Assembly: GCF_025398255.1 (NCBI RefSeq)
Contig: NZ_JAODNW010000001.1
Location: forward strand, 248,001 to 312,000
DNA from: Chelativorans intermedius
GTDB lineage: Bacteria > Pseudomonadota > Alphaproteobacteria > Rhizobiales > Rhizobiaceae
Direction of reading: 5' to 3'
Length of the DNA stretch: 64,000 nucleotides
Shown here in pieces: positions 1 to 64,000 of the stretch. Under the pieces are notes generated by a model, which made no database searches, had not been told where the DNA came from, and saw only the letters and a program-made list of their open reading frames with translations. A program made the position numbers and the translations under genes. Position 1 is the stretch's first letter; each line of letters starts with the position of its first letter.

Positions 1-84
1 GATGGTCGGTGGCGCGTTCATCGCAACAAGGGCTCGGGTTCTCACTGCCGGGGCAAAGGGAGGGGCTCGTTCACTTGCCGGCTT

Positions 85-1065
85 CTAGCCGCGCCCCATG
101 CGCGCCATGCGTGCCTCGCGTCCGCCGCGCCGGCGTCCGGCCGGGGCGGCCGGCTGGCCGCCGCCATTGGCGTCCCGCGCGCCTGCTGCGGAGTTGCCGG
201 CTGCCGGCTGGTGGTCGCGATAGGTCATGATCCAGGTGGTGCAGTTGGGATCGGTGCCGTTCAGCACATTGGCGGCGCGCACCATCTCCATCTCCTGCGG
301 GCGGCACGGGTTCATGATGGCGCTTGTCATGCCCGCGCCGATCACCATGGGAATGAAGGCGGCGTTGATGCCGTGGCGGTGCGGCAGGCCGAAGGAGATG
401 TTGGAAAGCCCGCAGGTGGTGTTCACCTTCAATTCCTCGCGCAGGCGGCGCAGAAGGGCGAACACCTGCTTGCCCGCCGTCCCCATGGCGCCGATCGGCA
501 TGACGAGGGGATCGACCACGATGTCGTGCGCCGGAATGCCGTAATCGGCGGCGCGCTGGACGATCTTCCGGGCCACCTCGAAACGCACATCCGGGTCTTC
601 GGAGATGCCGGTCTCGTCGTTGGAGATGGCCACCACCGGCACGTCATACTTCTTCACCAGCGGCAGGATGGCCTCCAGCTTTTCCTCCTCGCCGGTGACG
701 GAGTTGACCAGCGGGCGGCCCTTGGCCACCTTCAGCGCCGCCTCGATGGCGGCCGAGACCGAGGAATCGATGGACAATGGAACATCCACCAGATCCTGCA
801 CGATCTGGAGCGTCTGAACGAGAAGCTCCGGCTCGGTCGCGTTGGGGTCCACCGCAGTGACGCCGGCATTGACATCCAGCATGGTGGCGCCGGCGGCGAC
901 CTGATCGAGCGCGTCCTTTTTGACCGTCTCGAAATTGCCGGCCACCATCTCGGCGGCGAGCTTCTTGCGGCCTGTCGGGTTGATGCGTTCGCCGATAACG
1001 CAGAAAGGCTGGTCGAAGCCGATGACGACTTCCTTGGTCGCAGAGGCGACGATGGTGCGGGTCAT
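85..1065 (-). CDS. Methyltetrahydrofolate:corrinoid methyltransferase-like (pterin-binding, DHPS-fold) protein
   Basis: 326 aa. The TIM-barrel pterin-binding fold is indicated by the N-terminal GERINPTGRKK (about 26-36), DVNAG (about 64-68), SIDSS and the NSVTGEE loop (about 121-127), as in the methyl-THF-binding domains of AcsE/MtrH/MetH-type enzymes. It should move a methyl group between a methyl-corrinoid protein and THF in the cytosol; the corrinoid partner is probably the product of 4998-5696. The ATG is preceded by GGAGG at 7 nt. The last ~45 residues are not part of the family: an Ala/Gly/Arg-rich tail containing APAGRRRGGRE. A perfect palindrome lies directly upstream (1081-1102). Direction of methyl transfer is inferred from the demethylase genes nearby. 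Confidence 0.88.
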   Translation of the reverse strand: MTRTIVASATKEVVIGFDQPFCVIGERINPTGRKKLAAEMVAGNFETVKKDALDQVAAGATMLDVNAGVTAVDPNATEPELLVQTLQIVQDLVDVPLSIDSSVSAAIEAALKVAKGRPLVNSVTGEEEKLEAILPLVKKYDVPVVAISNDETGISEDPDVRFEVARKIVQRAADYGIPAHDIVVDPLVMPIGAMGTAGKQVFALLRRLREELKVNTTCGLSNISFGLPHRHGINAAFIPMVIGAGMTSAIMNPCRPQEMEMVRAANVLNGTDPNCTTWIMTYRDHQPAAGNSAAGARDANGGGQPAAPAGRRRGGREARMARMGRG

Positions 1066-1080
1066 TCACAGTCCTCCAAG

Positions 1081-1102
1081 GATATAAAGACTTCTTTATA
1101 TC
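1081..1102 (-). promoter_or_regulatory. Perfect palindromic operator, copy 1
   Basis: Arms GATATAAAGA and TCTTTATATC flank a CT centre, a perfect 10+2+10 palindrome. It ends 15 nt before the ATG of the pterin methyltransferase, just upstream of the ribosome binding site. Copy 2 lies before the homocysteine methyltransferase. The form resembles sites described for ArsR-family methionine-cycle regulators (SahR/SamR type); that assignment is from memory and no ArsR gene is in the window. Confidence 0.72.
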
Positions 1103-1142
1103 GTTATCTCGTGGGTTTCAAGCATGTGAGCGAATGAGGGTA

Positions 1143-1266
1143 GCGAGTGGCGAATAGGGAGTACGGCTTTCCGGGGGCCGGGCGAACGGCAAGCGCGCTT
1201 TGGAAAAATGCGGCAATGGCGAACGCCTTCCACACGCAGCTTCCCTATTCCCTATTCGCCATTCGC
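1143..1266. repeat. Dispersed palindromic intergenic repeat, copy 1
   Basis: The left arm at 1143-1163 and the right arm at 1246-1266 are inverted repeats matching at 19 of 21 positions; the arm core is GCGAATAGGGA. The loop is about 80 nt. The right arm ends 4 nt before the metF stop codon. A second, more degenerate member is at 28022-28124, also just behind a minus-strand gene. Such arms can form a long hairpin in the mRNA and may stabilise or terminate the upstream transcript (inference). Confidence 0.7.
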
Positions 1267-1270
1267 TCTT

Positions 1271-2365
1271 TCACCTCGCCGCATCCTTCACCATCTCTCC
1301 AGGCTTTTCCCGTGGTGCATCGAGAATGTGGTCGAGGCGCTCGGCCACCATGGCGTCGTCAGGGCCGGGCTCGCGCTTCCACGGGCGGCGGCCTTTGAGC
1401 ACGCCAGATTCATGAACAATCTCGGCGACATACTCCTCCTGCCGGTATGCCATCACATGGATGCCGGACACGCCCTCGATCTCCTTCACCTCGTTGATGA
1501 TGTCGATGCACAGGCGCTTGCCTTCTTCCTTCTGCTTCTCGGCTCCCTCCAGCCGCGCGATGATGGAGTCGGGAATGTGAACGCCCGGCACGTTGGAGCG
1601 GATCCAGCGTGCCGTGCGCGCCGAGGCCAGCGGCCCGACGCCGATCAGGATGAAGCACTTCTCGTGCAGACCCATGTCACGCACGCGCTTCATGTACTCC
1701 TTGAGCATCGGCACGTCGAAACAATACTGGCTCTGAACGAACTGTGCGCCAGCGGCGATCTTCTTGGCCAGCCTCAGGGGACGGAAGTCGTAGGGCGGGG
1801 CGAAGGGGTTGATGGCTGCTCCCAGAAAGACCGCCGGCGGCGTGGTGAGCTTGCGCCCGGAGAGGAAACGCTCCTCGTCGCGCATGGTGCGGATGGTTTC
1901 GAGAAGCGACATGCAGTCGAGGTCGAAAACGGGCTTGGCGCCCGGCTGGTCTCCCGCCTGCACGCCATCGCCTGTCAGGCACAGGATGTTGGAGACGCCC
2001 ATGGCCGCCGCCCCCAGCACGTCGCCCTGGATGGCGATGCGGTTCCTGTCGCGGCAGGCGATCTGCATGATCGGCGCATAGCCCATGCGGGTGAGCAGCG
2101 CGCAGATGCCCATGGAGGACATGTGGCAGTTGGCACCGGAGGCATCGACGGCGTTGATGCCGTCGACCCAGCCGTCGAAGACGGCAGCGCGCTCATAGAC
2201 GTCCTGCGCGTTGGCGCTGTCGGGCGGGTTCAACTCGGCGGTGACGGCGAACTCGCCGCGCCTCAAGATCCGCTCCAGACGCCCGCGCGAGGAGTGGCCG
2301 GGCAACGGTTCGAGCGGCAGATGCGCGCCTTCCGGGTTCTCGTCGGGTTGGGGCAGGCGGCTCAT
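1271..2365 (-). CDS. metF: Methylenetetrahydrofolate reductase (MetF superfamily)
   Basis: 364 aa. TIM-barrel flavoprotein of the MetF family: EFAVTAELNPPDS near the N-terminus (the Glu of the usual 'FE..PP' start), CLTGDG for FAD binding, and FVQSQYCFD in the place of the family 'TQ..FD' motif. It interconverts methylene-THF and methyl-THF; beside a corrinoid demethylase, oxidation of methyl-THF for one-carbon assimilation or energy is likely. The ATG at 2365 overlaps the stop of the MetV-like gene in an ATGA, so the two are translationally coupled and probably form a MetFV complex. A much longer reading frame to 2818 is rejected because it overlaps the well-supported MetV frame. Confidence 0.88.
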   Translation of the reverse strand: MSRLPQPDENPEGAHLPLEPLPGHSSRGRLERILRRGEFAVTAELNPPDSANAQDVYERAAVFDGWVDGINAVDASGANCHMSSMGICALLTRMGYAPIMQIACRDRNRIAIQGDVLGAAAMGVSNILCLTGDGVQAGDQPGAKPVFDLDCMSLLETIRTMRDEERFLSGRKLTTPPAVFLGAAINPFAPPYDFRPLRLAKKIAAGAQFVQSQYCFDVPMLKEYMKRVRDMGLHEKCFILIGVGPLASARTARWIRSNVPGVHIPDSIIARLEGAEKQKEEGKRLCIDIINEVKEIEGVSGIHVMAYRQEEYVAEIVHESGVLKGRRPWKREPGPDDAMVAERLDHILDAPREKPGEMVKDAAR

Positions 2366-2961
2366 GCGGTCTCCCGTGCCTTTTTGCGCTCGGCGGCGGC
2401 CTGCGCGGTGACGCGCAGCCAGGCCGAGCTCTCGCGCAGCGACTGGTCGACCGGCTTTTGCACGGCAAGGATGGAGTCGCGATTGCGCATTGCCTGCGCG
2501 CCTTCCCACGCCTTCACCCACACGCAGGGCATGTCGGGCTCCACCTCGCAATTGCCGTTGGCCCGCACGCCGCCGCAGGGGCCGTTGCGAAGCTGCTTGG
2601 GGCAGTTCATGGGGCAGGACATGCCGGTGGAGGAGAGAATGCACTGGCCGCACATGCGGCAGTCGAACATGAAGCCCTTGACGTGCCGCTCCACGAATTT
2701 CACCGGCCTTTCCGCGCGCGCATAGCCGATGGCGTTCCAAACCGGGTGCAGCATCAGGAAGACATGGGCGAAGCGGGCATACAGCCCTTCCAGAAAGCGC
2801 GCATGGCGCACCGACCAAAGACGCATCGTGTAGCGCCGTTGCACGCGGCGCTGCGGCGAGACACCGGCCGGCCGGTAGGCGAGCAGCGCGCGCGCCTTTC
2901 TCACCAGAGTCGCCTGGGTGACGCGGGGCTTGCGTTCGGGCTCGCTGTCACTGCTTGGCAT
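2362..2961 (-). CDS. metV: MetV-like protein (MTHFR C-terminal cysteine-rich domain)
   Basis: 199 aa. Eight cysteines lie at about residues 101, 104, 107, 116, 120, 129, 138 and 146, including CRMCGQC, SCPMNCPK and NGPCGG. This is the stand-alone 'methylene-tetrahydrofolate reductase C-terminal' domain known as MetV in acetogens, where it binds metal or Fe-S and pairs with MetF. It overlaps metF by 4 nt downstream and the small gene upstream by 14 nt, so all three are one transcript. The first ~45 residues are basic and variable. Which cofactor the cysteines bind cannot be read from the sequence. Confidence 0.85.
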   Translation of the reverse strand: MPSSDSEPERKPRVTQATLVRKARALLAYRPAGVSPQRRVQRRYTMRLWSVRHARFLEGLYARFAHVFLMLHPVWNAIGYARAERPVKFVERHVKGFMFDCRMCGQCILSSTGMSCPMNCPKQLRNGPCGGVRANGNCEVEPDMPCVWVKAWEGAQAMRNRDSILAVQKPVDQSLRESSAWLRVTAQAAAERKKARETA

Positions 2962-3250
2962 GTCCGCCTGCCTTGACGAGCGCCTTCAGCCGCTCGTCGG
3001 GAAAGTCGCGCTCGATGGCCGCCAGCGCCTTGTCGGCCTCCGCTTCCAGATCGTCGCCTACGGCGACGGGCTCGCCACGCCGCCATTCGGCCAGATAGGC
3101 ATCGGTGTCGCGCGCGCCCACGCGCATGGCGCACATGTCCACGGCCTCGATGAAGCGCGGCGGCAGCTCGCGCTTGGCCGTCTTCCGCCCCTTCTTCACG
3201 ATCACCTGTGCGGGGATGTCGCGCCAGTAAACCACGATCAGATCGGCCAT
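2948..3250 (-). CDS. Small 'virulence factor' family protein linked to MetF/MetV
   Basis: 100 aa. Begins MADLIVVYWRDIPAQVIVK and contains RDTDAYLAEWRRG. This is the small family that databases label 'virulence factor' (a Pfam family of that name, as I recall); in alphaproteobacteria it is commonly found next to metF-like genes. The label is historical and does not describe its job here. The start at 3250 is chosen because conserved sequence begins at this Met; 14 extra upstream residues are possible. It overlaps metV by 14 nt, which suggests a role as a subunit or maturation factor for the MetFV pair (inference). Confidence 0.75.
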   Translation of the reverse strand: MADLIVVYWRDIPAQVIVKKGRKTAKRELPPRFIEAVDMCAMRVGARDTDAYLAEWRRGEPVAVGDDLEAEADKALAAIERDFPDERLKALVKAGGHAKQ

Positions 3251-3358
3251 CTCGTTTCCGTTCCCTTGTCCTGTGTTGGAGCATTGCCGCAAGCGCCCGG
3301 GCCTCGCTTGCTGCGAGACGACGCGCTTGCTTTCAAAAACGACGCGGGCCGGCGGGGG

Positions 3359-4009
3359 TCAAGACGCGATGAGAACGCTGGCAAGAACGCTGGCTGCGCC
3401 GATGACCACGGCGATGACCGCCAGGGAGAGCACCCCGCAGGTCACGGCTATTCCCAGCAACACGCCGTCGCGCTCCGACAGGGCCAGGCCAACAAGCGCG
3501 CAGGAGAAGGCGGGAAACCAGTTGCCGAGTGGAATCGGCAGGGTGACGGCGACCGCGAGCACGAAGGCGATCAGGCCGATAAGGCGGTCGGCATGGTCGC
3601 GCGCGAAGGGCCATACGCGCGGGCGGATGAGCTGCTCGGCCCATTTGAGCCGCGGGATCAGGCGCTCGCTTAAGCGGCGGAACTGCTCCGCGCTCACCGA
3701 CTTCCTGAGGACGAAGCGCGGCAACCAGACGGTGCGTCGGCCAAGCAGCATCTGCAGCGAAAGCAGGATGAGCGGAAGGCCGAGCACCAGCGTGCTGCCG
3801 GGCGGCAGGGGCAGCATGTTGAGGCAGGAAAAGAAGATCAGCAGCGTGGCGAAGCTGCGGTCGCCGAGGGCCTGGCGCAACGCCTCGACCGTCACAACGC
3901 CCTCGGCCTCTCTGGCCATCTCCTCGAAGATCGTGGACAGGCGACGCGGCGGATGGCCGGCGGCAGGCTGTCCAGACGCCATGCCCAGATCCGTTCCCTC
4001 CGCCTTCAC
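3359..4009 (-). CDS. exoD: ExoD-family membrane protein
   Basis: 216 aa, inner-membrane protein with about four or five hydrophobic segments (about 53-88, 143-163, 167-190, 190-215) after a soluble N-terminus. FEEMAREAEGVVTVEALRQALGDR and the following hydrophobic PLPPGSTLVLGLPLILLS segment fit the ExoD family, first linked to exopolysaccharide synthesis and alkaline tolerance in rhizobia; its biochemical role is unknown. The start at 4009 is a GTG with AAGGA upstream; an ATG at 3982 is an alternative. It lies between DUF1638 and the MetV operon but with gaps of over 100 nt on both sides, so it may be an unrelated resident. Confidence 0.8.
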   Translation of the reverse strand: MKAEGTDLGMASGQPAAGHPPRRLSTIFEEMAREAEGVVTVEALRQALGDRSFATLLIFFSCLNMLPLPPGSTLVLGLPLILLSLQMLLGRRTVWLPRFVLRKSVSAEQFRRLSERLIPRLKWAEQLIRPRVWPFARDHADRLIGLIAFVLAVAVTLPIPLGNWFPAFSCALVGLALSERDGVLLGIAVTCGVLSLAVIAVVIGAASVLASVLIAS

Positions 4010-4137
4010 GTGCCCGTTTCCTTTTCCCTTGCGCGCACAGCATCTTCCCGCGCCGCGGTTAAGCTTTCATGACAGGTTTGCGGGAAACGCTGCCGTGCCA
4101 GACAAGCGGTCGAATGAAGCCTTTTTGTGGTGGCCTT

Positions 4138-4773
4138 TCAAGTCGCCGGCGCACGCGCCGCCACGCCGGCCAGCGCCGTCGCCAGATCGCCATATCCGGT
4201 GAAGCGGCGTTCATAGGCAAGGCCCAGAAAGGCGGCAGCCTCGCGGGCCACCTTTTCCAGCGCCGGATCGTCCGTCTGCGCCAGATAGACGAGCTTTTCG
4301 TAGTTGCCGAAATAGTCCTTCACCAGCTCCGGGTGGCGGTCGAGACGCAGCGGCTTCAGGAAGAAAGCCTCGAAATGGCGGCAAAGGAAATCCGTCATGT
4401 AGAACGACAGCATGTCGCCCTCGCCGATTGCGGCAAAGGCATCGAGCCCCTGATAGAAGGCGAAGCAGTGAGGCCCGGCGATGCGCTCCACCCCATGCTT
4501 CTCGCATATGCGGTCGATCCGGCCGCCGGTTCCGCAATCGGCGTAGCCGACGAAGATGTGTCTGTAGCCTTCCTCCCTGGCGCGGATGATGGCCGTGTCG
4601 AGGGCGGGGGGGATGCGCGCCGGCCGATAGTGAAACTCCGCCGGCAGGCATGTCAGTTCCAGATGGTCGAGGCCCATCCGTTCGCGCACGGCCAGCACCT
4701 CGCGGGCGATCATCCCGCAGGCGATGACCAGAACCTTCTCGCCGCTCGTGCGTTGCGGTGATGTCGTTGCCAT
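4138..4773 (-). CDS. DUF1638 protein (corrinoid methyltransferase-associated)
   Basis: 211 aa, soluble. Recognised by GEKVLVIACGMIAREVLAV, YADCGTGG and GPHCFAFY; three Cys (ACG, DCG, HCF) and several His are well placed to bind metal. DUF1638 genes recur beside MttB-type methyltransferases and corrinoid proteins in bacteria and methanogenic archaea, but no function is established. ATG 4773 is preferred over 4791 because GGAAGG stands 5 nt before it. Context suggests a role in corrinoid loading, activation or substrate handling (inference). Confidence 0.8.
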   Translation of the reverse strand: MATTSPQRTSGEKVLVIACGMIAREVLAVRERMGLDHLELTCLPAEFHYRPARIPPALDTAIIRAREEGYRHIFVGYADCGTGGRIDRICEKHGVERIAGPHCFAFYQGLDAFAAIGEGDMLSFYMTDFLCRHFEAFFLKPLRLDRHPELVKDYFGNYEKLVYLAQTDDPALEKVAREAAAFLGLAYERRFTGYGDLATALAGVAARAPAT

Positions 4774-4821
4774 TTGTCCTTCCCGCGCCATAATGGGCGC
4801 TTCGAAACGAGGAGACGCACC

Positions 4822-4989
4822 ATGAGCGGCATCGTCACGCGCATCGTCGTCCTGATCGCCATTATGGGGACAGCCGGCGGCTGTGCCAACACCATCCGCG
4901 GCGTCGGTCAGGACACCGCCAATATGGTGGACGCCACCCAGCAGGCGGGACGGGCCATCGGCAATTCGGCGGCCAGCGGGTCGTACTGA
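4822..4989 (+). CDS. Entericidin A/B-family lipoprotein
   Basis: 55 aa. A hydrophobic signal segment (about 5-16) ends in a lipobox, GTAGGC, followed by ANTIRGVGQDT, the typical entericidin core. The mature peptide of about 35 residues is rich in Ala, Gly and Thr. The start is set by GAGGAG 7 nt upstream; a 16-residue longer frame is unlikely. Entericidins are small envelope lipoproteins originally described as an antidote/toxin pair in enterobacteria; alphaproteobacterial members have no clear function. Divergent from DUF1638 and convergent with the corrinoid protein gene. Confidence 0.8.
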   Translation: MSGIVTRIVVLIAIMGTAGGCANTIRGVGQDTANMVDATQQAGRAIGNSAASGSY

Positions 4990-4997
4990 CGGCGCTT

Positions 4998-5696
4998 CTA
5001 GACGGCGGCGTTCACGTTGTGCTTGCGCCGCATCAGCTCCTTGGCGGTCTCCACCGCCACCGCGGCATCCCGGCAGTAGGCATCGGCGCCGACGGCCTGC
5101 CCGAACTCCTCGTTGAGCGGCGCGCCGCCCACGAGCACGATCAGGTCGTCACGGATGCCCTTCTCCTTGAGTGCGTCGATGACCACCTTCATGTAGGGCA
5201 TCGTGGTGGTCAGCAGCGCCGACATGCCGACGATGTCCGGCTTGTGCTTCTCGATGGCTTCCAGGTAATTCTCCACCGGGTTGTTGATGCCCAGGTCGAT
5301 CACCTCGAAGCCCGCACCCTCCATCATCATGCCGACGAGGTTCTTGCCGATGTCGTGGATGTCGCCCTTCACGGTGCCGATCACCATCTTGCCCTGCTTC
5401 GGCGCGCCGGTTTCGACGAGCAGCGGACGCAGAATGGACATGCCGGCCTTCATCGCGTTGGCGGACAGAAGCACCTCCGGCACGAAGAGAATGCCGTCGC
5501 GGAAGTCCTCGCCCACGATGCGCATGCCCTCCACCAGTGCCTCGGTCAATACGCGGTAGGGCGCCCAGCCGCGATCCAGCAGGATGCGCGTGCCTTCCTC
5601 GATCTCCTCCTTCAGCCCATCATAAAGATCGTCTTGCATCTGCTGGACGAGTTCGTCGTCGGGCAACTCGGAAAGAATGATTTCGTCGTCGGACAT
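4998..5696 (-). CDS. Corrinoid (B12-binding) methyl-carrier protein, MtbC/MttC type
   Basis: 232 aa. The N-terminal four-helix cap domain (about 1-95) is followed by a cobalamin-binding Rossmann domain. The Co-ligating motif DIHDIG is at 112-117 (DxHxxG, His114 as lower axial ligand), then GMSALLTTTMPYM (about 157-169) and VLVGGAPLNEEFG (about 190). This is the methyl shuttle between the MttB-type enzymes and the pterin methyltransferase. It diverges from an mttB homologue across a 298-nt region with an 11-bp inverted repeat, so the two are likely co-controlled. Reactivation of Co(II) would need a RACo/RamA-type protein, which is not in this window. Confidence 0.93.
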   Translation of the reverse strand: MSDDEIILSELPDDELVQQMQDDLYDGLKEEIEEGTRILLDRGWAPYRVLTEALVEGMRIVGEDFRDGILFVPEVLLSANAMKAGMSILRPLLVETGAPKQGKMVIGTVKGDIHDIGKNLVGMMMEGAGFEVIDLGINNPVENYLEAIEKHKPDIVGMSALLTTTMPYMKVVIDALKEKGIRDDLIVLVGGAPLNEEFGQAVGADAYCRDAAVAVETAKELMRRKHNVNAAV

Positions 5697-5994
5697 TCGC
5701 CTGGCTCCTGCCGTATCCTGCCGTGCGCAATTCGGCCAAAATGCATGACCGCGTCTACATAATCTGCCTCTCGCCCGTTTCCATAGCCGAATTGCGACGC
5801 GATGCAAAAGGAAAGCGACTGAAAAATCGCCTTCTTCGCTGGGCGGCGGGGCGGTTGCGGGCTCCGTCGCTCTCAATGCGACACGGTCTGGCGCTTGCGG
5901 AACGTTTGCCGCCGCGCGTGTGGATACGATGGGCTGGAGAGAGGTGCTTCGCGCTCTTGCAGGCGCAGCGCCGGTGCATCCAGGGATGAAGGCG
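5697..5994. promoter_or_regulatory. Divergent promoter region of corrinoid protein and mttB-A, with 11-bp inverted repeat
   Basis: Inverted repeat CGCAATTCGGC at 5726-5736 and GCCGAATTGCG at 5786-5796, perfect over 11 bp with 49 nt between the arms. It lies 30 nt from the corrinoid protein start and about 200 nt from mttB-A. Spaced arms of this kind could be two sites for one dimeric regulator (inference). TGCGCAATTC recurs at 16115-16124, upstream of mttB-B, which may be chance. No palindrome of the 1081-1102 type is present here. Confidence 0.45.
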
Positions 5995-7584
5995 ATGAAC
6001 CAGAAGGTGTCGATCGACGAGAACATGCAGGTGAGTGGAGCCGGCGGGGGCCGGCGCGGCCGCGGGGAGCGCGGCGGCGCGGCAGCCCGGCGCGCGGCGC
6101 GCAGCGGTGGCGGTCCCGTTCAGCAGCTCGGCTATATCCGTCGCGTGCGGCCTGCCCACGAGATCCTGGATGAGGAGGGCCTTGCCCTCATCGAAGCCAA
6201 TGCAGACACGGTGCTGGAGGAGATCGGCATCGAGTTCCGCGACGACGCGGAGGCGCTGGCGTTGTGGAAGGAGGCTGGCGCCGATGTGCGGGGCGACCGG
6301 GTGCACTTTCCCAAGGGTCTTTGCCGGGAGCTGCTCAAGACGGCGCCTTCGGTCTTCACCCAGCACGCGCGCAATCCCGAGCGCTCGGTCCAGATTGGCG
6401 GCAATGCCACCGTCTTCGCCCCGGTCTACGGCCCGCCCTTCGTGCGCGACCTCGACGGTGTGCGCCGCTATGCCACCATCGAGGATTTCCGCAACTTCGT
6501 GAAGCTGTCCTATATGGCGCCTGCCATCCACCATTCGGGCGGCACCGTGTGCGAGCCGGTGGACGTGCCGGTCAACAAGCGCCACCTCGACATGGTCTAT
6601 GCGCATATGCGCTTTTCCGACAAGCCCTTCATGGGCTCGGTCACCGCGCCAGAGCGCGCCGAGGACACGGTGGAGATGGCGAAGATCCTGTTCGGCGAGG
6701 AGTTCGTCGACAACAACACCGTCGTCATCAACCTGATCAACGCCAACTCGCCCATGGTCTTCGACGAGACCATGCTGGGGGCGGCCAAGGTCTATGCGCG
6801 TAACAACCAGGCGTGCATCGTCACGCCCTTCATTCTCTCCGGCGCCATGAGCCCGGTCACGGTGGCCGGCACGCTGACCCAGGTGCTGGCAGAGGTGCTG
6901 GCGGGCGCTGCCTTCACGCAGCTCGTGCGGCCGGGAGCGCCGGTGGTGTTCGGCACCTTCGCCTCGTCGATCTCCATGCAGTCGGGCGCGCCCACCTTCG
7001 GCACGCCGGAGCCCTCGCTCGTCTCCTATGGCGCGGCACAGCTCGCCCGCCGGCTGGGGCTGCCCTTCCGCACCGGCGGCTCGCTGACGGCATCCAAGGT
7101 GCCCGATGCGCAATCGGCCTATGAGAGCGCCAACACGCTCAACTCCACCGTGATGGCGGGCACGAACTTCGTGCTTCACGCCGCCGGCTGGCTGGAGGGC
7201 GGGCTCGTCTCCTCCTACGAGAAGTTCATGATGGACATCGACCAGCTCGGCATGCAGCAGCGCCTGTGCGAGCCCCTTGACCTGTCGGAGAACGGCCAGG
7301 CGATGGATGCCATCCGCGAGGTGGGGCCGGGCAGCCACTATCTGGGCTGCGCACACACTCAGGCGAACTTCCAGACCGCCTTCTACCGCTCGACGATCGC
7401 CGACAACAATTCCTACGAGCAGTGGCAGGCGGAAGGCGAGAAGACCGCGCAGGCCCGCGCCAACCAGCTCGCCAGGAACTGGCTGGAATCCTACCAGCCT
7501 CCGGCGCTCGACGAGGCGATCGACGAGGCGCTGCAGGACTACATCGCCCGTCGCAAGGAGTCGATGCCGGACGCCTTTGCCTAA
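5995..7584 (+). CDS. Trimethylamine methyltransferase (MttB) family protein A, non-pyrrolysine
   Basis: 529 aa. The MttB-type TIM barrel begins near HEILDEEGLALIEANADTVLEEIG; later ATIEDFRNFVKLSYM, NANSPMVFDETM, GAMSPVTVAG, QSGAPTFGTPEP and HAAGWLEGGL are family hallmarks. The frame is uninterrupted, so no in-frame amber (pyrrolysine) codon is used. Non-Pyl members include glycine betaine, proline betaine and carnitine demethylases that methylate a corrinoid protein; the substrate here cannot be told. ATG 5995 has AGGGA 8 nt upstream; 5986 is possible. Residues about 15-40 form an Arg/Gly-rich stretch (GGGRRGRGERGG) not seen in the core family. Its 3' end overlaps the convergent homocysteine methyltransferase by 4 nt. 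Confidence 0.9.
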   Translation: MNQKVSIDENMQVSGAGGGRRGRGERGGAAARRAARSGGGPVQQLGYIRRVRPAHEILDEEGLALIEANADTVLEEIGIEFRDDAEALALWKEAGADVRGDRVHFPKGLCRELLKTAPSVFTQHARNPERSVQIGGNATVFAPVYGPPFVRDLDGVRRYATIEDFRNFVKLSYMAPAIHHSGGTVCEPVDVPVNKRHLDMVYAHMRFSDKPFMGSVTAPERAEDTVEMAKILFGEEFVDNNTVVINLINANSPMVFDETMLGAAKVYARNNQACIVTPFILSGAMSPVTVAGTLTQVLAEVLAGAAFTQLVRPGAPVVFGTFASSISMQSGAPTFGTPEPSLVSYGAAQLARRLGLPFRTGGSLTASKVPDAQSAYESANTLNSTVMAGTNFVLHAAGWLEGGLVSSYEKFMMDIDQLGMQQRLCEPLDLSENGQAMDAIREVGPGSHYLGCAHTQANFQTAFYRSTIADNNSYEQWQAEGEKTAQARANQLARNWLESYQPPALDEAIDEALQDYIARRKESMPDAFA

Positions 7585-8600
7585 CCGCGTCCGCGCCGCC
7601 GCTCCCGCCGGCCGGCGGGGGCGCTGGCAGCACCGCTCTGGGCCGCCCCCTTGTTGCGCATGGGGCCCACGCGCGCCTCGATCTCGGCAATGGTGGGCGG
7701 CTGTGTCTTCTTGTGCTCGTCGAGGGCCCTGCGCATGGCGGCCAGATGTTCGAACGTGGTGCCGCAGCAGCCGCCGATGATCCTGGCGCCGCCATCGACG
7801 GCAAGGCGCACATAGTCGGCCATCAGCTCCGGGGTGCCGGAATAATGGACCTCCGCGCCACGGAACTCCGGCACGCCGCAATTGCCCTTCACCACCACCG
7901 TGGCCTGCGGGCGTGCCTCCACCATGTCGAGCAGGGCGGCCAGGATGTCGGGCGCGCCGACGCCGCAATTGGCGCCGACGGCAACCGGCTTTTCGGGAAG
8001 ATCGTCGGCCACCGCGTGAATGTCCTTCGGCGCCAGGCCCATCATCGTGCGCCCGGCGGTGTCGAAAGAGCCGGTGTAGGTATAGGGCAGGCCGGCGCGG
8101 ATGGCCGCTTCCGCAGCGGCGCGGATTTCGTCGGGCGCCGACATGGTCTCGATCCAGGCAACCTCGGCGCCGCCGGCCTTGAGCCCCTCGATCTGCTCCA
8201 GGAACGCCTCCACGGCCGCCTCGTATGTCAGCGCGCCGAGCGGCTGCAGAAGCTCGCCCGTGGGGCCGACCGAGCCGGCCACGATGACGCGGCTGCCCGC
8301 CTTTGCCGCCACCCGGCAGGCGATCTCCGCCGCTTTCCTGTTCAGCTCGAACACGCGGTCCTGCGCGTTGTGCAGCTTGAGGCGATGGCGCGTGCCGCCG
8401 AAGGAATTGGTGAGGATGATGTCGGCACCGGCGTCGATGAAACCCTGGTGCAGCGCCTCGATCTTTTCGGGTGCCGTCTCGTTCCACAGCTCCGGCGCTT
8501 CGCCCGACTCCAGCCCCATGGCAAAGAGATTGGTGCCTGTCGCGCCGTCGGCGAGGAGCACGCCCTTTTCCGCCAGCAGCGCATCAATGGGATTGTGCAT
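7581..8600 (-). CDS. BHMT-type homocysteine S-methyltransferase
   Basis: 339 aa. Pfam S-methyl_trans fold: LLADGATGTNLF (about 15-26), the zinc-ligand Cys in GANCGVG (Cys212) and the GGCCGT pair (Cys288, Cys289). It would methylate homocysteine to methionine; the methyl donor could be a betaine, S-methylmethionine or methylated corrinoid. The start is set at 8600 because GGAAGG lies 7 nt upstream; a longer frame to 8669 would translate the operator palindrome (8642-8661) and is rejected. The C-terminus has a SAPAGRRERRRGRG tail matching the tail of the pterin methyltransferase. Confidence 0.88.
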   Translation of the reverse strand: MHNPIDALLAEKGVLLADGATGTNLFAMGLESGEAPELWNETAPEKIEALHQGFIDAGADIILTNSFGGTRHRLKLHNAQDRVFELNRKAAEIACRVAAKAGSRVIVAGSVGPTGELLQPLGALTYEAAVEAFLEQIEGLKAGGAEVAWIETMSAPDEIRAAAEAAIRAGLPYTYTGSFDTAGRTMMGLAPKDIHAVADDLPEKPVAVGANCGVGAPDILAALLDMVEARPQATVVVKGNCGVPEFRGAEVHYSGTPELMADYVRLAVDGGARIIGGCCGTTFEHLAAMRRALDEHKKTQPPTIAEIEARVGPMRNKGAAQSGAASAPAGRRERRRGRG

Positions 8601-8640
8601 GAAAACGCCTTCCGATCCGTGCTTAGAGAGATTGGATAAG

Positions 8641-8669
8641 GATATAAAGAAGTCTTTATATAGGGTCAA
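8641..8669 (-). promoter_or_regulatory. Promoter with palindromic operator, copy 2
   Basis: ATATAAAGA (8642-8650), AG, TCTTTATAT (8653-8661): a perfect 9+2+9 palindrome with the same arms as copy 1. On the minus strand a -35-like TTGACC (8669-8664) and a -10-like TATATC (8646-8641) are exactly 17 nt apart, and the palindrome fills the spacer and -10. A protein bound here would block RNA polymerase, as expected for a repressor. The homocysteine methyltransferase ATG is 41 nt downstream. Confidence 0.7.
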
Positions 8670-8714
8670 TGGAGGGATTTCCGCGCAGCGGGCTGCCCTC
8701 GGCGATCGCGCGTT

Positions 8715-9563
8715 TCAGTCCAGGTCAAGGCGGCGCACGAAGTCCGCCGTCTCGTGTGCGTTCACCTCGGCAATGCGGATGAGGCCGTCGAAATGGCGGG
8801 TCAGCGTGGTGATGGTCTGGCGGGCGTTCAGCACCAGATACATGCCGCCGAGATAGATCGCCGCGCGATAGGGGCCGAAGATCGTGTAGGGGGCGGAGAA
8901 GCGGGCCCGCCAGTCGAAGAGGAACAGGCGGAAGGTCGGATAGAGATCGTCGATGAGATCGGCCATATGCGCAAGCTGCCGGGCGCGCACCGCGCGCGGC
9001 AGGCCGCTCCAGCGGCCAAGCCCGCGGGCGAACAGCTCCAGCGTCTGGCGCGGCATGCACACCTCCATGTCGGTCTCGGGGCGGCGGTTGTAGTCCACGC
9101 GGTACTGCGCCTCGTCGCGCTGGGCTTGGCGGCTCGTCTTGGCGGCATCGGCCTCGAAGTCGATCACCTCGTCGCTCCTCAGGAGGTCTGGAATGCCCGA
9201 CGGCACATAGCGGATCTTGGTGCCCACCGCCTCGGCGTGCCATCTGGCCAGCAGCGTGCTGCCAAAACCGCCTTCCGCCTCCGCGATTTCCATGTTCTCG
9301 CGCAGTTCGCCGGTGATGCCCTCGTCCTGGCTCAGGCCCAGAAGCCAGTCCAGCGAGACCTGATGGCGCGCGGCGATGTTCATCAGCGTCTCGGCGCGCG
9401 GCAGGCGCGTCGAGCTGCCGGCCAGAAGCTGGGAGAGGGCAGAGCGGTCGATGCCCACGGCGGCAGCGAAGGCGGACTGGTTGAGCCCGGAGCGCTGAAG
9501 GAGGATTTTCAGCCGCTCGCGGAAGATCTCGGAGAGATCGCGCTTGTCGATGGCCTGGCTCAT
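8715..9563 (-). CDS. XRE-family transcriptional regulator with a C-terminal effector-like domain
   Basis: 282 aa. N-terminal helix-turn-helix of the lambda-Cro type: LKILLQRSGLNQSAFAAAVG then DRSALSQLLAG (about 18-50). The C-terminal ~200 residues (from about 90) are a conserved but uncharacterised domain with many aromatics (TFRLFLFDWRARFSAPYTIFG). Upstream of a demethylation cluster it is a candidate local regulator; the effector is unknown. Divergent from the desaturase gene. A likely autoregulatory site is at 9581-9602. It does not obviously explain the ATATAAAGA palindromes, which look like sites of a different family. Confidence 0.82.
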   Translation of the reverse strand: MSQAIDKRDLSEIFRERLKILLQRSGLNQSAFAAAVGIDRSALSQLLAGSSTRLPRAETLMNIAARHQVSLDWLLGLSQDEGITGELRENMEIAEAEGGFGSTLLARWHAEAVGTKIRYVPSGIPDLLRSDEVIDFEADAAKTSRQAQRDEAQYRVDYNRRPETDMEVCMPRQTLELFARGLGRWSGLPRAVRARQLAHMADLIDDLYPTFRLFLFDWRARFSAPYTIFGPYRAAIYLGGMYLVLNARQTITTLTRHFDGLIRIAEVNAHETADFVRRLDLD

Positions 9564-9580
9564 TGACGCGATTCCGCATG

Positions 9581-9602
9581 TTTGTTTATTAAAGTCAACA
9601 AA
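9581..9602. promoter_or_regulatory. Candidate XRE operator (TTTGTT-N10-AACAAA)
   Basis: TTTGTT (9581-9586) and AACAAA (9597-9602) form a perfect 6-bp inverted repeat with 10 nt between, in an AT-rich island 18 nt before the XRE start and in front of the divergent desaturase. Position and symmetry suggest autoregulation; no second copy was noticed in the window. Confidence 0.45.
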
Positions 9603-9738
9603 TGCTATATTTTGTTTCTATTCGCAACGTTTTGTGCGCATTCTCGCATTGCCGTGTCCCCGCTCTCCTGACATTTTCCTGTCAGGAACACGCAATGGCG
9701 TCGGGCATCCGTCCCGGCGCCCGTCGATCGGGACAGGG

Positions 9739-10749
9739 ATGGAAAAGAGGAACGAGCGCCGGCGCGGCCGCCCGGCGGTTGAGTGGCCGACTGTTGTTTT
9801 GATCGTGTCCTGCTATGCCGTCTGGGCCGCTGCGGGCGTTGTCGTCTGGCCTGTCTGGCCACTGGCGGCGCTCCTGCTTCTTTCTCTCGCCATCGCGCTT
9901 CACTCTTCTCTCATGCACGAGTGCCTGCACGGGCATCCGACGCGCAGCGCGCGGGTCAACGAGGCGCTGGTGGGCCTGCCGATCGGGCTCGTCTACCCCT
10001 ATCGCCGCTTCAAGGCGCTGCATCTGCGCCATCATGCCGACGAGCGGTTGACCGACCCCTTCGAGGACCCCGAAAGCTACTACCGGGCGCTGTGGCAGTA
10101 TGAAAAGCTGCCGGCGGTGGTGAAGCGCCTACTCCAGATCAACAACACCATGCTCGGCCGGTTCGTGCTGGGTCCGCCCATCATGAATGCCGCCTTCCTT
10201 GTCGGGGAGGCGAGGCTTCTCATCGCCGGCGACAGGACGGTTTGGCGCGCCTGGGCGCTGCATGCGGCGGGTCTGGCGGTCGTGCTGCCGATCATTGTCC
10301 ATGTCTTCGCCATGCCGCTGTGGCTGTACATGCTGGTGCCGGCCTGGCTCGGCCAGTCCATCATCTCCGTGCGCACGTTCGCCGAGCACCAATGGTCCGA
10401 GCGGCCGGATGGCCGCACCATCATCGTCGAGCGTTCGCCGCTTGCCTTCCTGTTTCTCAACAACAACCTGCATCTGGTGCATCACAAGATGCCGCATGTG
10501 CCCTGGTATCGTCTGCCGGCGCTTTATCGCGAAAGGCGGGAAGGGTGGCTGGCCATGAATGGCGGCTATGCCTATCCCAACTATTTCGCCCTTTTTCGCG
10601 ATTTCGCGCTGCGTGCCAAGGAGCCGGTGCCTCATCCGGTGCTGCGGCGCGAGCCGCATCCGCCGCGTGCCTTTCGCCCGCGTGTGCGCGGCCGCTCGCT
10701 GACCGGGTCGGGAAGTGTTCCCGTTCCCGCCCGGCCAGCCAGGGAGTAG
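9739..10749 (+). CDS. Membrane fatty acid desaturase-family protein
   Basis: 336 aa, integral membrane di-iron enzyme. The three histidine boxes are present: HECLH at 60-64, HLRHH at 95-99 and HLVHH at 245-249, with hydrophobic segments between (about 18-55, 172-212). The family includes acyl desaturases and hydroxylases; the substrate is not evident. The basic start MEKRNERRRGR fits a cytosolic N-terminus; the ATG at 9739 is chosen over an upstream extension that would run through the XRE promoter. It is followed 38 nt later by the PhnD-like gene, probably one transcript, and its place between the regulator and the flavoenzyme hints at a link to the amine pathway (inference). Confidence 0.82.
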   Translation: MEKRNERRRGRPAVEWPTVVLIVSCYAVWAAAGVVVWPVWPLAALLLLSLAIALHSSLMHECLHGHPTRSARVNEALVGLPIGLVYPYRRFKALHLRHHADERLTDPFEDPESYYRALWQYEKLPAVVKRLLQINNTMLGRFVLGPPIMNAAFLVGEARLLIAGDRTVWRAWALHAAGLAVVLPIIVHVFAMPLWLYMLVPAWLGQSIISVRTFAEHQWSERPDGRTIIVERSPLAFLFLNNNLHLVHHKMPHVPWYRLPALYRERREGWLAMNGGYAYPNYFALFRDFALRAKEPVPHPVLRREPHPPRAFRPRVRGRSLTGSGSVPVPARPARE

Positions 10750-10787
10750 CCCTTGCCTTTCGCGACGCGGGTGGCGGATAAGGCGCC

Positions 10788-11594
10788 ATGAGCTGCCTTG
10801 TCGCCGCCCTTCCCATGTATGACTGGCCGGAGATGCGGGCCGAGACGGATGCCTTCTGGGCGCGCGCCTGCGCGGCGCTGCGGCGGGCGGGCATCGACGC
10901 GCCCGCGCGTCTTGCGCGCCGCAATGCCGACCTTCCGGCGGTGCCCGGCGGCATCCGCGACGCGCAGGGCCGCCCGGTCGCGCCCGACCCGGCAACCCTG
11001 CCGCCGGAGGCATTCGACCTTTCGGCGCTGTGGCGCCATCCGCGCCTTCTTGTGGGACAGACCTGCTGGGGTCCGATGGAGGCGGGGCTGCGGGACCATG
11101 TGCAGGTCGTCGGCCAGCCCGACTACTCGGCCCATGAGGGCGGGGAAGGGGCGCTCTATTCGAGTGCGATCGTGATGCGCCGTGGCGAGGCACCCATCGT
11201 TGCCGCGCCGGCGGAGGGATGCGCCCGCCTTCCGCTGGCGCTGATGCGCGGCCGGCGCCTTGCCTACAACGACGCGCTGTCCATGTCCGGCCTGCTGGCG
11301 CTTGAACGTGACCTGCTGGCGGCGGGCGAAGGGCCGGCATTCTTTGCGCAAAGGATCGAGACGGGCTCCCACCGCGCCGCTGCGCTGGCGGTGGCCGAGG
11401 GGCGGGCGGATGTCTGCGCGCTCGATTGCCGCACATGGGCGCTCGTCCGGCGCTTTCTGCCGCAGGCGGACGGCCTCGTCGCGGCCGGCTGGACGGCGCG
11501 GCGAAAGGGCCTGCCCCTTGTCACGGCACGCGCTACGCCGCCGGAGCAGCTGGCCGTCCTGCGGCGGGTGCTTGGCGCTTTTCCGTCTCCATAG
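10788..11594 (+). CDS. PhnD/SsuA-type substrate-binding-fold protein lacking a signal peptide
   Basis: 268 aa. LVAALPMYDWPEMRAETDAFWARAC at the start, LVGQTCWGPM, YSSAIVMRRGEAP, LAYNDALSMSGLLAL and DVCALDCRTWALVRR match the phosphonate-binding-like type 2 periplasmic fold. There is no signal peptide or lipobox, so the protein should stay in the cytosol. No ABC permease or ATPase is adjacent. It may be a sensor or a substrate-handling protein rather than a transporter component (inference). It ends 6 nt before the convergent flavoenzyme gene. Confidence 0.75.
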   Translation: MSCLVAALPMYDWPEMRAETDAFWARACAALRRAGIDAPARLARRNADLPAVPGGIRDAQGRPVAPDPATLPPEAFDLSALWRHPRLLVGQTCWGPMEAGLRDHVQVVGQPDYSAHEGGEGALYSSAIVMRRGEAPIVAAPAEGCARLPLALMRGRRLAYNDALSMSGLLALERDLLAAGEGPAFFAQRIETGSHRAAALAVAEGRADVCALDCRTWALVRRFLPQADGLVAAGWTARRKGLPLVTARATPPEQLAVLRRVLGAFPSP

Positions 11595-11600
11595 GTCGCG

Positions 11601-14156
11601 TCAACCCCGCATTCGCTCTCCCTGCGGGTCGAACAGCGGCAGGCGGTTGATGCGCGCCGGGCGGCGCTCGCCGAGGATTTCGATCGCGAACAGTCCTTCG
11701 CGCTCGTCCGTCGAAAGTTCCGCCGGCACATAGCCCTGGGCCAGCGATTCTTGCACGAAGTGGCCGTAGCCGCCCGATGTCACCCAGCCGACGACGCGCC
11801 ACTCCCCGTCTTCAATGCCGCCGCCGGCGCTGGCGGGCACGGCCTCGCCGGTGCGCGTGAAGCGTGGCGCGCCGAAGCCGTGCGGCCTTTCCACCGTGCC
11901 GAAATCCTTTGCCCCGACCCGCGCCCAGATCGGCTCGTCGCCCATCACATCGGCATCCAGCGCATCGACGACGAAGGAGACGCGGGCAAGCTTCGCTCCC
12001 TCCGCCCGTTCCCTGGCCGCTGCCTCCCGGCCGATGAAATCGCCCTTGTCGAGCCTGACGAAGCGCTCCATCCCCGCCTCGAAGGGACCGTAGATGGGCC
12101 GCAGCTCGCGGAACCAGGTGGGGAAGTTCTTCTCCAGCCGCATGCACAGCAGCGCCCGCATGCCGAAATCGGCAATGCCGAATTCGGCCCCTGCCTCCTT
12201 GATCGCCAGATAGATGCGCCGCTGATAGGCGGGCTGCATCCATATCTCATAGCCGAGGTCGCCGGTGTAGGTGAGGCGGCCCACCATGGCCGGCGCGCCG
12301 GCAACCGCCATCTCGCGGAAGTCCATGAAGCGGAAGGCATCGCCGGACACGTCCTCGTCCACCAGCCTCTCCAGCACCGCCCGCGCGTGCGGTCCGGCAA
12401 TCGAAAGGCCGACCAGCGTCTGGTCGAAGCGGTGGATGCGCACAGAGCCATCCTCGGGCAGATGTCGCTCGAACCAGCGCATATGGTAGATCTGCGCGGC
12501 CGATGATCCCCACAGCATGAAGCGCCCGGCCTCGATACAGGCGATGGTGAAATCGCCGATGATCCTGCCCGTCTCGTTGAGCATGGGCGACAGTGCGATG
12601 CGGCCGGCCCGCGGCAGGCGATTGGTCATAAGCCGGTCGAGAAAATCCTTCGCACCCGGTCCTGAGACCTCGTATTTGGCGAAATTGGCGATTTCGGTAA
12701 CGCCGACGCGCTCGCGCACCGCGCGCACCTCCGCGCCGACATGGCGAAAGTCGTTGGAGCGGCGGAAGGAGACGATATCTTCGGCCTTTTCGCCCTCGGG
12801 CGCGAACCACAGTGGCGTCTCCAGGCCCCAGGAGTCGCCCATCACCGCGTTGTTGTCGCGCACCATGATGTCGTAGAGCGGTGTGGTCTGCGCCGGCCTT
12901 GCGGCAGGCAGCTCCTCGTTGGGAAAGCGGATGGAAAAGCGCCGCGCGTAGTTCTCACGCACCTTGGCGTTGGTGTAGCGCAGCGTCGCCCATTCGCCGA
13001 AGCGGGCGACATCCATGCCCCAGACATCGAAGCCCGGATCGCCGTCCACCATCCAGTTGGACAGCGCCAGCCCCACGCCGCCGCCCTGGGAGAAGCCGGC
13101 CATTACCGCGCAGGCCACCCAGAAGTTGGTAAGCCCGCGCACCGGCCCCACCAGCGGGTTGCCGTCAGGCGCAAAGGTGAAGGGGCCGTTGATGATCTGC
13201 TTGATGCCGGCATTCTGAAGCGCCGGGAAATGGCGGAAGCCCGTCTCCAGCGAAGGGGCTATGCGGTCTATATCGGGGGGCAGCAGCTCGTGGCCAAAGT
13301 CCCAGGGGGTTTCCCGGGGCGACCATGGCCGGCAGGCCTTTTCATAGGTGCCGAGCAGGATTCCGTCGCGCTCCTGCCGGGTGTAGATCTCGCCCTTGAA
13401 GTCGATGACACCAACGAGCTCGCGCCCGGTCTCGCGGTTGAACGCCGCCACCTCCGGCATCGGTTCGGTGAGCAGATACATGTGCTCCATGGCGAGCAAG
13501 GGCAGCTCCAGCCCCACCATGCGGCCCACCTCGCGCGCCCACAGGCCGCCGCAATTGACCACGTGCTCGGCCTTCACCGTGCCTTTCTCGGTCACCACGT
13601 TCCAGGTGCCGTCCGGTTCCTGGGAAAGCTCCACCACCCGGTTTCTGAGCACGATCTCGGCACCCAGCTTGCGCGCCGCCCGGGCATAGGCATGGGTGGT
13701 GCCGGAGGGGTCGAGATGGCCCTCCACAGGGTCCCACAGCGCGCCGACGAAATTCGTCTCGTCCATCAGCGGGAACATGGCCTTGGCTTCTGAAGGGGTG
13801 ATCAGCTCCGTCTGCATGCCGAGATAGCGGCCCTTGGCATGGACGAGACGCAGAAAGTCCATGCGCTCCGGCGTGTCGGCCATCATCACGCCGCCCGTCA
13901 GGTGCAGCCCGCAGGGCTGGCCGGAAAGCGCCTCGATCTCCTTGTAAAGCTGCACCGTATAGGCCTGCAGCTTGGCAACGTTGGGGTCGCCGTTGAGCGT
14001 GTGAAAGCCACCTGCCGCATGCCAGGAGGAGCCGGAGGTGAGCTCGGAACGCTCGATCAGCAGAACGTCGTTCCAGCCGGCGCGCGCCAGATGATAGAGC
14101 ACCGAACAGCCCACCACGCCACCACCAATCACAACAACTTTTGCATGAGATTTCAT
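11601..14156 (-). CDS. Dimethylglycine/sarcosine dehydrogenase-like FAD enzyme with GcvT domain
   Basis: 851 aa, close to DMGDH/SARDH length. The N-terminal FAD Rossmann motif GGGVVGCSVLYHLA (11-24) is followed by SGSSWHAAGGFH (41-52), whose His46 corresponds to the covalent FAD-linking His of the family. The DAO domain runs to about 370, then an FAO_M-like linker and a C-terminal GcvT/aminomethyltransferase fold (about 430-840) that would hand the methyl-derived carbon to THF as methylene-THF. Dimethylglycine or sarcosine are the likely substrates, which would continue demethylation after an MttB-type first step. It sits 82 nt behind mttB-B on the same strand. Confidence 0.87.
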   Translation of the reverse strand: MKSHAKVVVIGGGVVGCSVLYHLARAGWNDVLLIERSELTSGSSWHAAGGFHTLNGDPNVAKLQAYTVQLYKEIEALSGQPCGLHLTGGVMMADTPERMDFLRLVHAKGRYLGMQTELITPSEAKAMFPLMDETNFVGALWDPVEGHLDPSGTTHAYARAARKLGAEIVLRNRVVELSQEPDGTWNVVTEKGTVKAEHVVNCGGLWAREVGRMVGLELPLLAMEHMYLLTEPMPEVAAFNRETGRELVGVIDFKGEIYTRQERDGILLGTYEKACRPWSPRETPWDFGHELLPPDIDRIAPSLETGFRHFPALQNAGIKQIINGPFTFAPDGNPLVGPVRGLTNFWVACAVMAGFSQGGGVGLALSNWMVDGDPGFDVWGMDVARFGEWATLRYTNAKVRENYARRFSIRFPNEELPAARPAQTTPLYDIMVRDNNAVMGDSWGLETPLWFAPEGEKAEDIVSFRRSNDFRHVGAEVRAVRERVGVTEIANFAKYEVSGPGAKDFLDRLMTNRLPRAGRIALSPMLNETGRIIGDFTIACIEAGRFMLWGSSAAQIYHMRWFERHLPEDGSVRIHRFDQTLVGLSIAGPHARAVLERLVDEDVSGDAFRFMDFREMAVAGAPAMVGRLTYTGDLGYEIWMQPAYQRRIYLAIKEAGAEFGIADFGMRALLCMRLEKNFPTWFRELRPIYGPFEAGMERFVRLDKGDFIGREAAARERAEGAKLARVSFVVDALDADVMGDEPIWARVGAKDFGTVERPHGFGAPRFTRTGEAVPASAGGGIEDGEWRVVGWVTSGGYGHFVQESLAQGYVPAELSTDEREGLFAIEILGERRPARINRLPLFDPQGERMRG

Positions 14157-14238
14157 CGGGTTATGCCCCCTCGTGCAGAAATTGATTCATAGATCTGAGA
14201 CATTGATTCAAGTTCGCCGGCTGGCGCGGCGCGCCCTC

Positions 14239-15822
14239 TCAATAATCCGTCGGTGCGCCACCCTCGCGGATGCGGCGTTCGACGAAGTCGTCCAGTTCCT
14301 CGCGGATGGCGGCGTCCATGGGCGGCGGCTCGTAGGCGGCGAGCCGCGCCTTCCACAGCCGATTGGCGTGCTCCATGGCGGTGGGGCTGCCCGCCTGAGT
14401 CCAGGTCTCGTAGTTGCGCCAGTCGGAGATGAGGGGGGCGTAGAAGGCGTCCCTGTAGCGTGCCTGGGTGTGGGGGGAGCCGAAGAAATGGCCGCCGGGG
14501 CCCACCTCGCGAATCGCCTCCACCGCCAGCGCGTCCTCGCTCAGGTCGAGAGGGGCCAGAAACTCCGCCACCATCTGGAGAAGATCGATGTCGAGCATCA
14601 TCTTCTCGTAGGAGCAGACGAGCCCTCCTTCCAGCCAGCCGGCCGCATGCTTGACGAAATTCGCGCCGCCGTGGATGCAGCCCCACAGCGAGAACACGCT
14701 TTCATAGGCCGCTTGGGCATCCACCGTGTTGGCCGCGCACACATTGGAGCTGCGATAGGGAATCCCGTAGCGCCGGGCAAGCTGGCCGCCGACGATCTGC
14801 GCCTTCATGTATTCCGGCGTGCCGAAGGCCGGAGCGCCGGAGCGCATGTCCACATTGGACGTGAAGCCGCCATAGCCCACCGGGGCGCCTTTTCTGACCA
14901 TCTGCGAGAAGGCGATGGCGGCCAGCGCCTCGGCGTTCTGCTCCACCAGAGCGCCGGCCACGGTGACGGGCGCCATGGCGCCCGCCAGCGTGAAGGGGGT
15001 GACGATGATCGCCTGCCCGTGGGTCGCCATCTGGATGATGCCTTCCATCATCGGCACGTCGAGCTTCAGCGGCGAGTTGGTGTTGATGACGGTGAAGCAG
15101 GAAGGCTCGTCGCGGAACTGCTCGGGGCTGACACCGCGCACGATGCGGGCGATCTCGATGCCGTCCTGGTTGCGCTCCCTGCCCAGGGAGTAGATGTGAA
15201 AGCACTTGTCGGTGAGCGTGACGATGTCGCGCAGGCATTCCAGGTGCCGGATGCCGGGGTGAATGTCCACCGGCTCGACGGGATAGCCGCCCAGGCAATG
15301 GATGATGTTGTGCATCTGGGCAAGCTTCACGAAATTGCGGAAATCCGCCTGGTTTCCCGGCCGCCGGCCGTTGTCGGCGTCGGAACAGTTGGGTGCGGAG
15401 GCGATCTGCGCGAAAATGATGCTGTCGCCGCCCATGGAGAGGTTGTGCGCGGGATTGCGTGCGAAAACCGTATACTCCGACGGGCAATGGGCGATGAACT
15501 CCATCACCAGCGCGGCGTCGAAATGCACCCGCTGGGTGTCATCGCGCACATCCGCGCCGTGGCGGCGCATGATGGCGCGTGCCTCGTCGTGCAGCACCTC
15601 GATGCCGATTTCCTCCAGCACCCTGAGGGAGGCGAGGTGAATCGCTTCCAGCTCGTCGTCGGAGATGAGCCGCGTCGGCGGGAAGGGCACGCGCAGCCGG
15701 CGGAAGGGAGGCTGGCTGAAGGGGCCGTCACCGCCTCGCTTCGCCGCGTTGGCGGCACGTCCGCCGCGGCGTGTGCGGCCTAGCTCCTGTTTCGCCTCGG
15801 CGGCGGTCCCGGGGATGGTCAT
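14239..15822 (-). CDS. Trimethylamine methyltransferase (MttB) family protein B, non-pyrrolysine
   Basis: 527 aa, second MttB paralogue, same architecture as protein A: DDELEAIHLASLRVLEEIGIEV, NTNSPLKLDVPMMEG, GAMAPVTVAGAL, RSGAPAFGTPEYMK and HAAGWLEGGLVCSYEKMM. No in-frame amber codon. The two paralogues differ enough to suggest different substrates. ATG 15822 is set by GAGG 6 nt upstream; an 8-residue longer version is possible. The N-terminal region has a basic Arg/Gly/Ala stretch (GRTRRGGRAANAAKRGG). It is followed by the flavoenzyme gene in the same direction, so the pair could remove successive methyl groups from one substrate (inference). It presumably shares the corrinoid protein at 4998-5696. 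Confidence 0.9.
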   Translation of the reverse strand: MTIPGTAAEAKQELGRTRRGGRAANAAKRGGDGPFSQPPFRRLRVPFPPTRLISDDELEAIHLASLRVLEEIGIEVLHDEARAIMRRHGADVRDDTQRVHFDAALVMEFIAHCPSEYTVFARNPAHNLSMGGDSIIFAQIASAPNCSDADNGRRPGNQADFRNFVKLAQMHNIIHCLGGYPVEPVDIHPGIRHLECLRDIVTLTDKCFHIYSLGRERNQDGIEIARIVRGVSPEQFRDEPSCFTVINTNSPLKLDVPMMEGIIQMATHGQAIIVTPFTLAGAMAPVTVAGALVEQNAEALAAIAFSQMVRKGAPVGYGGFTSNVDMRSGAPAFGTPEYMKAQIVGGQLARRYGIPYRSSNVCAANTVDAQAAYESVFSLWGCIHGGANFVKHAAGWLEGGLVCSYEKMMLDIDLLQMVAEFLAPLDLSEDALAVEAIREVGPGGHFFGSPHTQARYRDAFYAPLISDWRNYETWTQAGSPTAMEHANRLWKARLAAYEPPPMDAAIREELDDFVERRIREGGAPTDY

Positions 15823-16158
15823 GAGATGCCTCGCTGTGCGTTGCAACCGCAGGCATCATGGCGTCTTGCGGGCCGTGCCAACAACGATGCGGCGACTGAA
15901 AGCGCAAGAGAAGCGACATTCCGGCAGGTCGGATATGCGAAACCGCGCCCTCCGGTCGGAGAAACGCGGTTTTGAAAGACATTCGCAGTGCCGCCCGCAG
16001 GCGGGGCGGCGGTCCGCTCCGGTACGCGAGACCTTTTCCGGAGCCGGGGAGGACCCTCATGTCCGCCGCGTTTCGTTTTAGGCGGACATTGTTACCGGGA
16101 GGTTATTAAGTGCTTGCGCAATTCTTAATCGGGCGATTTTTTACCCGGCTCAGGTTGT
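15823..16158. other. Intergenic region between mmsB and mttB-B
   Basis: 336 nt with no convincing gene. It must hold the mttB-B promoter. Near the mmsB end, ATTAAG (16105-16110) and CTTAAT (16124-16129) form an inverted repeat around TTGCGCAA, an operator-like imperfect palindrome. No T-tract terminator is clear. Short reading frames here have atypical composition and no recognisable motif. Confidence 0.5.
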
Positions 16159-17046
16159 TCACCCGCCGGTCTTTCCGCGCAGGAACTCGATGATGCCGGA
16201 GAAGTCCCTGCCGCCATTGCCCATGGCCTCGAACAGGGCATAGAGCTGCGCGGCCTCGGCGCCGAGCGGCGTGGCGGCCCCGACGGCCTGGGCGGCTTCC
16301 TGCGCAAGGCGCAGATCCTTGAGCATCAGGCTTGCGGCAAAGCCCGGCTGATAGCCGCGATTGGCGGGCGAGGCGGGCACAGGCCCCGGCACCGGGCAAT
16401 AGCTGGTCAGCGACCAGCACTGGCCCGAGGAGGTGGAGGCGACATCGAACAGCGCCTGGTGCGACAGGCCCAGCTTTTCGGCCAGCACGAAGGCCTCGCC
16501 GACGCCGATCATGGAAATGCCGAGGATCATGTTGTTGCAGATCTTGGCCGCCTGGCCGGCGCCGCCATCGCCGCAGTGCACGATACGGCCGGCCATCGGG
16601 TCGAGGATGGGCTGCGCCCTGCCGAACGCCTCCTGATTACCGCCTGCCATGAAGGTGAGCGTGCCGGCCTCGGCGCCGCTCACACCGCCGGAAACCGGTG
16701 CATCGACGCTGAGGTGCCCGTGCTCGGCGGCGATGGCGTGCGCCTTGCGGGCTGAGGCCACGTCGATGGTGGAGGAATCGATGAAAAGCGTGCCTCTGGC
16801 GGCGCGCGGCGCGATGTCGGCATAGACCGAGAGCACGTGGCTACCGGCGGGCAGCATGGTGATCACGGCCTCCGCGCCGTCCAGCGTCTCGGCAGCGCTT
16901 TCTGCTGCCAGCACGCCACGGTCGGCCGCCTTTTTCAGATTGTCCGCCACCAGGTCGAAACCGCGCACCGTGTGGCCGGCCCTGACCAGATTGGCCGCCA
17001 TGGGGTTGCCCATGTTGCCGAGGCCGATGAATGCGATCCTCGCCAT
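16159..17046 (-). CDS. mmsB: 3-hydroxyisobutyrate dehydrogenase
   Basis: 295 aa. NAD-binding GLGNMGNPMAANL (about 8-20), substrate motif DAPVSGGVSGAEAGTLTFM (about 115-133) and catalytic Lys in GQAAKICNNMILG (about 165-177) are diagnostic of the beta-hydroxyacid dehydrogenase family; the CWSLTSYCPVPG segment is typical of 3-hydroxyisobutyrate dehydrogenases. It oxidises 3-hydroxyisobutyrate to methylmalonate semialdehyde in valine breakdown. GGAGGAGG precedes the ATG. It follows the acyl-CoA dehydrogenase gene by 21 nt, forming a two-gene valine operon. Confidence 0.92.
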   Translation of the reverse strand: MARIAFIGLGNMGNPMAANLVRAGHTVRGFDLVADNLKKAADRGVLAAESAAETLDGAEAVITMLPAGSHVLSVYADIAPRAARGTLFIDSSTIDVASARKAHAIAAEHGHLSVDAPVSGGVSGAEAGTLTFMAGGNQEAFGRAQPILDPMAGRIVHCGDGGAGQAAKICNNMILGISMIGVGEAFVLAEKLGLSHQALFDVASTSSGQCWSLTSYCPVPGPVPASPANRGYQPGFAASLMLKDLRLAQEAAQAVGAATPLGAEAAQLYALFEAMGNGGRDFSGIIEFLRGKTGG

Positions 17047-17067
17047 GTCCTCCTCCTTCCGGCGGGC

Positions 17068-18231
17068 TCAGCGCCCTACCAGATGTCGCGCGATGATGAC
17101 GCGCATGATCTCGTTGGTGCCCTCCAGGATCTGGTGCACACGCAGGTCCCGCACCAGCTTCTCCAGGCCGTAGTCGTGCAGATAGCCATAACCGCCGTGA
17201 AGCTGCAGCGCCTGGTTGGCGACCTCGAAACAGGCATCGGTCACGAACCGCTTTGCCATGGCCGACCATTTCGTGGCGTCGGGCGCGCCGGCATCGAGCC
17301 TGGCCGCCGCGGTGTAGAGAAGGGTGCGTGCGGCCGCCAGGTTCGTCTCCATGTCGGCCAGTTTGAACTGCAGCGCCTGAAAGCGGTTGAGCGGCTGGCC
17401 GAAGGCTGCCCGCTCGCCCGCATAGGCCAGCGCCTTCTCATGCGCTGCCTGCGCGCCGCCGAGCGAGCAGGCAGCGATGTTGAGCCTGCCCCCGTCAAGG
17501 CCCGCCATGGCGATGCGGAAGCCTTCGCCTTCCCCGCCCAGCAGGTTTTCGGCCGGCACGCGGCAGTCCTCGAGAATCACCTGCCGTGTGGGCTGCATGC
17601 GCCAGCCCATCTTCTTCTCCAGGGGGCCGAAGGAAAGGCCCGGCGTATCTGCGGGCACCAGAAAGGCGGAAATGCCCTTCGCTCCCTCCTCGCCGGTGCG
17701 GGCCATGACCACATAGATGTCGGAGGCGCCAGCACCCGAGATGAACTGCTTGACGCCGGTGAGCACGTAGTCGCCGCCCGATTTCACCGCCCTGGTGCGC
17801 AGGGCAGCCGCATCGGAGCCGGAGCCAGGCTCGGTCAGGCAATAGCTGGCGAGCCACTCCATGGATGTGAGCCTGGGCAGGAAGCGCTCGCGGCATGCTT
17901 CGTTGCCGAAGGTATCGACCATCCAGGCAGCCATGTTGTGGATGGAGATGAAGGAGGAGAAGCCGGGGCAGGCGGCGGCCAGCGCCTCGAAGATCAGAAC
18001 GGCCTCCAGCCTGCCCAGCCCCGAACCGCCGGCCTCCTCCGTGCAGCAGATGCCGCCGAAGCCGAGCGGCGCCGTGCGGCGGATCACGTCGAGCGGAAAA
18101 TGCTGCTCCCGGTCCCAGCCCAGCGCGAAGGGAGCCACATTCTCCGCGGCAAAGCTGCGCGTCATCTCTCTTATCGCGCGCTGCTCCGCGCTGAGGCTGA
18201 ACGGCCCCGCACCTTCCTCGGTGAGCTCCAT
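17068..18231 (-). CDS. Acyl-CoA dehydrogenase, probably isobutyryl-CoA dehydrogenase
   Basis: 387 aa. FAD acyl-CoA dehydrogenase fold: YCLTEPGSGSDAAALRT (FAD/substrate binding), FISGAGASD, GRLNIAACSLGGAQAAHE and the C-terminal QLHGGYGYLHDYGLEKLVRD with QILEGTNEIMR, where EGTNE carries the short-chain catalytic Glu. Pairing with mmsB points to isobutyryl-CoA in valine degradation. The start at 18231 is preceded by GGGAG at about 6 nt; an upstream extension to 18900 is not supported. The hydratase, hydrolase and mmsA genes of the pathway are not nearby. Confidence 0.87.
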   Translation of the reverse strand: MELTEEGAGPFSLSAEQRAIREMTRSFAAENVAPFALGWDREQHFPLDVIRRTAPLGFGGICCTEEAGGSGLGRLEAVLIFEALAAACPGFSSFISIHNMAAWMVDTFGNEACRERFLPRLTSMEWLASYCLTEPGSGSDAAALRTRAVKSGGDYVLTGVKQFISGAGASDIYVVMARTGEEGAKGISAFLVPADTPGLSFGPLEKKMGWRMQPTRQVILEDCRVPAENLLGGEGEGFRIAMAGLDGGRLNIAACSLGGAQAAHEKALAYAGERAAFGQPLNRFQALQFKLADMETNLAAARTLLYTAAARLDAGAPDATKWSAMAKRFVTDACFEVANQALQLHGGYGYLHDYGLEKLVRDLRVHQILEGTNEIMRVIIARHLVGR

Positions 18232-18434
18232 GCTCTGCTCCCGGCACTTTCTCCTTGTCTGGGGAAGAGTAGCGCATTGGAGGGCGCGCGCAACGGGCCG
18301 ATCGAGGTGCGGCTGTCGAAGAAGGGGCTGAATGGACATAAATATTCCAGCGGGAGGGAACTCTTTTGGCGGTCGGGGATTTTGGTCATGATGCCCTGTG
18401 CTCGCCACCTTGCGCCGGCTCGGGATGCGGGATA

Positions 18435-18836
18435 ATGGCCGTGATGATGCCGACGAATTCCGAAAGCCCCGCAGGGGCCCGCCCGCCGCAACCGACCGAA
18501 CTGGCCGGCGACGTTCTTCTGCTTCTGCGTCTGGTGCTGAAGGATGGCGAAATGAACGCGGCCGCCGAGGGCGTTCTGCGCCGCGTGGCCTGGCGGGCGT
18601 TCGCCATCGACGCGGCTGCCTTCGAGACGTTTCTGCCGGCCTTCCGTCTTCATGGCGAGAAGGGGGCAGACCGGCTGCGCGCCGCCCTGCGCGCCCGGCC
18701 GAAGGGCGAGCGCCGGCTGCTTGCCGCGGCGCTGGCGGCAGCGGCGCTGAAGGATGATGCGCTGGTGCTGCGGGAGGAGCGGTTGCGCGCACGCACGGCG
18801 GCCATTCTCGACCTGGGAGAAGACGAGACGGGCTGA
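18435..18836 (+). CDS. Small TerB-like protein
   Basis: 133 aa, predicted all-helical and cytosolic. LAGDVLLLLRLVLKDGEMNAAAEGVLRRVA resembles the TerB/DUF533 motif (helix, acidic 'DGE' turn, helix), a fold that binds metal in tellurite-resistance proteins and occurs in many stress or membrane-associated contexts. The Ala/Arg-rich C-terminal half is not diagnostic. No ter genes are adjacent. Start chosen at ATG 18435; 18444 or 18447 would also serve. Divergent from the valine operon. The family call is by pattern only. Confidence 0.55.
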   Translation: MAVMMPTNSESPAGARPPQPTELAGDVLLLLRLVLKDGEMNAAAEGVLRRVAWRAFAIDAAAFETFLPAFRLHGEKGADRLRAALRARPKGERRLLAAALAAAALKDDALVLREERLRARTAAILDLGEDETG

Positions 18837-18954
18837 GGCGGCCTGGCCGCAAGGTGGAGCACGCGCCCGGTTTCCCGGTGTGGACGCTTGTAGGGAACAA
18901 GGCCCGGCAGCCACGGACGGATTGCGAGGGCGTGTTCGGCGTCCCCCGCGTCGG

Positions 18955-19053
18955 CCTACAGCATTTTACAGCCAGATGGAATCATCTGGTGTCGCACAAA
19001 TGCGGCAAAAACAAAGAGATGGACCGGATCAGCGTTGAAACGATGAACCGGTC
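18955..19053. repeat. Mosaic intergenic repeat built of nested palindromes
   Basis: CCAGATG-GAAT-CATCTGG at 18972-18989 is a perfect 7-bp hairpin, enclosed by GCATTT (18961-18966) and AAATGC (18998-19003); then CAAAAACAAAGAGATGGA and a GACCGG/CCGGTC inverted repeat (19022-19027 and 19048-19053). Elements of this look (imperfect GGAATCA palindrome followed by ACAAAGAGAT) are, to my recollection, scattered through Hyphomicrobiales intergenic regions. The element runs into the stop codon of the ABC ATPase gene and could help end or stabilise that transcript. Confidence 0.6.
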
Positions 19054-20681
19054 TAGCCGGCGGACGCGCGCGCCAGGCGTCTTTGCAGGGCGCGTTCGAG
19101 GTCCGGTGCGGCAGCCACCAGCGCCCGGGCGGGCTGCGTGCGCGGCTGGTCGAGCACGGCCCGGGCAGGGCCGGCCTCCACGATCCTTCCCTCATGCATC
19201 ACCATCACATGGTCGGCGACGGCGCGCGCAACCGTCAGGTCATGGGTGATGAACAGATAGGCGAGCCCCAGCCTGCGATTGAGATCGGCGAACAGGTCGA
19301 GGATCTGGGCGCGGATCGACACGTCCAGCGCCGAAACCGGCTCGTCGGCGACGATCAGCTTCGGCCTGGTGATGATGGCGCGGGCGATGGAGATGCGCTG
19401 GCGCTGGCCGCCGGAGAACTCGTGCGGGTATTTCTCCATGTCGGCGGCGGCGAGTCCCACCTGCTCCAGCGCCTCGGCCACGAGGGCGCGCCGGCGCCGC
19501 CTGTCGGGCCTTTCGTCCAGAAGATGCAGCGGCTCGGCCACCAGCCGCTCCACCCGGTGGCGGGGGTCGAAGGAGCCATAGGGATCCTGGAACACCACCT
19601 GCATGTGGCGGCGCACGGGGCGCAGCGCCTCCTCACCCTTGTCCTGAAGCGTCATTCCCTGAAAGCGGATGGTGCCGCCGGTCGGCCGGTCGAGCGCCAG
19701 GATCATGCGGGCGAGCGTGGATTTTCCGCAGCCCGACCGGCCAACCAGCGCCACCGTCTGACCGGGCTGCAGCGCGAAGGTGACGTTATCGACGGCGCGA
19801 ATGCTCTGTCTTCGCGAAAGGAGCGAGCGGCGGGGGAGGGGATAGTCGCGTGTCACCCCTTCCACCTGCAGCAGCGCTTCGCCGTCGCTCTCGCGCAGCG
19901 CCGCCGCGCGGGCCGGCACATGGGTGGAGGCTTCGGCAAGCTGGCGGGTGTAGGGATGCCTGCGTTGAGTGAGCGCGGCCGCCGTCTCTCCCGCTTCCAT
20001 CACCCTGCCATGGCGCAGAACGGTGATCCTGTCGGCCATCTCGGCCACCACCGCCAGATCGTGCGAGATGAGAAGCAGGCTCATGCGATCCTCCTCGACC
20101 AGGCTGCGCAGCAGATCGAGGATCTGCGCCTGCAGCACCACGTCGAGCGCCGTCGTCGGCTCGTCGGCGATGAGCAGCTTCGGCTTGAGGGCGCAGGCGA
20201 TGGCGATGACCACGCGCTGGCGCTGGCCGCCGGAAAGCTGGTGTGGATAGCGGGACAGCGGAAACTGCCTTTCCGGCAGGCCGACGCGCTCCAGCATGGC
20301 GCGGGCGCGCGCCTCGGCGTCTGCCCGGTTGGCGCCGGTGTGCCAGCGAATACCCTCCGCCACCTGCTCGCCGATGGTCTTGACCGGGTTGAGTGCGGTC
20401 ATCGGCTCCTGAAACACCATGCCGATGTCATCTCCGCGCAGCCGGCACATAGCGGCCTCCGGCGCGGAGAGGATGTCGATGCCGCCGAAGCGGATGCGCC
20501 CGGAGGCGCGGGCAGCGTGCGGCAGAAGCTTCATCACAGCAAGCGCCGTCATCGACTTGCCGGAACCGGATTCGCCTACCAGCCCCATCACCTGACCCTC
20601 TTCGATGGCAAGGTCGATGTCCTGCAGGATCGGCGTCCGGCCGATCGAAAGCGACAGCTTCTCGATCTCCAGAAGGCTCAT
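19053..20681 (-). CDS. Peptide-type ABC transporter, fused double ATP-binding protein
   Basis: 542 aa, a DppD-DppF-like fusion. First ATPase: Walker A GESGSGKS (about 36-43), signature LSGGQRQRV, Walker B LLIADEP; second ATPase: GRSGCGKST (about 317-325), FSGGQRQRIS, LIVADEP. Both halves are therefore catalytically complete. Powers uptake of oligopeptides, nickel, opines or similar cargo. The ATG at 20681 overlaps the stop of the second permease gene in an ATGA. The frame's upstream continuation to 21026 overlaps the permease and is rejected. Confidence 0.92.
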   Translation of the reverse strand: MSLLEIEKLSLSIGRTPILQDIDLAIEEGQVMGLVGESGSGKSMTALAVMKLLPHAARASGRIRFGGIDILSAPEAAMCRLRGDDIGMVFQEPMTALNPVKTIGEQVAEGIRWHTGANRADAEARARAMLERVGLPERQFPLSRYPHQLSGGQRQRVVIAIACALKPKLLIADEPTTALDVVLQAQILDLLRSLVEEDRMSLLLISHDLAVVAEMADRITVLRHGRVMEAGETAAALTQRRHPYTRQLAEASTHVPARAAALRESDGEALLQVEGVTRDYPLPRRSLLSRRQSIRAVDNVTFALQPGQTVALVGRSGCGKSTLARMILALDRPTGGTIRFQGMTLQDKGEEALRPVRRHMQVVFQDPYGSFDPRHRVERLVAEPLHLLDERPDRRRRRALVAEALEQVGLAAADMEKYPHEFSGGQRQRISIARAIITRPKLIVADEPVSALDVSIRAQILDLFADLNRRLGLAYLFITHDLTVARAVADHVMVMHEGRIVEAGPARAVLDQPRTQPARALVAAAPDLERALQRRLARASAG

Positions 20682-21547
20682 CGTTCGCGCCTTATCCGCG
20701 GGTCGAGCACGTCGCGCAGCCCGTCGCCCAGAAGGTTCAGGCCCAAGACGGTGATGACGATGGCAAGACCGGGGAAGAGGGCGAGATGCGGGGCGACCGC
20801 CATGCGGGTCTGCGCATCGAAGAGCATCCTCCCCCAGGAGGGCATGGGCGGCTGGGCGCCGAGGCCGAGATAGGAAAGCCCTGCCTCGGCCAGGATGCCG
20901 AGGGCAAACTGGATGGTGCCCTGCACCAGAAGCAGGCTGGCAATGTTGGGCAGGATGTGCTCGACGGTGATGAGGACCGCGCCCTTGCCGGCTGCGCGGG
21001 CCGCCAGAACGAACTCGCGCGGCCACAGCGACAGCGCGCCGGCGCGCGCCACACGCGCAAAGACGGGCACGTTGAAGATGCCGATGGCGATGATGGCATT
21101 GACGGCGCCGGGGCCGAAAATCGCGGTGATCATCACCGCCGTCAAAAGGGCGGGGAAGGCGAAGACCACATCGTTGACGCGCATCAGCGCCTCGTCCGCC
21201 CAGCCGCCACGCGCGGCCGCCAGCGCGCCCAGCGGAACGCCGAGCCCCATGCCGATTCCCACCGCCACGATGGCCACGGCGATGGAGTTGCGCGCGCCGA
21301 TCATGATCATGGAAAGGATGTCGCGGCCCATATGGTCGGTGCCGAAGGGATGGGCGAGGGAAAGGCCCTGCATGCGCTCGGCCACCGCAAGGCGCGTGAT
21401 GTCGTAGGGGGTCCAGAAAAAAGAGACGAGCGCCATCGCCGCTACAAGTCCGGTGATAACGAGCCCCACCAGAAAGGAACGATTGGCAAGCGCCTTGGCC
21501 AGCACATGGCGTTCCGGCACCGGCGTGAAGGTCGAATCGAGGCTCAT
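20678..21547 (-). CDS. Peptide-type ABC transporter permease (DppC-like)
   Basis: 289 aa inner-membrane protein, about six membrane segments. PFGTDHMGRDILSMIMIGARNS is the standard N-terminal DppC/OppC signature, and the cytosolic EAA loop is VLAARAAGKGAVLITVEHILPN (about 190-211). Overlaps the upstream permease gene and the downstream ATPase gene by 4 nt each, so translation is coupled across three genes. Cargo not deducible from this subunit. Confidence 0.92.
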   Translation of the reverse strand: MSLDSTFTPVPERHVLAKALANRSFLVGLVITGLVAAMALVSFFWTPYDITRLAVAERMQGLSLAHPFGTDHMGRDILSMIMIGARNSIAVAIVAVGIGMGLGVPLGALAAARGGWADEALMRVNDVVFAFPALLTAVMITAIFGPGAVNAIIAIGIFNVPVFARVARAGALSLWPREFVLAARAAGKGAVLITVEHILPNIASLLLVQGTIQFALGILAEAGLSYLGLGAQPPMPSWGRMLFDAQTRMAVAPHLALFPGLAIVITVLGLNLLGDGLRDVLDPRIRRER

Positions 21548-22500
21548 CGGCTGCTCCTCAGCCGCGGATCGACGACGGCATAGCAGATGTCGACCAGGAG
21601 ATTGATGAGCACGATGGCGGCGACCAGCAGCATCACCACCCCCTCGACCACGATCAGGTCCCGCTGGCTGATGGCCTGGAAGACGAGCCGGCCGAGCCCC
21701 GGCAGATAAAAGACATTCTCGATGATGATGGTGCCGGCCAGAAGAAAGGCGAATTGCAGGCCGAGGATGGTGAGCACCGGGATCATGGCATTGCGCAGCC
21801 CGTGCCGCCACAGCACCTTGCGGCGTGGCAGGCCCTTGGCACGGGCGGTGCGGATGTAGTCCTCCCCCAGGACCTCCAGCATCGCCGAGCGGGTGACGCG
21901 GGCGAGGATGGCCGCCTGCGGCAGGGCCAGCGAGACGGCGGGCAGCAGAAGCGCCTTCACGCCCTGCCACAGCCCGTCCAGGCCCACGCCCCAGCCGGAG
22001 AAGCCGCCCGCCGGCAGCAGGCGCAGGCCCACCGCGAAGACATAGACCAGCAGCATGGCGAACCAGAAATTGGGGATCGCCACCCCCACCTGGGCAAGCC
22101 CCATGGCCAGCGTGTCGGAAGGCCGTCCATGCCGGGCGGCGGCATAGATGCCGACGGGAATGGCGATTGCCGTGGAGAGGGCCAGCGCCATGAGGGCGAG
22201 CGGCAGCGAGACGGCCAGGCGTTCCGCCACCAGCGCGAGCACCGGAGAGGAGTAGGTGTAGGAGCGGCCGAAGTCGCCCCTTGCCATGCCGAACAGCCAG
22301 TCGAGATAGCGCAGCGCCACCGGCCGGTCGAGACCCATCTCGGTGCGCAGCGCGTGAAGCGCTTCCGGGCTTGCGTTCATGCCGAGCATGATGCGCGCCG
22401 GATCGCCCGGCAGCACTTCCAGCACGAAGAAGACGACGAGAGAGGCCGCCAGAAGGGTGAGCAGGCCGACCGCGAGCCGCTTGAGGACAAAGGCAGTCAT
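21544..22500 (-). CDS. Peptide-type ABC transporter permease (DppB-like)
   Basis: 318 aa inner-membrane protein. The hydrophobic N-terminus with FVLEVLPGDPARIMLGMNASPEAL is typical of DppB/OppB, and the EAA loop is YIRTARAKGLPRRKVLWRHGLRN (about 216-238). Forms the heterodimeric channel with the adjacent DppC-like subunit. It lies 134 nt downstream of the binding-protein gene; that gap may carry an attenuating hairpin (CGCGCCGGCGCG near 22575), letting the binding protein be made in excess (inference). Confidence 0.92.
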   Translation of the reverse strand: MTAFVLKRLAVGLLTLLAASLVVFFVLEVLPGDPARIMLGMNASPEALHALRTEMGLDRPVALRYLDWLFGMARGDFGRSYTYSSPVLALVAERLAVSLPLALMALALSTAIAIPVGIYAAARHGRPSDTLAMGLAQVGVAIPNFWFAMLLVYVFAVGLRLLPAGGFSGWGVGLDGLWQGVKALLLPAVSLALPQAAILARVTRSAMLEVLGEDYIRTARAKGLPRRKVLWRHGLRNAMIPVLTILGLQFAFLLAGTIIIENVFYLPGLGRLVFQAISQRDLIVVEGVVMLLVAAIVLINLLVDICYAVVDPRLRSSR

Positions 22501-22634
22501 GGGAGGCGTCTTGCGGTCCGATTGTCGCCGTCACGGCCGTTCGCCGTCCCGCCGCATGCCCCGGTTCTTTCGCGCCGGCGCGAGCGGGCTGGCCGTAATG
22601 GGGCTTTGGACCGCATGGGAGCGCCGACGATCTT

Positions 22635-24116
22635 CTATTCCGTCCACCGCACCTTGGTCAGGTCGTTGGCCTGAATGGGCGCGTTCTCCCAAAGTCCTTC
22701 GAGCCGCGCGTCCCAGACCCCGGTCTTGGGAAGCTGGAACAGGAAGCCGTTCACGGCATCCTCGGCGATGATGCGCTGCGCGGTCTGATACAGCGTCTTG
22801 CGCTTTTCGGGGTCGGAGGTCGTCTCCAGCTCGTCCATCACCGCGTCGAAGGCCGGGTTGTCGTAGTTGAAGTAATAGTCGTCGCGGGCATAGATGTTGA
22901 TGTCGTTGGGCTCGGTGTGGGAGACGATGGTCAGGTCATAATCCTTGTTGGTGAAGACCTGCTCCAGCCATTGGGCCCATTCCACCGGGATGATCTCCAG
23001 CTCGATGCCGACCTGGCGAAGCTGGGAGGCGACGATCTCCCCGCCCTGGCGCGCATAGGCGGGCGGCGGCAGCTTCAAGGTGGCGGAAAAGCCGTTCGCA
23101 AGGCCGGCCTCGGCCAGAAGCGCCTTTGCCTTCTCCGGGTCATGGGCATAGGTGTCCGTCAGGTCGATATAGGCCTCGTTTGCCGGCGAGAAGTGCGAGC
23201 CGATGGGCACGCCATTGCCGGCGGAAGCGCCGAGGATGATCTCCTCGCGGTCGAGCGCATGGGCGATGGCCTGGCGCACCTTCAAGTTGTCGAACGGCGC
23301 CTTGCCGTTGTTGATGGCCAGGATCGTTTCCCCCTCGGTGGCACCGATCATCACGGTGAAGCGCGGATCGGCCTCGATCTGCGGCAGCGCGTCGCCGGCC
23401 TGCAGGTTGGGGAAGGCGTGCACGTCGCCCGAAAGAAGCGCGGCCACGGAGGCGGCGGCATCAGGGATGAAGCGGAATTCGGCCGTCTCCAGCGTCACCG
23501 GCTCTCCCCAGTAATTCTCGTATCTGGAGATGGTGACCGAGGAGCCCCTGGCCCAGTTGTCGAACCGGAAGGGGCCGGTGCCCACCGGCTTTTCCTTGTT
23601 TGTCGGGGCCGATTCGGGCGCCACGATCACCGCATCGCCCCATCCCATGTTGTAGAGGAAGGAACCCTGCGGATGTCCGAGCGTCACCTTCACCGTCGCG
23701 GGGTCGACAACCTCCACCGTCTCGATGGCGGAGAACAGCCCCTTCTGCGCATTGGTCGAATCCTCGGCGCGGGCCCGGTCGAGGGAGAACTTCACGTCCT
23801 GTGCGTCGAAGGCGGTTCCGTCGTGAAAGGTCACGCCCTCGCGCAGGTGGAAGGTATAGGTCAGCCCATCCTGCGAGACCTCCCAGCGTTCGGCAAGCGC
23901 GGGCTGCACCTCGCCGTTGGGGCCGATGCGGGTCAGCCCCTCGAACACGTTGGCATAGACGATTTCGTCGATGGCCGCGGCCGCCCCCGCCGTGGGGTCG
24001 AGATGCGGCGGCTCCAGCACGACGCCGAGAACCAGGTCGCTTCGCGCGCCGATGGCCGCGCTACCGGATGTCAGGAAAAGCGCCGCCGCGCCGAGCATCG
24101 TGGCCAGTGTCTTCAT
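22635..24116 (-). CDS. Peptide-type ABC transporter substrate-binding protein (family 5)
   Basis: 493 aa, periplasmic. A signal peptide of about 24 residues ends near SAAIGA; there is no lipobox. Family 5 markers: EPPHLDPTAGAAAAIDEIVYANVFEGL, LREGVTFHDGTAFDAQDVKFSLDRA, PVGTGPFRF and ALDREEIILG. GGGAGG 6 nt upstream fixes the ATG at 24116. Next to an M20 deacylase, the cargo may be an N-acylated amino acid, dipeptide or opine-like compound that is hydrolysed after uptake (inference). Confidence 0.93.
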   Translation of the reverse strand: MKTLATMLGAAALFLTSGSAAIGARSDLVLGVVLEPPHLDPTAGAAAAIDEIVYANVFEGLTRIGPNGEVQPALAERWEVSQDGLTYTFHLREGVTFHDGTAFDAQDVKFSLDRARAEDSTNAQKGLFSAIETVEVVDPATVKVTLGHPQGSFLYNMGWGDAVIVAPESAPTNKEKPVGTGPFRFDNWARGSSVTISRYENYWGEPVTLETAEFRFIPDAAASVAALLSGDVHAFPNLQAGDALPQIEADPRFTVMIGATEGETILAINNGKAPFDNLKVRQAIAHALDREEIILGASAGNGVPIGSHFSPANEAYIDLTDTYAHDPEKAKALLAEAGLANGFSATLKLPPPAYARQGGEIVASQLRQVGIELEIIPVEWAQWLEQVFTNKDYDLTIVSHTEPNDINIYARDDYYFNYDNPAFDAVMDELETTSDPEKRKTLYQTAQRIIAEDAVNGFLFQLPKTGVWDARLEGLWENAPIQANDLTKVRWTE

Positions 24117-24177
24117 GCCGTACCTCCCATTGTTGGGTCGCGATTGAAGCGCGAATCGAGAAGCGAGTAAATTGCCT

Positions 24178-25461
24178 TCATGCTGCCGCATGCAGGAGCG
24201 CGTCGAGGCTGGCGGCCATCACCTTCGCCGATTCTGCCATGTCCTCGATCCCCACCCACTCGTCCGGCCGGTGGGCGAGGTCCAGGATGCCGGGGCCATA
24301 GGCCACGCAATCATGGAGATGGCCGAAGCGGACGACGTGCTTCTGATCGTAGGTGCCCGGCGAGATCACATATTCCGGCTCCCTGCCGAAGACGGCGCGG
24401 ATGGCGCCGGCAAGCGCGGTCGGCACCGGTGCGTCGCGCTCGGTCATCAGGGGCAGCACCTCCATCAGGTCACGGATTTCGTAGTCGAAGCGCGGGCGCC
24501 TGCGCTTCAGCCGCTCCAGGATGGCGATCACCTCGCTCTTCACCTCGGCAATGTCTTCCTCGATGAGGAAGCGGCGGTCGATCACGAGCCGGCAGGAATG
24601 GGCGACATTGGGGGAGGGCAGCCCGGGGAAGAAATCCTCCGTCTGGCCGCCATGGATGGAGTTGATGTTCAGGGTGGAGCGGCGCGCCTCCTCCGGCACC
24701 ACCGGCATGCGCGTCTGCTTCCTGTCGAGGGCGGGAAAAAGCTCTTCCTCGAAGGCGGCGAGGACCGCACCCATGTGGCGGATCGCCGAGTCGCCCAGGA
24801 ACGGCATGGAACCATGGGCGATCGTTCCCCGCGTCTCGATCTGCGCCCACCACACGCCGCGATGGCCGAGGCATATGCGGTCCTTGTTGAGCGGCTCGGG
24901 AATGATGACATGGTCGACGCGCGGCCGGGAGAAGAAGCCCTGCCTGGCCAGATGCGCAACGCCCCCATAGCCGCCCGATTCCTCGTCGGCCGTGCCGGAG
25001 ATCTCGACGGCGCCGGGGAAGGTGGGGTGGACGGCCAGAAACGCCTCCACCGCGATGATGGAGGCGGCCAGGCCGCCCTTCATGTCGCAGGCGCCGCGGC
25101 CGAACACCTTGCCGTCGCGGACGACGCCGGCAAAGGGATCGAGCGTCCAGCCGTCTCCGGCCTCCACCACGTCGATATGCGAGTTGAAATGCACGGTGGG
25201 GCCGGGTCGTCCGCCCTCGCGGCGTGCCACCACATTGGTGCGCGGATAGCGGTCGCAGTCTCCGGGCGCGCCCTCGCCGCGAATGAGCCGGGTCTCGAAG
25301 CCGCGGGCGGCAAGCCGCCTGGCAATATATTCCGCGCATGGCGTATAGGCTTCGCCCGGCGGGTTCACCGTCGGAAAGCGGATCAGATCGACGGTGAGGG
25401 CTGCGAGTTCCTCGATGCGCTCGTCCACGGCGCGCAGCAGTCTTTCATCCATGGCGGCCAT
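24178..25461 (-). CDS. M20-family deacylase/peptidase (ArgE/DapE-like)
   Basis: 427 aa, cytosolic zinc hydrolase. Metal ligands: His in FNSHIDVVEAG, Asp in FGRGACDMKGG, Glu-Glu in GTADEESGG (catalytic Glu plus ligand), Glu in IIPEPLNKD and the C-terminal His in PGTYDQKHVVRFGH. ArgE/DapE/ACY1-like enzymes cleave N-acyl amino acids or succinyl-diaminopimelate; here it is probably the first enzyme acting on the cargo of the adjacent ABC transporter, 61 nt downstream. The start at 25461 (MAAMDERLL) is uncertain; 25452 is equally possible and neither has a strong ribosome site. Confidence 0.85.
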   Translation of the reverse strand: MAAMDERLLRAVDERIEELAALTVDLIRFPTVNPPGEAYTPCAEYIARRLAARGFETRLIRGEGAPGDCDRYPRTNVVARREGGRPGPTVHFNSHIDVVEAGDGWTLDPFAGVVRDGKVFGRGACDMKGGLAASIIAVEAFLAVHPTFPGAVEISGTADEESGGYGGVAHLARQGFFSRPRVDHVIIPEPLNKDRICLGHRGVWWAQIETRGTIAHGSMPFLGDSAIRHMGAVLAAFEEELFPALDRKQTRMPVVPEEARRSTLNINSIHGGQTEDFFPGLPSPNVAHSCRLVIDRRFLIEEDIAEVKSEVIAILERLKRRRPRFDYEIRDLMEVLPLMTERDAPVPTALAGAIRAVFGREPEYVISPGTYDQKHVVRFGHLHDCVAYGPGILDLAHRPDEWVGIEDMAESAKVMAASLDALLHAAA

Positions 25462-25598
25462 TGAGCCGGGAAATGCCTGGCTTGGCAAGATGCCCGCATT
25501 CCCGTCTTTTCCCGCTGAGGTTTGCAAATCCCGCCGTTTTCGCGTGTACTTTCCCCTGGGTGCTCTGGGGAGGAGGCTCGAAGACAGGGGGGAATATC

Positions 25599-26030
25599 AT
25601 GAAACGGGTGTTTCTGGCCGTCGCGGCGATGGCCGTGATCACGTGGGCGCTTGCCGGCGAAGGCCGGGCGGCGACGCTTGAAGCCAGGGTCAGCATATCG
25701 CGGCAGGAGATGACGGTGACACATCGCGGCCGCGTGCTCCACCGCTGGCCCGTTTCCACCGCGCGCAAGGGCTACGTCACGCCGCGCGGGCGCTGGCGGC
25801 CGACGCGCATGCACCGCATGTGGCACTCGCGCAAATACGACATGGCGCCGATGCCCCATTCCATCTTCTACTACCGCGGCTACGCCATCCACGGCACCGA
25901 TGCGGTCGGCAAGCTTGGCCGGCCCGCCTCGCATGGCTGCGTGAGGCTGCATCCCGACAACGCGGCCAGGCTGTTCTCGCTCGTCAGGCAGGTGGGGCCC
26001 GCCGCCACGCGCATCGTCGTGGTGGATTGA
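25599..26030 (+). CDS. L,D-transpeptidase (YkuD domain), exported
   Basis: 143 aa with a signal peptide (about 1-24, ending GEGRAA). The YkuD catalytic signature is intact: HGTD (His98) and RPASHGCVRLHPDNA with His112, Cys114 and Arg116. Links or anchors peptidoglycan stem peptides through Dap in the periplasm. It is short for the family, comprising essentially only the catalytic domain. AGGGGGG upstream of the ATG is a strong ribosome site. Divergent from the deacylase; 6 nt from the convergent lpxXL end. Confidence 0.9.
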   Translation: MKRVFLAVAAMAVITWALAGEGRAATLEARVSISRQEMTVTHRGRVLHRWPVSTARKGYVTPRGRWRPTRMHRMWHSRKYDMAPMPHSIFYYRGYAIHGTDAVGKLGRPASHGCVRLHPDNAARLFSLVRQVGPAATRIVVVD

Positions 26031-26036
26031 GGCGCT

Positions 26037-26969
26037 TCAGCGCCTGGGATTGCTGAGCTCCCAGCGGCGGTGGAACCACATCCACTGGCCGGGATTGGCG
26101 CGCACCCATTCCTCCACCACGTCGTTGAGCTGCTGGGCCATTTTCTCCACGTCCACCGCGCCGGTCCCGTCGCGCGGCAGGTCGAGCTTCTCGCCCACTT
26201 CGAGGCGAAAGCGGCCTCCGGGCAGGCGGATGCAATGGGCAGGGTAGACATCGCAGTCATACTGGCGGGCAAGCTTCGGCACCAGCGGGCTCGTTTCGCA
26301 GAGCCGGTCGAAGAAGCGGGTGCGCACACCGCGCCGGAATTTTTGGTCGACCAGCGCGCCGATGTTGCCGCCTTCCTCCAGCACGCGGGCAAGCTGCAGT
26401 GCGGCGCCGGCGCGTGAGGGCAGAAGCCCGCCCATGGTGGCGCTGCGCGTGCGATGGATGTAGTCGGCGATATAGGGATTGTTTGGCGGGCGGAAGAGGG
26501 CGGTCACATCGAGCCCGAAGGTCGCCGCCGCGATCGGCAGGAACTCGAAATTGCCGATATGGGCAGTGAAGAAGATGTGCGGCTTGTCCTCCGCGCGCAC
26601 GCGCTTGAAGATCTCGATGCCGCAGACCTCGACGCGGCCGGGCTCCGGCGCCTCGGGATCGAAGTCGAACAGCCTGTCGAGAAAGACGTATTCGACCGAA
26701 AGCCGCGCCATGTTGGCCCACATGTCGGAGGCGATGGCCTCGATCTCTTCTTCCGATTTTTCGGGATAGGCCCGGCGCAGATTGTCGAGCGCCACGCGGT
26801 GGCGGCCGACCAGCGGGCCGATGCGGCGGGCAACGCGCTCAGCGAAGTTCAGCGCGCGGTCGGGCGGCAGGCGGCGCAGAAGCGCCAGGAGGGCGAGCGA
26901 AACCTGCGCCGTCAGCCAGTGCTCGACAGTCTTCAGCCGGCGGCCGAATGTCGCGAGAAGCCTTTTCAT
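26037..26969 (-). CDS. lpxXL: Lipid A very-long-chain acyltransferase LpxXL
   Basis: 310 aa. LpxL/HtrB-type acyltransferase: catalytic HxxxxE motif HIGNFE (about 138-143), preceded by an N-terminal hydrophobic helix for the inner membrane. Adds the very-long-chain (omega-1)-hydroxy fatty acid carried by AcpXL to lipid A. Last gene of the acpXL operon, 6 nt after adh2XL, which makes LpxXL more likely than an ordinary lauroyl transferase. Confidence 0.92.
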   Translation of the reverse strand: MKRLLATFGRRLKTVEHWLTAQVSLALLALLRRLPPDRALNFAERVARRIGPLVGRHRVALDNLRRAYPEKSEEEIEAIASDMWANMARLSVEYVFLDRLFDFDPEAPEPGRVEVCGIEIFKRVRAEDKPHIFFTAHIGNFEFLPIAAATFGLDVTALFRPPNNPYIADYIHRTRSATMGGLLPSRAGAALQLARVLEEGGNIGALVDQKFRRGVRTRFFDRLCETSPLVPKLARQYDCDVYPAHCIRLPGGRFRLEVGEKLDLPRDGTGAVDVEKMAQQLNDVVEEWVRANPGQWMWFHRRWELSNPRR

Positions 26970-26975
26970 GCCGCG

Positions 26976-28004
26976 TTACCGAACGCGCAGGATGATCTTG
27001 CCGAAGACGTCGCGGCCTTCCATGCGGCTGAGCGCCGTGCCGATCTCCTCAAAACCCACTTCCGTGTCGATGACCGGGGTGACCAGTCCGGCAGCCATTT
27101 TCTGCATGGCGTCGGCCATGTTCTGCATCCGGCAGCCGAAGGAGCCGAAGATCTTCAACTGCTGCTGGAAGAGCTGCATCAGGTTCATGTTCGTCGATAC
27201 GCCGGAGGTGGAGCCGCAGGTCACGAGCCGGCCGCCGCGCCGCAGCGACAGCATCGAGCCCGCCCAGGTATCCGCGCCCACATGCTCGAAGACCACGTCC
27301 ACGCCGCGCTTCCTGGTGATCTTGCGCACCGCGCCCTCGAAGCGCTCCTCGCGGTAGTTGATGACGTGGTCGGCGCCCAGCGCGCGGGCCTTTTCCGCCT
27401 TGTCCGGCGAGCCGACGGTGGTGATGACGGTGCAGCCGATGCGTTTTGCAAGCTGGATTGCGGCCGATCCGATGCCGGAACCGCCGGCATGGACAAGGAT
27501 CGTCTCGCCCGGCTCCAGCCGCGCATTGTCGAAGAGCATGTGCTCCACCGTGCCGAAGGTGACAGGGGCGACCGCCGCGCCGATCGCGTCCACACCGGGC
27601 GGTGCGGGCACCAGAAGCCGCGCCGGCATGTTGATCCTCTCCTGCGCGAAGCCGTCCAGATGAAAGCCGTGCACGCCGCCCACATGCTCGCACAGATTGT
27701 CGCGCCCCTCCCGGCAGGGGCGGCACAGGCCGCAGGTGCGCGCGCCATAGATGGAGACAAGCTGGCCGGGCGCGAGCCCCGCCACGCCGGGTCCTACCGC
27801 GTCAACCTCGCCCGATGCCTCGGCCCCCACCACCAGCGGCAGTTGGCGCTTGGCAAAGGCCATGCCGCGCCAGCCCCACACATCGATGTGGTTCAGCGCC
27901 ACCGCCGCAATGCGCACCGTCACCTCGCCATGGCCGGGCGGCGGCGGCGGCGGAATGTCGGCGATTTCGAGCTTGCGGTCGGCGATGAGCTGCAATGCGC
28001 GCAT
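26976..28004 (-). CDS. adh2XL: Zinc-dependent alcohol dehydrogenase-like protein Adh2XL
   Basis: 342 aa, MDR superfamily. Structural-zinc Cys cluster CGLCRPCREGRDNLC (about 91-105), NAD(P) motif GGSGIGSAAIQLAK (about 157-170). It is conserved in the lipid A VLCFA cluster of rhizobia, where its exact step (perhaps an enoyl or keto reduction during chain extension) is not settled. It lies 113 nt behind fabF1XL; that gap contains the second copy of the dispersed repeat. Confidence 0.9.
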   Translation of the reverse strand: MRALQLIADRKLEIADIPPPPPPGHGEVTVRIAAVALNHIDVWGWRGMAFAKRQLPLVVGAEASGEVDAVGPGVAGLAPGQLVSIYGARTCGLCRPCREGRDNLCEHVGGVHGFHLDGFAQERINMPARLLVPAPPGVDAIGAAVAPVTFGTVEHMLFDNARLEPGETILVHAGGSGIGSAAIQLAKRIGCTVITTVGSPDKAEKARALGADHVINYREERFEGAVRKITRKRGVDVVFEHVGADTWAGSMLSLRRGGRLVTCGSTSGVSTNMNLMQLFQQQLKIFGSFGCRMQNMADAMQKMAAGLVTPVIDTEVGFEEIGTALSRMEGRDVFGKIILRVR

Positions 28005-28021
28005 GGATCAGGTTCTCGGCA

Positions 28022-28124
28022 AGTAGCGAATAGGGAGTAGCGAATAGCGAATAGGAGAAAGCTCTGCGATCGGCAAACCTGCAGGCGTCGAATCCACCAT
28101 TCGCCACCTCTTATTCGCTATTGG
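28022..28124. repeat. Dispersed palindromic intergenic repeat, copy 2
   Basis: The left part (28022-28055) repeats AGCGAATAG units in tandem; the right part (28098-28124) is roughly their inverted copy and overlaps the fabF1XL stop codon at 28118-28120. The core GCGAATAGGGAGTA is shared with copy 1 (1143-1266). Its location inside an operon means it is not a full terminator there; a role in mRNA processing is possible (inference). Confidence 0.65.
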
Positions 28125-29398
28125 CTTCTTTGTCCGGCCTCCCTCGCCATCACCAGGCAGGTGTTCTGTCCGCCGAAGCCGAAGGAGTTGGAAAGGACCG
28201 TTGCCACCTCCGCCTCGCGCTTCACATTCGGCACGACGTCGAGTTCGATGGCGGGATCGGGAATCTCGTAGTTGATGGTGGGGGGAATGACCCCCTCGCG
28301 CATGGTGAGGATGGAGAACACCGCCTCCACCGCGCCGGCGGCCGAGAGCGTGTGCCCGATCATGGATTTGTTGGAGGATATGGGAATGGTCGGCATGCGC
28401 TCGCCGAAGACGGTTGACAGCGACAGGTGCTCCATCTTGTCGTTTTCCGGCGTCGAGGTGCCGTGGGCATTGATGTAGTCGATCTCGTCCTCCGCCAGGC
28501 CGGCGTCGGCAAGGGCCGCGCGCACGGCGGCGATGGCGGGCGAGCCGTCGGGCTTGGAGCGGGTGCGGTGAAAGTCGTCCGCCCGCTCGCCGCATCCCAG
28601 CATGATGCCCAGGACCTCGGCACCGCGCGACAGCGCGCTTTCCAGCGATTCGAGCACCATCGCGCCCGCGCCTTCGGCCAGCACAAAGCCGCTGCGGTCC
28701 TTGGAGAAGGGCTTTGAGGCCTTTTCCGGGATGTCGTTCTGCGTGGTCAGTGCCGAAAGCAAGGAGAAGCGGATCAGCGCCTCGGCCGTGGCCGAACCGT
28801 CGGCGCCGATGGCCAGCGCTCGCTCGCATTCGCCGCGACGGATCGCCTCCATGCCGAGCTGGATGGCCGTGGCGCCGGAGGCGCAGGCCGTGGACAATGT
28901 GATGGGCAGGCCGCGCGTGCCATATTTTTCCGCCAGCCGGTCGGCGATGGTGGCAAACTGGCTCTCGTCGAAGAGCTCCCGGTCGCCGGCCTCGCGCGCC
29001 GCCTCGATGAGGCTGCGCCAGTCGCCGCCGCGTCGCGATTGCGCATAAAGGCGCAGGCGGTGATGCCAATCAAGCTCGACGGGCGGGGCGGCCAGGAACA
29101 GCGGGCCGCGAAAGTCGGTCTTCGGCAGGCCGGCCTCGCCCACCGCCTCGCTGGCCGCGAGATCGGCCAGTGCGAAGGTGAGGGCGCTGGCGCCGCGCCG
29201 GCTTTCGGGCAGGAAGTCGACCGTTCCGGCAATCCTTGTGGCCAGATGGTCGGTGGGAAAACGCGTGATGGGATGGATGCCCGAGCGCCCGCTGGTCAGC
29301 GCCATCCAGTTCTCCGCCTTGCCCTGGCCGAGCGAGGTGATCACGCCCATGCCGGTGACGGCGACGAGGGGCCTTCCGAAGCTGTCAGTTGTCTTCAT
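28118..29398 (-). CDS. fabF1XL: Beta-ketoacyl-ACP synthase FabF1XL
   Basis: 426 aa, thiolase fold. A complete Cys-His-His set is visible: TACASG with Cys172, NAHGTST with His312, and SNKSMIGHT with Lys344 and His349. Elongates acyl chains on AcpXL toward the C28-type fatty acid of lipid A. 11 nt behind fabF2XL. It has all catalytic residues, whereas its partner does not, so the two may work as a ketosynthase/chain-length-factor pair. The last residues and the stop codon fall within a repeat element. Confidence 0.92.
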   Translation of the reverse strand: MKTTDSFGRPLVAVTGMGVITSLGQGKAENWMALTSGRSGIHPITRFPTDHLATRIAGTVDFLPESRRGASALTFALADLAASEAVGEAGLPKTDFRGPLFLAAPPVELDWHHRLRLYAQSRRGGDWRSLIEAAREAGDRELFDESQFATIADRLAEKYGTRGLPITLSTACASGATAIQLGMEAIRRGECERALAIGADGSATAEALIRFSLLSALTTQNDIPEKASKPFSKDRSGFVLAEGAGAMVLESLESALSRGAEVLGIMLGCGERADDFHRTRSKPDGSPAIAAVRAALADAGLAEDEIDYINAHGTSTPENDKMEHLSLSTVFGERMPTIPISSNKSMIGHTLSAAGAVEAVFSILTMREGVIPPTINYEIPDPAIELDVVPNVKREAEVATVLSNSFGFGGQNTCLVMAREAGQRSQ

Positions 29399-29409
29399 GG
29401 CTCTCTTCC

Positions 29410-30594
29410 TCAGGCCTGCACCACGAGCCCGATGCCTTCGAAGCAGTTGTAGCCAACGGCCGTCGCCAGCGCGGCCGAAGGGGCGGCTTCGACAGGTGGC
29501 TCGCCTTCCGCGAATGGCGGATAGGCCGCTCCATGGTGTATGGCGAGTGCCGCGAGCGCAACCGCGAAGGGAAACTGCGCCTCCTTCATGTGCCCGGTGA
29601 GGGAGGAGAAGCCGCGCAGGGCGATGGTCCTGCGCGCACCGAGCGCCGCCTTCTCGGCCCGCGTCGCCTCATGCGCGCCGGAGGCGCCGGAAAGGGCGAG
29701 CAGCGGCGCGTCGCTGCGGGCAAGCTGGTCCACCATCTCTCCCAGGGCGTCCTGCAGGCCGTTGCCGCTCCGCCTTGCCCGGCCAGAGACGACCGGCCCC
29801 AGGGCCGCATAGGGGGGGCGCCCGCGCTTCTCCGCGTGTTCGCGCGATTCCAGCACCAGAAAGGCCGCGCCCGAGCCGGTGATCACCCCGCCGCCATCCT
29901 CGGGCCGGCGCTGCCAGACGGGCGACCAGCCACCCCGCTGCAGATAGCGGCCGAGCTCGTAGGCCAGCAGCATGTCGGGGTGCTCGGTCTGGAAGGCGCC
30001 TCCCACAAGAACCAGGCTCGACTGGCCGGCGCGGATGCGCGCGGCGGCCGTCTCCACGGCGGCCACGCCGGCACCTTCCTCGCCCATGAAGGTGCGCGAG
30101 GAGCCCGTGACCTTGTGAACGATGGAGATGTTGCCGGCCAGCAGGTTGGAAAGCTGGGCCAGGAAGAGGGTGGGCCGCAGCTCTGTGGTCAGCTTCTCGT
30201 TGAGGAGCACGTCATGATCGTTGCGGGCGAGCGAAGCGTCGAGGATGCCCTGATCCACCTCGATGTCGCGCTCGCCGCCGCCGGCGGCCACCACCATGTC
30301 GGTGGCGGCGCACAGCGCCTCGTCTTCCTTCAGTCCGGCATCGTCCAGCGCCAGCCCCGCCGTAAAGGTGCCCAGCCGCTGCCAGGTCTCCATCTGGCGC
30401 TGGTCTCCGCGCCGGGGGATCTGGGTGCTCCAGTCGATGTCCGGCAAGGGATGCACGGTATAGGGAGCGAAGCGTGCGTCATCGACCACCGGCTGCGGCG
30501 CCTTCGCCGTCAGCGCCTGCCAATGCGCCTCGGCACCAAGGCCCAGCGAGGAAACAACGCCGATCCCGGTGATGACAACGTCCTTCGGGTTCAT
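29410..30594 (-). CDS. fabF2XL: Ketosynthase-like protein FabF2XL lacking catalytic Cys
   Basis: 394 aa, FabF-like fold by overall layout (ITGIGVVSSLG at the start, GSGAAFLVLE, LTGHMKEAQ). The segment that should hold the catalytic Cys reads VTGSSRTFMGEEGAG (about 162-176) with Ser at the nucleophile position, and the first catalytic His (NAHGT in its neighbour) is replaced by SGASGAHEAT. Only the last His (TGHMKEA) is kept. It therefore probably does not condense acyl chains itself and may act as a chain-length or decarboxylating partner of FabF1XL (inference). Located 33 nt behind acpXL, where fabZXL stands in other rhizobia. Confidence 0.88.
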   Translation of the reverse strand: MNPKDVVITGIGVVSSLGLGAEAHWQALTAKAPQPVVDDARFAPYTVHPLPDIDWSTQIPRRGDQRQMETWQRLGTFTAGLALDDAGLKEDEALCAATDMVVAAGGGERDIEVDQGILDASLARNDHDVLLNEKLTTELRPTLFLAQLSNLLAGNISIVHKVTGSSRTFMGEEGAGVAAVETAAARIRAGQSSLVLVGGAFQTEHPDMLLAYELGRYLQRGGWSPVWQRRPEDGGGVITGSGAAFLVLESREHAEKRGRPPYAALGPVVSGRARRSGNGLQDALGEMVDQLARSDAPLLALSGASGAHEATRAEKAALGARRTIALRGFSSLTGHMKEAQFPFAVALAALAIHHGAAYPPFAEGEPPVEAAPSAALATAVGYNCFEGIGLVVQA

Positions 30595-30627
30595 GTCGCC
30601 TCGCTGCTGATTCGAGTGGCGGCCTGC

Positions 30628-30909
30628 TCAGGCGGCCTTGGCGGCGACCAGACTGTCGATCTTGGCGCACAGGTTCTTCATGACGAAATACTCCTCGGTG
30701 GAGACCTTTCCGTCATTCACTTCCTGCGTCCACTGTTCCAGCGGCACCTTGATTCCGAATTCCTTGTCGATCGCGAACACGATGTCCAGAAAGTCCAGGC
30801 TGTCGATGCCCAGATCGTCGATGGTGTGGCTTTCCGGAGTAATCTTGTCACGGTCGATCTCGCTCGTCTCGGCGATGATGTCGGCAACCTTGTCGAATGT
30901 CGTCGTCAC
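30628..30909 (-). CDS. acpXL: Acyl carrier protein AcpXL
   Basis: 93 aa. The phosphopantetheine Ser37 is in [31 protein letters not shown] and [20 protein letters not shown] match rhizobial AcpXL closely and set it apart from housekeeping ACP. Carries the growing very-long-chain acyl group for lipid A. The start is taken as GTG at 30909, with GAGGG 7 nt upstream and the right family length; a TTG 27 nt further up is less likely. First gene of the VLCFA operon. Confidence 0.95.
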
Positions 30910-31027
30910 TGCGGTTCCCTCGGTGTAGGGATTCAATTGCTGGGTATGGGCGGCTGTCTAATCGGTTTTTGACGGCAGGAAAAGGGCGAAACGCCTCTCG
31001 GTCGCCTCCTGCGGCGCGAAAAGAGCC

Positions 31028-31582
31028 TCACCGGAAGGTGATGCGCCCGGCCAACCCCACCGTCTCGCCTGCGCGCGACAGCACCACTGCCTCCGCCGGG
31101 CGCGGCCGCACGCCGGCTATAGCCTGGATGTTTGCCGGGTGCGTGACCATGAGCAGGTTGCCCGACCCCCGATAGGCAAGGATCCGCTCCAGCATGGCCT
31201 GGATCTGCTCCTCCGCCGCTTCCGGGTCGGCGCTGAGATCGTCGAGCGGTGCGAACGCCTCGATGGGGCTGTCGCGGAAGGCGATATCGGCGGTCTCGCG
31301 CGCCCGGCAATAGCGGCTGGTCAGCACCATCTCGATGGGGGCCGCGCGGGCGTAGAACAGCGCCCCCATGCTGCGTGCCTGCTGCCGGCCCTGGTCTGAA
31401 AGGTTGCTCTGGGTCGCGCAATTGCCCAGTTCGAGATTCGCCGGGTCCTCGCTGCCCAGCGCCAAGGCGTGGTTGACGAGCACGACCTGCCCACCATTGC
31501 GCAGCAAGGCCCAGCCCGCCTCCGTCGCCATCGCGGTGCTGGCGGCGAGGAGCATCACGAGAGCGATGGCAATGCGAAACAT
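31028..31582 (-). CDS. Exported histidine-phosphatase-like protein with altered RHG motif
   Basis: 184 aa with a signal peptide (about 1-20, ASTAMA). Histidine phosphatase (SixA/PGM-like) fold: VVLVNHALALG (33-43) stands where the family has an Arg-His-Gly/Ala motif, then TSRYCRARETADIAF and MVTHPANIQAI with the second His. The first catalytic Arg is Asn37, while His38 and the later Arg/His remain. Activity may be lost or changed. GGAGG precedes the ATG. It lies upstream of acpXL on the same strand with a 118-nt gap, probably a separate unit. Confidence 0.8.
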   Translation of the reverse strand: MFRIAIALVMLLAASTAMATEAGWALLRNGGQVVLVNHALALGSEDPANLELGNCATQSNLSDQGRQQARSMGALFYARAAPIEMVLTSRYCRARETADIAFRDSPIEAFAPLDDLSADPEAAEEQIQAMLERILAYRGSGNLLMVTHPANIQAIAGVRPRPAEAVVLSRAGETVGLAGRITFR

Positions 31583-31723
31583 GCTGTCCTCCGGGCTTGG
31601 CCGACCCCTTCATATAGGAGGAGGGCGCGCAGGCAAGCAATTGCGGCCGCCTCGATTGTGTATTGCCGTGCATTGCCGCCCCCGGCGCTTGCCGTCACCC
31701 GATGGCTGCCATAAAGCGGGTGG

Positions 31724-32671
31724 ATGTCCTCCCTTGTCGAAACCATCGCCTTCATCTTCGGACTGGTCGCGCTGGGCTATGCCGCCGGCTGGTTCGGCCT
31801 GCTGAAGCAGCAGACCGGCGATGCGCTCTCCGATTTCGCGGTCTCGGTGGCTGTTCCCCTCCTGCTGTTCAGGACCATGGCAGGGGCGGATTTCGGCGGC
31901 AGCCTGCCGCTCGGCCTGTGGGTGTCCTATTTCACCGCCGTCGCCGTCACATGGCTTGCCGGCCATCTGGTGATCGTCCATGCCTTCGGCAGGGAAAAGC
32001 GCGCCGCCGTGGTGGGCGGCCTGGCGTCGAGCTTCTCCAATCTGGTGCTGCTCGGCATCCCCTTCATGCTGGGCGTCTACGGACAGCCCGGCTTCGAGGT
32101 GCTCTCCCTCATCGTGTCGATCCACCTGCCCATCATGATCGGCACCAGCATCCTGCTGTTCGGCTGGCTGGGCGAGGGGGAGGAGGCGCGCGGCCTTGCC
32201 GGCGCGGCGGCGGACTTTGCCCGCAGCCTGGCGTCAAGCCCGCTCATCATCGGCATTGCCGCCGGGCTCCTTTGGCGCGCCGCCGGCATCGGGATGCCCT
32301 CGCTCATGGAGCGGCTGGTGGATGCGCTGGCCGACGTGGCGGGTCCCGTGGCGCTGTTCGCCATGGGGCTTGGTCTCAGGCGCTACGGCATTACAGGCAA
32401 TGTGCGCCCGGCGCTGGCCGTGGCGGGGCTCAAGCTCTTCCTGATGCCGGGCATCGCCCTTGTGATGGCAAAGCTTATGGGCCTGCCGCCGATGAGCGCC
32501 AAGGTGGTGGTGGCCGCCGCGTCGTTGCCCTCCGGGGTCAACCCCTATCTGATCGCCATGCGGTTCGGCACCGGCCAGGCGATCTCGTCCAACGCGATGA
32601 GCCTCGGCACTGCCGCCGCCGTGCTGACGACGGCTTTCTGGCTGGCGGTGGCACAATGGGTGATCGGCTGA
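31724..32671 (+). CDS. AEC-family (auxin efflux carrier-type) permease
   Basis: 315 aa inner-membrane protein with about ten hydrophobic segments in two five-helix halves (FGLVALGYAAGWFGLL start; SSFSNLVLLGIPFMLGVYG; ASLPSGVNPYLIAMRFG late). Asn and Pro inside helices (SNLVLLGIP and SGVNPY) are family hallmarks. Members export or import organic anions such as malate or malonate; the substrate here is open. Monocistronic-looking, 82 nt before gabD. Confidence 0.87.
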   Translation: MSSLVETIAFIFGLVALGYAAGWFGLLKQQTGDALSDFAVSVAVPLLLFRTMAGADFGGSLPLGLWVSYFTAVAVTWLAGHLVIVHAFGREKRAAVVGGLASSFSNLVLLGIPFMLGVYGQPGFEVLSLIVSIHLPIMIGTSILLFGWLGEGEEARGLAGAAADFARSLASSPLIIGIAAGLLWRAAGIGMPSLMERLVDALADVAGPVALFAMGLGLRRYGITGNVRPALAVAGLKLFLMPGIALVMAKLMGLPPMSAKVVVAAASLPSGVNPYLIAMRFGTGQAISSNAMSLGTAAAVLTTAFWLAVAQWVIG

Positions 32672-32753
32672 GCGGGCTTGTATTCCGCGCGGTTGCCTCT
32701 AGCTTTCGGGCAGACGGATCGAAGACAGGCGCCCGCGGCGCGAAGGAGGAAGC

Positions 32754-34211
32754 ATGTTGAAGAAGACGAGCCATTTCATGCGCGAGGCCAACCTGATCGG
32801 CGGTGCCTGGGTGGGGGCCGATTCCGGCGCCACCATCGAGGTGGTCAACCCGGCCACGCGGCAGGTCATCGGCACGGTCCCGAAATGCGGCCGGGCGGAG
32901 ACCCGGCGCGCCATCGAGGCCGCCGAGACGGCCTTCCATTCCTGGAAGAAGACCTCGGCCAACGAGCGCGCCAGGCTGCTGCGGAAGCTGCATGATGCCA
33001 TCATGGACAATCAGGAGGCCCTGGCGGAGCTTCTCGTGATGGAGCAGGGCAAGCCGCTTGCCGAGGCGCGCGCCGAGGTCGGCATGTCGGCAGCCTATGT
33101 GTTGTGGTATGCCGAGGAGGGGCGGCGCGTCTATGGCGACATCGTGCCTTCGCCCTGGGCAGACCGGCGCATCCTCGTCACCAAGGAGCCGGTGGGCGTC
33201 ATCGGCGCCATCACGCCGTGGAACTTTCCCTCCTCGATGCTCGCCCGCAAGCTGGGGCCGGCGCTCGCCGCCGGCTGCACGGCTGTCGCCAAGCCTGCCT
33301 CGCAGACGCCCTATTCGGGCCTTGCCTGGGGCGTTCTGGCGGAAGAGGCGGGCTTCCCCGAGGGCGTGGTGAACATCGTCACCGGCTCGGCATCCGAAAT
33401 CGGCGACGAGCTCACCGAGAATCCGCTGGTGCGCAAGATCACCTTCACCGGCTCCACCGAGATCGGCAAGCTGCTCATGCAGAAGGCCGCCGGCACGGTG
33501 AAGAAGGTGTCCATGGAACTCGGCGGCAACGCGCCCTTCCTCGTCTTCGACGATGCCGATCTCGACCGCGCCGTCCAAGGCGCGGTCGCCGCGAAATACC
33601 GCAATTCCGGTCAGACCTGCGTGTGCACCAACCGGTTCTTCGTGCAGGAGGGCATCTACGACCGCTTCGTGGAGAAGCTCGTGGAGGCGATGGGCCGTCT
33701 GAAGGTGGGGCCGGGCCTCGAGGATGGCACGCAGCAGGGGCCGCTCATCGACGACAAGGCGGTGGAGAAGGTGGAGGAGCTGATCGCCGACGCCACCGCC
33801 AAGGGCGGCCGGGTGGTGGCCGGCGGCAAGCGACACGCGCTTGGCGGCACCTTCTTCGAGCCCACGGTGATCGCCGACGCCGCGCCCGATATGCGCTTCA
33901 TGCAGGAGGAGATCTTCGGCCCCGTATCCCCCATCTTCCGTTTCGAGCACGAGGAAGAGGCGGTCCGGCTGGCCAACGATACGGCCTTCGGCCTTGCCTG
34001 TTATTTCTATACGGGCGATCTCGGCCGCGCTTTCCGGGTGATGGAAGGGCTGAAATACGGCCTCGTCGGCGTCAACGAGGGCATCATCACCACCGTCGAG
34101 GCCCCCTTCGGCGGCCTGAAGGAATCAGGCCTGGGCAAGGAGGGCGGCCATCAGGGCATCGAGGACTATCTCGATACCAAATATGTCTGCATCGGCGGGC
34201 TGGGGCTGTAG
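32754..34211 (+). CDS. gabD: Succinate-semialdehyde dehydrogenase-type aldehyde dehydrogenase
   Basis: 485 aa. GVIGAITPWNFPSSM (NAD site, catalytic Asn), FTGSTEIGKLL, MELGGNAPFLVFDDADLD with the general-base Glu, and NSGQTCVC with the nucleophilic Cys give a complete ALDH. Similarity in pattern is to NAD(P)-dependent succinate-semialdehyde dehydrogenases (GABA degradation), though glutarate- or aminovalerate-linked substrates cannot be excluded. No gabT is adjacent. Convergent with kdgK, 9 nt apart. Confidence 0.88.
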   Translation: MLKKTSHFMREANLIGGAWVGADSGATIEVVNPATRQVIGTVPKCGRAETRRAIEAAETAFHSWKKTSANERARLLRKLHDAIMDNQEALAELLVMEQGKPLAEARAEVGMSAAYVLWYAEEGRRVYGDIVPSPWADRRILVTKEPVGVIGAITPWNFPSSMLARKLGPALAAGCTAVAKPASQTPYSGLAWGVLAEEAGFPEGVVNIVTGSASEIGDELTENPLVRKITFTGSTEIGKLLMQKAAGTVKKVSMELGGNAPFLVFDDADLDRAVQGAVAAKYRNSGQTCVCTNRFFVQEGIYDRFVEKLVEAMGRLKVGPGLEDGTQQGPLIDDKAVEKVEELIADATAKGGRVVAGGKRHALGGTFFEPTVIADAAPDMRFMQEEIFGPVSPIFRFEHEEEAVRLANDTAFGLACYFYTGDLGRAFRVMEGLKYGLVGVNEGIITTVEAPFGGLKESGLGKEGGHQGIEDYLDTKYVCIGGLGL

Positions 34212-34220
34212 CGGCCCCGC

Positions 34221-35150
34221 CTACGCGCCGGCGAAGGCGTCGCGCAGGACGGAGAAGGGCGCGAGCGCCCCGTGCACGCGGATGACGGCGGCCGCCACCC
34301 GATGGGCGCGGGTGGCCGCCCGCCGGGGCGTGTCGCCCGCCAGACGCGCGGCGAGATAGGCGCCGTTGAAGGAGTCGCCGGCGCCCGTCGTGTCCACCGG
34401 GTCGGCAACGGCGGTGGCGGCGATGGACGCCTCCTCGCCATTCGCGCGCAGATGCGTCGCCTCCGCTCCGTTCTTGACCGCGATCTCCACGATGCCGGCC
34501 CTGGCCAGCCGCTCCGCGGTGGCCTTGGGGGTCTCGTCGCCGAAGAGTTCCGCCTCGTCGGGGAAGGTGGGCAGAGCGATGTCGGTGATCGAAAGAGCCG
34601 CCGCCACGGCTTCGCGCGCGGTCTGCGCCGAGGGCCATAGGCGCGAGCGATAGTTGGGGTCGAAGGCGATGCGGCTGCCCGCCGAACGCGCCCTGGCGAG
34701 CGCGTCGATCAGGGTTTTGCGCGCAGGCGCTTCCAGAATTGCCAAAGTGATTCCGGAAAAATAGATAAGTTCTCGTTTCTCAAGGCTTTTTTCCAGAATG
34801 GCCGGATCGTCCGCAAGGCTGCGGGCGGCCGAATCGCCGCGCCAGTAGGTAAAGGATCGCTCCGCCCCCTGAAGCGTGATGGCGTAAAGGCCGGGGCGCC
34901 GGCCGGGGATTGCCGGGCTTGCGGCGGTGCCGATGCCGTGCCGGGCGAAGAAATCCTTTTGCCCGGCGGAGAAGGGATCGTCGCCGAAGGCCGTCACATA
35001 GTCGGTGGGCAGGTCCTGCGGCACGAGTGCGCGCAGCGTCCACAGCGTGTTGAAGGTGTCGCCGGCATAGCCCATGCGCCAGGTGCTGCCGTCGCCGCCG
35101 GAAAGTTCCAGCATGCACTCGCCCACCGCCGCAACACCACCCCTTGCCAT
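34221..35150 (-). CDS. kdgK: 2-dehydro-3-deoxygluconokinase (PfkB family)
   Basis: 309 aa. The PfkB ribokinase fold starts with VAAVGECMLELSGG and has the C-terminal signature DTTGAGDSFNGAYLA (about 256-270), whose Asp is the catalytic base. FDPNYRSRLWPS (about 164-175) is typical of KDG kinases. It would phosphorylate KDG to KDPG in sugar acid catabolism. No kdgA or uxu genes are adjacent, so the substrate assignment rests on motifs only. Confidence 0.85.
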   Translation of the reverse strand: MARGGVAAVGECMLELSGGDGSTWRMGYAGDTFNTLWTLRALVPQDLPTDYVTAFGDDPFSAGQKDFFARHGIGTAASPAIPGRRPGLYAITLQGAERSFTYWRGDSAARSLADDPAILEKSLEKRELIYFSGITLAILEAPARKTLIDALARARSAGSRIAFDPNYRSRLWPSAQTAREAVAAALSITDIALPTFPDEAELFGDETPKATAERLARAGIVEIAVKNGAEATHLRANGEEASIAATAVADPVDTTGAGDSFNGAYLAARLAGDTPRRAATRAHRVAAAVIRVHGALAPFSVLRDAFAGA

Positions 35151-35244
35151 GCGCTCGCCCTTTTTCCAGAAACCGCGCTGCGCATAGCATGTTCCGGCGC
35201 GGGGGCAAATGGTGCGCGCGGCACCCGCCGCGGGTGGCGGTGCC

Positions 35245-35703
35245 TCATCGGTCCTTCACCGTTTCCATCGCCACGAAGGTCGAGGTGTGGGAGACGTGCG
35301 GAAGGCGGGAAATCTTCTCGCCGAGCACGCGGCGATAGGCCTGGATGTCGCGCGTGCGCACCTTCAGCAGATAGTCGAAGCTGGCGGCGATCATATGGCA
35401 CTGGTCGATCTCCGGCACCGTCAGCACCGCCCTGTTGAAGGCTTCCAGCGCGTCCGAGCGTGTATCGGAAAGCGTGACCTGCACGAAGGCCACATGGCCT
35501 TCGCCCATGCGCTCGCGGTCGATGATGGCGGCATAGCCACGGATGAAGCCTTCCTTCTCCAGCCGTTTCAGCCGTGCCTGCACAGGCGTCTTTGAAAGGC
35601 CCACCCGCCTTGCCAGTTCCGCCATGGAAAGCCGGGCGTCGCGCGACAGCGCGTCGAGAATGTTGCGGTCGATACGGTCCATACGGTCCGAGTTCATAGT
35701 CAT
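35245..35703 (-). CDS. putR: Lrp/AsnC-family regulator, probable proline-responsive PutR
   Basis: 152 aa. N-terminal winged HTH (IDRNILDALSRDARLSMAELARRVGLSKTPV, about 11-41) and a C-terminal RAM effector domain (HVAFVQVTLSD, YLLKVRTRD). Divergent from putA with 137 nt between, the arrangement in which PutR activates putA in response to proline in alphaproteobacteria. The intergenic stretch is AT-rich and should carry its site, but no clear symmetrical motif stood out. Confidence 0.87.
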   Translation of the reverse strand: MTMNSDRMDRIDRNILDALSRDARLSMAELARRVGLSKTPVQARLKRLEKEGFIRGYAAIIDRERMGEGHVAFVQVTLSDTRSDALEAFNRAVLTVPEIDQCHMIAASFDYLLKVRTRDIQAYRRVLGEKISRLPHVSHTSTFVAMETVKDR

Positions 35704-35840
35704 TCATAGCTCATTTGTCTTGTTTTATGCCCATATATCAGTCTTCAAGGATCGAAAACAGCCCGATTTCGGATCACACCGCGAAAGCACCATATGTTAT
35801 GGGTGCGAAAGGCTAGGGCCGACAAAGCAGGGAGCGAGTG

Positions 35841-38800
35841 ATGTCCGCATCCGATCTCGATGCGCTGCGCGGCGCCATCCGCGCGCACTATCTGGCCGGG
35901 GAGGAGCAGGCGCTTTGCGCACTGGTCGAGACCGCAGCGCTTTCGGAGGCGCGGCGCGAGGCCATTTCGGCCCACGCGGCAGAGCTGGTGCGTGCCGTGC
36001 GCGCCGGCTCCGACATGCATCTGATGGAAGCATTCCTTTCCGAATACGGGCTGTCCACGGAGGAGGGCGTTGCGCTGATGTGCCTCGCCGAGGCGCTTCT
36101 GCGCGTCCCCGACGCGGAGACGGTGGACGATCTCATCCGCGACAAGATCGCCCCGCACGACTGGTCGTCCCATTCCGGTTCCTCGGCTTCCATCTTCGTC
36201 AATGCGTCCACCTGGGCGCTGATGCTGACCGGCCGTGTGCTGGAGGAGGGGGGCGACGGCGTGGAGGCAACCCTGCGCGCCATGGTGCGGCGGCTGGGCG
36301 AGCCGGTCATCCGCACCGCCGTGGCCGCCGCCATGCGCGAGATGGGCGAGCAGTTCGTTCTCGGCCGCACCATCGCCGAAGCCATCAGGCGCGGCCGCGC
36401 CAACACGCGCAAGGGCTATACCTATTCCTACGACATGCTGGGCGAGGCGGCGCGAACAGAGGCCGACGCGCAACGGTATTTCAGGGCCTATGAGCAGGCC
36501 ATCGCCGCCCTGGCAGGGGAGGCGACGAGCGGCGACATCCGCGAAAATCCGGGCATCTCGGTGAAGCTGTCGGCCCTGCACCCGCGCTACGAGGCGACGC
36601 AGCGCGCGCGCGTCGTGCCGGTGATGGCGGAGCGGCTTTTGCAGCTTGCCCGCGCCGCCAGCGCGGCCGGCATGGGCCTCAACGTGGACGCAGAGGAGGC
36701 GGACCGCCTCGACCTCTCGCTCGATGTGATCGAGCGCGTGCTGGCCGACCCCTCGCTGCGCGGCTGGGAAGGTTTCGGTGTCGTTGTGCAGGCTTACGGG
36801 CGGCGCGCACCCTTCGTCCTCGACTGGCTTTACGCCCTGTCCGCCCAGCTCGACCGCAGGATCATGGTCCGCCTTGTAAAGGGCGCCTATTGGGATACGG
36901 AGATCAAGCGCGCCCAGGTGCTGGGGCTCGACGGCTATCCCGTCTTCACGCGCAAGGCGAACACGGACGTCTCCTACATCGCATGTGCGCGCAAGCTGCT
37001 TGCCATGAGCGACCGCATCTATCCGCAATTCGCCACCCACAACGCGCACACCGTGGCCGCCGTGCTGGCCATGGCGCAGGACCGGCAGACCTTCGAGTTC
37101 CAGCGCCTGCACGGCATGGGCGAGGCGCTGCACGAGATCGTGCGCCGGCGCGAGGGCACGCGCTGCCGCATCTATGCGCCGGTGGGCGCGCATGAGGACC
37201 TTCTGGCCTATCTGGTGCGGCGGCTTCTGGAAAATGGCGCCAACTCCTCCTTCGTGCACCAGATCGTCGACCAGGATGTGCCGGCGGAAGAGATCGCCCG
37301 CGACCCCTTCGCCATCGTCGCGGCCAACCAGCAGGCCGCCAATCCAGCCATTCCTGCGCCTTCGATGATCTTTGGGGCCGAGCGGCCGAACGCGCGCGGC
37401 TGGGACCTGACCGACCCGCTGACCCTTTCGGCCATCGACGAGACGCGCGGGCCCTTTCGCGCTCCCCACCGCTGGGAGGCGCGGCCCACCATCGGCAGCG
37501 GCGGCAGGCCGCGCACGGTGTTCAACCCGGCGCGCACGCAGGAGGAGGTGGGCACCGTTTTCGATGCCTCGCCGGAGGATGTGCGCCAGGCGGTGGAGCG
37601 CGCCCTGGCGGCCCAGCCTGCCTGGGCCGCCACGCCGGTGGAGGAGCGGGCGGCCGTCCTGCGGCGCCTTGCCGACCTCTATGAAGCCCATGCCGGCGAA
37701 TTCTTCGCCCTTGCCGCGCGCGAGGCCGGCAAGTCGCTTGCCGATGGCGTGGCGGAGGTGCGCGAGGCCGTGGACTTCCTGCGCTACTATGCGAGCCAGG
37801 CCAGGCACGCCGAGGCGGGCACGAGCGCCCGCGGCGTTATCGCCTGCATTTCGCCCTGGAACTTCCCGCTCGCCATCTTCACCGGGCAGATTGCCGCTGC
37901 CCTCGTGACGGGCAATGCGGTGGTCGCCAAGCCGGCGGAGCAGACCTGTCTGATTGCCGCGCGCGCCACGGCGCTCATGCACGAGGCCGGCGTGCCGAGG
38001 GACGTGCTGCATCTCCTGCCCGGCGACGGGCCCTCGGTCGGCGCGCCGCTGACGGCCGATCCGCGGATTGCCGGCGTGTGCTTCACCGGCTCGGTGGAGG
38101 TCGCCCGCCTGATCGAGCGGCAGCTTTCCGAAACCGCCTCGCCCGATGCCATGCTGATTGCCGAGACCGGCGGGCTCAACGCGATGATCGTGGATTCGAC
38201 GGCGCTGCCCGAGCAGGCGGTGCGCGACATCCTGGCCTCCGCCTTCCAGAGCGCCGGCCAGCGCTGCTCGGCGCTGCGTGTCCTTTATGTCCAGAAGGAT
38301 GTGGAAAAGCGCATTGTCGATATGCTGGAAGGCGCCATGCAGGCGCTGGTGGTGGGCGATCCCTGGCAGGTCTCCACCGATGTCGGTCCGGTGATCGACG
38401 ACGAGGCGCTTTCCGGCATCCGCGACTATTGCGCGCGCATGGAAGGGGAAGGCCGCCTGATCGCCCGGATTTCGGCGCCCGAGGGCGGCCGTTTCGTGGC
38501 TCCCGTGGCGTTCCGGGTTTCGGGCATCGGCGAGATGGAGCGGGAGGTCTTCGGCCCTGTCCTGCATGTGGCGACCTTCGAGGCCGAAGCGCTTGAGACG
38601 GTGATTTCCGACATCAACGCAAAGGGTTACGGGCTGACCTTCGGGCTGCACACCCGCATCGACGCACGCGCCCAGCAGGCCGTGGACACGGTGCATGTCG
38701 GCAATGTCTACGTGAACCGCAACCAGATTGGCGCCGTCGTCGGTTCGCAGCCCTTCGGCGGCGAGGGCCTGTCGGGCACGGGGCCCAAGGCCGGCGGGCC

Positions 38801-39452
38801 GCACTATCTGCGCCGTTTCCGGCGGGCGCAGGCGGACGAGGCGGCAAGGCCCGGCGGTGCGGTCGTGGATGCGCAGGCGCTTGCCGCCTGCATGCCGGAC
38901 CCGCAACGCAGCGCCTGGGCAGCGCAGGGCGACCGCATCGCCACGCTGCGGCGGCTTTTGCGCGGCCGGGCGGGGGAAGCGCTGGCGGCCGCTGCCGCCC
39001 TCGACCATGGGCCCGTCGACCTGCCGGGGCCGACAGGCGAGGCCAACACGCTGACTCTGGTGCCGCGCGGGCGCGTTCTCTGTCTGGGTGCCGAAGGCGA
39101 GACGCTGCTTGCGCAGGTGGTGCAGGCGCTGGCGGCCGGCAATGCCGTGCTGGCGGTGGGCGTGGATGCGGCAACCGTGCTGCAGCCGCTTCTCAAGGCC
39201 GATCTGCCGCTCGAAGCCGTCTCCGGCAGCGTCGACCCGCAAGACCTGCGCACCCTGCCGCTCGACCTGGTGGCCGCCAGCGGCGAGCGGGCGTGGCTCG
39301 CCGCGCTCAGGCGGGCGCTGGCCGCCCGCCAAGGGCCCATCGTGCCGCTGGTCAGCGAGCGCATATATCCCGCCGCCTATGTGCACGAGCGCGCCGTGTG
39401 CGTCGACACCACGGCCGCGGGCGGCAACGCAAGCCTGTTGGCGGCGGTGTGA
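35841..39452 (+). CDS. putA: Bifunctional proline dehydrogenase / P5C dehydrogenase PutA
   Basis: 1203 aa. The N-terminal arm and PRODH barrel (about 80-450) include NVDAEEADRLDLSLDVIERVL, RLVKGAYWDTEIK and RRREGTRCRIYAPVG for FAD/proline binding. The ALDH domain (about 530-1000) has SPWNFPLAIFTGQ, ETGGLNAMIVD and SAGQRCSALR with the catalytic Cys. The C-terminal ~200 residues are the extra ALDH-like domain of long PutA proteins. No ribbon-helix-helix DNA-binding domain is present, so it cannot self-regulate as in E. coli; the divergent Lrp gene fills that role. ATG 35841 follows GGGAG; the preceding GTG is less likely. Oxidises proline to glutamate, and would serve proline betaine catabolism if that compound feeds the corrinoid module. 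Confidence 0.95.
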   Translation: MSASDLDALRGAIRAHYLAGEEQALCALVETAALSEARREAISAHAAELVRAVRAGSDMHLMEAFLSEYGLSTEEGVALMCLAEALLRVPDAETVDDLIRDKIAPHDWSSHSGSSASIFVNASTWALMLTGRVLEEGGDGVEATLRAMVRRLGEPVIRTAVAAAMREMGEQFVLGRTIAEAIRRGRANTRKGYTYSYDMLGEAARTEADAQRYFRAYEQAIAALAGEATSGDIRENPGISVKLSALHPRYEATQRARVVPVMAERLLQLARAASAAGMGLNVDAEEADRLDLSLDVIERVLADPSLRGWEGFGVVVQAYGRRAPFVLDWLYALSAQLDRRIMVRLVKGAYWDTEIKRAQVLGLDGYPVFTRKANTDVSYIACARKLLAMSDRIYPQFATHNAHTVAAVLAMAQDRQTFEFQRLHGMGEALHEIVRRREGTRCRIYAPVGAHEDLLAYLVRRLLENGANSSFVHQIVDQDVPAEEIARDPFAIVAANQQAANPAIPAPSMIFGAERPNARGWDLTDPLTLSAIDETRGPFRAPHRWEARPTIGSGGRPRTVFNPARTQEEVGTVFDASPEDVRQAVERALAAQPAWAATPVEERAAVLRRLADLYEAHAGEFFALAAREAGKSLADGVAEVREAVDFLRYYASQARHAEAGTSARGVIACISPWNFPLAIFTGQIAAALVTGNAVVAKPAEQTCLIAARATALMHEAGVPRDVLHLLPGDGPSVGAPLTADPRIAGVCFTGSVEVARLIERQLSETASPDAMLIAETGGLNAMIVDSTALPEQAVRDILASAFQSAGQRCSALRVLYVQKDVEKRIVDMLEGAMQALVVGDPWQVSTDVGPVIDDEALSGIRDYCARMEGEGRLIARISAPEGGRFVAPVAFRVSGIGEMEREVFGPVLHVATFEAEALETVISDINAKGYGLTFGLHTRIDARAQQAVDTVHVGNVYVNRNQIGAVVGSQPFGGEGLSGTGPKAGGPHYLRRFRRAQADEAARPGGAVVDAQALAACMPDPQRSAWAAQGDRIATLRRLLRGRAGEALAAAAALDHGPVDLPGPTGEANTLTLVPRGRVLCLGAEGETLLAQVVQALAAGNAVLAVGVDAATVLQPLLKADLPLEAVSGSVDPQDLRTLPLDLVAASGERAWLAALRRALAARQGPIVPLVSERIYPAAYVHERAVCVDTTAAGGNASLLAAV

Positions 39453-39461
39453 CCCGCCGCC

Positions 39462-39776
39462 TCAGGCCCCTTCCACGGCGGTAAAACCCTCGAAGACCGG
39501 CGGCCCCTTGTAGAGATCCTTGTTCTGACCGGCGTTTCTGTGTGCGTTGCGGAAGTTTTCCGACTTCGTCCAGGCGATGAAGTCTTCCCGGCTCTTCCAC
39601 AGCGTGTGCGAGGCATAGAGGGTGTAGCCCTCCTCCGCATGGTGCGGTCCGCGCAGCAGGTGGAAGTCGATGAAGCCCGGCATCTCCTTCAGGCTGGAAT
39701 CGCGGTTTTTCCAGACCTCCTCGAAGGCTGCCTCGCGGCCCTCGACCACGCGGAAACGGTTCATGGCAACAAACAT
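39462..39776 (-). CDS. IsdG/HmuQ-type haem-degrading monooxygenase (ABM domain)
   Basis: 104 aa, single antibiotic-biosynthesis-monooxygenase (ferredoxin-like) domain. FVAMNRFRVVEGREAAFEEVWKNRDS, MPGFIDFHLLRGP and YTLYASHTLWKSREDFIAWTKSENF resemble rhizobial HmuQ/HmuD and IsdG, which open the haem ring and release iron in the cytosol. The Asn in AMNRF and His in SHTLWKS are likely active-site residues. The start at 39776 has AGGAGAAAGG upstream. Last gene of the tonB operon, overlapping the small gene before it by 16 nt. Convergent with putA at 9 nt. Confidence 0.87.
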   Translation of the reverse strand: MFVAMNRFRVVEGREAAFEEVWKNRDSSLKEMPGFIDFHLLRGPHHAEEGYTLYASHTLWKSREDFIAWTKSENFRNAHRNAGQNKDLYKGPPVFEGFTAVEGA

Positions 39777-39997
39777 GTCCTGTCCTTTCTCCTGGCTGTC
39801 GTGTTCCTTTGGCCGCCACCTGGGAACGGCAGCACATTGCCGCCACGCCTCTCTTCGGGGGCCTCGGTGTTGATGTCGGGCGCGCCGACCCATCCTTCAA
39901 CGGCGGCTGGAGGCCGCGCAAGCAGGTCGAGCAGCTCAGGCCGCAGCCCTTCGCCGCGCGGTGCGGCCAGCCTGTGGAGCGTGAAATAGGGCAGCAT
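39761..39997 (-). CDS. Small hypothetical protein in the haem operon
   Basis: 78 aa, not recognised. Starts MLPYFTLHRLAAPRGE and then runs through a Pro/Gly/Arg-rich low-complexity half. AGGA is 6 nt upstream of the ATG; it follows tonB by 26 nt and overlaps the monooxygenase start by 16 nt, the spacing of a genuine operon member. There is no signal peptide or membrane helix. The N-terminal 40 residues look more protein-like than the rest. It could be a spurious frame between two real genes. Confidence 0.42.
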   Translation of the reverse strand: MLPYFTLHRLAAPRGEGLRPELLDLLARPPAAVEGWVGAPDINTEAPEERRGGNVLPFPGGGQRNTTARRKDRTCLLP

Positions 39998-40023
39998 GGG
40001 GGTTCCTGTCTCTGCTGGAGGCG

Positions 40024-41061
40024 CTACCGTGTGAACGCCAGCGGCACGGTGAACGGCCACGAGGTGCGCCCGGCGGCGGGCGGAATGGCCGGAAAGGGGG
40101 CGGCCCGGCGCACCGTTTCCACTGCCGCCTGGTCCAGAATCGGCGAGCCGGAGCTCTTCGTCACGCGGATGTTGCTCACGGCGCCATTGCCGACCACCGT
40201 GAAGGAGACGCGCACTTCTCCCCGCAGCCCTTCGCGCTTTGCCTCGCGGGGGTAGCGCAGGGCACGGCGCAGTCTGGAGACGATCTTGCCCGGGTAGTTC
40301 GACACGGCGGCGTTGCCGGCGGCGCTCGCGCTGGCGGTTTTTCCGCCGCCATCGCTCTGCGCCGCGTTGCCGCGTGCGGCATTGCCGCGCCTGGCATCTT
40401 CCTGGTCGCGGCCGCCGGATCCCGCCGCCGCGCGCGCCGTCCTGCGCGGCTGCGGCTGATCGGCCTTTCCCTCCCGCTTCGGCGGCTCGTAATGTGGGCG
40501 CGGGGTGGGGTGCGGGACATCCGCCAGGGCGGCCACCGTCTGGCTGGGGGCGGCGGGCTCGATGCGAGCCGTGGCCGGCGGCGCGGGGGCCTGCGCCTCG
40601 CTTCGCGCCGGCATGGCGGTCTGCGCTTCCAAGGGCGGCTGCGTCTCGACCGGCGCCAGCGGCATATCGGCGGCCTCCACGGCGAGCGGCTCCTGCGTCG
40701 AATGCCTTGTCGGCCGGGCTGTCTCCACCGGTGCCGGCGCCAGCGGCATATCGGCGGGAAGATCGGGTTCGGCGGTCAGCACCTGCGGGACTTCCGCCTC
40801 CATGGGTGTGGCGGTCTCGACCGCTTGCGCCTGCGCTGGCGCGACCTCGGAAGGGGCCTCGCCCACGGGCTCCAGCGTCTCGGCGGGCGTGCCGGCGGCG
40901 GAAAGGTCGGCAAAGGCGTTGCCGGCCACTGCCAAAGCGATGCCCGCGCCGCCCGCCTCCTGCACCTGCGGCTGTTCCGGCAGCATGAGGGCAGCAGCAC
41001 CGGCATGGATGGCGCCGGAAAGGGTCAGCGCCACCCCCCATTTCCACCTGCCGGTTCTCAT
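40024..41061 (-). CDS. tonB: TonB energy-transducing protein
   Basis: 345 aa. N-terminal membrane anchor (about 8-27, WGVALTLSGAIHAGAAALML) with the His that is typical of TonB anchors, a long Pro/Glu/Ala periplasmic spacer (about 30-250), and a C-terminal TonB fold: YPGKIVSRLRRALRYPREAKREGLRGEVRVSFTV. Dedicated to the haem receptor of this operon. ATGA overlap with the second exbD. The spacer length is generous but within range. Confidence 0.92.
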   Translation of the reverse strand: MRTGRWKWGVALTLSGAIHAGAAALMLPEQPQVQEAGGAGIALAVAGNAFADLSAAGTPAETLEPVGEAPSEVAPAQAQAVETATPMEAEVPQVLTAEPDLPADMPLAPAPVETARPTRHSTQEPLAVEAADMPLAPVETQPPLEAQTAMPARSEAQAPAPPATARIEPAAPSQTVAALADVPHPTPRPHYEPPKREGKADQPQPRRTARAAAGSGGRDQEDARRGNAARGNAAQSDGGGKTASASAAGNAAVSNYPGKIVSRLRRALRYPREAKREGLRGEVRVSFTVVGNGAVSNIRVTKSSGSPILDQAAVETVRRAAPFPAIPPAAGRTSWPFTVPLAFTR

Positions 41062-41462
41062 TCCGTGGCCCGCTCGGTCACGATGCTGATCTTGTCTGCG
41101 CCGGCCTTGCGCAAAGCGGCCACGATCTCGATGAGCCGGCTTGCAGGCAGGGCGCGATCGGCGGCCAGCTTGACCTCCAGCGCGCCGGTTCCTTTGTGCT
41201 TTGCTCTCAGCGCGGTCACATGGCTCTGCGCATCCGTGGCCTTCCCGCCGGCGCGCAGCTGCCCCTCGCGCGTGATGAACAGGGCATCGGGTGGCTCGGC
41301 GTGCTCGGCCGCTGTGGTGGAGATCAGTTCCACCTGCGGGTCGAGCGGCGGGGTCAGCGTGCCCGCCACCAGAAAGAAGATCAGCATCAGGAAGACGACG
41401 TTGATCAGCGCAATGGTGCTTTCGCGCCGGCGTGCGGGCAGGGGGCGGGAAAGGCGCATCAT
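41058..41462 (-). CDS. exbD: ExbD biopolymer transport protein, second copy
   Basis: 134 aa. One membrane helix (about 16-36, INVVFLMLIFFLVAGTL) after a basic start, then a periplasmic domain. The usual membrane Asp of ExbD/TolR (in LIDV) is Asn here (LINVVFL), unlike the first copy. GAGG 7 nt upstream supports 41462; an upstream extension overlaps the first exbD. Probably forms a heterodimer with the first ExbD (inference). Confidence 0.87.
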   Translation of the reverse strand: MMRLSRPLPARRRESTIALINVVFLMLIFFLVAGTLTPPLDPQVELISTTAAEHAEPPDALFITREGQLRAGGKATDAQSHVTALRAKHKGTGALEVKLAADRALPASRLIEIVAALRKAGADKISIVTERATE

Positions 41463-41466
41463 GGGC

Positions 41467-41850
41467 TTACCTCGCGATGCTGAGGTTGAGGGTCGTCTCG
41501 CTGCGAATGCGCTCGATGGCGGTGACGAGCTCCTGCGAGGTGGTGTCTCCGCGCACCAGCAGTACGGCGCTCTCCGCGCCGGCGTCCTGCAGGCGCCTGA
41601 TCTCCGCCACTGCTGCCTCCGCATCGGCGCCGAGGCCGTTCACCTGCCAGGCTTCGCCATCGAGGCGGATCAGGATGTCGGGCGTCTGCGCGGCCATACC
41701 GGCAGCGGCGGCGTCGCCCGTCACCTCCACCTGCGCGAAGCGCGTGAAGGTGGAGGAAAGCATGAAGAAAAGAAGCAGCAGGAAGATGACGTCGATGAGC
41801 GGCGTCAGCGACAGGGGACGGCGCCGGACGGGGGCAATCTCAATGCGCAT
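41467..41850 (-). CDS. exbD: ExbD biopolymer transport protein, first copy
   Basis: 127 aa. Membrane helix with PLIDVIFLLLLFFMLSSTF (about 17-35), keeping the proton-carrying Asp of the family, followed by a periplasmic domain ending in IRSETTLNLSIAR. Overlaps exbB by 11 nt and lies 4 nt before the second exbD. With ExbB it harvests the proton motive force for TonB. Confidence 0.92.
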   Translation of the reverse strand: MRIEIAPVRRRPLSLTPLIDVIFLLLLFFMLSSTFTRFAQVEVTGDAAAAGMAAQTPDILIRLDGEAWQVNGLGADAEAAVAEIRRLQDAGAESAVLLVRGDTTSQELVTAIERIRSETTLNLSIAR

Positions 41851-42541
41851 GGCCGACCCCCGCGACGGCATCGAGCGCCTGCTCGCCCGCTGCCTGCCCG
41901 GCGCGGACGGCCACCCCGTGGGAGAGCACCGCGCCGGTCATCGTCTCGATGGCCACGCGCTCGTTTTCCAGCCGCGTCTCGAACCATGTGAGCACCAGCG
42001 ACACCGGCATGGCCACGGCAAGGCCGGTGGCGGTGGTCAGCAGCGCTACCCAGATGCCGCCGGCCAGCAGCGAGGGATCCACCGCGCTGCCCGCATCCTG
42101 GAGCTGGCGGAAGGCGTCGATCATGCCGAGCACGGTGCCGAACAGGCCAAGCAGCGGGGCAACCTGGGCGATGGCATCGAGCGCCCGCAGCCCCCGCTGC
42201 AGCTCGTGCAGGCGGGTCAGGGCGATGCGGCTCACATCGTCCTCGATCTCCGCCTTGGGCACGCTCCTGAGCGCGGCAAGACGCATGCAGGCGGCCAGCG
42301 CCGTGCCCGCCGGCGAGCGGTCGCCCTCCAGCATCTGGCGGGCGGCGCCATAGCCCTCATGGAACCAGGCATGCAGGGCGCGTTCGGCGCGCGCGTGGCG
42401 GCCCACCCGCTCACGCCAGAACTGCGCGAGCTTCAGCAGGATGAGCGCCAGTGCGAACACCGACAAAAGGACGAGAAGCGCGACCACCGGGCCGCCGAGT
42501 GCGAGGAAGGAGGCGATGGTGTCGATGATTGCGGCTGGCAT
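41840..42541 (-). CDS. exbB: ExbB/MotA-TolQ family proton channel protein
   Basis: 233 aa, three membrane helices (about 12-38, 125-150, 160-185). LDAIAQVAPLLGLFGTVLGMIDAFRQLQ and GGIWVALLTTATGLAVAMP are the conserved channel helices. The start at 42541 has no strong ribosome site but matches the beginning of the first helix. Works with the two ExbD copies and TonB of the same operon. Confidence 0.9.
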   Translation of the reverse strand: MPAAIIDTIASFLALGGPVVALLVLLSVFALALILLKLAQFWRERVGRHARAERALHAWFHEGYGAARQMLEGDRSPAGTALAACMRLAALRSVPKAEIEDDVSRIALTRLHELQRGLRALDAIAQVAPLLGLFGTVLGMIDAFRQLQDAGSAVDPSLLAGGIWVALLTTATGLAVAMPVSLVLTWFETRLENERVAIETMTGAVLSHGVAVRAGQAAGEQALDAVAGVGHAH

Positions 42542-42588
42542 TGCTTGAAAATCCTTGTCGCTGGCGTCGATTGCTCGCTTCTTTCGGT

Positions 42589-43023
42589 TCAGGTGCCAAA
42601 GGCCACGTCGCTGCGGGTGGCGGTTTCCAGCCGCTCCATGCAAGCGCCTTCGGGTGCTCCCTCGCAGGCCGTCACCCCGTTGAGGAGCACACGGCCAAGC
42701 CCTTCGCAGGCCGTGTCGGGCAGGTCGAACTGGCGCACCTTGGTCTGCCCGTCGGGCAACGCCTTGAAGTCGAGCACCGTCAGGCGCTTCACGAGTCCGT
42801 CCTTGCCGAACAGCGCCACCTCGTAGGCCGCCCGCTCGATGTCCGTGCCCAGCCGGTTCGCCGCCACGAAGGTCAGCCGGCAGCCATTGCCGGCCGGCTC
42901 GACCCCGTTGAGCTCAAGGGAAAGGGAAGGCGGAGAGCCGCCTTCCTGCGCGTGGGCGCTCAGCACCGTTGCTGCGAATGCGGATATCACCGCCATGGAC
43001 CGGATCGCCTTGAAGACTTGCAT
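42589..43023 (-). CDS. Exported protein of unknown function in the haem receptor operon
   Basis: 144 aa with a signal peptide (about 1-26, ending LSAHAQ). The mature domain (LSLELNGVEPAGNGCRLTFVAANRLGTDIERAAYEVALFG...) has the look of a beta-sandwich and four Cys (GCRLT, TACEG, ACEG, ACME) likely in disulfides. Homologues in rhizobia are often labelled 'Tat pathway signal sequence domain protein', although no twin-Arg motif is seen here. Begins 2 nt after the receptor stop, so it is cotranscribed; a periplasmic haem-handling role is possible (inference). Confidence 0.75.
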   Translation of the reverse strand: MQVFKAIRSMAVISAFAATVLSAHAQEGGSPPSLSLELNGVEPAGNGCRLTFVAANRLGTDIERAAYEVALFGKDGLVKRLTVLDFKALPDGQTKVRQFDLPDTACEGLGRVLLNGVTACEGAPEGACMERLETATRSDVAFGT

Positions 43024-43025
43024 GG

Positions 43026-45152
43026 TTACCATCCGAACTGTTTTGCCAGAGAGACCTTGAAGGTGCGCCCCTTGGCCGGGTCGTTGTGGAGGAACTCCTT
43101 GTATTGCCGGTCGAAGATATTATCGATGCCGAACTCGGCCTCCCAGCCCGCAAAGCGGCCGTCATCCGGCTTCCAGGTCAGGAAAACATCGTGCACGTCA
43201 AACGACTCGGCATAGCGAGTCGAGCCTTGCGAACTGTCACCAGTGCACACGACAGGGCTGTCCGAACGGCGGCAATCATCCTGAGGTGCGGCAACGAAAC
43301 GGGCGCGCCAGCCGAACCTCAGGTCATGCTGTGGCAATTTTCCCCCGATGGTGAGCGAAAGCTCGTGCGGCGCAACCGACGTCAGATAGGTATCGGCGTC
43401 CTTGTTCTTGCCGACAACATAAGAGTATCCCGCCTCTGCAAAGACATAGTCTGCGTCATAGGCAAGTTCCACTTCGGCGCCGTAGATTTTTGCGCGCCCG
43501 ACATTCACATACTGCGGATATTGATTGCGCTGGCGCTCGATGAGGTTGCGGATGTCGTTGTAGAAGCCGGTGATCTTCAGTTGCAGCCCATCGCCCTGCT
43601 GCAGGACGTCGTAGCCCGAGACGGCAAAGCCGAGTTCGAAATTGTTCGACTTCTCCTTTTCGAGATTGAGGCTGTAGTTGGGCTCGGCCGGCGGATCGAA
43701 GTCATTGGAAAAGACCTCGTCCAGCGTCGGAAAGCGCTCCGTATGCGCAATGGAGCCGAAAACTGCAAAATTATCGTTCAGCTTGTAATGGGCGGCGATT
43801 TTTGGCGAGAAGGCCACGTCGTCGACATCCTTCGCGCCTTCGAGCATGTCACCGGGCGACAGTCGGTGCCAGTCGAGCCGGACACCGGGGATGAGGGTCA
43901 GCCGGTCGTTCCAGACGAACTCGTTCTGTACGAAGATGCCGGTCTTGAAATCCTCCCCTTCGGGGTGAAAGCCATAGCCGATCGATTCACCCATCATGTT
44001 CGTGGCTTCAGCCGTGCGGATCTGGTAGGCTGTCTGCCAGCCATAGGTGAGAAAGTTTTCCCAGTTTGCGCCGCGCCACTCGCTGGTGTTTTCGACGTTC
44101 AACTGCCATGTCCGGTAGCCATAGTCCGCGTCGCAGAACAGCGCGCTCATGCTGCAAGGGTTGCTAGCATCTCTCTGCTTGACCGTGGTGTCGGAGAACG
44201 ATGCAGAGACCTTGAAGTCCAGCCAATCGTTGTCGGACACCGGATTTTCGTAAGAAACGACCGCGGTTTTGTCGATGACATGGCGATCAACCGTCCCGAA
44301 GAAACCGGACGTGCCGACCTGCGCATAATCCTGATCGCTGGCGTCCGAATCCCAGTGCTGGTAGGACATCCGCAGCGTGCCCTCGTCGCCAACCTTGAAC
44401 GTGCCCTTGGCAAGACCGGACCAGGCGTTGAAATCGGAGCTCTGCACCTCGTCACCGTTGCCATCGACATAGGAATCGGCCCGGCGATAGTTTCCGGCCA
44501 ACAGGAACTCGGCATTTTCGTCCCATCGCTGCGCGTAGATGACGGAGCCGAGCCAGCCGTCCCTGTTGGAATTGTAGCCGCCCTTCAGCCTCAGCGCGCC
44601 GGTTTGGCCGTCGGCGATGAAGTCGGAAGCATCCTTGGTTTCAAAGCGGACGACACCGCCCAGCGCCCCGGAACCATAGAGGGTGGAAGAGGCCGGGCCG
44701 CGCAGTACCTCGACTCGCCTGTAGAGCTCCGGGTCGGAAAAGAATCCCCCCATGCGGTACTGTTCGTAGAACTTCGTCGCACCGTCGACGGTAACGATGA
44801 TGCGGCCCTCCTCACCCGCAGATTCGGGGGCGCCGATACCGCGGATGTTGAATGTCTGGCCAAATACGCGGTCGGAGCCCGACGTGTTGACCCCGGGAAC
44901 CCCCTTCAGCATTTCACCAACGGTCGCGGGCTGCTTTTCGTCTATATCTTGTTGCTCCACGACGGTGACGGATTGCGGGGTGTCGATGGCCACCTTCTCC
45001 ACGCCTGCACCGACAACGAGTCGCTGCAGCGTGGTGACGCCGATCGCATTGTCCACAACCTCCTGCGCTGCCGCCCCCTGCAGCGAGAGAATGCCGATGA
45101 CGGCTGCCCCGCCAAGTCTTGCCGTCCTGTGTCGAGCCAGTAGCCCCTTCAT
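43026..45152 (-). CDS. hmuR: TonB-dependent haem/haemoglobin receptor
   Basis: 708 aa outer-membrane protein with signal peptide (about 1-29). The plug domain has ATVGEMLKGVPGVNTSGSDR and FNIRGIG, and ends near LRGPASSTLYGSGALGGVVRFET; then a 22-strand barrel ending GRTFKVSLAKQFGW with the terminal aromatic Trp. The haem-receptor barrel segment FAVFGSIAHTERFPTLDEVF and the following NLEKEKSNNFELGF match the FRAP/NPNL region of HmuR/BhuR/ShmR receptors. First gene of an eight-gene operon; the IRO box at 45279-45293 lies 127 nt upstream. Brings haem into the periplasm for HmuT. Confidence 0.93.
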   Translation of the reverse strand: MKGLLARHRTARLGGAAVIGILSLQGAAAQEVVDNAIGVTTLQRLVVGAGVEKVAIDTPQSVTVVEQQDIDEKQPATVGEMLKGVPGVNTSGSDRVFGQTFNIRGIGAPESAGEEGRIIVTVDGATKFYEQYRMGGFFSDPELYRRVEVLRGPASSTLYGSGALGGVVRFETKDASDFIADGQTGALRLKGGYNSNRDGWLGSVIYAQRWDENAEFLLAGNYRRADSYVDGNGDEVQSSDFNAWSGLAKGTFKVGDEGTLRMSYQHWDSDASDQDYAQVGTSGFFGTVDRHVIDKTAVVSYENPVSDNDWLDFKVSASFSDTTVKQRDASNPCSMSALFCDADYGYRTWQLNVENTSEWRGANWENFLTYGWQTAYQIRTAEATNMMGESIGYGFHPEGEDFKTGIFVQNEFVWNDRLTLIPGVRLDWHRLSPGDMLEGAKDVDDVAFSPKIAAHYKLNDNFAVFGSIAHTERFPTLDEVFSNDFDPPAEPNYSLNLEKEKSNNFELGFAVSGYDVLQQGDGLQLKITGFYNDIRNLIERQRNQYPQYVNVGRAKIYGAEVELAYDADYVFAEAGYSYVVGKNKDADTYLTSVAPHELSLTIGGKLPQHDLRFGWRARFVAAPQDDCRRSDSPVVCTGDSSQGSTRYAESFDVHDVFLTWKPDDGRFAGWEAEFGIDNIFDRQYKEFLHNDPAKGRTFKVSLAKQFGW

Positions 45153-45278
45153 GCTTCACCCCTGATTTCTCAAACGGTTTCACGCTGGCTCGCCGATGTC
45201 CGGCTTGCTGGCCTGTCCTGCCCCCGGCGGGCTTAAATGTTGACTTGATTTGTCCGGTATTGCAGTGTCTATAAAACA

Positions 45279-45293
45279 TGATACTTTATGTCA
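45279..45293. promoter_or_regulatory. Iron-responsive (IRO) box TGA-N9-TCA
   Basis: TGA (45279-45281), nine bases, TCA (45291-45293) in the AT-rich divergent region between hmuR and hmuP. TGA-N9-TCA is the IRO consensus bound by RirA in rhizobia. A near-match, TGA-N9-TCC, lies at 45241-45255, and inverted TGTTGAC/GTCAACA heptamers at 45238-45244 and 45290-45296 frame the region. Repression of both haem operons under iron sufficiency is expected. Confidence 0.68.
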
Positions 45294-45366
45294 ACAAATG
45301 TCCGGCGCGATGTGCACCGCCCGCCGGGTGAGGATTTCAAGGGCCGAAGAGAGAGGGTTCAGAACC

Positions 45367-45570
45367 ATGAGAAGCGATGTTTCCGTAGAGCGCGTGCAGC
45401 CCGTCGCCATCCGGCGGGGGCTCGACTTTCGCAACAATGGCGGGCTGCCGGATCGCACCGTCACCAGCGAGGATCTGTTCCGCGGCCGCCGCGAGATCGC
45501 CATCGAACATGCCGGCTCCTTCTATCGCCTGAAAATCACGCGACAGGGCAAGCTCATCCTCAACAAGTAG
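45367..45570 (+). CDS. hmuP: Hemin uptake protein HemP/HmuP
   Basis: 67 aa. The core TSEDLFRGRREIAIEHAGSFYRLKITRQGKLILNK is the HemP/HmuP family signature; in rhizobia and Bradyrhizobium HmuP acts as a co-activator of haem receptor expression. Start at 45367 with AGAGGG about 9 nt upstream. First gene of hmuPSTUV, divergent from hmuR over the shared IRO box. Confidence 0.92.
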   Translation: MRSDVSVERVQPVAIRRGLDFRNNGGLPDRTVTSEDLFRGRREIAIEHAGSFYRLKITRQGKLILNK

Positions 45571-45586
45571 GCGGAGGCGGTGGAAG

Positions 45587-46636
45587 ATGACGTCACTTCA
45601 GCCTGCGGACATCCGGCGCCGGCGCGCCGAGAACCCCAAGATGCGCGAGCGCGATCTCGCGCGCGTCCTCGGCATTTCCGAGGCCGAGCTGGTGGGCGCC
45701 CATTGCGGCCATGGCGCCGTGCGGCTCGTCCCGCGCGTGGCCGACGTCCTGGCCGCGATGCCGGGCGTCGGCAATGTGATGGCGCTGACGCGCAACGAAA
45801 GCGCCGTTCACGAGAAGATCGGCGTCTATGAGAATGCCCAGCTCTCCGGCAGCAGCGCCATCGTGCTGGGCGAGCAGATCGACCTGCGGATCTTCCCCGC
45901 CCATTGGGCCTATGCCTTCGCGGTGGAAAAGCGCGACGGCGGCGAATTGCGCCGCAGCCTGCAGTTCTTCGATCGGGCGGGCGACGCGGTGCACAAGGTG
46001 CATCTGCGCGCCGATTCCAACGTCTATGCCTATCAGAACCTTGTCGATTCCCTCGCCGCGCCGGACCAGGACCCGCATGTCGCGGTGGAGCCTTCCGCCC
46101 AAGCGGCAATGCCGCAGGCGGGCGACGAATCGCTGGTGGACGAGTTGCGCGCGCGCTGGCAGGCGATGACGGATGTGCACCAGTTCGTGTCCATCCTGCG
46201 GGCGCTGAAGCTGTCGCGCCGGCAGGCGGTTCGGATGGTGGGCGAGGCGTTCGCCTGGCAGCTCGACGAGGGGGCGCTGACGGCGATGATGAGCCACGCC
46301 GTGCAGCAGGAAATCCCCATCATGTGCTTCGTGGGCAGCCGCGGCTGCATCCAGATCCATTCCGGGCCGATCGCCAATGTGAAGAGGGTGGGACCGTGGA
46401 TCAACGTCATGGATCCCACCTTCCACCTGCATTTGCGCCTCGACCAGGTGGCGGAGGTGTGGGCGGTGCGCAAGCCGGCGCGCGGCGGCCATGTCACCTC
46501 CCTGGAAGCCTATGACGCGCAGGGCCACCTCATCATCCAGTTCTTCGGCAAGCGGCGCGAAGGCGAGGACGAGCGCGCCGACTGGCGCTTTCTGATGGAG
46601 CATCTGCCGCGTCTGCCGCAGGCTTCCGCAGCGTGA
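45587..46636 (+). CDS. hmuS: Haem-degrading/trafficking factor HmuS
   Basis: 349 aa, a tandem duplication of the HemS/ChuX fold (about 30-165 and 205-345). KMRERDLARVLGISEAELVGAHCG at the start is typical. NPTFHLHLRLDQ-like sequence here reads MDPTFHLHLRLDQVAEVWAVRKP, and SHAVQQEIPIMCFVGSRGCIQIHSGP is also conserved; His residues in these segments bind haem. Takes haem from HmuUV in the cytosol and passes it on or degrades it. 16 nt after hmuP. Confidence 0.95.
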   Translation: MTSLQPADIRRRRAENPKMRERDLARVLGISEAELVGAHCGHGAVRLVPRVADVLAAMPGVGNVMALTRNESAVHEKIGVYENAQLSGSSAIVLGEQIDLRIFPAHWAYAFAVEKRDGGELRRSLQFFDRAGDAVHKVHLRADSNVYAYQNLVDSLAAPDQDPHVAVEPSAQAAMPQAGDESLVDELRARWQAMTDVHQFVSILRALKLSRRQAVRMVGEAFAWQLDEGALTAMMSHAVQQEIPIMCFVGSRGCIQIHSGPIANVKRVGPWINVMDPTFHLHLRLDQVAEVWAVRKPARGGHVTSLEAYDAQGHLIIQFFGKRREGEDERADWRFLMEHLPRLPQASAA

Positions 46637-46646
46637 AAGGGAGATC

Positions 46647-47537
46647 ATGTTGAGAATGCCCAGCTTCCCCTTCCTTCCGGGCGCGCTCCTGGCCGTCCTC
46701 CTGGCGGCGGCGCCGCTGCGGGCAGAAAGCCTTCCCCCGCCCTTCGCGGATGCCTCGCGCATCGTCTCCATCGGCGGCTCGCTCACCGAGATCGTCTATG
46801 CGCTGGGCGAGGGGGAGCGTCTGGTGGCGCGCGACACCACGAGCACCTTCCCGCCGGAGGCGGAGGCGCTGCCGGATGTCGGCTACATGCGCGCCCTGTC
46901 GCCGGAGGGCGTGCTGTCGGTGGCGCCGAGTGCCATTCTGGCCTTGGAGGGCAGCGGTCCGCCGGAGACCATGGAGGTGCTCAGGAAGGCCAGCGTTCCC
47001 ATGGTCATCGTGCCGGAGACCCATGACAGGCAGGGAATCCTGCGCAAGATCCGCTTCGTGGGCGCGGCACTCGGCGCAGCGGAAAAGGCGCAGGAGCTTG
47101 CCGTGACGGTGGAACGGGACATCGCCGCCGCCGAACGCCTGACGGCCGGCATCGACGAGCGCAAGCGCGTGCTCTTCATTCTCAGCATGCAGGGCGGCCG
47201 GCTTTTGGTCGCCGGTCGCGACACGGCCGCTGCCGGCATCATTGCCATGGCCGGCGCCGTCAACGCCATCGACGCCTTCTCCGGCTACAAGCAGGTCTCC
47301 GAGGAGGCAGTGAGCGAGGCGCGGCCCGACGTCATCCTGATGATGACACGCGGCGGCGACCACGGGGCGGATGACGCGGCGCTGTTTTCCCATCCCGCCA
47401 TCGCCGCCACGCCGGCGGCTCGCCAAAGGGCGGTGGTGCGCATGGAGGGCGGCTATCTGCTCGGCTTCGGCCCGCGCACCGCCAGCGCCGTGCGCGAGCT
47501 TGCCGGCGCGCTCTACGGCCGGCTGGCGGCGAACTGA
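46647..47537 (+). CDS. hmuT: Hemin ABC transporter substrate-binding protein HmuT
   Basis: 296 aa with a signal peptide (about 1-26, APLRAES). Class III (BtuF-like) periplasmic fold: RIVSIGGSLTEIVYALGEGERLVARD at the N-terminus, PDVGYMRALSPEGVLSVAPSAILAL with the haem-ligand Tyr in GYMR, and KRVLFILSMQGGRLLVAGRDTAAAGIIAMAGAVNA. Delivers haem to HmuU. 10 nt after hmuS. Confidence 0.93.
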   Translation: MLRMPSFPFLPGALLAVLLAAAPLRAESLPPPFADASRIVSIGGSLTEIVYALGEGERLVARDTTSTFPPEAEALPDVGYMRALSPEGVLSVAPSAILALEGSGPPETMEVLRKASVPMVIVPETHDRQGILRKIRFVGAALGAAEKAQELAVTVERDIAAAERLTAGIDERKRVLFILSMQGGRLLVAGRDTAAAGIIAMAGAVNAIDAFSGYKQVSEEAVSEARPDVILMMTRGGDHGADDAALFSHPAIAATPAARQRAVVRMEGGYLLGFGPRTASAVRELAGALYGRLAAN

Positions 47538-47540
47538 ACC

Positions 47541-48629
47541 ATGGCGCCTCTGGCCGGCATCTTTGCGCTGCAGGGGGCAGCACCGGAGGGGGACCGTTCG
47601 GCGCGGGCGCGGCTCGTCATCGCGCTGCTTGCCGTGCTGCTTGTCGCCGTGGCCGCCTTCAGCGTCGCCACCGGGGCCTCCGACGCGTCCCTGCGCGGCG
47701 TGGCCGCGGCGTGGTTCGGCGGCGAGGAGGGCGTGCTTTCGGCCCGCGACCGGCTCATCATCTACGAGATCCGTCTGCCGCGCGTCGTGCTCGGCATGCT
47801 CATCGGCGCGGCCCTTGCCGTCTCCGGTGCGCTCATGCAGGGCCTGTTCCGCAATCCGCTGGCCGATCCGGGCATTGTCGGCGTGTCGGCCGGCGCCGGC
47901 CTCGGCGCCATCACCGTCATCGTCCTCGGTGGCACGGCGCTCGGTCCCTTCGTGGCTTTGTTCGGCATCTATGCGCTGCCGCTGGCCGCCTTTGCGGGCG
48001 GGCTGGCCACCACCCTGCTGCTTTATCGCGTGGCCACGCGGCGGGGCCAGACCTCGATTGCCACCATGCTTCTGGCCGGCATCGCTCTGGCCGCCCTTTC
48101 GGGGGCGCTCTCGGGCATCCTGGTCTATGTCGCCGATGACGGGCAGTTGCGTGACCTCACCTTCTGGGGGCTGGGTTCGCTCGGCGGCGCCACCTGGAGC
48201 AAGATCTGGGCCGCCGGTCCCGTCATTCTCGCCGCTTTCATCGCCGTTCCGTTCCTGGCCCGCGGTCTCGACGCGCTGGCGTTGGGTGAGGCATCGGCAC
48301 GCCATCTCGGCATTCCCGTGCAGCGAATGAAGAATGTCGCCATCCTGTCCGTCGCTGCGGCCACGGGGGCGGCGGTGGCCGTGTCGGGCGGCATCGGCTT
48401 CGTGGGTATCGTGGTTCCGCACCTCCTGCGCCTCGTGATCGGCCCTGGCCACCGGCACCTCCTGCCGGCCTCCGCGCTTCTGGGCGCCAGCCTGCTGCTT
48501 CTCGCCGACGCTGTCAGCCGCACCATCGTCGCCCCGGCGGAGCTGCCCATCGGCATCGTCACCGCCGTCTTCGGCGCACCCTTCTTCCTGTGGGTGCTGC
48601 TGCGCCGGCGCGGCATTCTCGACCTTTGA
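47541..48629 (+). CDS. hmuU: Hemin ABC transporter permease HmuU (FecCD family)
   Basis: 362 aa, about ten membrane helices. RLPRVVLGMLIGAALAVSGALMQGLFRNPLADPGIVGVSAGAGLGA and GEASARHLGIPV with GFVGIVVPHLLRLVIGP are FecCD hallmarks. 3 nt after hmuT. The soluble N-terminal ~25 residues are somewhat longer than usual, so the true start could be a little downstream. Confidence 0.93.
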   Translation: MAPLAGIFALQGAAPEGDRSARARLVIALLAVLLVAVAAFSVATGASDASLRGVAAAWFGGEEGVLSARDRLIIYEIRLPRVVLGMLIGAALAVSGALMQGLFRNPLADPGIVGVSAGAGLGAITVIVLGGTALGPFVALFGIYALPLAAFAGGLATTLLLYRVATRRGQTSIATMLLAGIALAALSGALSGILVYVADDGQLRDLTFWGLGSLGGATWSKIWAAGPVILAAFIAVPFLARGLDALALGEASARHLGIPVQRMKNVAILSVAAATGAAVAVSGGIGFVGIVVPHLLRLVIGPGHRHLLPASALLGASLLLLADAVSRTIVAPAELPIGIVTAVFGAPFFLWVLLRRRGILDL

Positions 48630-48638
48630 GGGACAGCC

Positions 48639-49430
48639 ATGATCGAAGCCCGCAATGTCAGCGTCTCCATCGGCCGCTCTCGCATCCTCTCCGGGGTCGA
48701 TTTTTGCGCGCGGCCCGGCGAGGTGACGGCCATTGTCGGCCCCAACGGCTCGGGCAAGTCGACCCTCGTCAAGGCGCTGTCGGGCGATCTGCCCTATGCG
48801 GGCACCATCGCCTTCAACGGCCGCGATCTGGCAGCCATGAGGCCGTCCGAGGCGGCGGTGGTGCGTGCCGTGCTGCCGCAGGCGACAACGCTTGCCTTCC
48901 CCTACACGGTGCGCGAGGTGGTGCGTCTGGGGCTGATGGGCGGGCGTTCCGGCGCCCTGGCCGGGCAGGAGGAGATGCTGCCCGAGCGCGCGCTTGCCCG
49001 GGTGGACCTTTCGGGCTTTGCCGGCCGCTTCTATCAGGAACTGTCGGGTGGCGAGCAGCAGCGCGTGCAACTTGCCCGTGCGCTCTGCCAGGTCTGGGCG
49101 CCGGTGCTGGAAGGCCGGCCGCGCTACCTCATCCTCGACGAGCCGGTCTCCAGCCTCGACATCAAGCATCAGATCCTCGTCATGCAGATTGCCCGCGGCT
49201 TTGCCGCGCGGGGCGGCGGGGTGGTGGCCGTGCTGCACGATCTCAACCTCACAGCCGCCTTTGCCGACCATGTCTTCGTCATGCGCCGCGGCGCGGTGGC
49301 GGCAGGCGGGGCGCCGCAAGCCGTGATGCAGGATGCCCTGCTTTCCGCCGTCTTCGACTGCCCCTTGAAGGTGGGTGCCGTGCCGGCGGCCTCCGTTCCC
49401 TTCGTGCTGCCCCAGGCAGGACTTGCCTGA
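48639..49430 (+). CDS. hmuV: Hemin ABC transporter ATP-binding protein HmuV
   Basis: 263 aa. Walker A GPNGSGKST (about 34-42), Q-loop region AVLPQATTLAFPYTVREVV, signature ELSGGEQQRVQLARAL, Walker B YLILDEPVSSLD with switch His in VLHDLNL. Ends the hmuPSTUV operon. Standard length for the family. Confidence 0.95.
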   Translation: MIEARNVSVSIGRSRILSGVDFCARPGEVTAIVGPNGSGKSTLVKALSGDLPYAGTIAFNGRDLAAMRPSEAAVVRAVLPQATTLAFPYTVREVVRLGLMGGRSGALAGQEEMLPERALARVDLSGFAGRFYQELSGGEQQRVQLARALCQVWAPVLEGRPRYLILDEPVSSLDIKHQILVMQIARGFAARGGGVVAVLHDLNLTAAFADHVFVMRRGAVAAGGAPQAVMQDALLSAVFDCPLKVGAVPAASVPFVLPQAGLA

Positions 49431-49748
49431 TCGGCTTTTTGCGATGCACAATTATTCGTTTGCACTTCGCACGCCGATGGGCCATATGAGGCCCACAGGC
49501 GCATGGACCGGGTTTTCCGGTCTTCTCCATGGCGGGACTGGTTGCGTCTCTTCCTTCCGGGCGGTCCCATCGCGGGCCGGCAGGCGGGAAAAGCCCGGGG
49601 CGGAATGTCCCGGGCGCGACAGCGCAGCCGCGCGGACGCTGAAGCTCCGCCGCCTTGTCGTTTCAATGAAACCATGTTCGGCAGGTTGCGCCCTGCCGCA
49701 ATCCAGTTTGCGCGCCGGTTCCGGCGCTGCATATGAAAGAAGAACAGT
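49431..49748. other. 318-nt leader region upstream of the RNA helicase, with several hairpins
   Basis: No gene seen. Hairpins on the plus strand: TGGGCC-ATATGA-GGCCCA (49478-49495), GACCGG-GTTTT-CCGGTC (49506-49522, followed by TTCTCC, a weak candidate terminator of the hmu operon), GCCCGGG...CCCGGGC (49593-49615) and a GGCAG/CTGCC stem near 49682. A structured leader is common for cold-responsive DEAD-box helicase mRNAs, but no specific RNA family was recognised. Confidence 0.45.
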
Positions 49749-51074
<1,326 letters not shown>

Positions 51075-51082
51075 CGGCCGTT

Positions 51083-51104
51083 CGGCCTCTTCTGGCCGCT
51101 TTTC
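51083..51104 (+). terminator. Candidate terminator after rhlE
   Basis: CGGCC-TCTTCT-GGCCG (51083-51098) followed by CTTTTC. A short 5-bp stem and broken T run make it weak, but it sits 9 nt after the rhlE stop. Confidence 0.4.
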
Positions 51105-51149
51105 ATCGGGTGTCTGGCACAATTGCCTGGCATCCCGCCCTGCGATAGA

Positions 51150-51194
51150 CCACCCTCCGGCCCGGAGGGTGGCGTGCCGGCGTGACGCCGGCAC
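51150..51194. repeat. Two tandem perfect palindromes in the MFS gene leader
   Basis: First: CCACCCTCCGG, C, CCGGAGGGTGG (51150-51172), a perfect 11-bp inverted repeat around one base. Second, 1 nt later: GTGCCGGCG, TGA, CGCCGGCAC (51174-51194), a 9-bp hairpin with a TGA loop. The ribosome site AGGAGGAG begins 5 nt after the second. They could be operator, terminator or a REP-like element; the first, with no loop, looks more like a DNA-binding site than an RNA hairpin. Confidence 0.65.
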
Positions 51195-51212
51195 CGGCAG
51201 GAGGAGGAGAGC

Positions 51213-52436
51213 ATGGCGGGAATTGCCGCGCTGGCGGCGGCTTATGTGCTTTCGCAATTCTATCGCTCTTTCCTTGCCGTGCTCACCCCGGCGCTCAGCC
51301 TGGAGCTCGGTGCCACGAAGGCCGATCTTTCGGCGGCATCCGGCGCCTGGTTCGCTGTCTTCGCGCTCATGCAGTTCGCCATCGGCATCTGGCTCGACCG
51401 CCATGGCCCGCGGCGTACGGCGGCGGCGCTGCTGGCGCTGGGGGGCGGGGGCGGCGCCTTTCTCTTTGCGCTCGCGGTCCAGCCCTGGATGGTGATCGCC
51501 GCCATGGCGCTCATCGGCATGGGCTGTGCGCCGGTGCTCATGGCCTCCGTCTTCATCTTCGCAAAATCCTATTCGCCGGCCCGGCTGGCGGTGCTCACCT
51601 CCTTCCTGATGGGCATCGGCATGCTGGGCAACGTGGTCAGCACGTCGCCCCTGGCAGCAGCGGCCGAAGCCTTCGGCTGGCGTCCGGTGATTGCAGCGCT
51701 CGGGCTTCTCACCCTGCTTGTGGCAGCAGCCATACTCGCGTTCGTGCGCGATCCGGCGGTCGAGGAGGGGGCGCACGCAAGCGCCGGTTTCCGCGGCTAT
51801 CTGGAGCTCATCCGTCTTCCCGTTCTGTGGCCCATCCTGCCGCTGGCCGCCCTTAACTATGCAGCCGCCGCCGGCATACGCGGCCTGTGGGCCGGGCCCT
51901 ATCTCGACGAGGTCTACGGTGCCGATGCGCTGGTCATCGGCCAGGTCACGCTGTTCATGGCGCTTGCCATGGCGGTGGGCACCTTCATCTACGGCCCGCT
52001 CGATACGCTGTTCGGCACGCGCAAATGGGTGGCGGTGGCCGGCAACACGCTCGGCATGGCCGCCATTGCCTGGCTTGCCGCCTTTCCCCTGGCGGGCATT
52101 TCGGCGGCGACGGTGGCGCTGGTCATTATCGGGCTTGCGGGGGGAAGCTTCGGCATCATCATGGCCCATGGCCGCGCCTTCATGCCAGCCCATCTGACCG
52201 GGCGCGGCGTCACGCTCCTCAACTTCTTCTCCATCGGCGGGGTGGGGCTGATGCAGTTCGCCACCGGCGCCGTGGTCACCGCCGGCACCGTGCCGGGGGA
52301 GCCGGCGGCTGCCTACCGCACGCTGTTCTTCTTCTATGCCGGGCTGCTGGCGGCCAGCCTGCTGGTCTATCTCTTCTCCCGCGATGCCCGCCCGGAGCGG
52401 AGCGTCCGGCGCCGCGCCCGGGCAGCGGAAAGCTGA
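51213..52436 (+). CDS. MFS transporter
   Basis: 407 aa, about twelve membrane helices. LSQFYRSFLAVLTPALSLELGATKADLS opens it, and WLDRHGPRRTAA is the conserved loop 2-3 motif (G-x-x-x-D-R-x-G-R-R equivalent). The substrate cannot be told; the pattern resembles the 'nitrate/cyanate-like' or organic-acid MFS groups only loosely. AGGAGGAG gives a strong start at 51213. Two tandem palindromes in the leader suggest specific regulation. Confidence 0.87.
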   Translation: MAGIAALAAAYVLSQFYRSFLAVLTPALSLELGATKADLSAASGAWFAVFALMQFAIGIWLDRHGPRRTAAALLALGGGGGAFLFALAVQPWMVIAAMALIGMGCAPVLMASVFIFAKSYSPARLAVLTSFLMGIGMLGNVVSTSPLAAAAEAFGWRPVIAALGLLTLLVAAAILAFVRDPAVEEGAHASAGFRGYLELIRLPVLWPILPLAALNYAAAAGIRGLWAGPYLDEVYGADALVIGQVTLFMALAMAVGTFIYGPLDTLFGTRKWVAVAGNTLGMAAIAWLAAFPLAGISAATVALVIIGLAGGSFGIIMAHGRAFMPAHLTGRGVTLLNFFSIGGVGLMQFATGAVVTAGTVPGEPAAAYRTLFFFYAGLLAASLLVYLFSRDARPERSVRRRARAAES

Positions 52437-52565
52437 GAAAAAACCGCCTGCCGCGGCCTTGGCGCACCGAACCGTTTCCCAGCGTCCCTTCGGCCGGCGC
52501 AAAAACACGCCTTGCCGCGACTGGCGGCTGCTTTTAGGCTCTCGGCCAAAAAGAGGATGGACTTC

Positions 52566-53606
52566 ATGCAGCCTTCGGTGATCGAAACCATCGGCAACAC
52601 GCCGCTCATCCGCCTGCGACGCGCTTCCGAGGAGACGGGGTGCGAGATCTACGGCAAGGCCGAGTTCATGAATCCCGGCCAGTCCGTCAAGGACAGGGCA
52701 GGGCTCTTCATCATCCGCGACGCGGAGAGAAGGGGGCTGCTTTCGCCCGGTGGCGTCATCGTGGAGGGCACGGCGGGCAACACCGGCATCGGGCTCACCG
52801 TGGTGGCCAAGGCACTGGGCTATCGCACGGTGATCGTCATTCCCGAGACGCAGAGCCAGGAGAAGAAGGATGCGCTGCGCGTTCTCGGCGCCGAGCTGAT
52901 CGAGGTGCCCGCGGTGCCCTACCGCAATCCCAACAACTATGTGAAGGTGTCGGGACGGCTTGCGGAGGCGCTCGCCCGCAGCGAGCCCAACGGCGCCATC
53001 TGGGCCAATCAGTTCGACAATGTGGCCAATCGGAACGGCCACCGCGAGACCACGGCGCAGGAGATCTGGCGACAGACGGAGGGACGGGTGGACGGCTTCG
53101 TCTGCGCCGTCGGCACCGGTGGCACGCTGGCCGGCGTGGCCGAGGGGCTGCGCGCGCGCAAGCCCGACATCAAGATCGCGCTTGCCGATCCGATGGGGGC
53201 GGCGCTCTACAGCTACTACACGAGCGGCGAACTGAAGGCGGAGGGAAGCTCGATCACCGAGGGCATCGGCCAGGGCCGCGTGACGGCCAATCTGGAGGGC
53301 TTTCGCCCCGACTTCTCCTACCAGATCCCGGACAGCGAGGCGCTGCCCATCATCTTCTCGCTGGTGCAGGAGGAGGGGCTGTGCCTGGGCGGCTCGACGG
53401 GAATCAACATTGCCGGCGCCATCCGCCTCGCCAGGGAGATGGGGCCGGGCCACACCATCGTTACCGTGCTTTGCGACTACGGCACGCGCTACCAGTCCAA
53501 GCTCTTCAATCCTGCCTTCCTGCGCGAAAAGGGCCTGCCCGTGCCGGACTGGATGGAGAAGGCGGTGACGATTCCCGTTCCCTTCGAGGAGGTTCCCGCC
53601 CAATAG
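52566..53606 (+). CDS. cysK: Cysteine synthase A (O-acetylserine sulfhydrylase)
   Basis: 346 aa. Fold-type II PLP enzyme: IETIGNTPLIRLRRASE at the start, PLP Lys in NPGQSVKDRAG (about residue 40), substrate loop EGTAGNTGIGL, GTGGTLAGVAEGL phosphate cradle and the GLCLGGSTGIN segment. Slightly longer than CysK of enterobacteria (about 323), with a C-terminal extension (FNPAFLREKGLPVPDWMEKA). Makes cysteine from O-acetylserine and sulfide. Start 52566 has AGAGG 9 nt upstream; ATG 52557 would leave no spacing. Confidence 0.9.
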   Translation: MQPSVIETIGNTPLIRLRRASEETGCEIYGKAEFMNPGQSVKDRAGLFIIRDAERRGLLSPGGVIVEGTAGNTGIGLTVVAKALGYRTVIVIPETQSQEKKDALRVLGAELIEVPAVPYRNPNNYVKVSGRLAEALARSEPNGAIWANQFDNVANRNGHRETTAQEIWRQTEGRVDGFVCAVGTGGTLAGVAEGLRARKPDIKIALADPMGAALYSYYTSGELKAEGSSITEGIGQGRVTANLEGFRPDFSYQIPDSEALPIIFSLVQEEGLCLGGSTGINIAGAIRLAREMGPGHTIVTVLCDYGTRYQSKLFNPAFLREKGLPVPDWMEKAVTIPVPFEEVPAQ

Positions 53607-53674
53607 CGCCGCTTGCGGCCCTACCCAAAGCGGCCGCCAGCCTCTAGTGTGCGCCGGAACGGTTCAACGGGAGG

Positions 53675-54430
53675 ATGTCCGTGGAGCATATCACGCCGAC
53701 GCAAGCGCTCTTTCGCGATCAGCCCTATCTCGCCTCGGTGGAGGCCGTCGTGCGCGGCGTCAACGAGCGCGGTGGCATCATCCTCGACCGCACGGTCTTC
53801 TATGCCACCTCCGGCGGGCAGCCGGGCGACACGGGCCATCTCGTCCGTGGCGACGGTTCCCGAATCACCGTGGCTGCGACGGTGACGGGGCGCACCAAGG
53901 ATGAAATCATCCATGTGCCTGCGGCAGACCAGGCCATGCCGGAGGCGGGCGAGACGGTGACGGCCGAGATCGACTGGCCGCGCCGCCACAAGCTGATGCG
54001 CATGCACACCGCCTGCCACCTGCTGAGCGTGATCTGCCCGTTTCCGATCACCGGCGCCTCGGTCGGCGAGGAGGATTCGCGCGTCGACTTCGACCTGCCT
54101 GAGCTGGCCGTCAGCAAGGAGGAGGTGACCGAGAAGCTGATGGCGCTGGTGGCCGCCGATCACCCGGTCTTCACGCGCTGGATCAGCGAGGAGGAGCTTG
54201 CGGCCAACCCCTCGCTGGTCAAGTCGAAGAACGTGCGCCCGCCCGCCGGCGCCGGGCGCATCCGCCTCGTGTGCATCGGCGAGGATGCCGCTATCGACAG
54301 CCAGCCCTGCGGGGGCACCCATGTGGCGCGCACCGGCGAGGTGGGAGAGATCCATATCGGCAAGATCGAGAAGAAGGGCCGGGAAAACCGCCGCTTCCGC
54401 ATCCGTTTCGGCCCGCCCCCGGGCGGCTGA
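53675..54430 (+). CDS. Alanyl-tRNA editing protein (AlaX type)
   Basis: 251 aa. Free-standing homologue of the AlaRS editing domain: TVFYATSGGQPGDTGHL, zinc ligands HTACH (His111, His115), and PCGGTHVARTGEVG with the remaining Cys and His ligands. Removes Ser or Gly from mischarged tRNA-Ala in the cytosol. ATG 53675 directly abuts GGAGG; GTG 53681 has better spacing and may be the true start. It lies between cysK and sseA, a sulfur-metabolism setting but with its own spacing. Confidence 0.9.
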   Translation: MSVEHITPTQALFRDQPYLASVEAVVRGVNERGGIILDRTVFYATSGGQPGDTGHLVRGDGSRITVAATVTGRTKDEIIHVPAADQAMPEAGETVTAEIDWPRRHKLMRMHTACHLLSVICPFPITGASVGEEDSRVDFDLPELAVSKEEVTEKLMALVAADHPVFTRWISEEELAANPSLVKSKNVRPPAGAGRIRLVCIGEDAAIDSQPCGGTHVARTGEVGEIHIGKIEKKGRENRRFRIRFGPPPGG

Positions 54431-54521
54431 GAAGGTTTTGCGCGGCGCGCGGCTGCCCCCCCTTGCCGTGCGCGCGTGATTTCTATCTTCTTCCCCAAAA
54501 GCCTGTGGGAGCCCCGAGCGC

Positions 54522-55373
54522 ATGAGCGAGAAAAGCCCCTTCATCGTTTCCGCCGACTGGCTGCAGGCACGCCTGCACCAGCCGGGACTGTCCATCGTCG
54601 ACGGCTCCTGGTATCTGCCGGCCCAGGGGCGCGATGCGAAGGCCGAATACGAGGCCGCGCATATTCCCCGCGCGGTCTTCTTCGACCACGACCAGGTGGT
54701 CGATCCCGATTCGCAACTGCCGCATGCCCTGCCGTCGCCGCGCGTTTTCGAGGGCTTTGCCAGCTCGATGGGCATCTCGCATTCCGATACCATCGTCGTG
54801 TATGACGGCCCCGGCCTCCTTTCCGCACCGCGCGTGTGGTGGATGTTCCGCGTGATGGGCGCTGAGCGGGTGTTTCTGCTCGATGGCGGTTTCGACCGCT
54901 GGCGCGCCGAGGGGCGGCCGGTGACGAGCGAGCCGACAAAGGTCGCATCCAGCGCCTTCATTTCGAGGTTCGATGCGGGGCGCGTCGTCTCCTTCGAGGA
55001 GATGCTGACCATCGTGCAGGAAGGTTCGGCACAGATCGCCGATGCGAGGTCGGCCGGCCGCTTCACGGGCACCGAGCCAGAGCCGCGCCCCGGCATGCGC
55101 TCCGGCCACATGCCCGGCGCGCGCAACGTGCCGGCTGCCACGCTTTCGCAGGATGGCAGCCTTCTGCCGCTCGACAGGCTGCGCGAGCGGCTGCGGGAGG
55201 CCGGGCTCGATCTGGAAAGGCCGGTGGTCACGTCCTGCGGTTCGGGCGTCACGGCGGCCGTCGTCACCCTGGCGCTGGAATCGCTCGGCCACCGCGACAA
55301 CCGCCTCTATGACGGATCGTGGAGCGAGTGGGGCGGGCGCGCCGACACGCCGGTGGTGACGGGGCAGGAATGA
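54522..55373 (+). CDS. sseA: 3-mercaptopyruvate sulfurtransferase
   Basis: 283 aa, two rhodanese domains (about 10-140 and 160-280). The first has WYLPAQGRDAKAEYEAAHIPRAVFFDHD; the second carries the active-site loop CGSGVTA with Cys239, whose GSG(V/T) composition favours mercaptopyruvate over thiosulfate. Transfers sulfur from 3-mercaptopyruvate to thiols or cyanide. Its stop codon overlaps the GNAT start in an ATGA. Confidence 0.9.
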   Translation: MSEKSPFIVSADWLQARLHQPGLSIVDGSWYLPAQGRDAKAEYEAAHIPRAVFFDHDQVVDPDSQLPHALPSPRVFEGFASSMGISHSDTIVVYDGPGLLSAPRVWWMFRVMGAERVFLLDGGFDRWRAEGRPVTSEPTKVASSAFISRFDAGRVVSFEEMLTIVQEGSAQIADARSAGRFTGTEPEPRPGMRSGHMPGARNVPAATLSQDGSLLPLDRLRERLREAGLDLERPVVTSCGSGVTAAVVTLALESLGHRDNRLYDGSWSEWGGRADTPVVTGQE

Positions 55374-55942
55374 ACGCCCGCCGCTCATCGTCCGGCGCGC
55401 AGACCCTGCGCGCCCTCGTCACCCATCTGGAGATGGATGCGCCGCCGCGCAGCTATCCGCCGTTGCCGATCGGCCGGCAAATGGCGCTCATGCGCTGCCG
55501 CGACATGCCGCTCCACTTCTACCGCTATCTCTACGATCGCGTCGGGCGGGCGTGGCACTGGACGGCGGCGCTGCGGCTCGGCGACGAGGCACTGGCGGAG
55601 CGCCTGCAAAGCCCGCAGACGGATGTTCAGGTGCTCTATGTCGAGGGTTGCCCCTCGGGCTTCTTCGAGCTGCGGCTGCTTTCGCAAGAGGAGTGCCGGC
55701 TCGTGCATTTCGGCCTGATGGCGCATGCCATCGGCACCGGGCTCGGCCACTGGTTTCTGGGTGCGGCTGTGCAGGCAGCCTGGGCGCACGGGCCGCGCCT
55801 GGTCTCGGTGGAGACGTGCACGCTCGATCATCCCGCCGCCCTCGCGCTCTACCAGAAGATGGGCTTCGAGCCGGTGTGGCGGAAGGAGGAGAACCTTGTC
55901 ACGCTCAGCGAGGAGGAACGGGCAGCCGTGCTGATGCGCTGA
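55370..55942 (+). CDS. GNAT-family N-acetyltransferase
   Basis: 190 aa. GNAT fold: FFELRLLSQEECRLVHFGLMAHAIGTGLGHWFLGAAVQAAW contains the beta4 and acetyl-CoA-binding helix, and VSVETCTLDHPAALALYQKMGFEPVWRKEE is the typical C-terminal half. The substrate is unknown. Translationally coupled to sseA (ATGA). The start at 55370 is favoured over an in-frame extension into sseA. Confidence 0.85.
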   Translation: MNARRSSSGAQTLRALVTHLEMDAPPRSYPPLPIGRQMALMRCRDMPLHFYRYLYDRVGRAWHWTAALRLGDEALAERLQSPQTDVQVLYVEGCPSGFFELRLLSQEECRLVHFGLMAHAIGTGLGHWFLGAAVQAAWAHGPRLVSVETCTLDHPAALALYQKMGFEPVWRKEENLVTLSEEERAAVLMR

Positions 55943-55975
55943 GCGCCTGCAGAGGATGGCACCTCCCGGCCGCCG

Positions 55976-56003
55976 AAAAAAAGCCCGCCACGGGAGGGCG
56001 GGC
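55976..56003 (-). terminator. Rho-independent terminator of ald
   Basis: On the minus strand GCCCGCC (56003-55997), a 7-nt loop and GGCGGGC (55989-55983) are followed by seven T (55982-55976). It lies 25 nt after the ald stop. The clearest intrinsic terminator in the window. Confidence 0.9.
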
Positions 56004-56028
56004 GAGCTCTTGGGGGGAGGATGCTGTT

Positions 56029-57144
56029 TCAGGCGGCCAGCACAGCCTGCGGCTCGGCCATCTCGTAGCCAAGCGCCTCGGCCACGGCGCGGTTGGTGAT
56101 GCGCCCTTTGTGGACGTTGAGCCCGTTGCGCAGATGCGGATCGTCGGCCAGCGCCTTCAGCCCCTTGTCGGCGAGCTGCAGGCCGTGATGCAGCGTGGCG
56201 TTGTTGAGCGCATGTGTCGACGTGATCGGCACCGCGCCCGGCATGTTGGCGACGCAATAGTGGATGATGCCGTCCACCGCATAGGTGGGTTCGGAATGGG
56301 TGGTGGGACGCGAGGTCTCGAAGCAGCCACCCTGGTCGATCGCCACGTCGACGAGCACCGCACCCTGTTTCATGCCCGACAGCATCTCGCGGGTGACGAG
56401 CTTCGGCGCCGCAGCGCCGGGAATGAGCACGGCTCCCACCACCATGTCGGCGGAGAAGCATTCCTCCTCCAGCGCCTCGACAGTGGAATAGCGCGTGTGC
56501 ACGCGCCCGTTGAAAATGTCGTCGAGTTCGCGCAGGCGGGGGATGGAACGGTCGATGATGGTGACATCCGCGCCCAGGCCAATGGCCATCTTGGCGGCAT
56601 TGAGCCCCACCACGCCGCCGCCGATGATCGCCACCTTGCCGGGCAGCACGCCCGGCACGCCGCCGAGCAGCACGCCGCGCCCACCATTGGCCTTCTGCAG
56701 CGCCGTCGCGCCGGCCTGGATGGCAAGGCGGCCGGCAACCTCCGACATCGGTGCAAGGAGAGGTAATCCGCCGCGTCCGTCCGTCACCGTCTCATAGGCG
56801 ATGGCCGTGACGCCGGAATCGACCAGTCCTTTCGCCTGATCGGGATCGGGCGCCAAGTGCAGATAGGTATAGAGGATCTGGCCCTCGCGAAGCTGCACCC
56901 ACTCGGAAGGCTGCGGCTCCTTGACCTTGACGATCATGTCGGCCCTGGCGAACACTTCCTCCGCCGTCCTGACGACCGTGGCGCCGGCGGCGCGATAGGC
57001 GTTGTCGTCGGCTCCGATGCCTGCGCCGGCCCCCGATTCCATCAGAACCTCATGGCCGTGCGCCACATATTCGCGCACCGAACCGGGGGTCAGGCCGACC
57101 CTGTATTCATGGTTCTTGATCTCCTTCGGGCATCCGACGCGCAT
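56029..57144 (-). CDS. ald: Alanine dehydrogenase
   Basis: 371 aa, full length. [21 protein letters not shown] (Arg and Lys of the pyruvate site), [10 protein letters not shown] with the catalytic Lys region, YTYLHLAPD with catalytic His, NAD motif [23 protein letters not shown], and [23 protein letters not shown] with catalytic Asp. Converts alanine to pyruvate and ammonia with NAD. Divergent from an Lrp-type regulator, 148 nt apart, the usual AldR-ald arrangement; followed by a strong terminator. Confidence 0.95.
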
Positions 57145-57292
57145 GCAGGCCGTCTCCAGTGACTTGGTGGCTACGATTACAAGACTCTATCGCAACAGGG
57201 CCCGAACGTCCTTGCGAAGTTGTTTGCCATGACTGATCATGTTCGTTATTTCTTGCGTGGGATATAGGTATTGGGAGGAGAATATACGATAG

Positions 57293-57766
57293 ATGTCCCT
57301 CGACAGGATTGATATCGCCATTCTGGACACGCTGCAGCAGGATGGCCGCATCTCCAATGCAGCGCTTGCGGAACGGGTGGGGCTGTCGCAGTCGGCCTGT
57401 TCGCGCCGTCTCGACAACCTCGAAAGGGCGGGCGTCATCAAGGGTTATCACGCGCAGCTTTCCAACGCCGCGCTGGGCCACAGGATGACGGTGATCGTGC
57501 ATATCTCGCTCACCGGCCAGTTCGAGAAGACGCTCTCGGAGTTCGAGGCGGCGGTGAAGCGCTGTCCCAACATCCTTTCCTGCCATCTGATGTCGGGAGA
57601 ATACGACTACATTCTCAGGATCGCGGCGCGCGACCTGGAAGATTACGAGCGCATCCACAAGGAGTGGCTGACGGGCATGCCGCATGTCATCAAGATCAAC
57701 TCCTCCTTCGCCCTGCGCGAAGTGATCGACCGCACCGCGATCGGCATCCGCCCCGACATGGCCTGA
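57293..57766 (+). CDS. Lrp/AsnC-family regulator of ald
   Basis: 157 aa. Winged HTH (IDIAILDTLQQDGRISNAALAERVGLSQSACSRRLDNLE, about 6-44) and RAM domain (VIVHISLTGQ, YDYILRIAARDLEDYERI). Divergent from ald, so it very probably activates it in response to alanine. GGGAGGAG stands 12 nt before the ATG, a long spacing. AT-rich control region lies between the two genes. Confidence 0.88.
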   Translation: MSLDRIDIAILDTLQQDGRISNAALAERVGLSQSACSRRLDNLERAGVIKGYHAQLSNAALGHRMTVIVHISLTGQFEKTLSEFEAAVKRCPNILSCHLMSGEYDYILRIAARDLEDYERIHKEWLTGMPHVIKINSSFALREVIDRTAIGIRPDMA

Positions 57767-57771
57767 GCCTT

Positions 57772-57796
57772 CCCGGCGGTCCTTGCCGTCGCCGGG
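57772..57796 (+). terminator. Hairpin after the Lrp gene
   Basis: CCCGGCG (57772-57778), an 11-nt loop and CGCCGGG (57790-57796), 5 nt after the stop codon. No T tract follows, so it may be Rho-assisted or only stabilise the 3' end. Confidence 0.4.
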
Positions 57797-57877
57797 GCGT
57801 CACGTGAAGCTGCTGGGCTGTACCGGCATTCCGTTCCAGACTTTCTTTTTCGTTTCCGTGTCCGTGCTGCTGGGGCG

Positions 57878-58143
57878 ATGTCCGCGACGCGATGGTTCGT
57901 CGTCGTCGTCGACAAGGGCACCATCAATCCGAGCGCCGATGCCAACCGGCGCTTCGCGCCGCTTGAGAACACCACCGTGCTGTTCGAGACCGGGCCGGCG
58001 GCGGCGCGTTTCGCAAGCCAGGCCAAGGGCGTGCGCATCGAGCCGGCGGGCGAGGGGCAGGAGGGGTTCGCGCTCTACCGCATCGTGCTGTGGGCCGGCT
58101 TTCGGGCCGATCCCTCGCGGGGCGCGGCAGCACGGCGCATTGA
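57878..58143 (+). pseudogene. Coding-like segment without a clean end (hypothetical, possibly frameshifted)
   Basis: From ATG 57878 a frame with strong G/C third positions reads MSATRWFVVVVDKGTINPSA and RRFAPLENTTVLFETG, then about 80 residues in all. Past ~58130 codon use deteriorates and the frame runs on, out of phase, through the Dabb gene to 58561. A stop in another frame at 58141-58143 would close it at about 88 residues if a frameshift were present. No family was recognised. It may be a degraded gene, a sequencing frameshift, or a short real protein overlapping the next gene; the end coordinate is therefore tentative. Confidence 0.4.
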
Positions 58144-58196
58144 CAGCGGTCCGCGCGCGACCAACTACTTCGGCACATCAAGACCGGAGACTGTCC

Positions 58197-58511
58197 GTGA
58201 TTCGTCATATCGTTTTCTTCAGCGCCAGAAAGCGCGAGGATGTCGAGCGCATCGCCAGCGAGCTGAAGATGCTCGGCCAGATCCCGCATGTGGATTTCTT
58301 CGAGGTGGGCCTCAACCGCAAGGTCGACCAGCTCGGCGGCGAGGTGGATGTGGTGGTCTATGGCGAGTTTCGGGACGAGGCCGCTCTGGCCGCCTACAAG
58401 GCGCATCCGATCTATGCCGAGTGCATCACCCGGGTGCGCCCTCTGCGCGAGATGCGCATCGCGGCCGACTTCGTCTCCAGCGCCGGGGCGCAAGACGGGG
58501 ACAGAATCTAG
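58197..58511 (+). CDS. Dabb-family (stress-responsive A/B barrel) protein
   Basis: 104 aa, one ferredoxin-like barrel. IRHIVFFSARKREDVERIASEL at the start, with HVDFFEVGLNRKVDQLGGEVDVVVYGEFRDEAALAAYKAHPIYAE, matches the Dabb domain (conserved His near the N-terminus and Y-x-x-HP motif). Function in bacteria is mostly unknown. The GTG start at 58197 has GGAG 7 nt upstream and matches the family's beginning. Confidence 0.82.
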   Translation: MIRHIVFFSARKREDVERIASELKMLGQIPHVDFFEVGLNRKVDQLGGEVDVVVYGEFRDEAALAAYKAHPIYAECITRVRPLREMRIAADFVSSAGAQDGDRI

Positions 58512-58702
58512 GGCGAAACGCCGCTGCCTCGTGCCTCGCGCACTTCAGGAGGATGCCGTAACAGGCTGCGCCTGAAAGGATTTTTCTACCCCACCCCACG
58601 GTGTCGCATCTTGCGGCAGCAGATTTTTCGGCCTCTTTTGTCCCCGGTCCTGCAGCCGGCCTTATCGTTGTCGCAACGAATGTCGACGTGCAGGAGACCG
58701 AA

Positions 58703-60046
58703 GTGACGACCATCGACCCCGAAAACACCGCCCGCCTCAAGCTGCCCTACATCATGCCCTCGCAGGCGCAGAAACACGTCACCCACAACGAGGCGCTGCG
58801 CATGCTCGATGCGCTGGTACAGCCCGGCGTGCTCGATCGCGACCTGACGGCGCCGCCCGCCGACCCGCAGGAGGGCGACCATTACATTGTTGCGGCAGGC
58901 GCGGCCGGCGCCTGGGCGGGCAAGGACCACCATCTCGCCGCCTTCATGGATGGCGTGTGGTTCACCTTCCCGCCGCGGCTCGGCATGCTTGCCTGGATCG
59001 CCGACGAGGCGCGCCTCGTGGCGTGGAACGGCGCGGCGTGGTTGCCGCCGGCGCCCGACGACCTCCAGAACCTTTCCCTGCTCGGAGTGGGTACGGGCGC
59101 GGATGCCGCCAATCCCTTCTCGGCCAAGCTCAACAACACGCTGTGGACAGCGCGATACGGCGCCGAGGGCGGCGACGGCAGCCTGCGCTACAAGCTCAAC
59201 AAGGAGGCGCCGGGCGACACCACCTCGCTGCTGTTCCAGACCGACTGGTCGGGCCGCGCCGAGATCGGCCTTGCCGGCAGCGACGATCTGTCCATCAAGG
59301 TCAGCGCCGATGGCGGCACCTGGAGCGAAGCGCTCAGGATCGACCGCCACGACGGGGTGACGGCCGTGCAGGGCCTGCGCCACCAGCCCACGGGCCGGGA
59401 TCTGGCCTCGATGCTGTTCACCCCCGGCGGCGACGGGCAGGTGTCGATCTACCGCATCGACGGCACGAGCGCGCAGAACCCGCGGACGGCCACCATCGAC
59501 AGCGTTTCGGGCGACACGATCACGCTGACCACCTTCGATGCCGGGCTGTTCTTCCACGACTTTATGGATGGCGTGAGCCGCATCCGCATCTGGAACGTGT
59601 CGAAGAGCCCGGAAGAACCGGCCTGGGTGGTCAGGAAGCCGGCCGGCAACCAGCTTCAGGTGCTCGATGCCGGCGACATCGCCGGCTGGGCGAACGGCGA
59701 GACGGTGCAGGTTGGCGATCCCACGGACGTGACGCCAAACCGCTGCATCGCGCTCGACATCTCGCCCATGCTCGTCAGCCTGTTCGGCCAGGCGTTCCGG
59801 CAGACCGGCATCATGGTGAAGGCGAATGTTCTGGCGGCGGCGGACGGCGACACGATAGACATCACGCCAACCGGCGTGTCGGGTTCCTTCGTGGTGGCCG
59901 CTTCGGCGCCGAGTTCGGCGGGGGTGACTATCATCCCGTGCACCGAGCAGTCGCCCATCTCCAATTCCAATCTCGTATTCTTGCGGGAAAAGGTCGCCAC
60001 CACGGCCGGCACTCGCCTCTTGAGCTCTATTGCGGTGTTCGCTTGA
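58703..60046 (+). CDS. DUF2793 phage/GTA-type protein, solitary
   Basis: 447 aa. The N-terminal DUF2793 domain (about 1-115) is clear: LKLPYIMPSQAQKHVTHNEAL and HHLAAFMDGVWFTFPPRLGMLAWI. The rest (about 130-447) is beta-rich and Gly/Asp/Thr-rich, like tail or receptor-binding proteins. DUF2793 proteins occur at the ends of prophages and gene transfer agents. No capsid, tail or lysis genes are near, so this is an isolated copy. The GTG start at 58703 has CAGGAG 7 nt upstream; a longer GTG frame from 58601 is less likely. Overlaps the convergent phosphatase gene by 20 nt. Confidence 0.8.
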   Translation: MTTIDPENTARLKLPYIMPSQAQKHVTHNEALRMLDALVQPGVLDRDLTAPPADPQEGDHYIVAAGAAGAWAGKDHHLAAFMDGVWFTFPPRLGMLAWIADEARLVAWNGAAWLPPAPDDLQNLSLLGVGTGADAANPFSAKLNNTLWTARYGAEGGDGSLRYKLNKEAPGDTTSLLFQTDWSGRAEIGLAGSDDLSIKVSADGGTWSEALRIDRHDGVTAVQGLRHQPTGRDLASMLFTPGGDGQVSIYRIDGTSAQNPRTATIDSVSGDTITLTTFDAGLFFHDFMDGVSRIRIWNVSKSPEEPAWVVRKPAGNQLQVLDAGDIAGWANGETVQVGDPTDVTPNRCIALDISPMLVSLFGQAFRQTGIMVKANVLAAADGDTIDITPTGVSGSFVVAASAPSSAGVTIIPCTEQSPISNSNLVFLREKVATTAGTRLLSSIAVFA

Positions 60047-60560
60047 TCTCCCGGCGCGGCACGGGCAGCGTGAAAGGCTCCCCTTCGCAGGCGTCCGCGC
60101 CCCGGCCGATGGCGCGGATCGCCTCGGCCATGCGGCCCCGCCGACCCAGCATCTCGTCGGCAATCCGCACAATGCGGATATTGGGCGTGGCGGCGGGGCA
60201 GCGCCGGCGCAGTTCGAGGGCGAGCGCACGCTCGTCGCGTGTCGGGTCGAGGGCGGCGGCCATGCAATAGGCTGCCGCCGTCGAACGGCTGATGCCGGCA
60301 TAGCAGTGCACCACCAGGGGAAAAACCCGGTTCCAGGACCGGGCGAACGCGAGAAGTGCCGCGACATGCTCCGGCGTGGGCGCCACCAACCCCGGCCTCT
60401 CTTCCGTGATGTCGTGCATTGCCAGGTGCAGGCAGCAGGCAGGGTCGAGATGGGCCGGGCACGGCGGCGGCGCATCGACCGACAACAGCGAAACCAGATG
60501 CGTGGCCCGGGTCGCCCGAAGCGTCTCGGAAAGCCGGGAGAGGGGGGTGACATGAATCAT
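60027..60560 (-). CDS. Tyrosine phosphatase-family protein coupled to cobC
   Basis: 177 aa, cytosolic. P-loop HCYAGISRS (85-93) with Cys86 and Arg92 fits the CX5R signature; Asp50 in LAMHDITE may be the general acid. The start ATG at 60560 overlaps the cobC stop in ATGA, so it is translated with cobC. The family is widespread in alphaproteobacteria with no defined substrate; coupling to cobC suggests a small phosphorylated intermediate rather than a protein might be the substrate (inference). Confidence 0.85.
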   Translation of the reverse strand: MIHVTPLSRLSETLRATRATHLVSLLSVDAPPPCPAHLDPACCLHLAMHDITEERPGLVAPTPEHVAALLAFARSWNRVFPLVVHCYAGISRSTAAAYCMAAALDPTRDERALALELRRRCPAATPNIRIVRIADEMLGRRGRMAEAIRAIGRGADACEGEPFTLPVPRREIKRTPQ

Positions 60561-61606
60561 CGCCGGCTGCCATCCCTGATCGTTTGCCAGCGGCGCAGGG
60601 AGCGGGAGAGGCGCAGAAGCGCCGCGTCGTCGCCCGGAAGGCCGAGGCGCAGCGCCTCGGGATCCTCCGTGAAGCTGCGCACCAGAATGCCGTCCTCGCC
60701 GAGGCAGCGAAACAGGCTCTCCGCCCCTGACGGGCGCAGAAAACGGAAGAGCGGCGTGCCGCCGGCAACGCGGAGGCCGTTTTCCGCCAGCAGCGCGTCG
60801 AGCTGCGCGGCGCGGCGTTGCAGTCGTCTTCTCGTCTCCTCCTGCCAGGCGTGGTCGGCGAGCGCCTGCCGGCCGATCTCGATGGCCGCGCCGCTGACCG
60901 GCCAGGGGCCGAGGCGTGCCCTCAGCCGTGCGGCAATGCGAGGGGCGGCAATCGCAAAGCCGAGCCGCACGCCGGCAAGGCCGAAGAACTTGCCGAAGGA
61001 GCGCAGCACCACCAGGCCGCCGTCATCCACCGCCGCGTCGAGCGCCTCGCCACAGGGGCCTACATCCATGAACGCTTCATCGACCACAAGAAGACCGCCG
61101 CGGGCGCGCAGACGGGCGGCAAGGTCCAGAAGAGCGGCGCGTTCGCTTACGCGCCCATCCGGGTTGTTGGGGTTGACGACAATGGCGAGATCGGCGCTGC
61201 GAAGCGCCGCGAAGTCGCGCGTCTCGGCCACGGCATGGCCGGCAAGCGCGGCGGCGCGGCGGTGCTCGGCATAGGTGGGCGAAAGGACCGCCGCCCTTCC
61301 CGGAGCCACGAGCGCGGCCACCAGCGGCAGCAGCATCTGCGTGCCCGGCGCCGCCACCACATGCTCCGCCCCTGGTGCTCCATAGGCGCGGGCGGCGACA
61401 TGCGCCAGGTCTTTCAGCCCCGCCTCCTCCGGCAGGCGCTGAAAGGCGCTGGCAGGCAGGCGGGGAAGCGGATAGGGATAGGGGCTGATGCCCGTCGAAA
61501 GATCGAGCCAGGGCTGCGGCGCGCCGGGAAACAGGGCCGCGGCGCGCTCAAGGCTCCCGCCATGATCGTCCACCTCTCTTGCAGGATCGTTTGCCGGTCG
61601 CGCCAT
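60557..61606 (-). CDS. cobC: L-threonine-O-3-phosphate decarboxylase CobC
   Basis: 349 aa, aspartate aminotransferase fold. DHGGSLERAAALFPGAPQPWLDLSTGISPYPYP is the CobC/CobD opening; PLP Lys in RSFGKFFGLAGVRLGF, IVVNPNNPDGR and VDEAFMD are also seen. Provides the aminopropanol arm of cobalamin. The start is taken as ATG 61606, whose CATG is shared with the oppositely oriented cobD start at 61605; an upstream ATG at 61639 would extend further into cobD. Supplies B12 needed by the corrinoid module at the left end. Confidence 0.92.
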   Translation of the reverse strand: MARPANDPAREVDDHGGSLERAAALFPGAPQPWLDLSTGISPYPYPLPRLPASAFQRLPEEAGLKDLAHVAARAYGAPGAEHVVAAPGTQMLLPLVAALVAPGRAAVLSPTYAEHRRAAALAGHAVAETRDFAALRSADLAIVVNPNNPDGRVSERAALLDLAARLRARGGLLVVDEAFMDVGPCGEALDAAVDDGGLVVLRSFGKFFGLAGVRLGFAIAAPRIAARLRARLGPWPVSGAAIEIGRQALADHAWQEETRRRLQRRAAQLDALLAENGLRVAGGTPLFRFLRPSGAESLFRCLGEDGILVRSFTEDPEALRLGLPGDDAALLRLSRSLRRWQTIRDGSRR

Positions 61607-62576
61607 GTTCCTTCTTCTAGCCTTCCTGTCGCTTGTCATCGAATGCGCCCTTGGCTATCCCGACCGGCTGTACCGGGCGATCGGCCACCCGGTCGGCTGG
61701 ATGGGCAGGCTCATCGGCCGGCTGGAGGCGGCGCTCAACCGGCCGGAATGGCCGGCGCATCTGCGCCGCGTCTCGGGCGCCGGCGCGCTCGTGCTTCTCG
61801 TCGGCCTGGCGGGCGGGGCCGGCTGGGCGCTGCAGGCGCTGCCGGGCAGCGGCGTGGCGGGCCTTGCCCTCACGGCGCTCCTGGCCAGCACGCTGCTTGC
61901 CCAACGCAGCCTTGCCGCCCATGTGGCGGCCGTTGCCGCGGCGCTGGAGGGGCAGGGGCTTGATGCCGGGCGCAGGGCGGTCTCCATGATCGTCGGGCGC
62001 GATACGGCCGCGCTCGACGAAGCGGGCGTGTGCCGCGCCGCCATCGAGAGCCTCGCGGAAAATTTCTCCGACGGCGTGGTCGCACCGGCATTCTGGCTGG
62101 CGCTTCTCGGCCTGCCGGGGGCCGCCGCCTACAAGGCCGTCAACACCGCCGACAGCATGATCGGCCACAAGAGCGAGCGCTACCGTGCCTTCGGCTGGGC
62201 GGCAGCGCGTCTCGACGATCTGGTGAACCTGCCGGCCTCGCGGCTTGCGGCGCTGTTGATCGTGGCCGCCGCCTTTCTCGCCCGCCAGGGCTCGCCGGCC
62301 GGCGCCTGGCGAGCCGTGAGACGCGACGCCCGCCGCCATCGCTCGCCCAATGCCGGCTGGCCGGAGGCGGCGATGGCTGGCGCGCTCGGGCTGGCGCTCG
62401 CCGGGCCGCGCAGCTATGGCGGCCAGACCGTGGAGGATGCGGTGATGGGAGAGGGCGGCCGCCGCGCGGCCAGCGCTGCCGACATTCGCCGCGCGCTCCG
62501 GCTCTTCTGGGCGGCCGACGCCCTGCTTATCGCCCTTGCGGGCGTCCTGGCGGGGCTTTTCATGCTGCATGGCTGA
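61605..62576 (+). CDS. cobD: Adenosylcobinamide-phosphate synthase CobD/CbiB
   Basis: 323 aa, about five membrane segments (1-18, 60-85 and others). Family markers: [90 protein letters not shown]. Joins the aminopropanol phosphate arm to cobyric acid. Divergent from cobC with overlapping start codons; 3' end overlaps cobQ by 17 nt tail to tail. No good ribosome site precedes 61605, so leaderless or slightly downstream initiation is possible. Confidence 0.93.
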
Positions 62577-64000
62577 AAAGCCTTTCGAGATCGACATGGG
62601 CCTCCAGGTGCCGGGCCAGCGCCTCCAGGGTTTCCTCAACGCCCGCCTCGTAGTCGTGGCCGGCCGCCCTGCCGCCGAGCCGTGCGAGCCAGGCGGCGCG
62701 CTGGCGGTCGTCGGCAAAGAGCCCGTGGACATAGGTGCCGAACACGCGCCCGCCCGCCGCCACGGCGCCGTCCGGGCGCCCGCCCTCCAGACGGGCGAAG
62801 GGGCGGGCGCAATCCGCGCCTTCGCTTCTGCCCATGTGCATCTCGTAGCCCCTGAACGCGACGCCGTCGAAGGTGCTGCCTGCCACCGTCACCAGCCGCT
62901 TGTCGGGTGAAAGCGTGGTGTCGACCTCCAGAAGCCCGAGCCCCGGCATGCGCCCGGCCGGCCCCTCCATGCCGTGCGGATCCGCTATCGTGCGCCCCAG
63001 CATCTGGTAGCCGCCGCACAAGCCCAGCACATACCCGCCGCGACGCAGATGGGCGGCGATGTCGATGTCGAAGCCGGCCGCCTTGAGGGCCTGCAGGTCG
63101 GACATGGTGGCCTTGGAGCCGGCCAGCAGCACGAGCGCCGCATCGCCCGGCAGGGCCTCGCCCGGCCACACGCGCACGAGATCGACATCGGGTTCGCTTT
63201 CCAGCGGGTCCAGGTCGTCGAAATTGGCGATGTGGGGCAGGATGGGCACGGCAATCTTCACCCGCCCGCCTGCAGGGCGCACCTCATGCTTGCCGGCAAG
63301 CGCCAGCGCGTCCTCCGCGGGCAGGCGGCGCGCCCCCTCGAAGAAGGGCACGAGGCCGAGCGCCTCCCAGCCGGTGCGCCGGGCGATCTCGGCCATGCCG
63401 TCCTCGAAAAGCGCGGGGTCGCCGCGAAAGCGGTTGACGATGAAACCGCGGATCATGGCCGCATCGGCCGGCTCGATCACATGCCTGGTGCCCACCAGGC
63501 TGGCGATCACGCCGCCGCGGTCGATGTCGCCGATCAGCACGACCGGCACGTTCGCGGCGCGGGCAAAGCCCATATTGGCGATGTCGCGGGCGCGCAGATT
63601 GATTTCCGAGGCGCTGCCGGCGCCCTCCACGAGCACGAGATCGGCATCGCGCGCGAGATGGCGGAAGCTTTCGAGCACGCGCGGCAGAAGTTTTCCCTTC
63701 ACGTGCTGGTAGTCGGCGGCGCCGGCGTTGCCATACACCTTGCCCTGCACGACGATCTGCGCGCCCACTGCACTCTGCGGCTTGAGAAGCACCGGGTTCA
63801 TGTGCACGCTCGGGGCCGCGCGCGCGGCACGCGCCTGCAGAGCCTGCGCCCGGCCGATCTCGCCGCCGTCGGCCGTCACCGCCGCGTTGTTCGACATGTT
63901 CTGCGGCTTGAAGGGCAGCACCTTGAGCCCCCGGTTGGCGAAGGCCCGGCAAAGGCCGGCGACGATCAGCGACTTGCCGACATCCGAGCCCGTGCCCTGG
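62560..64000 (-). CDS. cobQ: Adenosylcobyric acid synthase CobQ (N-terminus cut by window edge)
   Basis: At least 480 aa visible; the frame is open to the right edge, so the start lies outside. The P-loop GTGSDVGKS is readable just inside the edge, then [48 protein letters not shown], and the class I glutamine amidotransferase Cys in [11 protein letters not shown] with the late His in GTYVHGLF. Amidates the b, d, e and g side chains of adenosylcobyrinic a,c-diamide. The last residues overlap cobD's 3' end. Confidence 0.95.

What the first reader, a model, noticed from the sequence alone, without database searches (positions are those of the whole stretch)
85..15822. Corrinoid-dependent methylotrophic demethylation module in an evidently aerobic alphaproteobacterium
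Seen: a pterin methyltransferase, MetF, MetV-like, corrinoid protein with DxHxxG, two non-Pyl MttB paralogues, BHMT-type enzyme, DUF1638 and a DMGDH-like flavoenzyme within 16 kb. Known: MttB-family enzymes such as MtgB demethylate quaternary amines in anaerobes. Inference: this organism combines an anaerobe-style corrinoid first step with an oxidative second step (flavoenzyme) to consume glycine betaine, proline betaine, choline or carnitine. The putA gene in the same window would fit proline betaine. Substrates of such aerobic clusters are mostly undescribed.
Basis: partly seen in the sequence, partly recalled or inferred. Interest (0 to 1): 0.85.

Follow-up and report, generated by a model that had tools for sequence, protein, structure and literature searches.

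The report
Split B12 betaine-demethylase and methionine module
A relative of Chelativorans bacteria carries, side by side, the separate parts of a vitamin-B12 machine that most likely strips methyl groups from betaines and also makes methionine, a system described in 2025, together with one small gene misnamed a virulence factor that nearly always travels with it and has no assigned job.

Summary
In detail: every gene named is there, plus a RamA-like activase just left of the window. The cluster matches the MtgBCDE system (PNAS 2025, PMC12478193), in which one corrinoid protein (MtgC) and one pterin methyltransferase (MtgD) serve both glycine-betaine demethylation and methionine synthesis; the 'BHMT' is its homocysteine module (MtgE). 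MttB1 keeps all four predicted MtgB pocket residues (as do 44 of 44 distinct relatives); MttB2 has Ala/Gly for the pocket tyrosine (81 of 81) and is followed by a dimethylglycine-dehydrogenase homologue in 67 of 80 loci. Proline betaine (putA, 20 kb away) is weakly supported. My searches found no paper linking it to this pathway.

The parts
85..1065 (-). mtgD: methyl-THF:corrinoid (pterin-binding) methyltransferase
   Evidence: PF00809 105 bits; NF005719 404 bits over its 259 cut-off
1271..2365 (-). metF-type methylene-THF reductase, overlapping metV by 4 bp
   Evidence: PF02219 E 3e-32; start at the first Met before the domain
2362..2961 (-). metV-like (DUF5981) partner of MetF
   Evidence: PF12225 E 3.6e-28
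2948..3250 (-). PF13769 'Virulence_fact' 100-aa protein, overlapping metV by 14 bp; candidate unrecognised component of the module
   Evidence: PF13769 E 1.4e-25; co-occurrence; operon position
3359..4009 (-). ExoD-family protein inserted in the operon (role unknown)
   Evidence: PF06055 E 7.5e-48; at the same place in 2 of 14 further loci, L204 and L207, and in 0 of the 48 loci
4138..4791 (-). DUF1638 protein, implicated in corrinoid reactivation
   Evidence: PF07796 E 8.7e-23; mutant phenotype in Phaeobacter inhibens (PMC5764234, passages)
4998..5696 (-). mtgC: corrinoid protein
   Evidence: PF02607 and PF02310; NF047996 MtgC_2 218 bits, below its 370 cut-off; DIHDIG motif
5995..7584 (+). 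mttB1: non-pyrrolysine MTTB protein, mtgB candidate, divergent from mtgC (start 5995 or 6025)
   Evidence: PF06253 798 bits; 963 bits to PDB 4yyc, 415 bits to 2qne; pocket YNRH
7581..8600 (-). mtgE: homocysteine methyltransferase module ('BHMT')
   Evidence: NF005718 544 bits over its 338 cut-off; best PDB relatives are MetH homocysteine domains
8715..9563 (-). HTH_3 regulator upstream of mtgE
   Evidence: PF01381 E 1.2e-9; found in 46 of 80 related loci
9739..10749 (+). FA-desaturase-family protein, role unknown
   Evidence: PF00487 E 2.3e-34; found in 53 of 80 related loci
10788..11594 (+). PhnD-like binding protein, role unknown
   Evidence: PF12974 E 9.6e-12; found in 53 of 80 related loci
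11601..14156 (-). dimethylglycine dehydrogenase-like flavoenzyme
   Evidence: DAO+FAO_M+GCV_T domains; 605 bits to dimethylglycine dehydrogenase 4pab
14239..15822 (-). mttB2: second non-pyrrolysine MTTB protein, just upstream of the DMGDH-like gene
   Evidence: PF06253 671 bits; pocket ANRH; tree

Best explanation
This is a co-located MtgBCDE module of the kind described in Ruegeria and Sinorhizobium. MttB1 (and probably MttB2, for the same or a related quaternary amine) moves a methyl group from glycine betaine to Co(I)-MtgC; MtgD passes it to THF; MetF-MetV oxidises methyl-THF to methylene-THF for energy and carbon; the DMGDH-like enzyme removes the next methyl from dimethylglycine oxidatively. 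Run the other way, MtgD charges MtgC from methyl-THF and MtgE gives the methyl to homocysteine, making methionine, because no MetH or MetE was found in this genome. RamA and DUF1638 reduce inactive corrinoid. Shown here: genes, order, absence of hits for other methionine synthases, pocket residues, linkage. Inferred: direction of flux, substrate, reactivation role. The PF13769 protein is inferred to be a further small part, closest to the MetF/MtgD side.
For: Own genome (99.97% complete): MTTB 2 hits, both here; MetH activation domain 0; Meth_synt_2 0; one RACo/RamA, adjacent; two B12-binding-domain hits, MtgC and methylmalonyl-CoA mutase. MtgE nearer MetH than BHMT. MttB1 matches 4yyc at 963 bits and keeps Y94, N199, R309, H345 of the docked DhMtgB pocket, as do 44 of 44 distinct relatives at 60% identity or more. 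MttB2 is followed by a DMGDH homologue in 67 of 80 loci. Operon order mtgC-DUF1638-PF13769-[metV-metF]-mtgD-ramA recurs. A GbdR-like regulator gene lies near ramA. Genetics in relatives: mtgC and mtgD mutants of R. pomeroyi are methionine auxotrophs and do not grow on glycine betaine even with methionine (PMC12478193, parts 1-4 of 6 read); three-part methionine synthase plus RamA-like and DUF1638 proteins in P. inhibens (PMC5764234, passages).
Against: I have no expression or biochemistry for this organism. In vitro, P. inhibens Bmt (the MtgE homologue) made methionine directly from betaine or DMSP without THF or cobalamin (PMC12366255, passages), so MtgE may also act alone. In the parts of the PNAS paper that I read no mttB gene was deleted, so which MttB acts on glycine betaine is open. 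MtgC here scores below the curated cut-off of the MtgC_2 model, and the GbdR-like protein below that of the GbdR model. The pocket residues come from docking, not from a liganded structure. A second, generic homocysteine S-methyltransferase lies on contig C9.
Confidence: 0.8

Rival explanations
1. One reading: a purely catabolic methylotrophy module for several betaines, with the BHMT-type protein a true betaine-homocysteine methyltransferase independent of the corrinoid.
For: All catabolic parts are present; P. inhibens Bmt uses betaine directly in vitro (PMC12366255, passages).
Against: No hit for another methionine synthase domain in the genome; MtgE closer to the MetH homocysteine domain (147 bits) than to the solved BHMT 1lt7 (41 bits); PMC12478193 states that the S. 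meliloti-type protein lacks the betaine-binding residues of human BHMT (not tested here).
Confidence: 0.12
2. MttB1 and MttB2 have different substrates: MttB1 glycine betaine; MttB2 another quaternary amine whose demethylated product is oxidised by the linked DMGDH-like enzyme. (Compatible with the best explanation.)
For: 45% identical to each other and separated in the tree; pocket Tyr94 is Tyr in 44 of 44 distinct MttB1 relatives and Ala/Gly in 81 of 81 MttB2 relatives at 60% identity or more; PMC12478193 notes up to seven MTTB genes per genome and suggests diverse substrates.
Against: The flavoenzyme next to MttB2 is a plain DMGDH homologue, which points to glycine betaine as the substrate of MttB2 as well; both MTTB proteins SPO2108 and SPO2134 of R. 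pomeroyi rise on N-osmolytes (PMC12478193), and I did not place them in the tree.
Confidence: 0.5
3. The mtg genes serve methionine synthesis only and the MTTB genes are vestigial or act elsewhere.
For: DUF1638, RamA-like, MtgC, MtgD and MtgE homologues are important for methionine synthesis in P. inhibens (PMC5764234, passages).
Against: Both MTTB frames are intact and conserved beside mtgC or DMGDH across genera; 48 genomes are shared between the 53 with MTTB and the 49 with DUF1638.
Confidence: 0.05

Closest known systems
MtgBCDE of Ruegeria pomeroyi and Sinorhizobium meliloti (PMC12478193)
   Same: Same protein families: MTTB, MtgC, MtgD, MtgE, MetF, RamA, DUF1638; co-located as reported for S. 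meliloti; no MetH found, as in 108 of 156 MtgBCD genomes there
   Different: Scattered loci in R. pomeroyi; S. meliloti keeps MetH (PMC5764234); here there is a MetV gene and a second MttB paired with a DMGDH homologue. PF13769 is not named in the main text (term search); figures and supplements were not seen
Split methionine synthase of Phaeobacter inhibens (PMC5764234, passages)
   Same: Three separate MetH modules plus RamA-like and DUF1638 proteins
   Different: The passages I saw treat methionine only, not demethylation
MtgB/MtgC/MtgA of Desulfitobacterium hafniense and MtgB of Methanolobus vulcani (PMC6855144, passages)
   Same: MttB1 matches DhMtgB (2qne) at 415 bits and keeps the four docked pocket residues
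   Different: Anaerobes; 43% identity; separate cobalamin-protein lineage according to PMC12478193; Phe353 is Gly here
Dimethylglycine dehydrogenase (PDB 4pab; mammalian, recalled)
   Same: 605 bits over nearly the whole length
   Different: Bacterial, and genetically linked to an MTTB gene

Membership tests
MtgBCDE dual module | MTTB protein without pyrrolysine | tested here: met
   Two MTTB frames, no in-frame stop
MtgBCDE dual module | Stand-alone corrinoid protein with cap and B12 domain | tested here: met
   PF02607+PF02310, DIHDIG motif; but below the NF047996 cut-off
MtgBCDE dual module | Pterin-binding methyltransferase and homocysteine module as separate genes | tested here: met
   NF005719 and NF005718 over their cut-offs
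MtgBCDE dual module | RamA-like and DUF1638 reactivation proteins | tested here: met
MtgBCDE dual module | Methionine auxotrophy and loss of betaine use on mtgC deletion | not testable with these tools
   Needs a mutant
Classical MetH | Fused protein with activation domain PF02965 | tested here: not met
   0 hits in own genome; 137 of 241 class genomes have one
True BHMT (human/SAR11 type) | Betaine-binding residues of human BHMT | not tested
   Only overall similarity compared; statement taken from PMC12478193
Glycine betaine methyltransferase MtgB (DhMtgB) | Predicted (docked) pocket Y94, N199, R309, H345 | tested here: met
   MttB1: all four. MttB2: three of four, Ala for Tyr94
Glycine betaine methyltransferase MtgB (DhMtgB) | Glycine-betaine:Co(I) methyl transfer | not testable with these tools
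   Needs purified protein
Pyrrolysine MttB (TIGR02369 trimeth_pyl) | Score over the family cut-off of 525 bits | tested here: not met
   277 and 314 bits
Dimethylglycine dehydrogenase | Enzyme activity on dimethylglycine | not testable with these tools
   Homology only

The most novel reading that the evidence does not exclude
The PF13769 'Virulence_fact' protein is, in these bacteria, not a virulence factor but a dedicated, so far unrecognised component of the split corrinoid methyltransferase of Pseudomonadota: a small partner of the folate side (MetF-MetV or MetF2 with MtgD), or of corrinoid reactivation with DUF1638 and RamA, that lets the oxygen-sensitive Co(I) chemistry run in aerobes. 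Methanosarcina acetivorans, with MTTB, RACo and DUF1638, lacks it. Deleting it should cause methionine auxotrophy, loss of growth on glycine betaine, or both.
Probability: 0.55. Interest if true: 0.6.

Novelty: new member of a known kind. Interest (0 to 1): 0.45.

Why it matters
The locus ties methionine synthesis and betaine catabolism into one B12-dependent module in a relative of rhizobia, with all parts, including two kinds of MttB and a paired dimethylglycine dehydrogenase homologue, in one stretch of about 25 kb: a good system for testing which MttB takes which substrate. The near-perfect co-occurrence and operon position of PF13769 give a function-prediction lead for a family now named after virulence, and a simple gene-deletion test in Ruegeria, Phaeobacter or Sinorhizobium laboratory strains. 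The module itself is already published, which lowers the interest.

Tried and rejected
Proline betaine through putA: putA is real but 20 kb away on the other strand; no evidence of linkage, so not adopted.

PF13769 as a partner of MetV only: rejected. MetV (PF12225) is in only 20 of 241 genomes, 18 of them shared with PF13769.

Riboswitch control: no Rfam match in the window at gathering threshold.

Literature on PF13769: searches (searches; term searches inside PMC12478193 and PMC5764234) gave nothing linking it to this pathway. One search listed 20 of 67 papers, 10 of 19, 4 of 4; most listed papers were about unrelated uses of the words. Figures and supplements (for instance Fig. 4 of PMC12478193) could not be seen.

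Mended counts: my first pocket count (54 MttB1, 81 MttB2) held the window's own copy and genes fetched twice; one search removed 1 own copy and 9 duplicates (140 to 130 proteins) and gives 44 and 81. Tree: proteins were first sorted by their better-matching query, so separation is partly by construction; support for the MttB2 node was only 0.595.
Full report
OBSERVATION. On the minus strand lie mtgD 85-1065, metF 1271-2365, metV 2362-2961, a PF13769 gene 2948-3250, an ExoD gene 3359-4009, DUF1638 4138-4791 and mtgC 4998-5696. mttB1 runs the other way from about 5995 to 7584. Then come mtgE 7581-8600 (-), an HTH gene 8715-9563 (-), an FA-desaturase-family gene 9739-10749 (+), a PhnD-like gene 10788-11594 (+), a DMGDH-like gene 11601-14156 (-) and mttB2 14239-15822 (-). 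Start codons are my choice from the frames. Just left of the window are a RamA-like activase, a GbdR-like AraC regulator (374 bits, below the 480 cut-off) and a second DMGDH-like gene.

GENOME CONTEXT. The window lies in a 4.18-Mb genome, 99.97% complete. Its nearest named relatives by MttB2 are Chelativorans species. The whole genome has two MTTB hits, both here; no hit for the MetH activation domain or for Meth_synt_2, the MetE catalytic domain; one RACo/RamA; two homocysteine S-methyltransferases, MtgE and a generic one on C9; and two B12-binding-domain hits, MtgC and methylmalonyl-CoA mutase. So MtgC is the only corrinoid protein of methyltransferase type found, and MtgC+MtgD+MtgE is the only evident methionine synthase.

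WHAT IT IS. PMC12478193 (parts 1-4 of 6 read) shows in Ruegeria pomeroyi that mtgC and mtgD are needed both for methionine synthesis and for glycine-betaine use, proposes MTTB proteins as MtgB and the 'BHMT' as homocysteine module MtgE, and says that in S. meliloti MtgBCDE, both reactivation modules and the cobalamin operon lie together. PMC5764234 (passages) had shown the split methionine synthase with RamA-like and DUF1638 proteins in P. inhibens. The window fits this closely; a CobB-like gene lies at its far end (62560-63999). Against a purely split-enzyme reading, PMC12366255 (passages) reports that P. inhibens Bmt makes methionine directly from betaine or DMSP in vitro.

THE TWO MttB PROTEINS. 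MttB1 matches PDB 4yyc at 963 bits and DhMtgB (2qne) at 415; MttB2 matches them at 395 and 339. PMC6855144 (passages) proposes by docking that Y94, N199, R309 and H345 of DhMtgB contact glycine betaine. Of 130 distinct MTTB proteins in fetched loci (140 less one own copy and nine duplicates), the 44 nearest MttB1 at 60% identity or more all read YNRH; the 81 nearest MttB2 read ANRH (64) or GNRH (17); five more distant ones read FNRH (2) or GNRH (3). A tree rooted on DhMtgB separates 47 MttB1 from 85 MttB2 proteins, window copies included (support 0.995 and 0.595), but groups were assigned by best match beforehand. In the 80 best MttB2 loci (the best 80 kept of 246), a DMGDH homologue starts within 400 bp downstream of the match in 51 and is the next detected gene in 16 more; 13 lack it. 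Many of these loci are close relatives, but seven loci of Comamonadaceae or Rhodoferax-type records (L066, L068, L076, L077, L084, L086, L087) also have the pair. The DMGDH-like protein matches dimethylglycine dehydrogenase 4pab at 605 bits. This favours glycine betaine to dimethylglycine to sarcosine; the changed pocket leaves room for another substrate for MttB2.

PF13769, THE NEW LEAD. In the same 241 alphaproteobacterial genomes, MTTB occurs in 53, PF13769 in 50, DUF1638 in 49, MetV in 20 and the MetH activation domain in 137. All 50 PF13769 genomes are among the 53 with MTTB; 188 have neither (Fisher p 1.3e-48, which ignores relatedness). The three MTTB genomes without it are G062 and G209, with only distant MTTB matches (E 2.0e-76 and 8.6e-78), and G236, whose otherwise complete operon (L166) lacks it, so it is not strictly indispensable. 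One of the 50, G006, rests on a partial match at a contig edge. Presence and absence vary together within families f25, f35, f56, f67, f92 and f113 (labels). 29 of the 53 MTTB genomes lack the MetH activation domain. Among the 14 control genomes PF13769 is found only in Bacillus subtilis, which has no MTTB hit, so the domain has other uses outside these bacteria; Methanosarcina acetivorans has MTTB, RACo and DUF1638 without it.

OPERON POSITION. I fetched 48 PF13769 loci (of 51 hits in 50 genomes; G006, at a contig edge, and the window's own were not fetched, and the two hits of G154 share one locus) and two comparison loci. In 44 of 48 a neighbouring detected gene on the same strand within 2,500 bp is a module gene; DUF1638 lies within 300 bp in 32. 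Of the four exceptions, L143 and L146 have an MTHFR-family gene directly downstream; L147 is a 4.8-kb contig; L149 begins near a contig end and has no module gene on the side that can be seen. A wider search found PF13769 in 54 of 397 Pseudomonadota genomes (MTTB was not searched in that sample). Of these I fetched 14 loci, my choice, and 14 of 14 have module neighbours, including two outside the Alphaproteobacteria (L198, L199) with the order mtgC-DUF1638-PF13769-metF-mtgD-ramA. In 63 loci (48, 14 and L070) the best-scoring frame that starts within 500 bp downstream is MetF-like in 28 (9 MetF, 19 MetF2), MetV in 11, MtgD in 9, RamA in 4 and unassigned in 11; three of the 19 MetF2 are the seeds of that model, and one seed (L118) has no Pfam match at 1e-5. 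In the window the gene overlaps metV, which overlaps metF. Conserved residues include WRDIPAQV and a later RF..A.D..A pattern (two of 48 extracted proteins, L146 and L148, were mis-extracted and stayed in that count).

VERDICT. A co-located member of a published kind of system, with one unrecognised, strongly linked small gene. The role of PF13769 is inference from linkage alone; I commit to a partner of the folate side (MetF/MtgD) as slightly likelier than a reactivation role, because MetF-type or MetV genes follow it in 39 of 63 loci.

Noticed in passing
window 2948-3250 (-): PF13769 'Virulence_fact' gene inside the operon, near-perfect co-occurrence with MTTB genes in Alphaproteobacteria.
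   Followed up: yes
window 9739-10749 (+) and 10788-11594 (+): FA-desaturase-family protein and a PhnD-like protein, each found in 53 of 80 loci around MttB2; role unknown.
   Followed up: partly
window 3359-4009 (-): ExoD-family gene between DUF1638 and PF13769; also there in L204 and L207.
   Followed up: no
L003 14151-15230 (-): GbdR-like AraC/DJ-1 regulator near ramA, also seen beside the module in other loci (for example L130, L148, L154, L155).
   Followed up: partly
L003 10615-13191 (+): Second DMGDH-like flavoenzyme; perhaps the next demethylation step.
   Followed up: no
window 62560-63999 (-): CobB/CobQ-like gene at the end of the window: B12 synthesis genes may start nearby.
   Followed up: no
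L146 5087-9296: PF13769 followed by an MTHFR-family gene and then cobalamin-synthesis genes (TP_methylase, CbiG).
   Followed up: partly
L167 (G107): A genome with DUF1638, MetV and a distant MtgC but no MTTB or PF13769 hit: probably another kind of corrinoid pathway.
   Followed up: no
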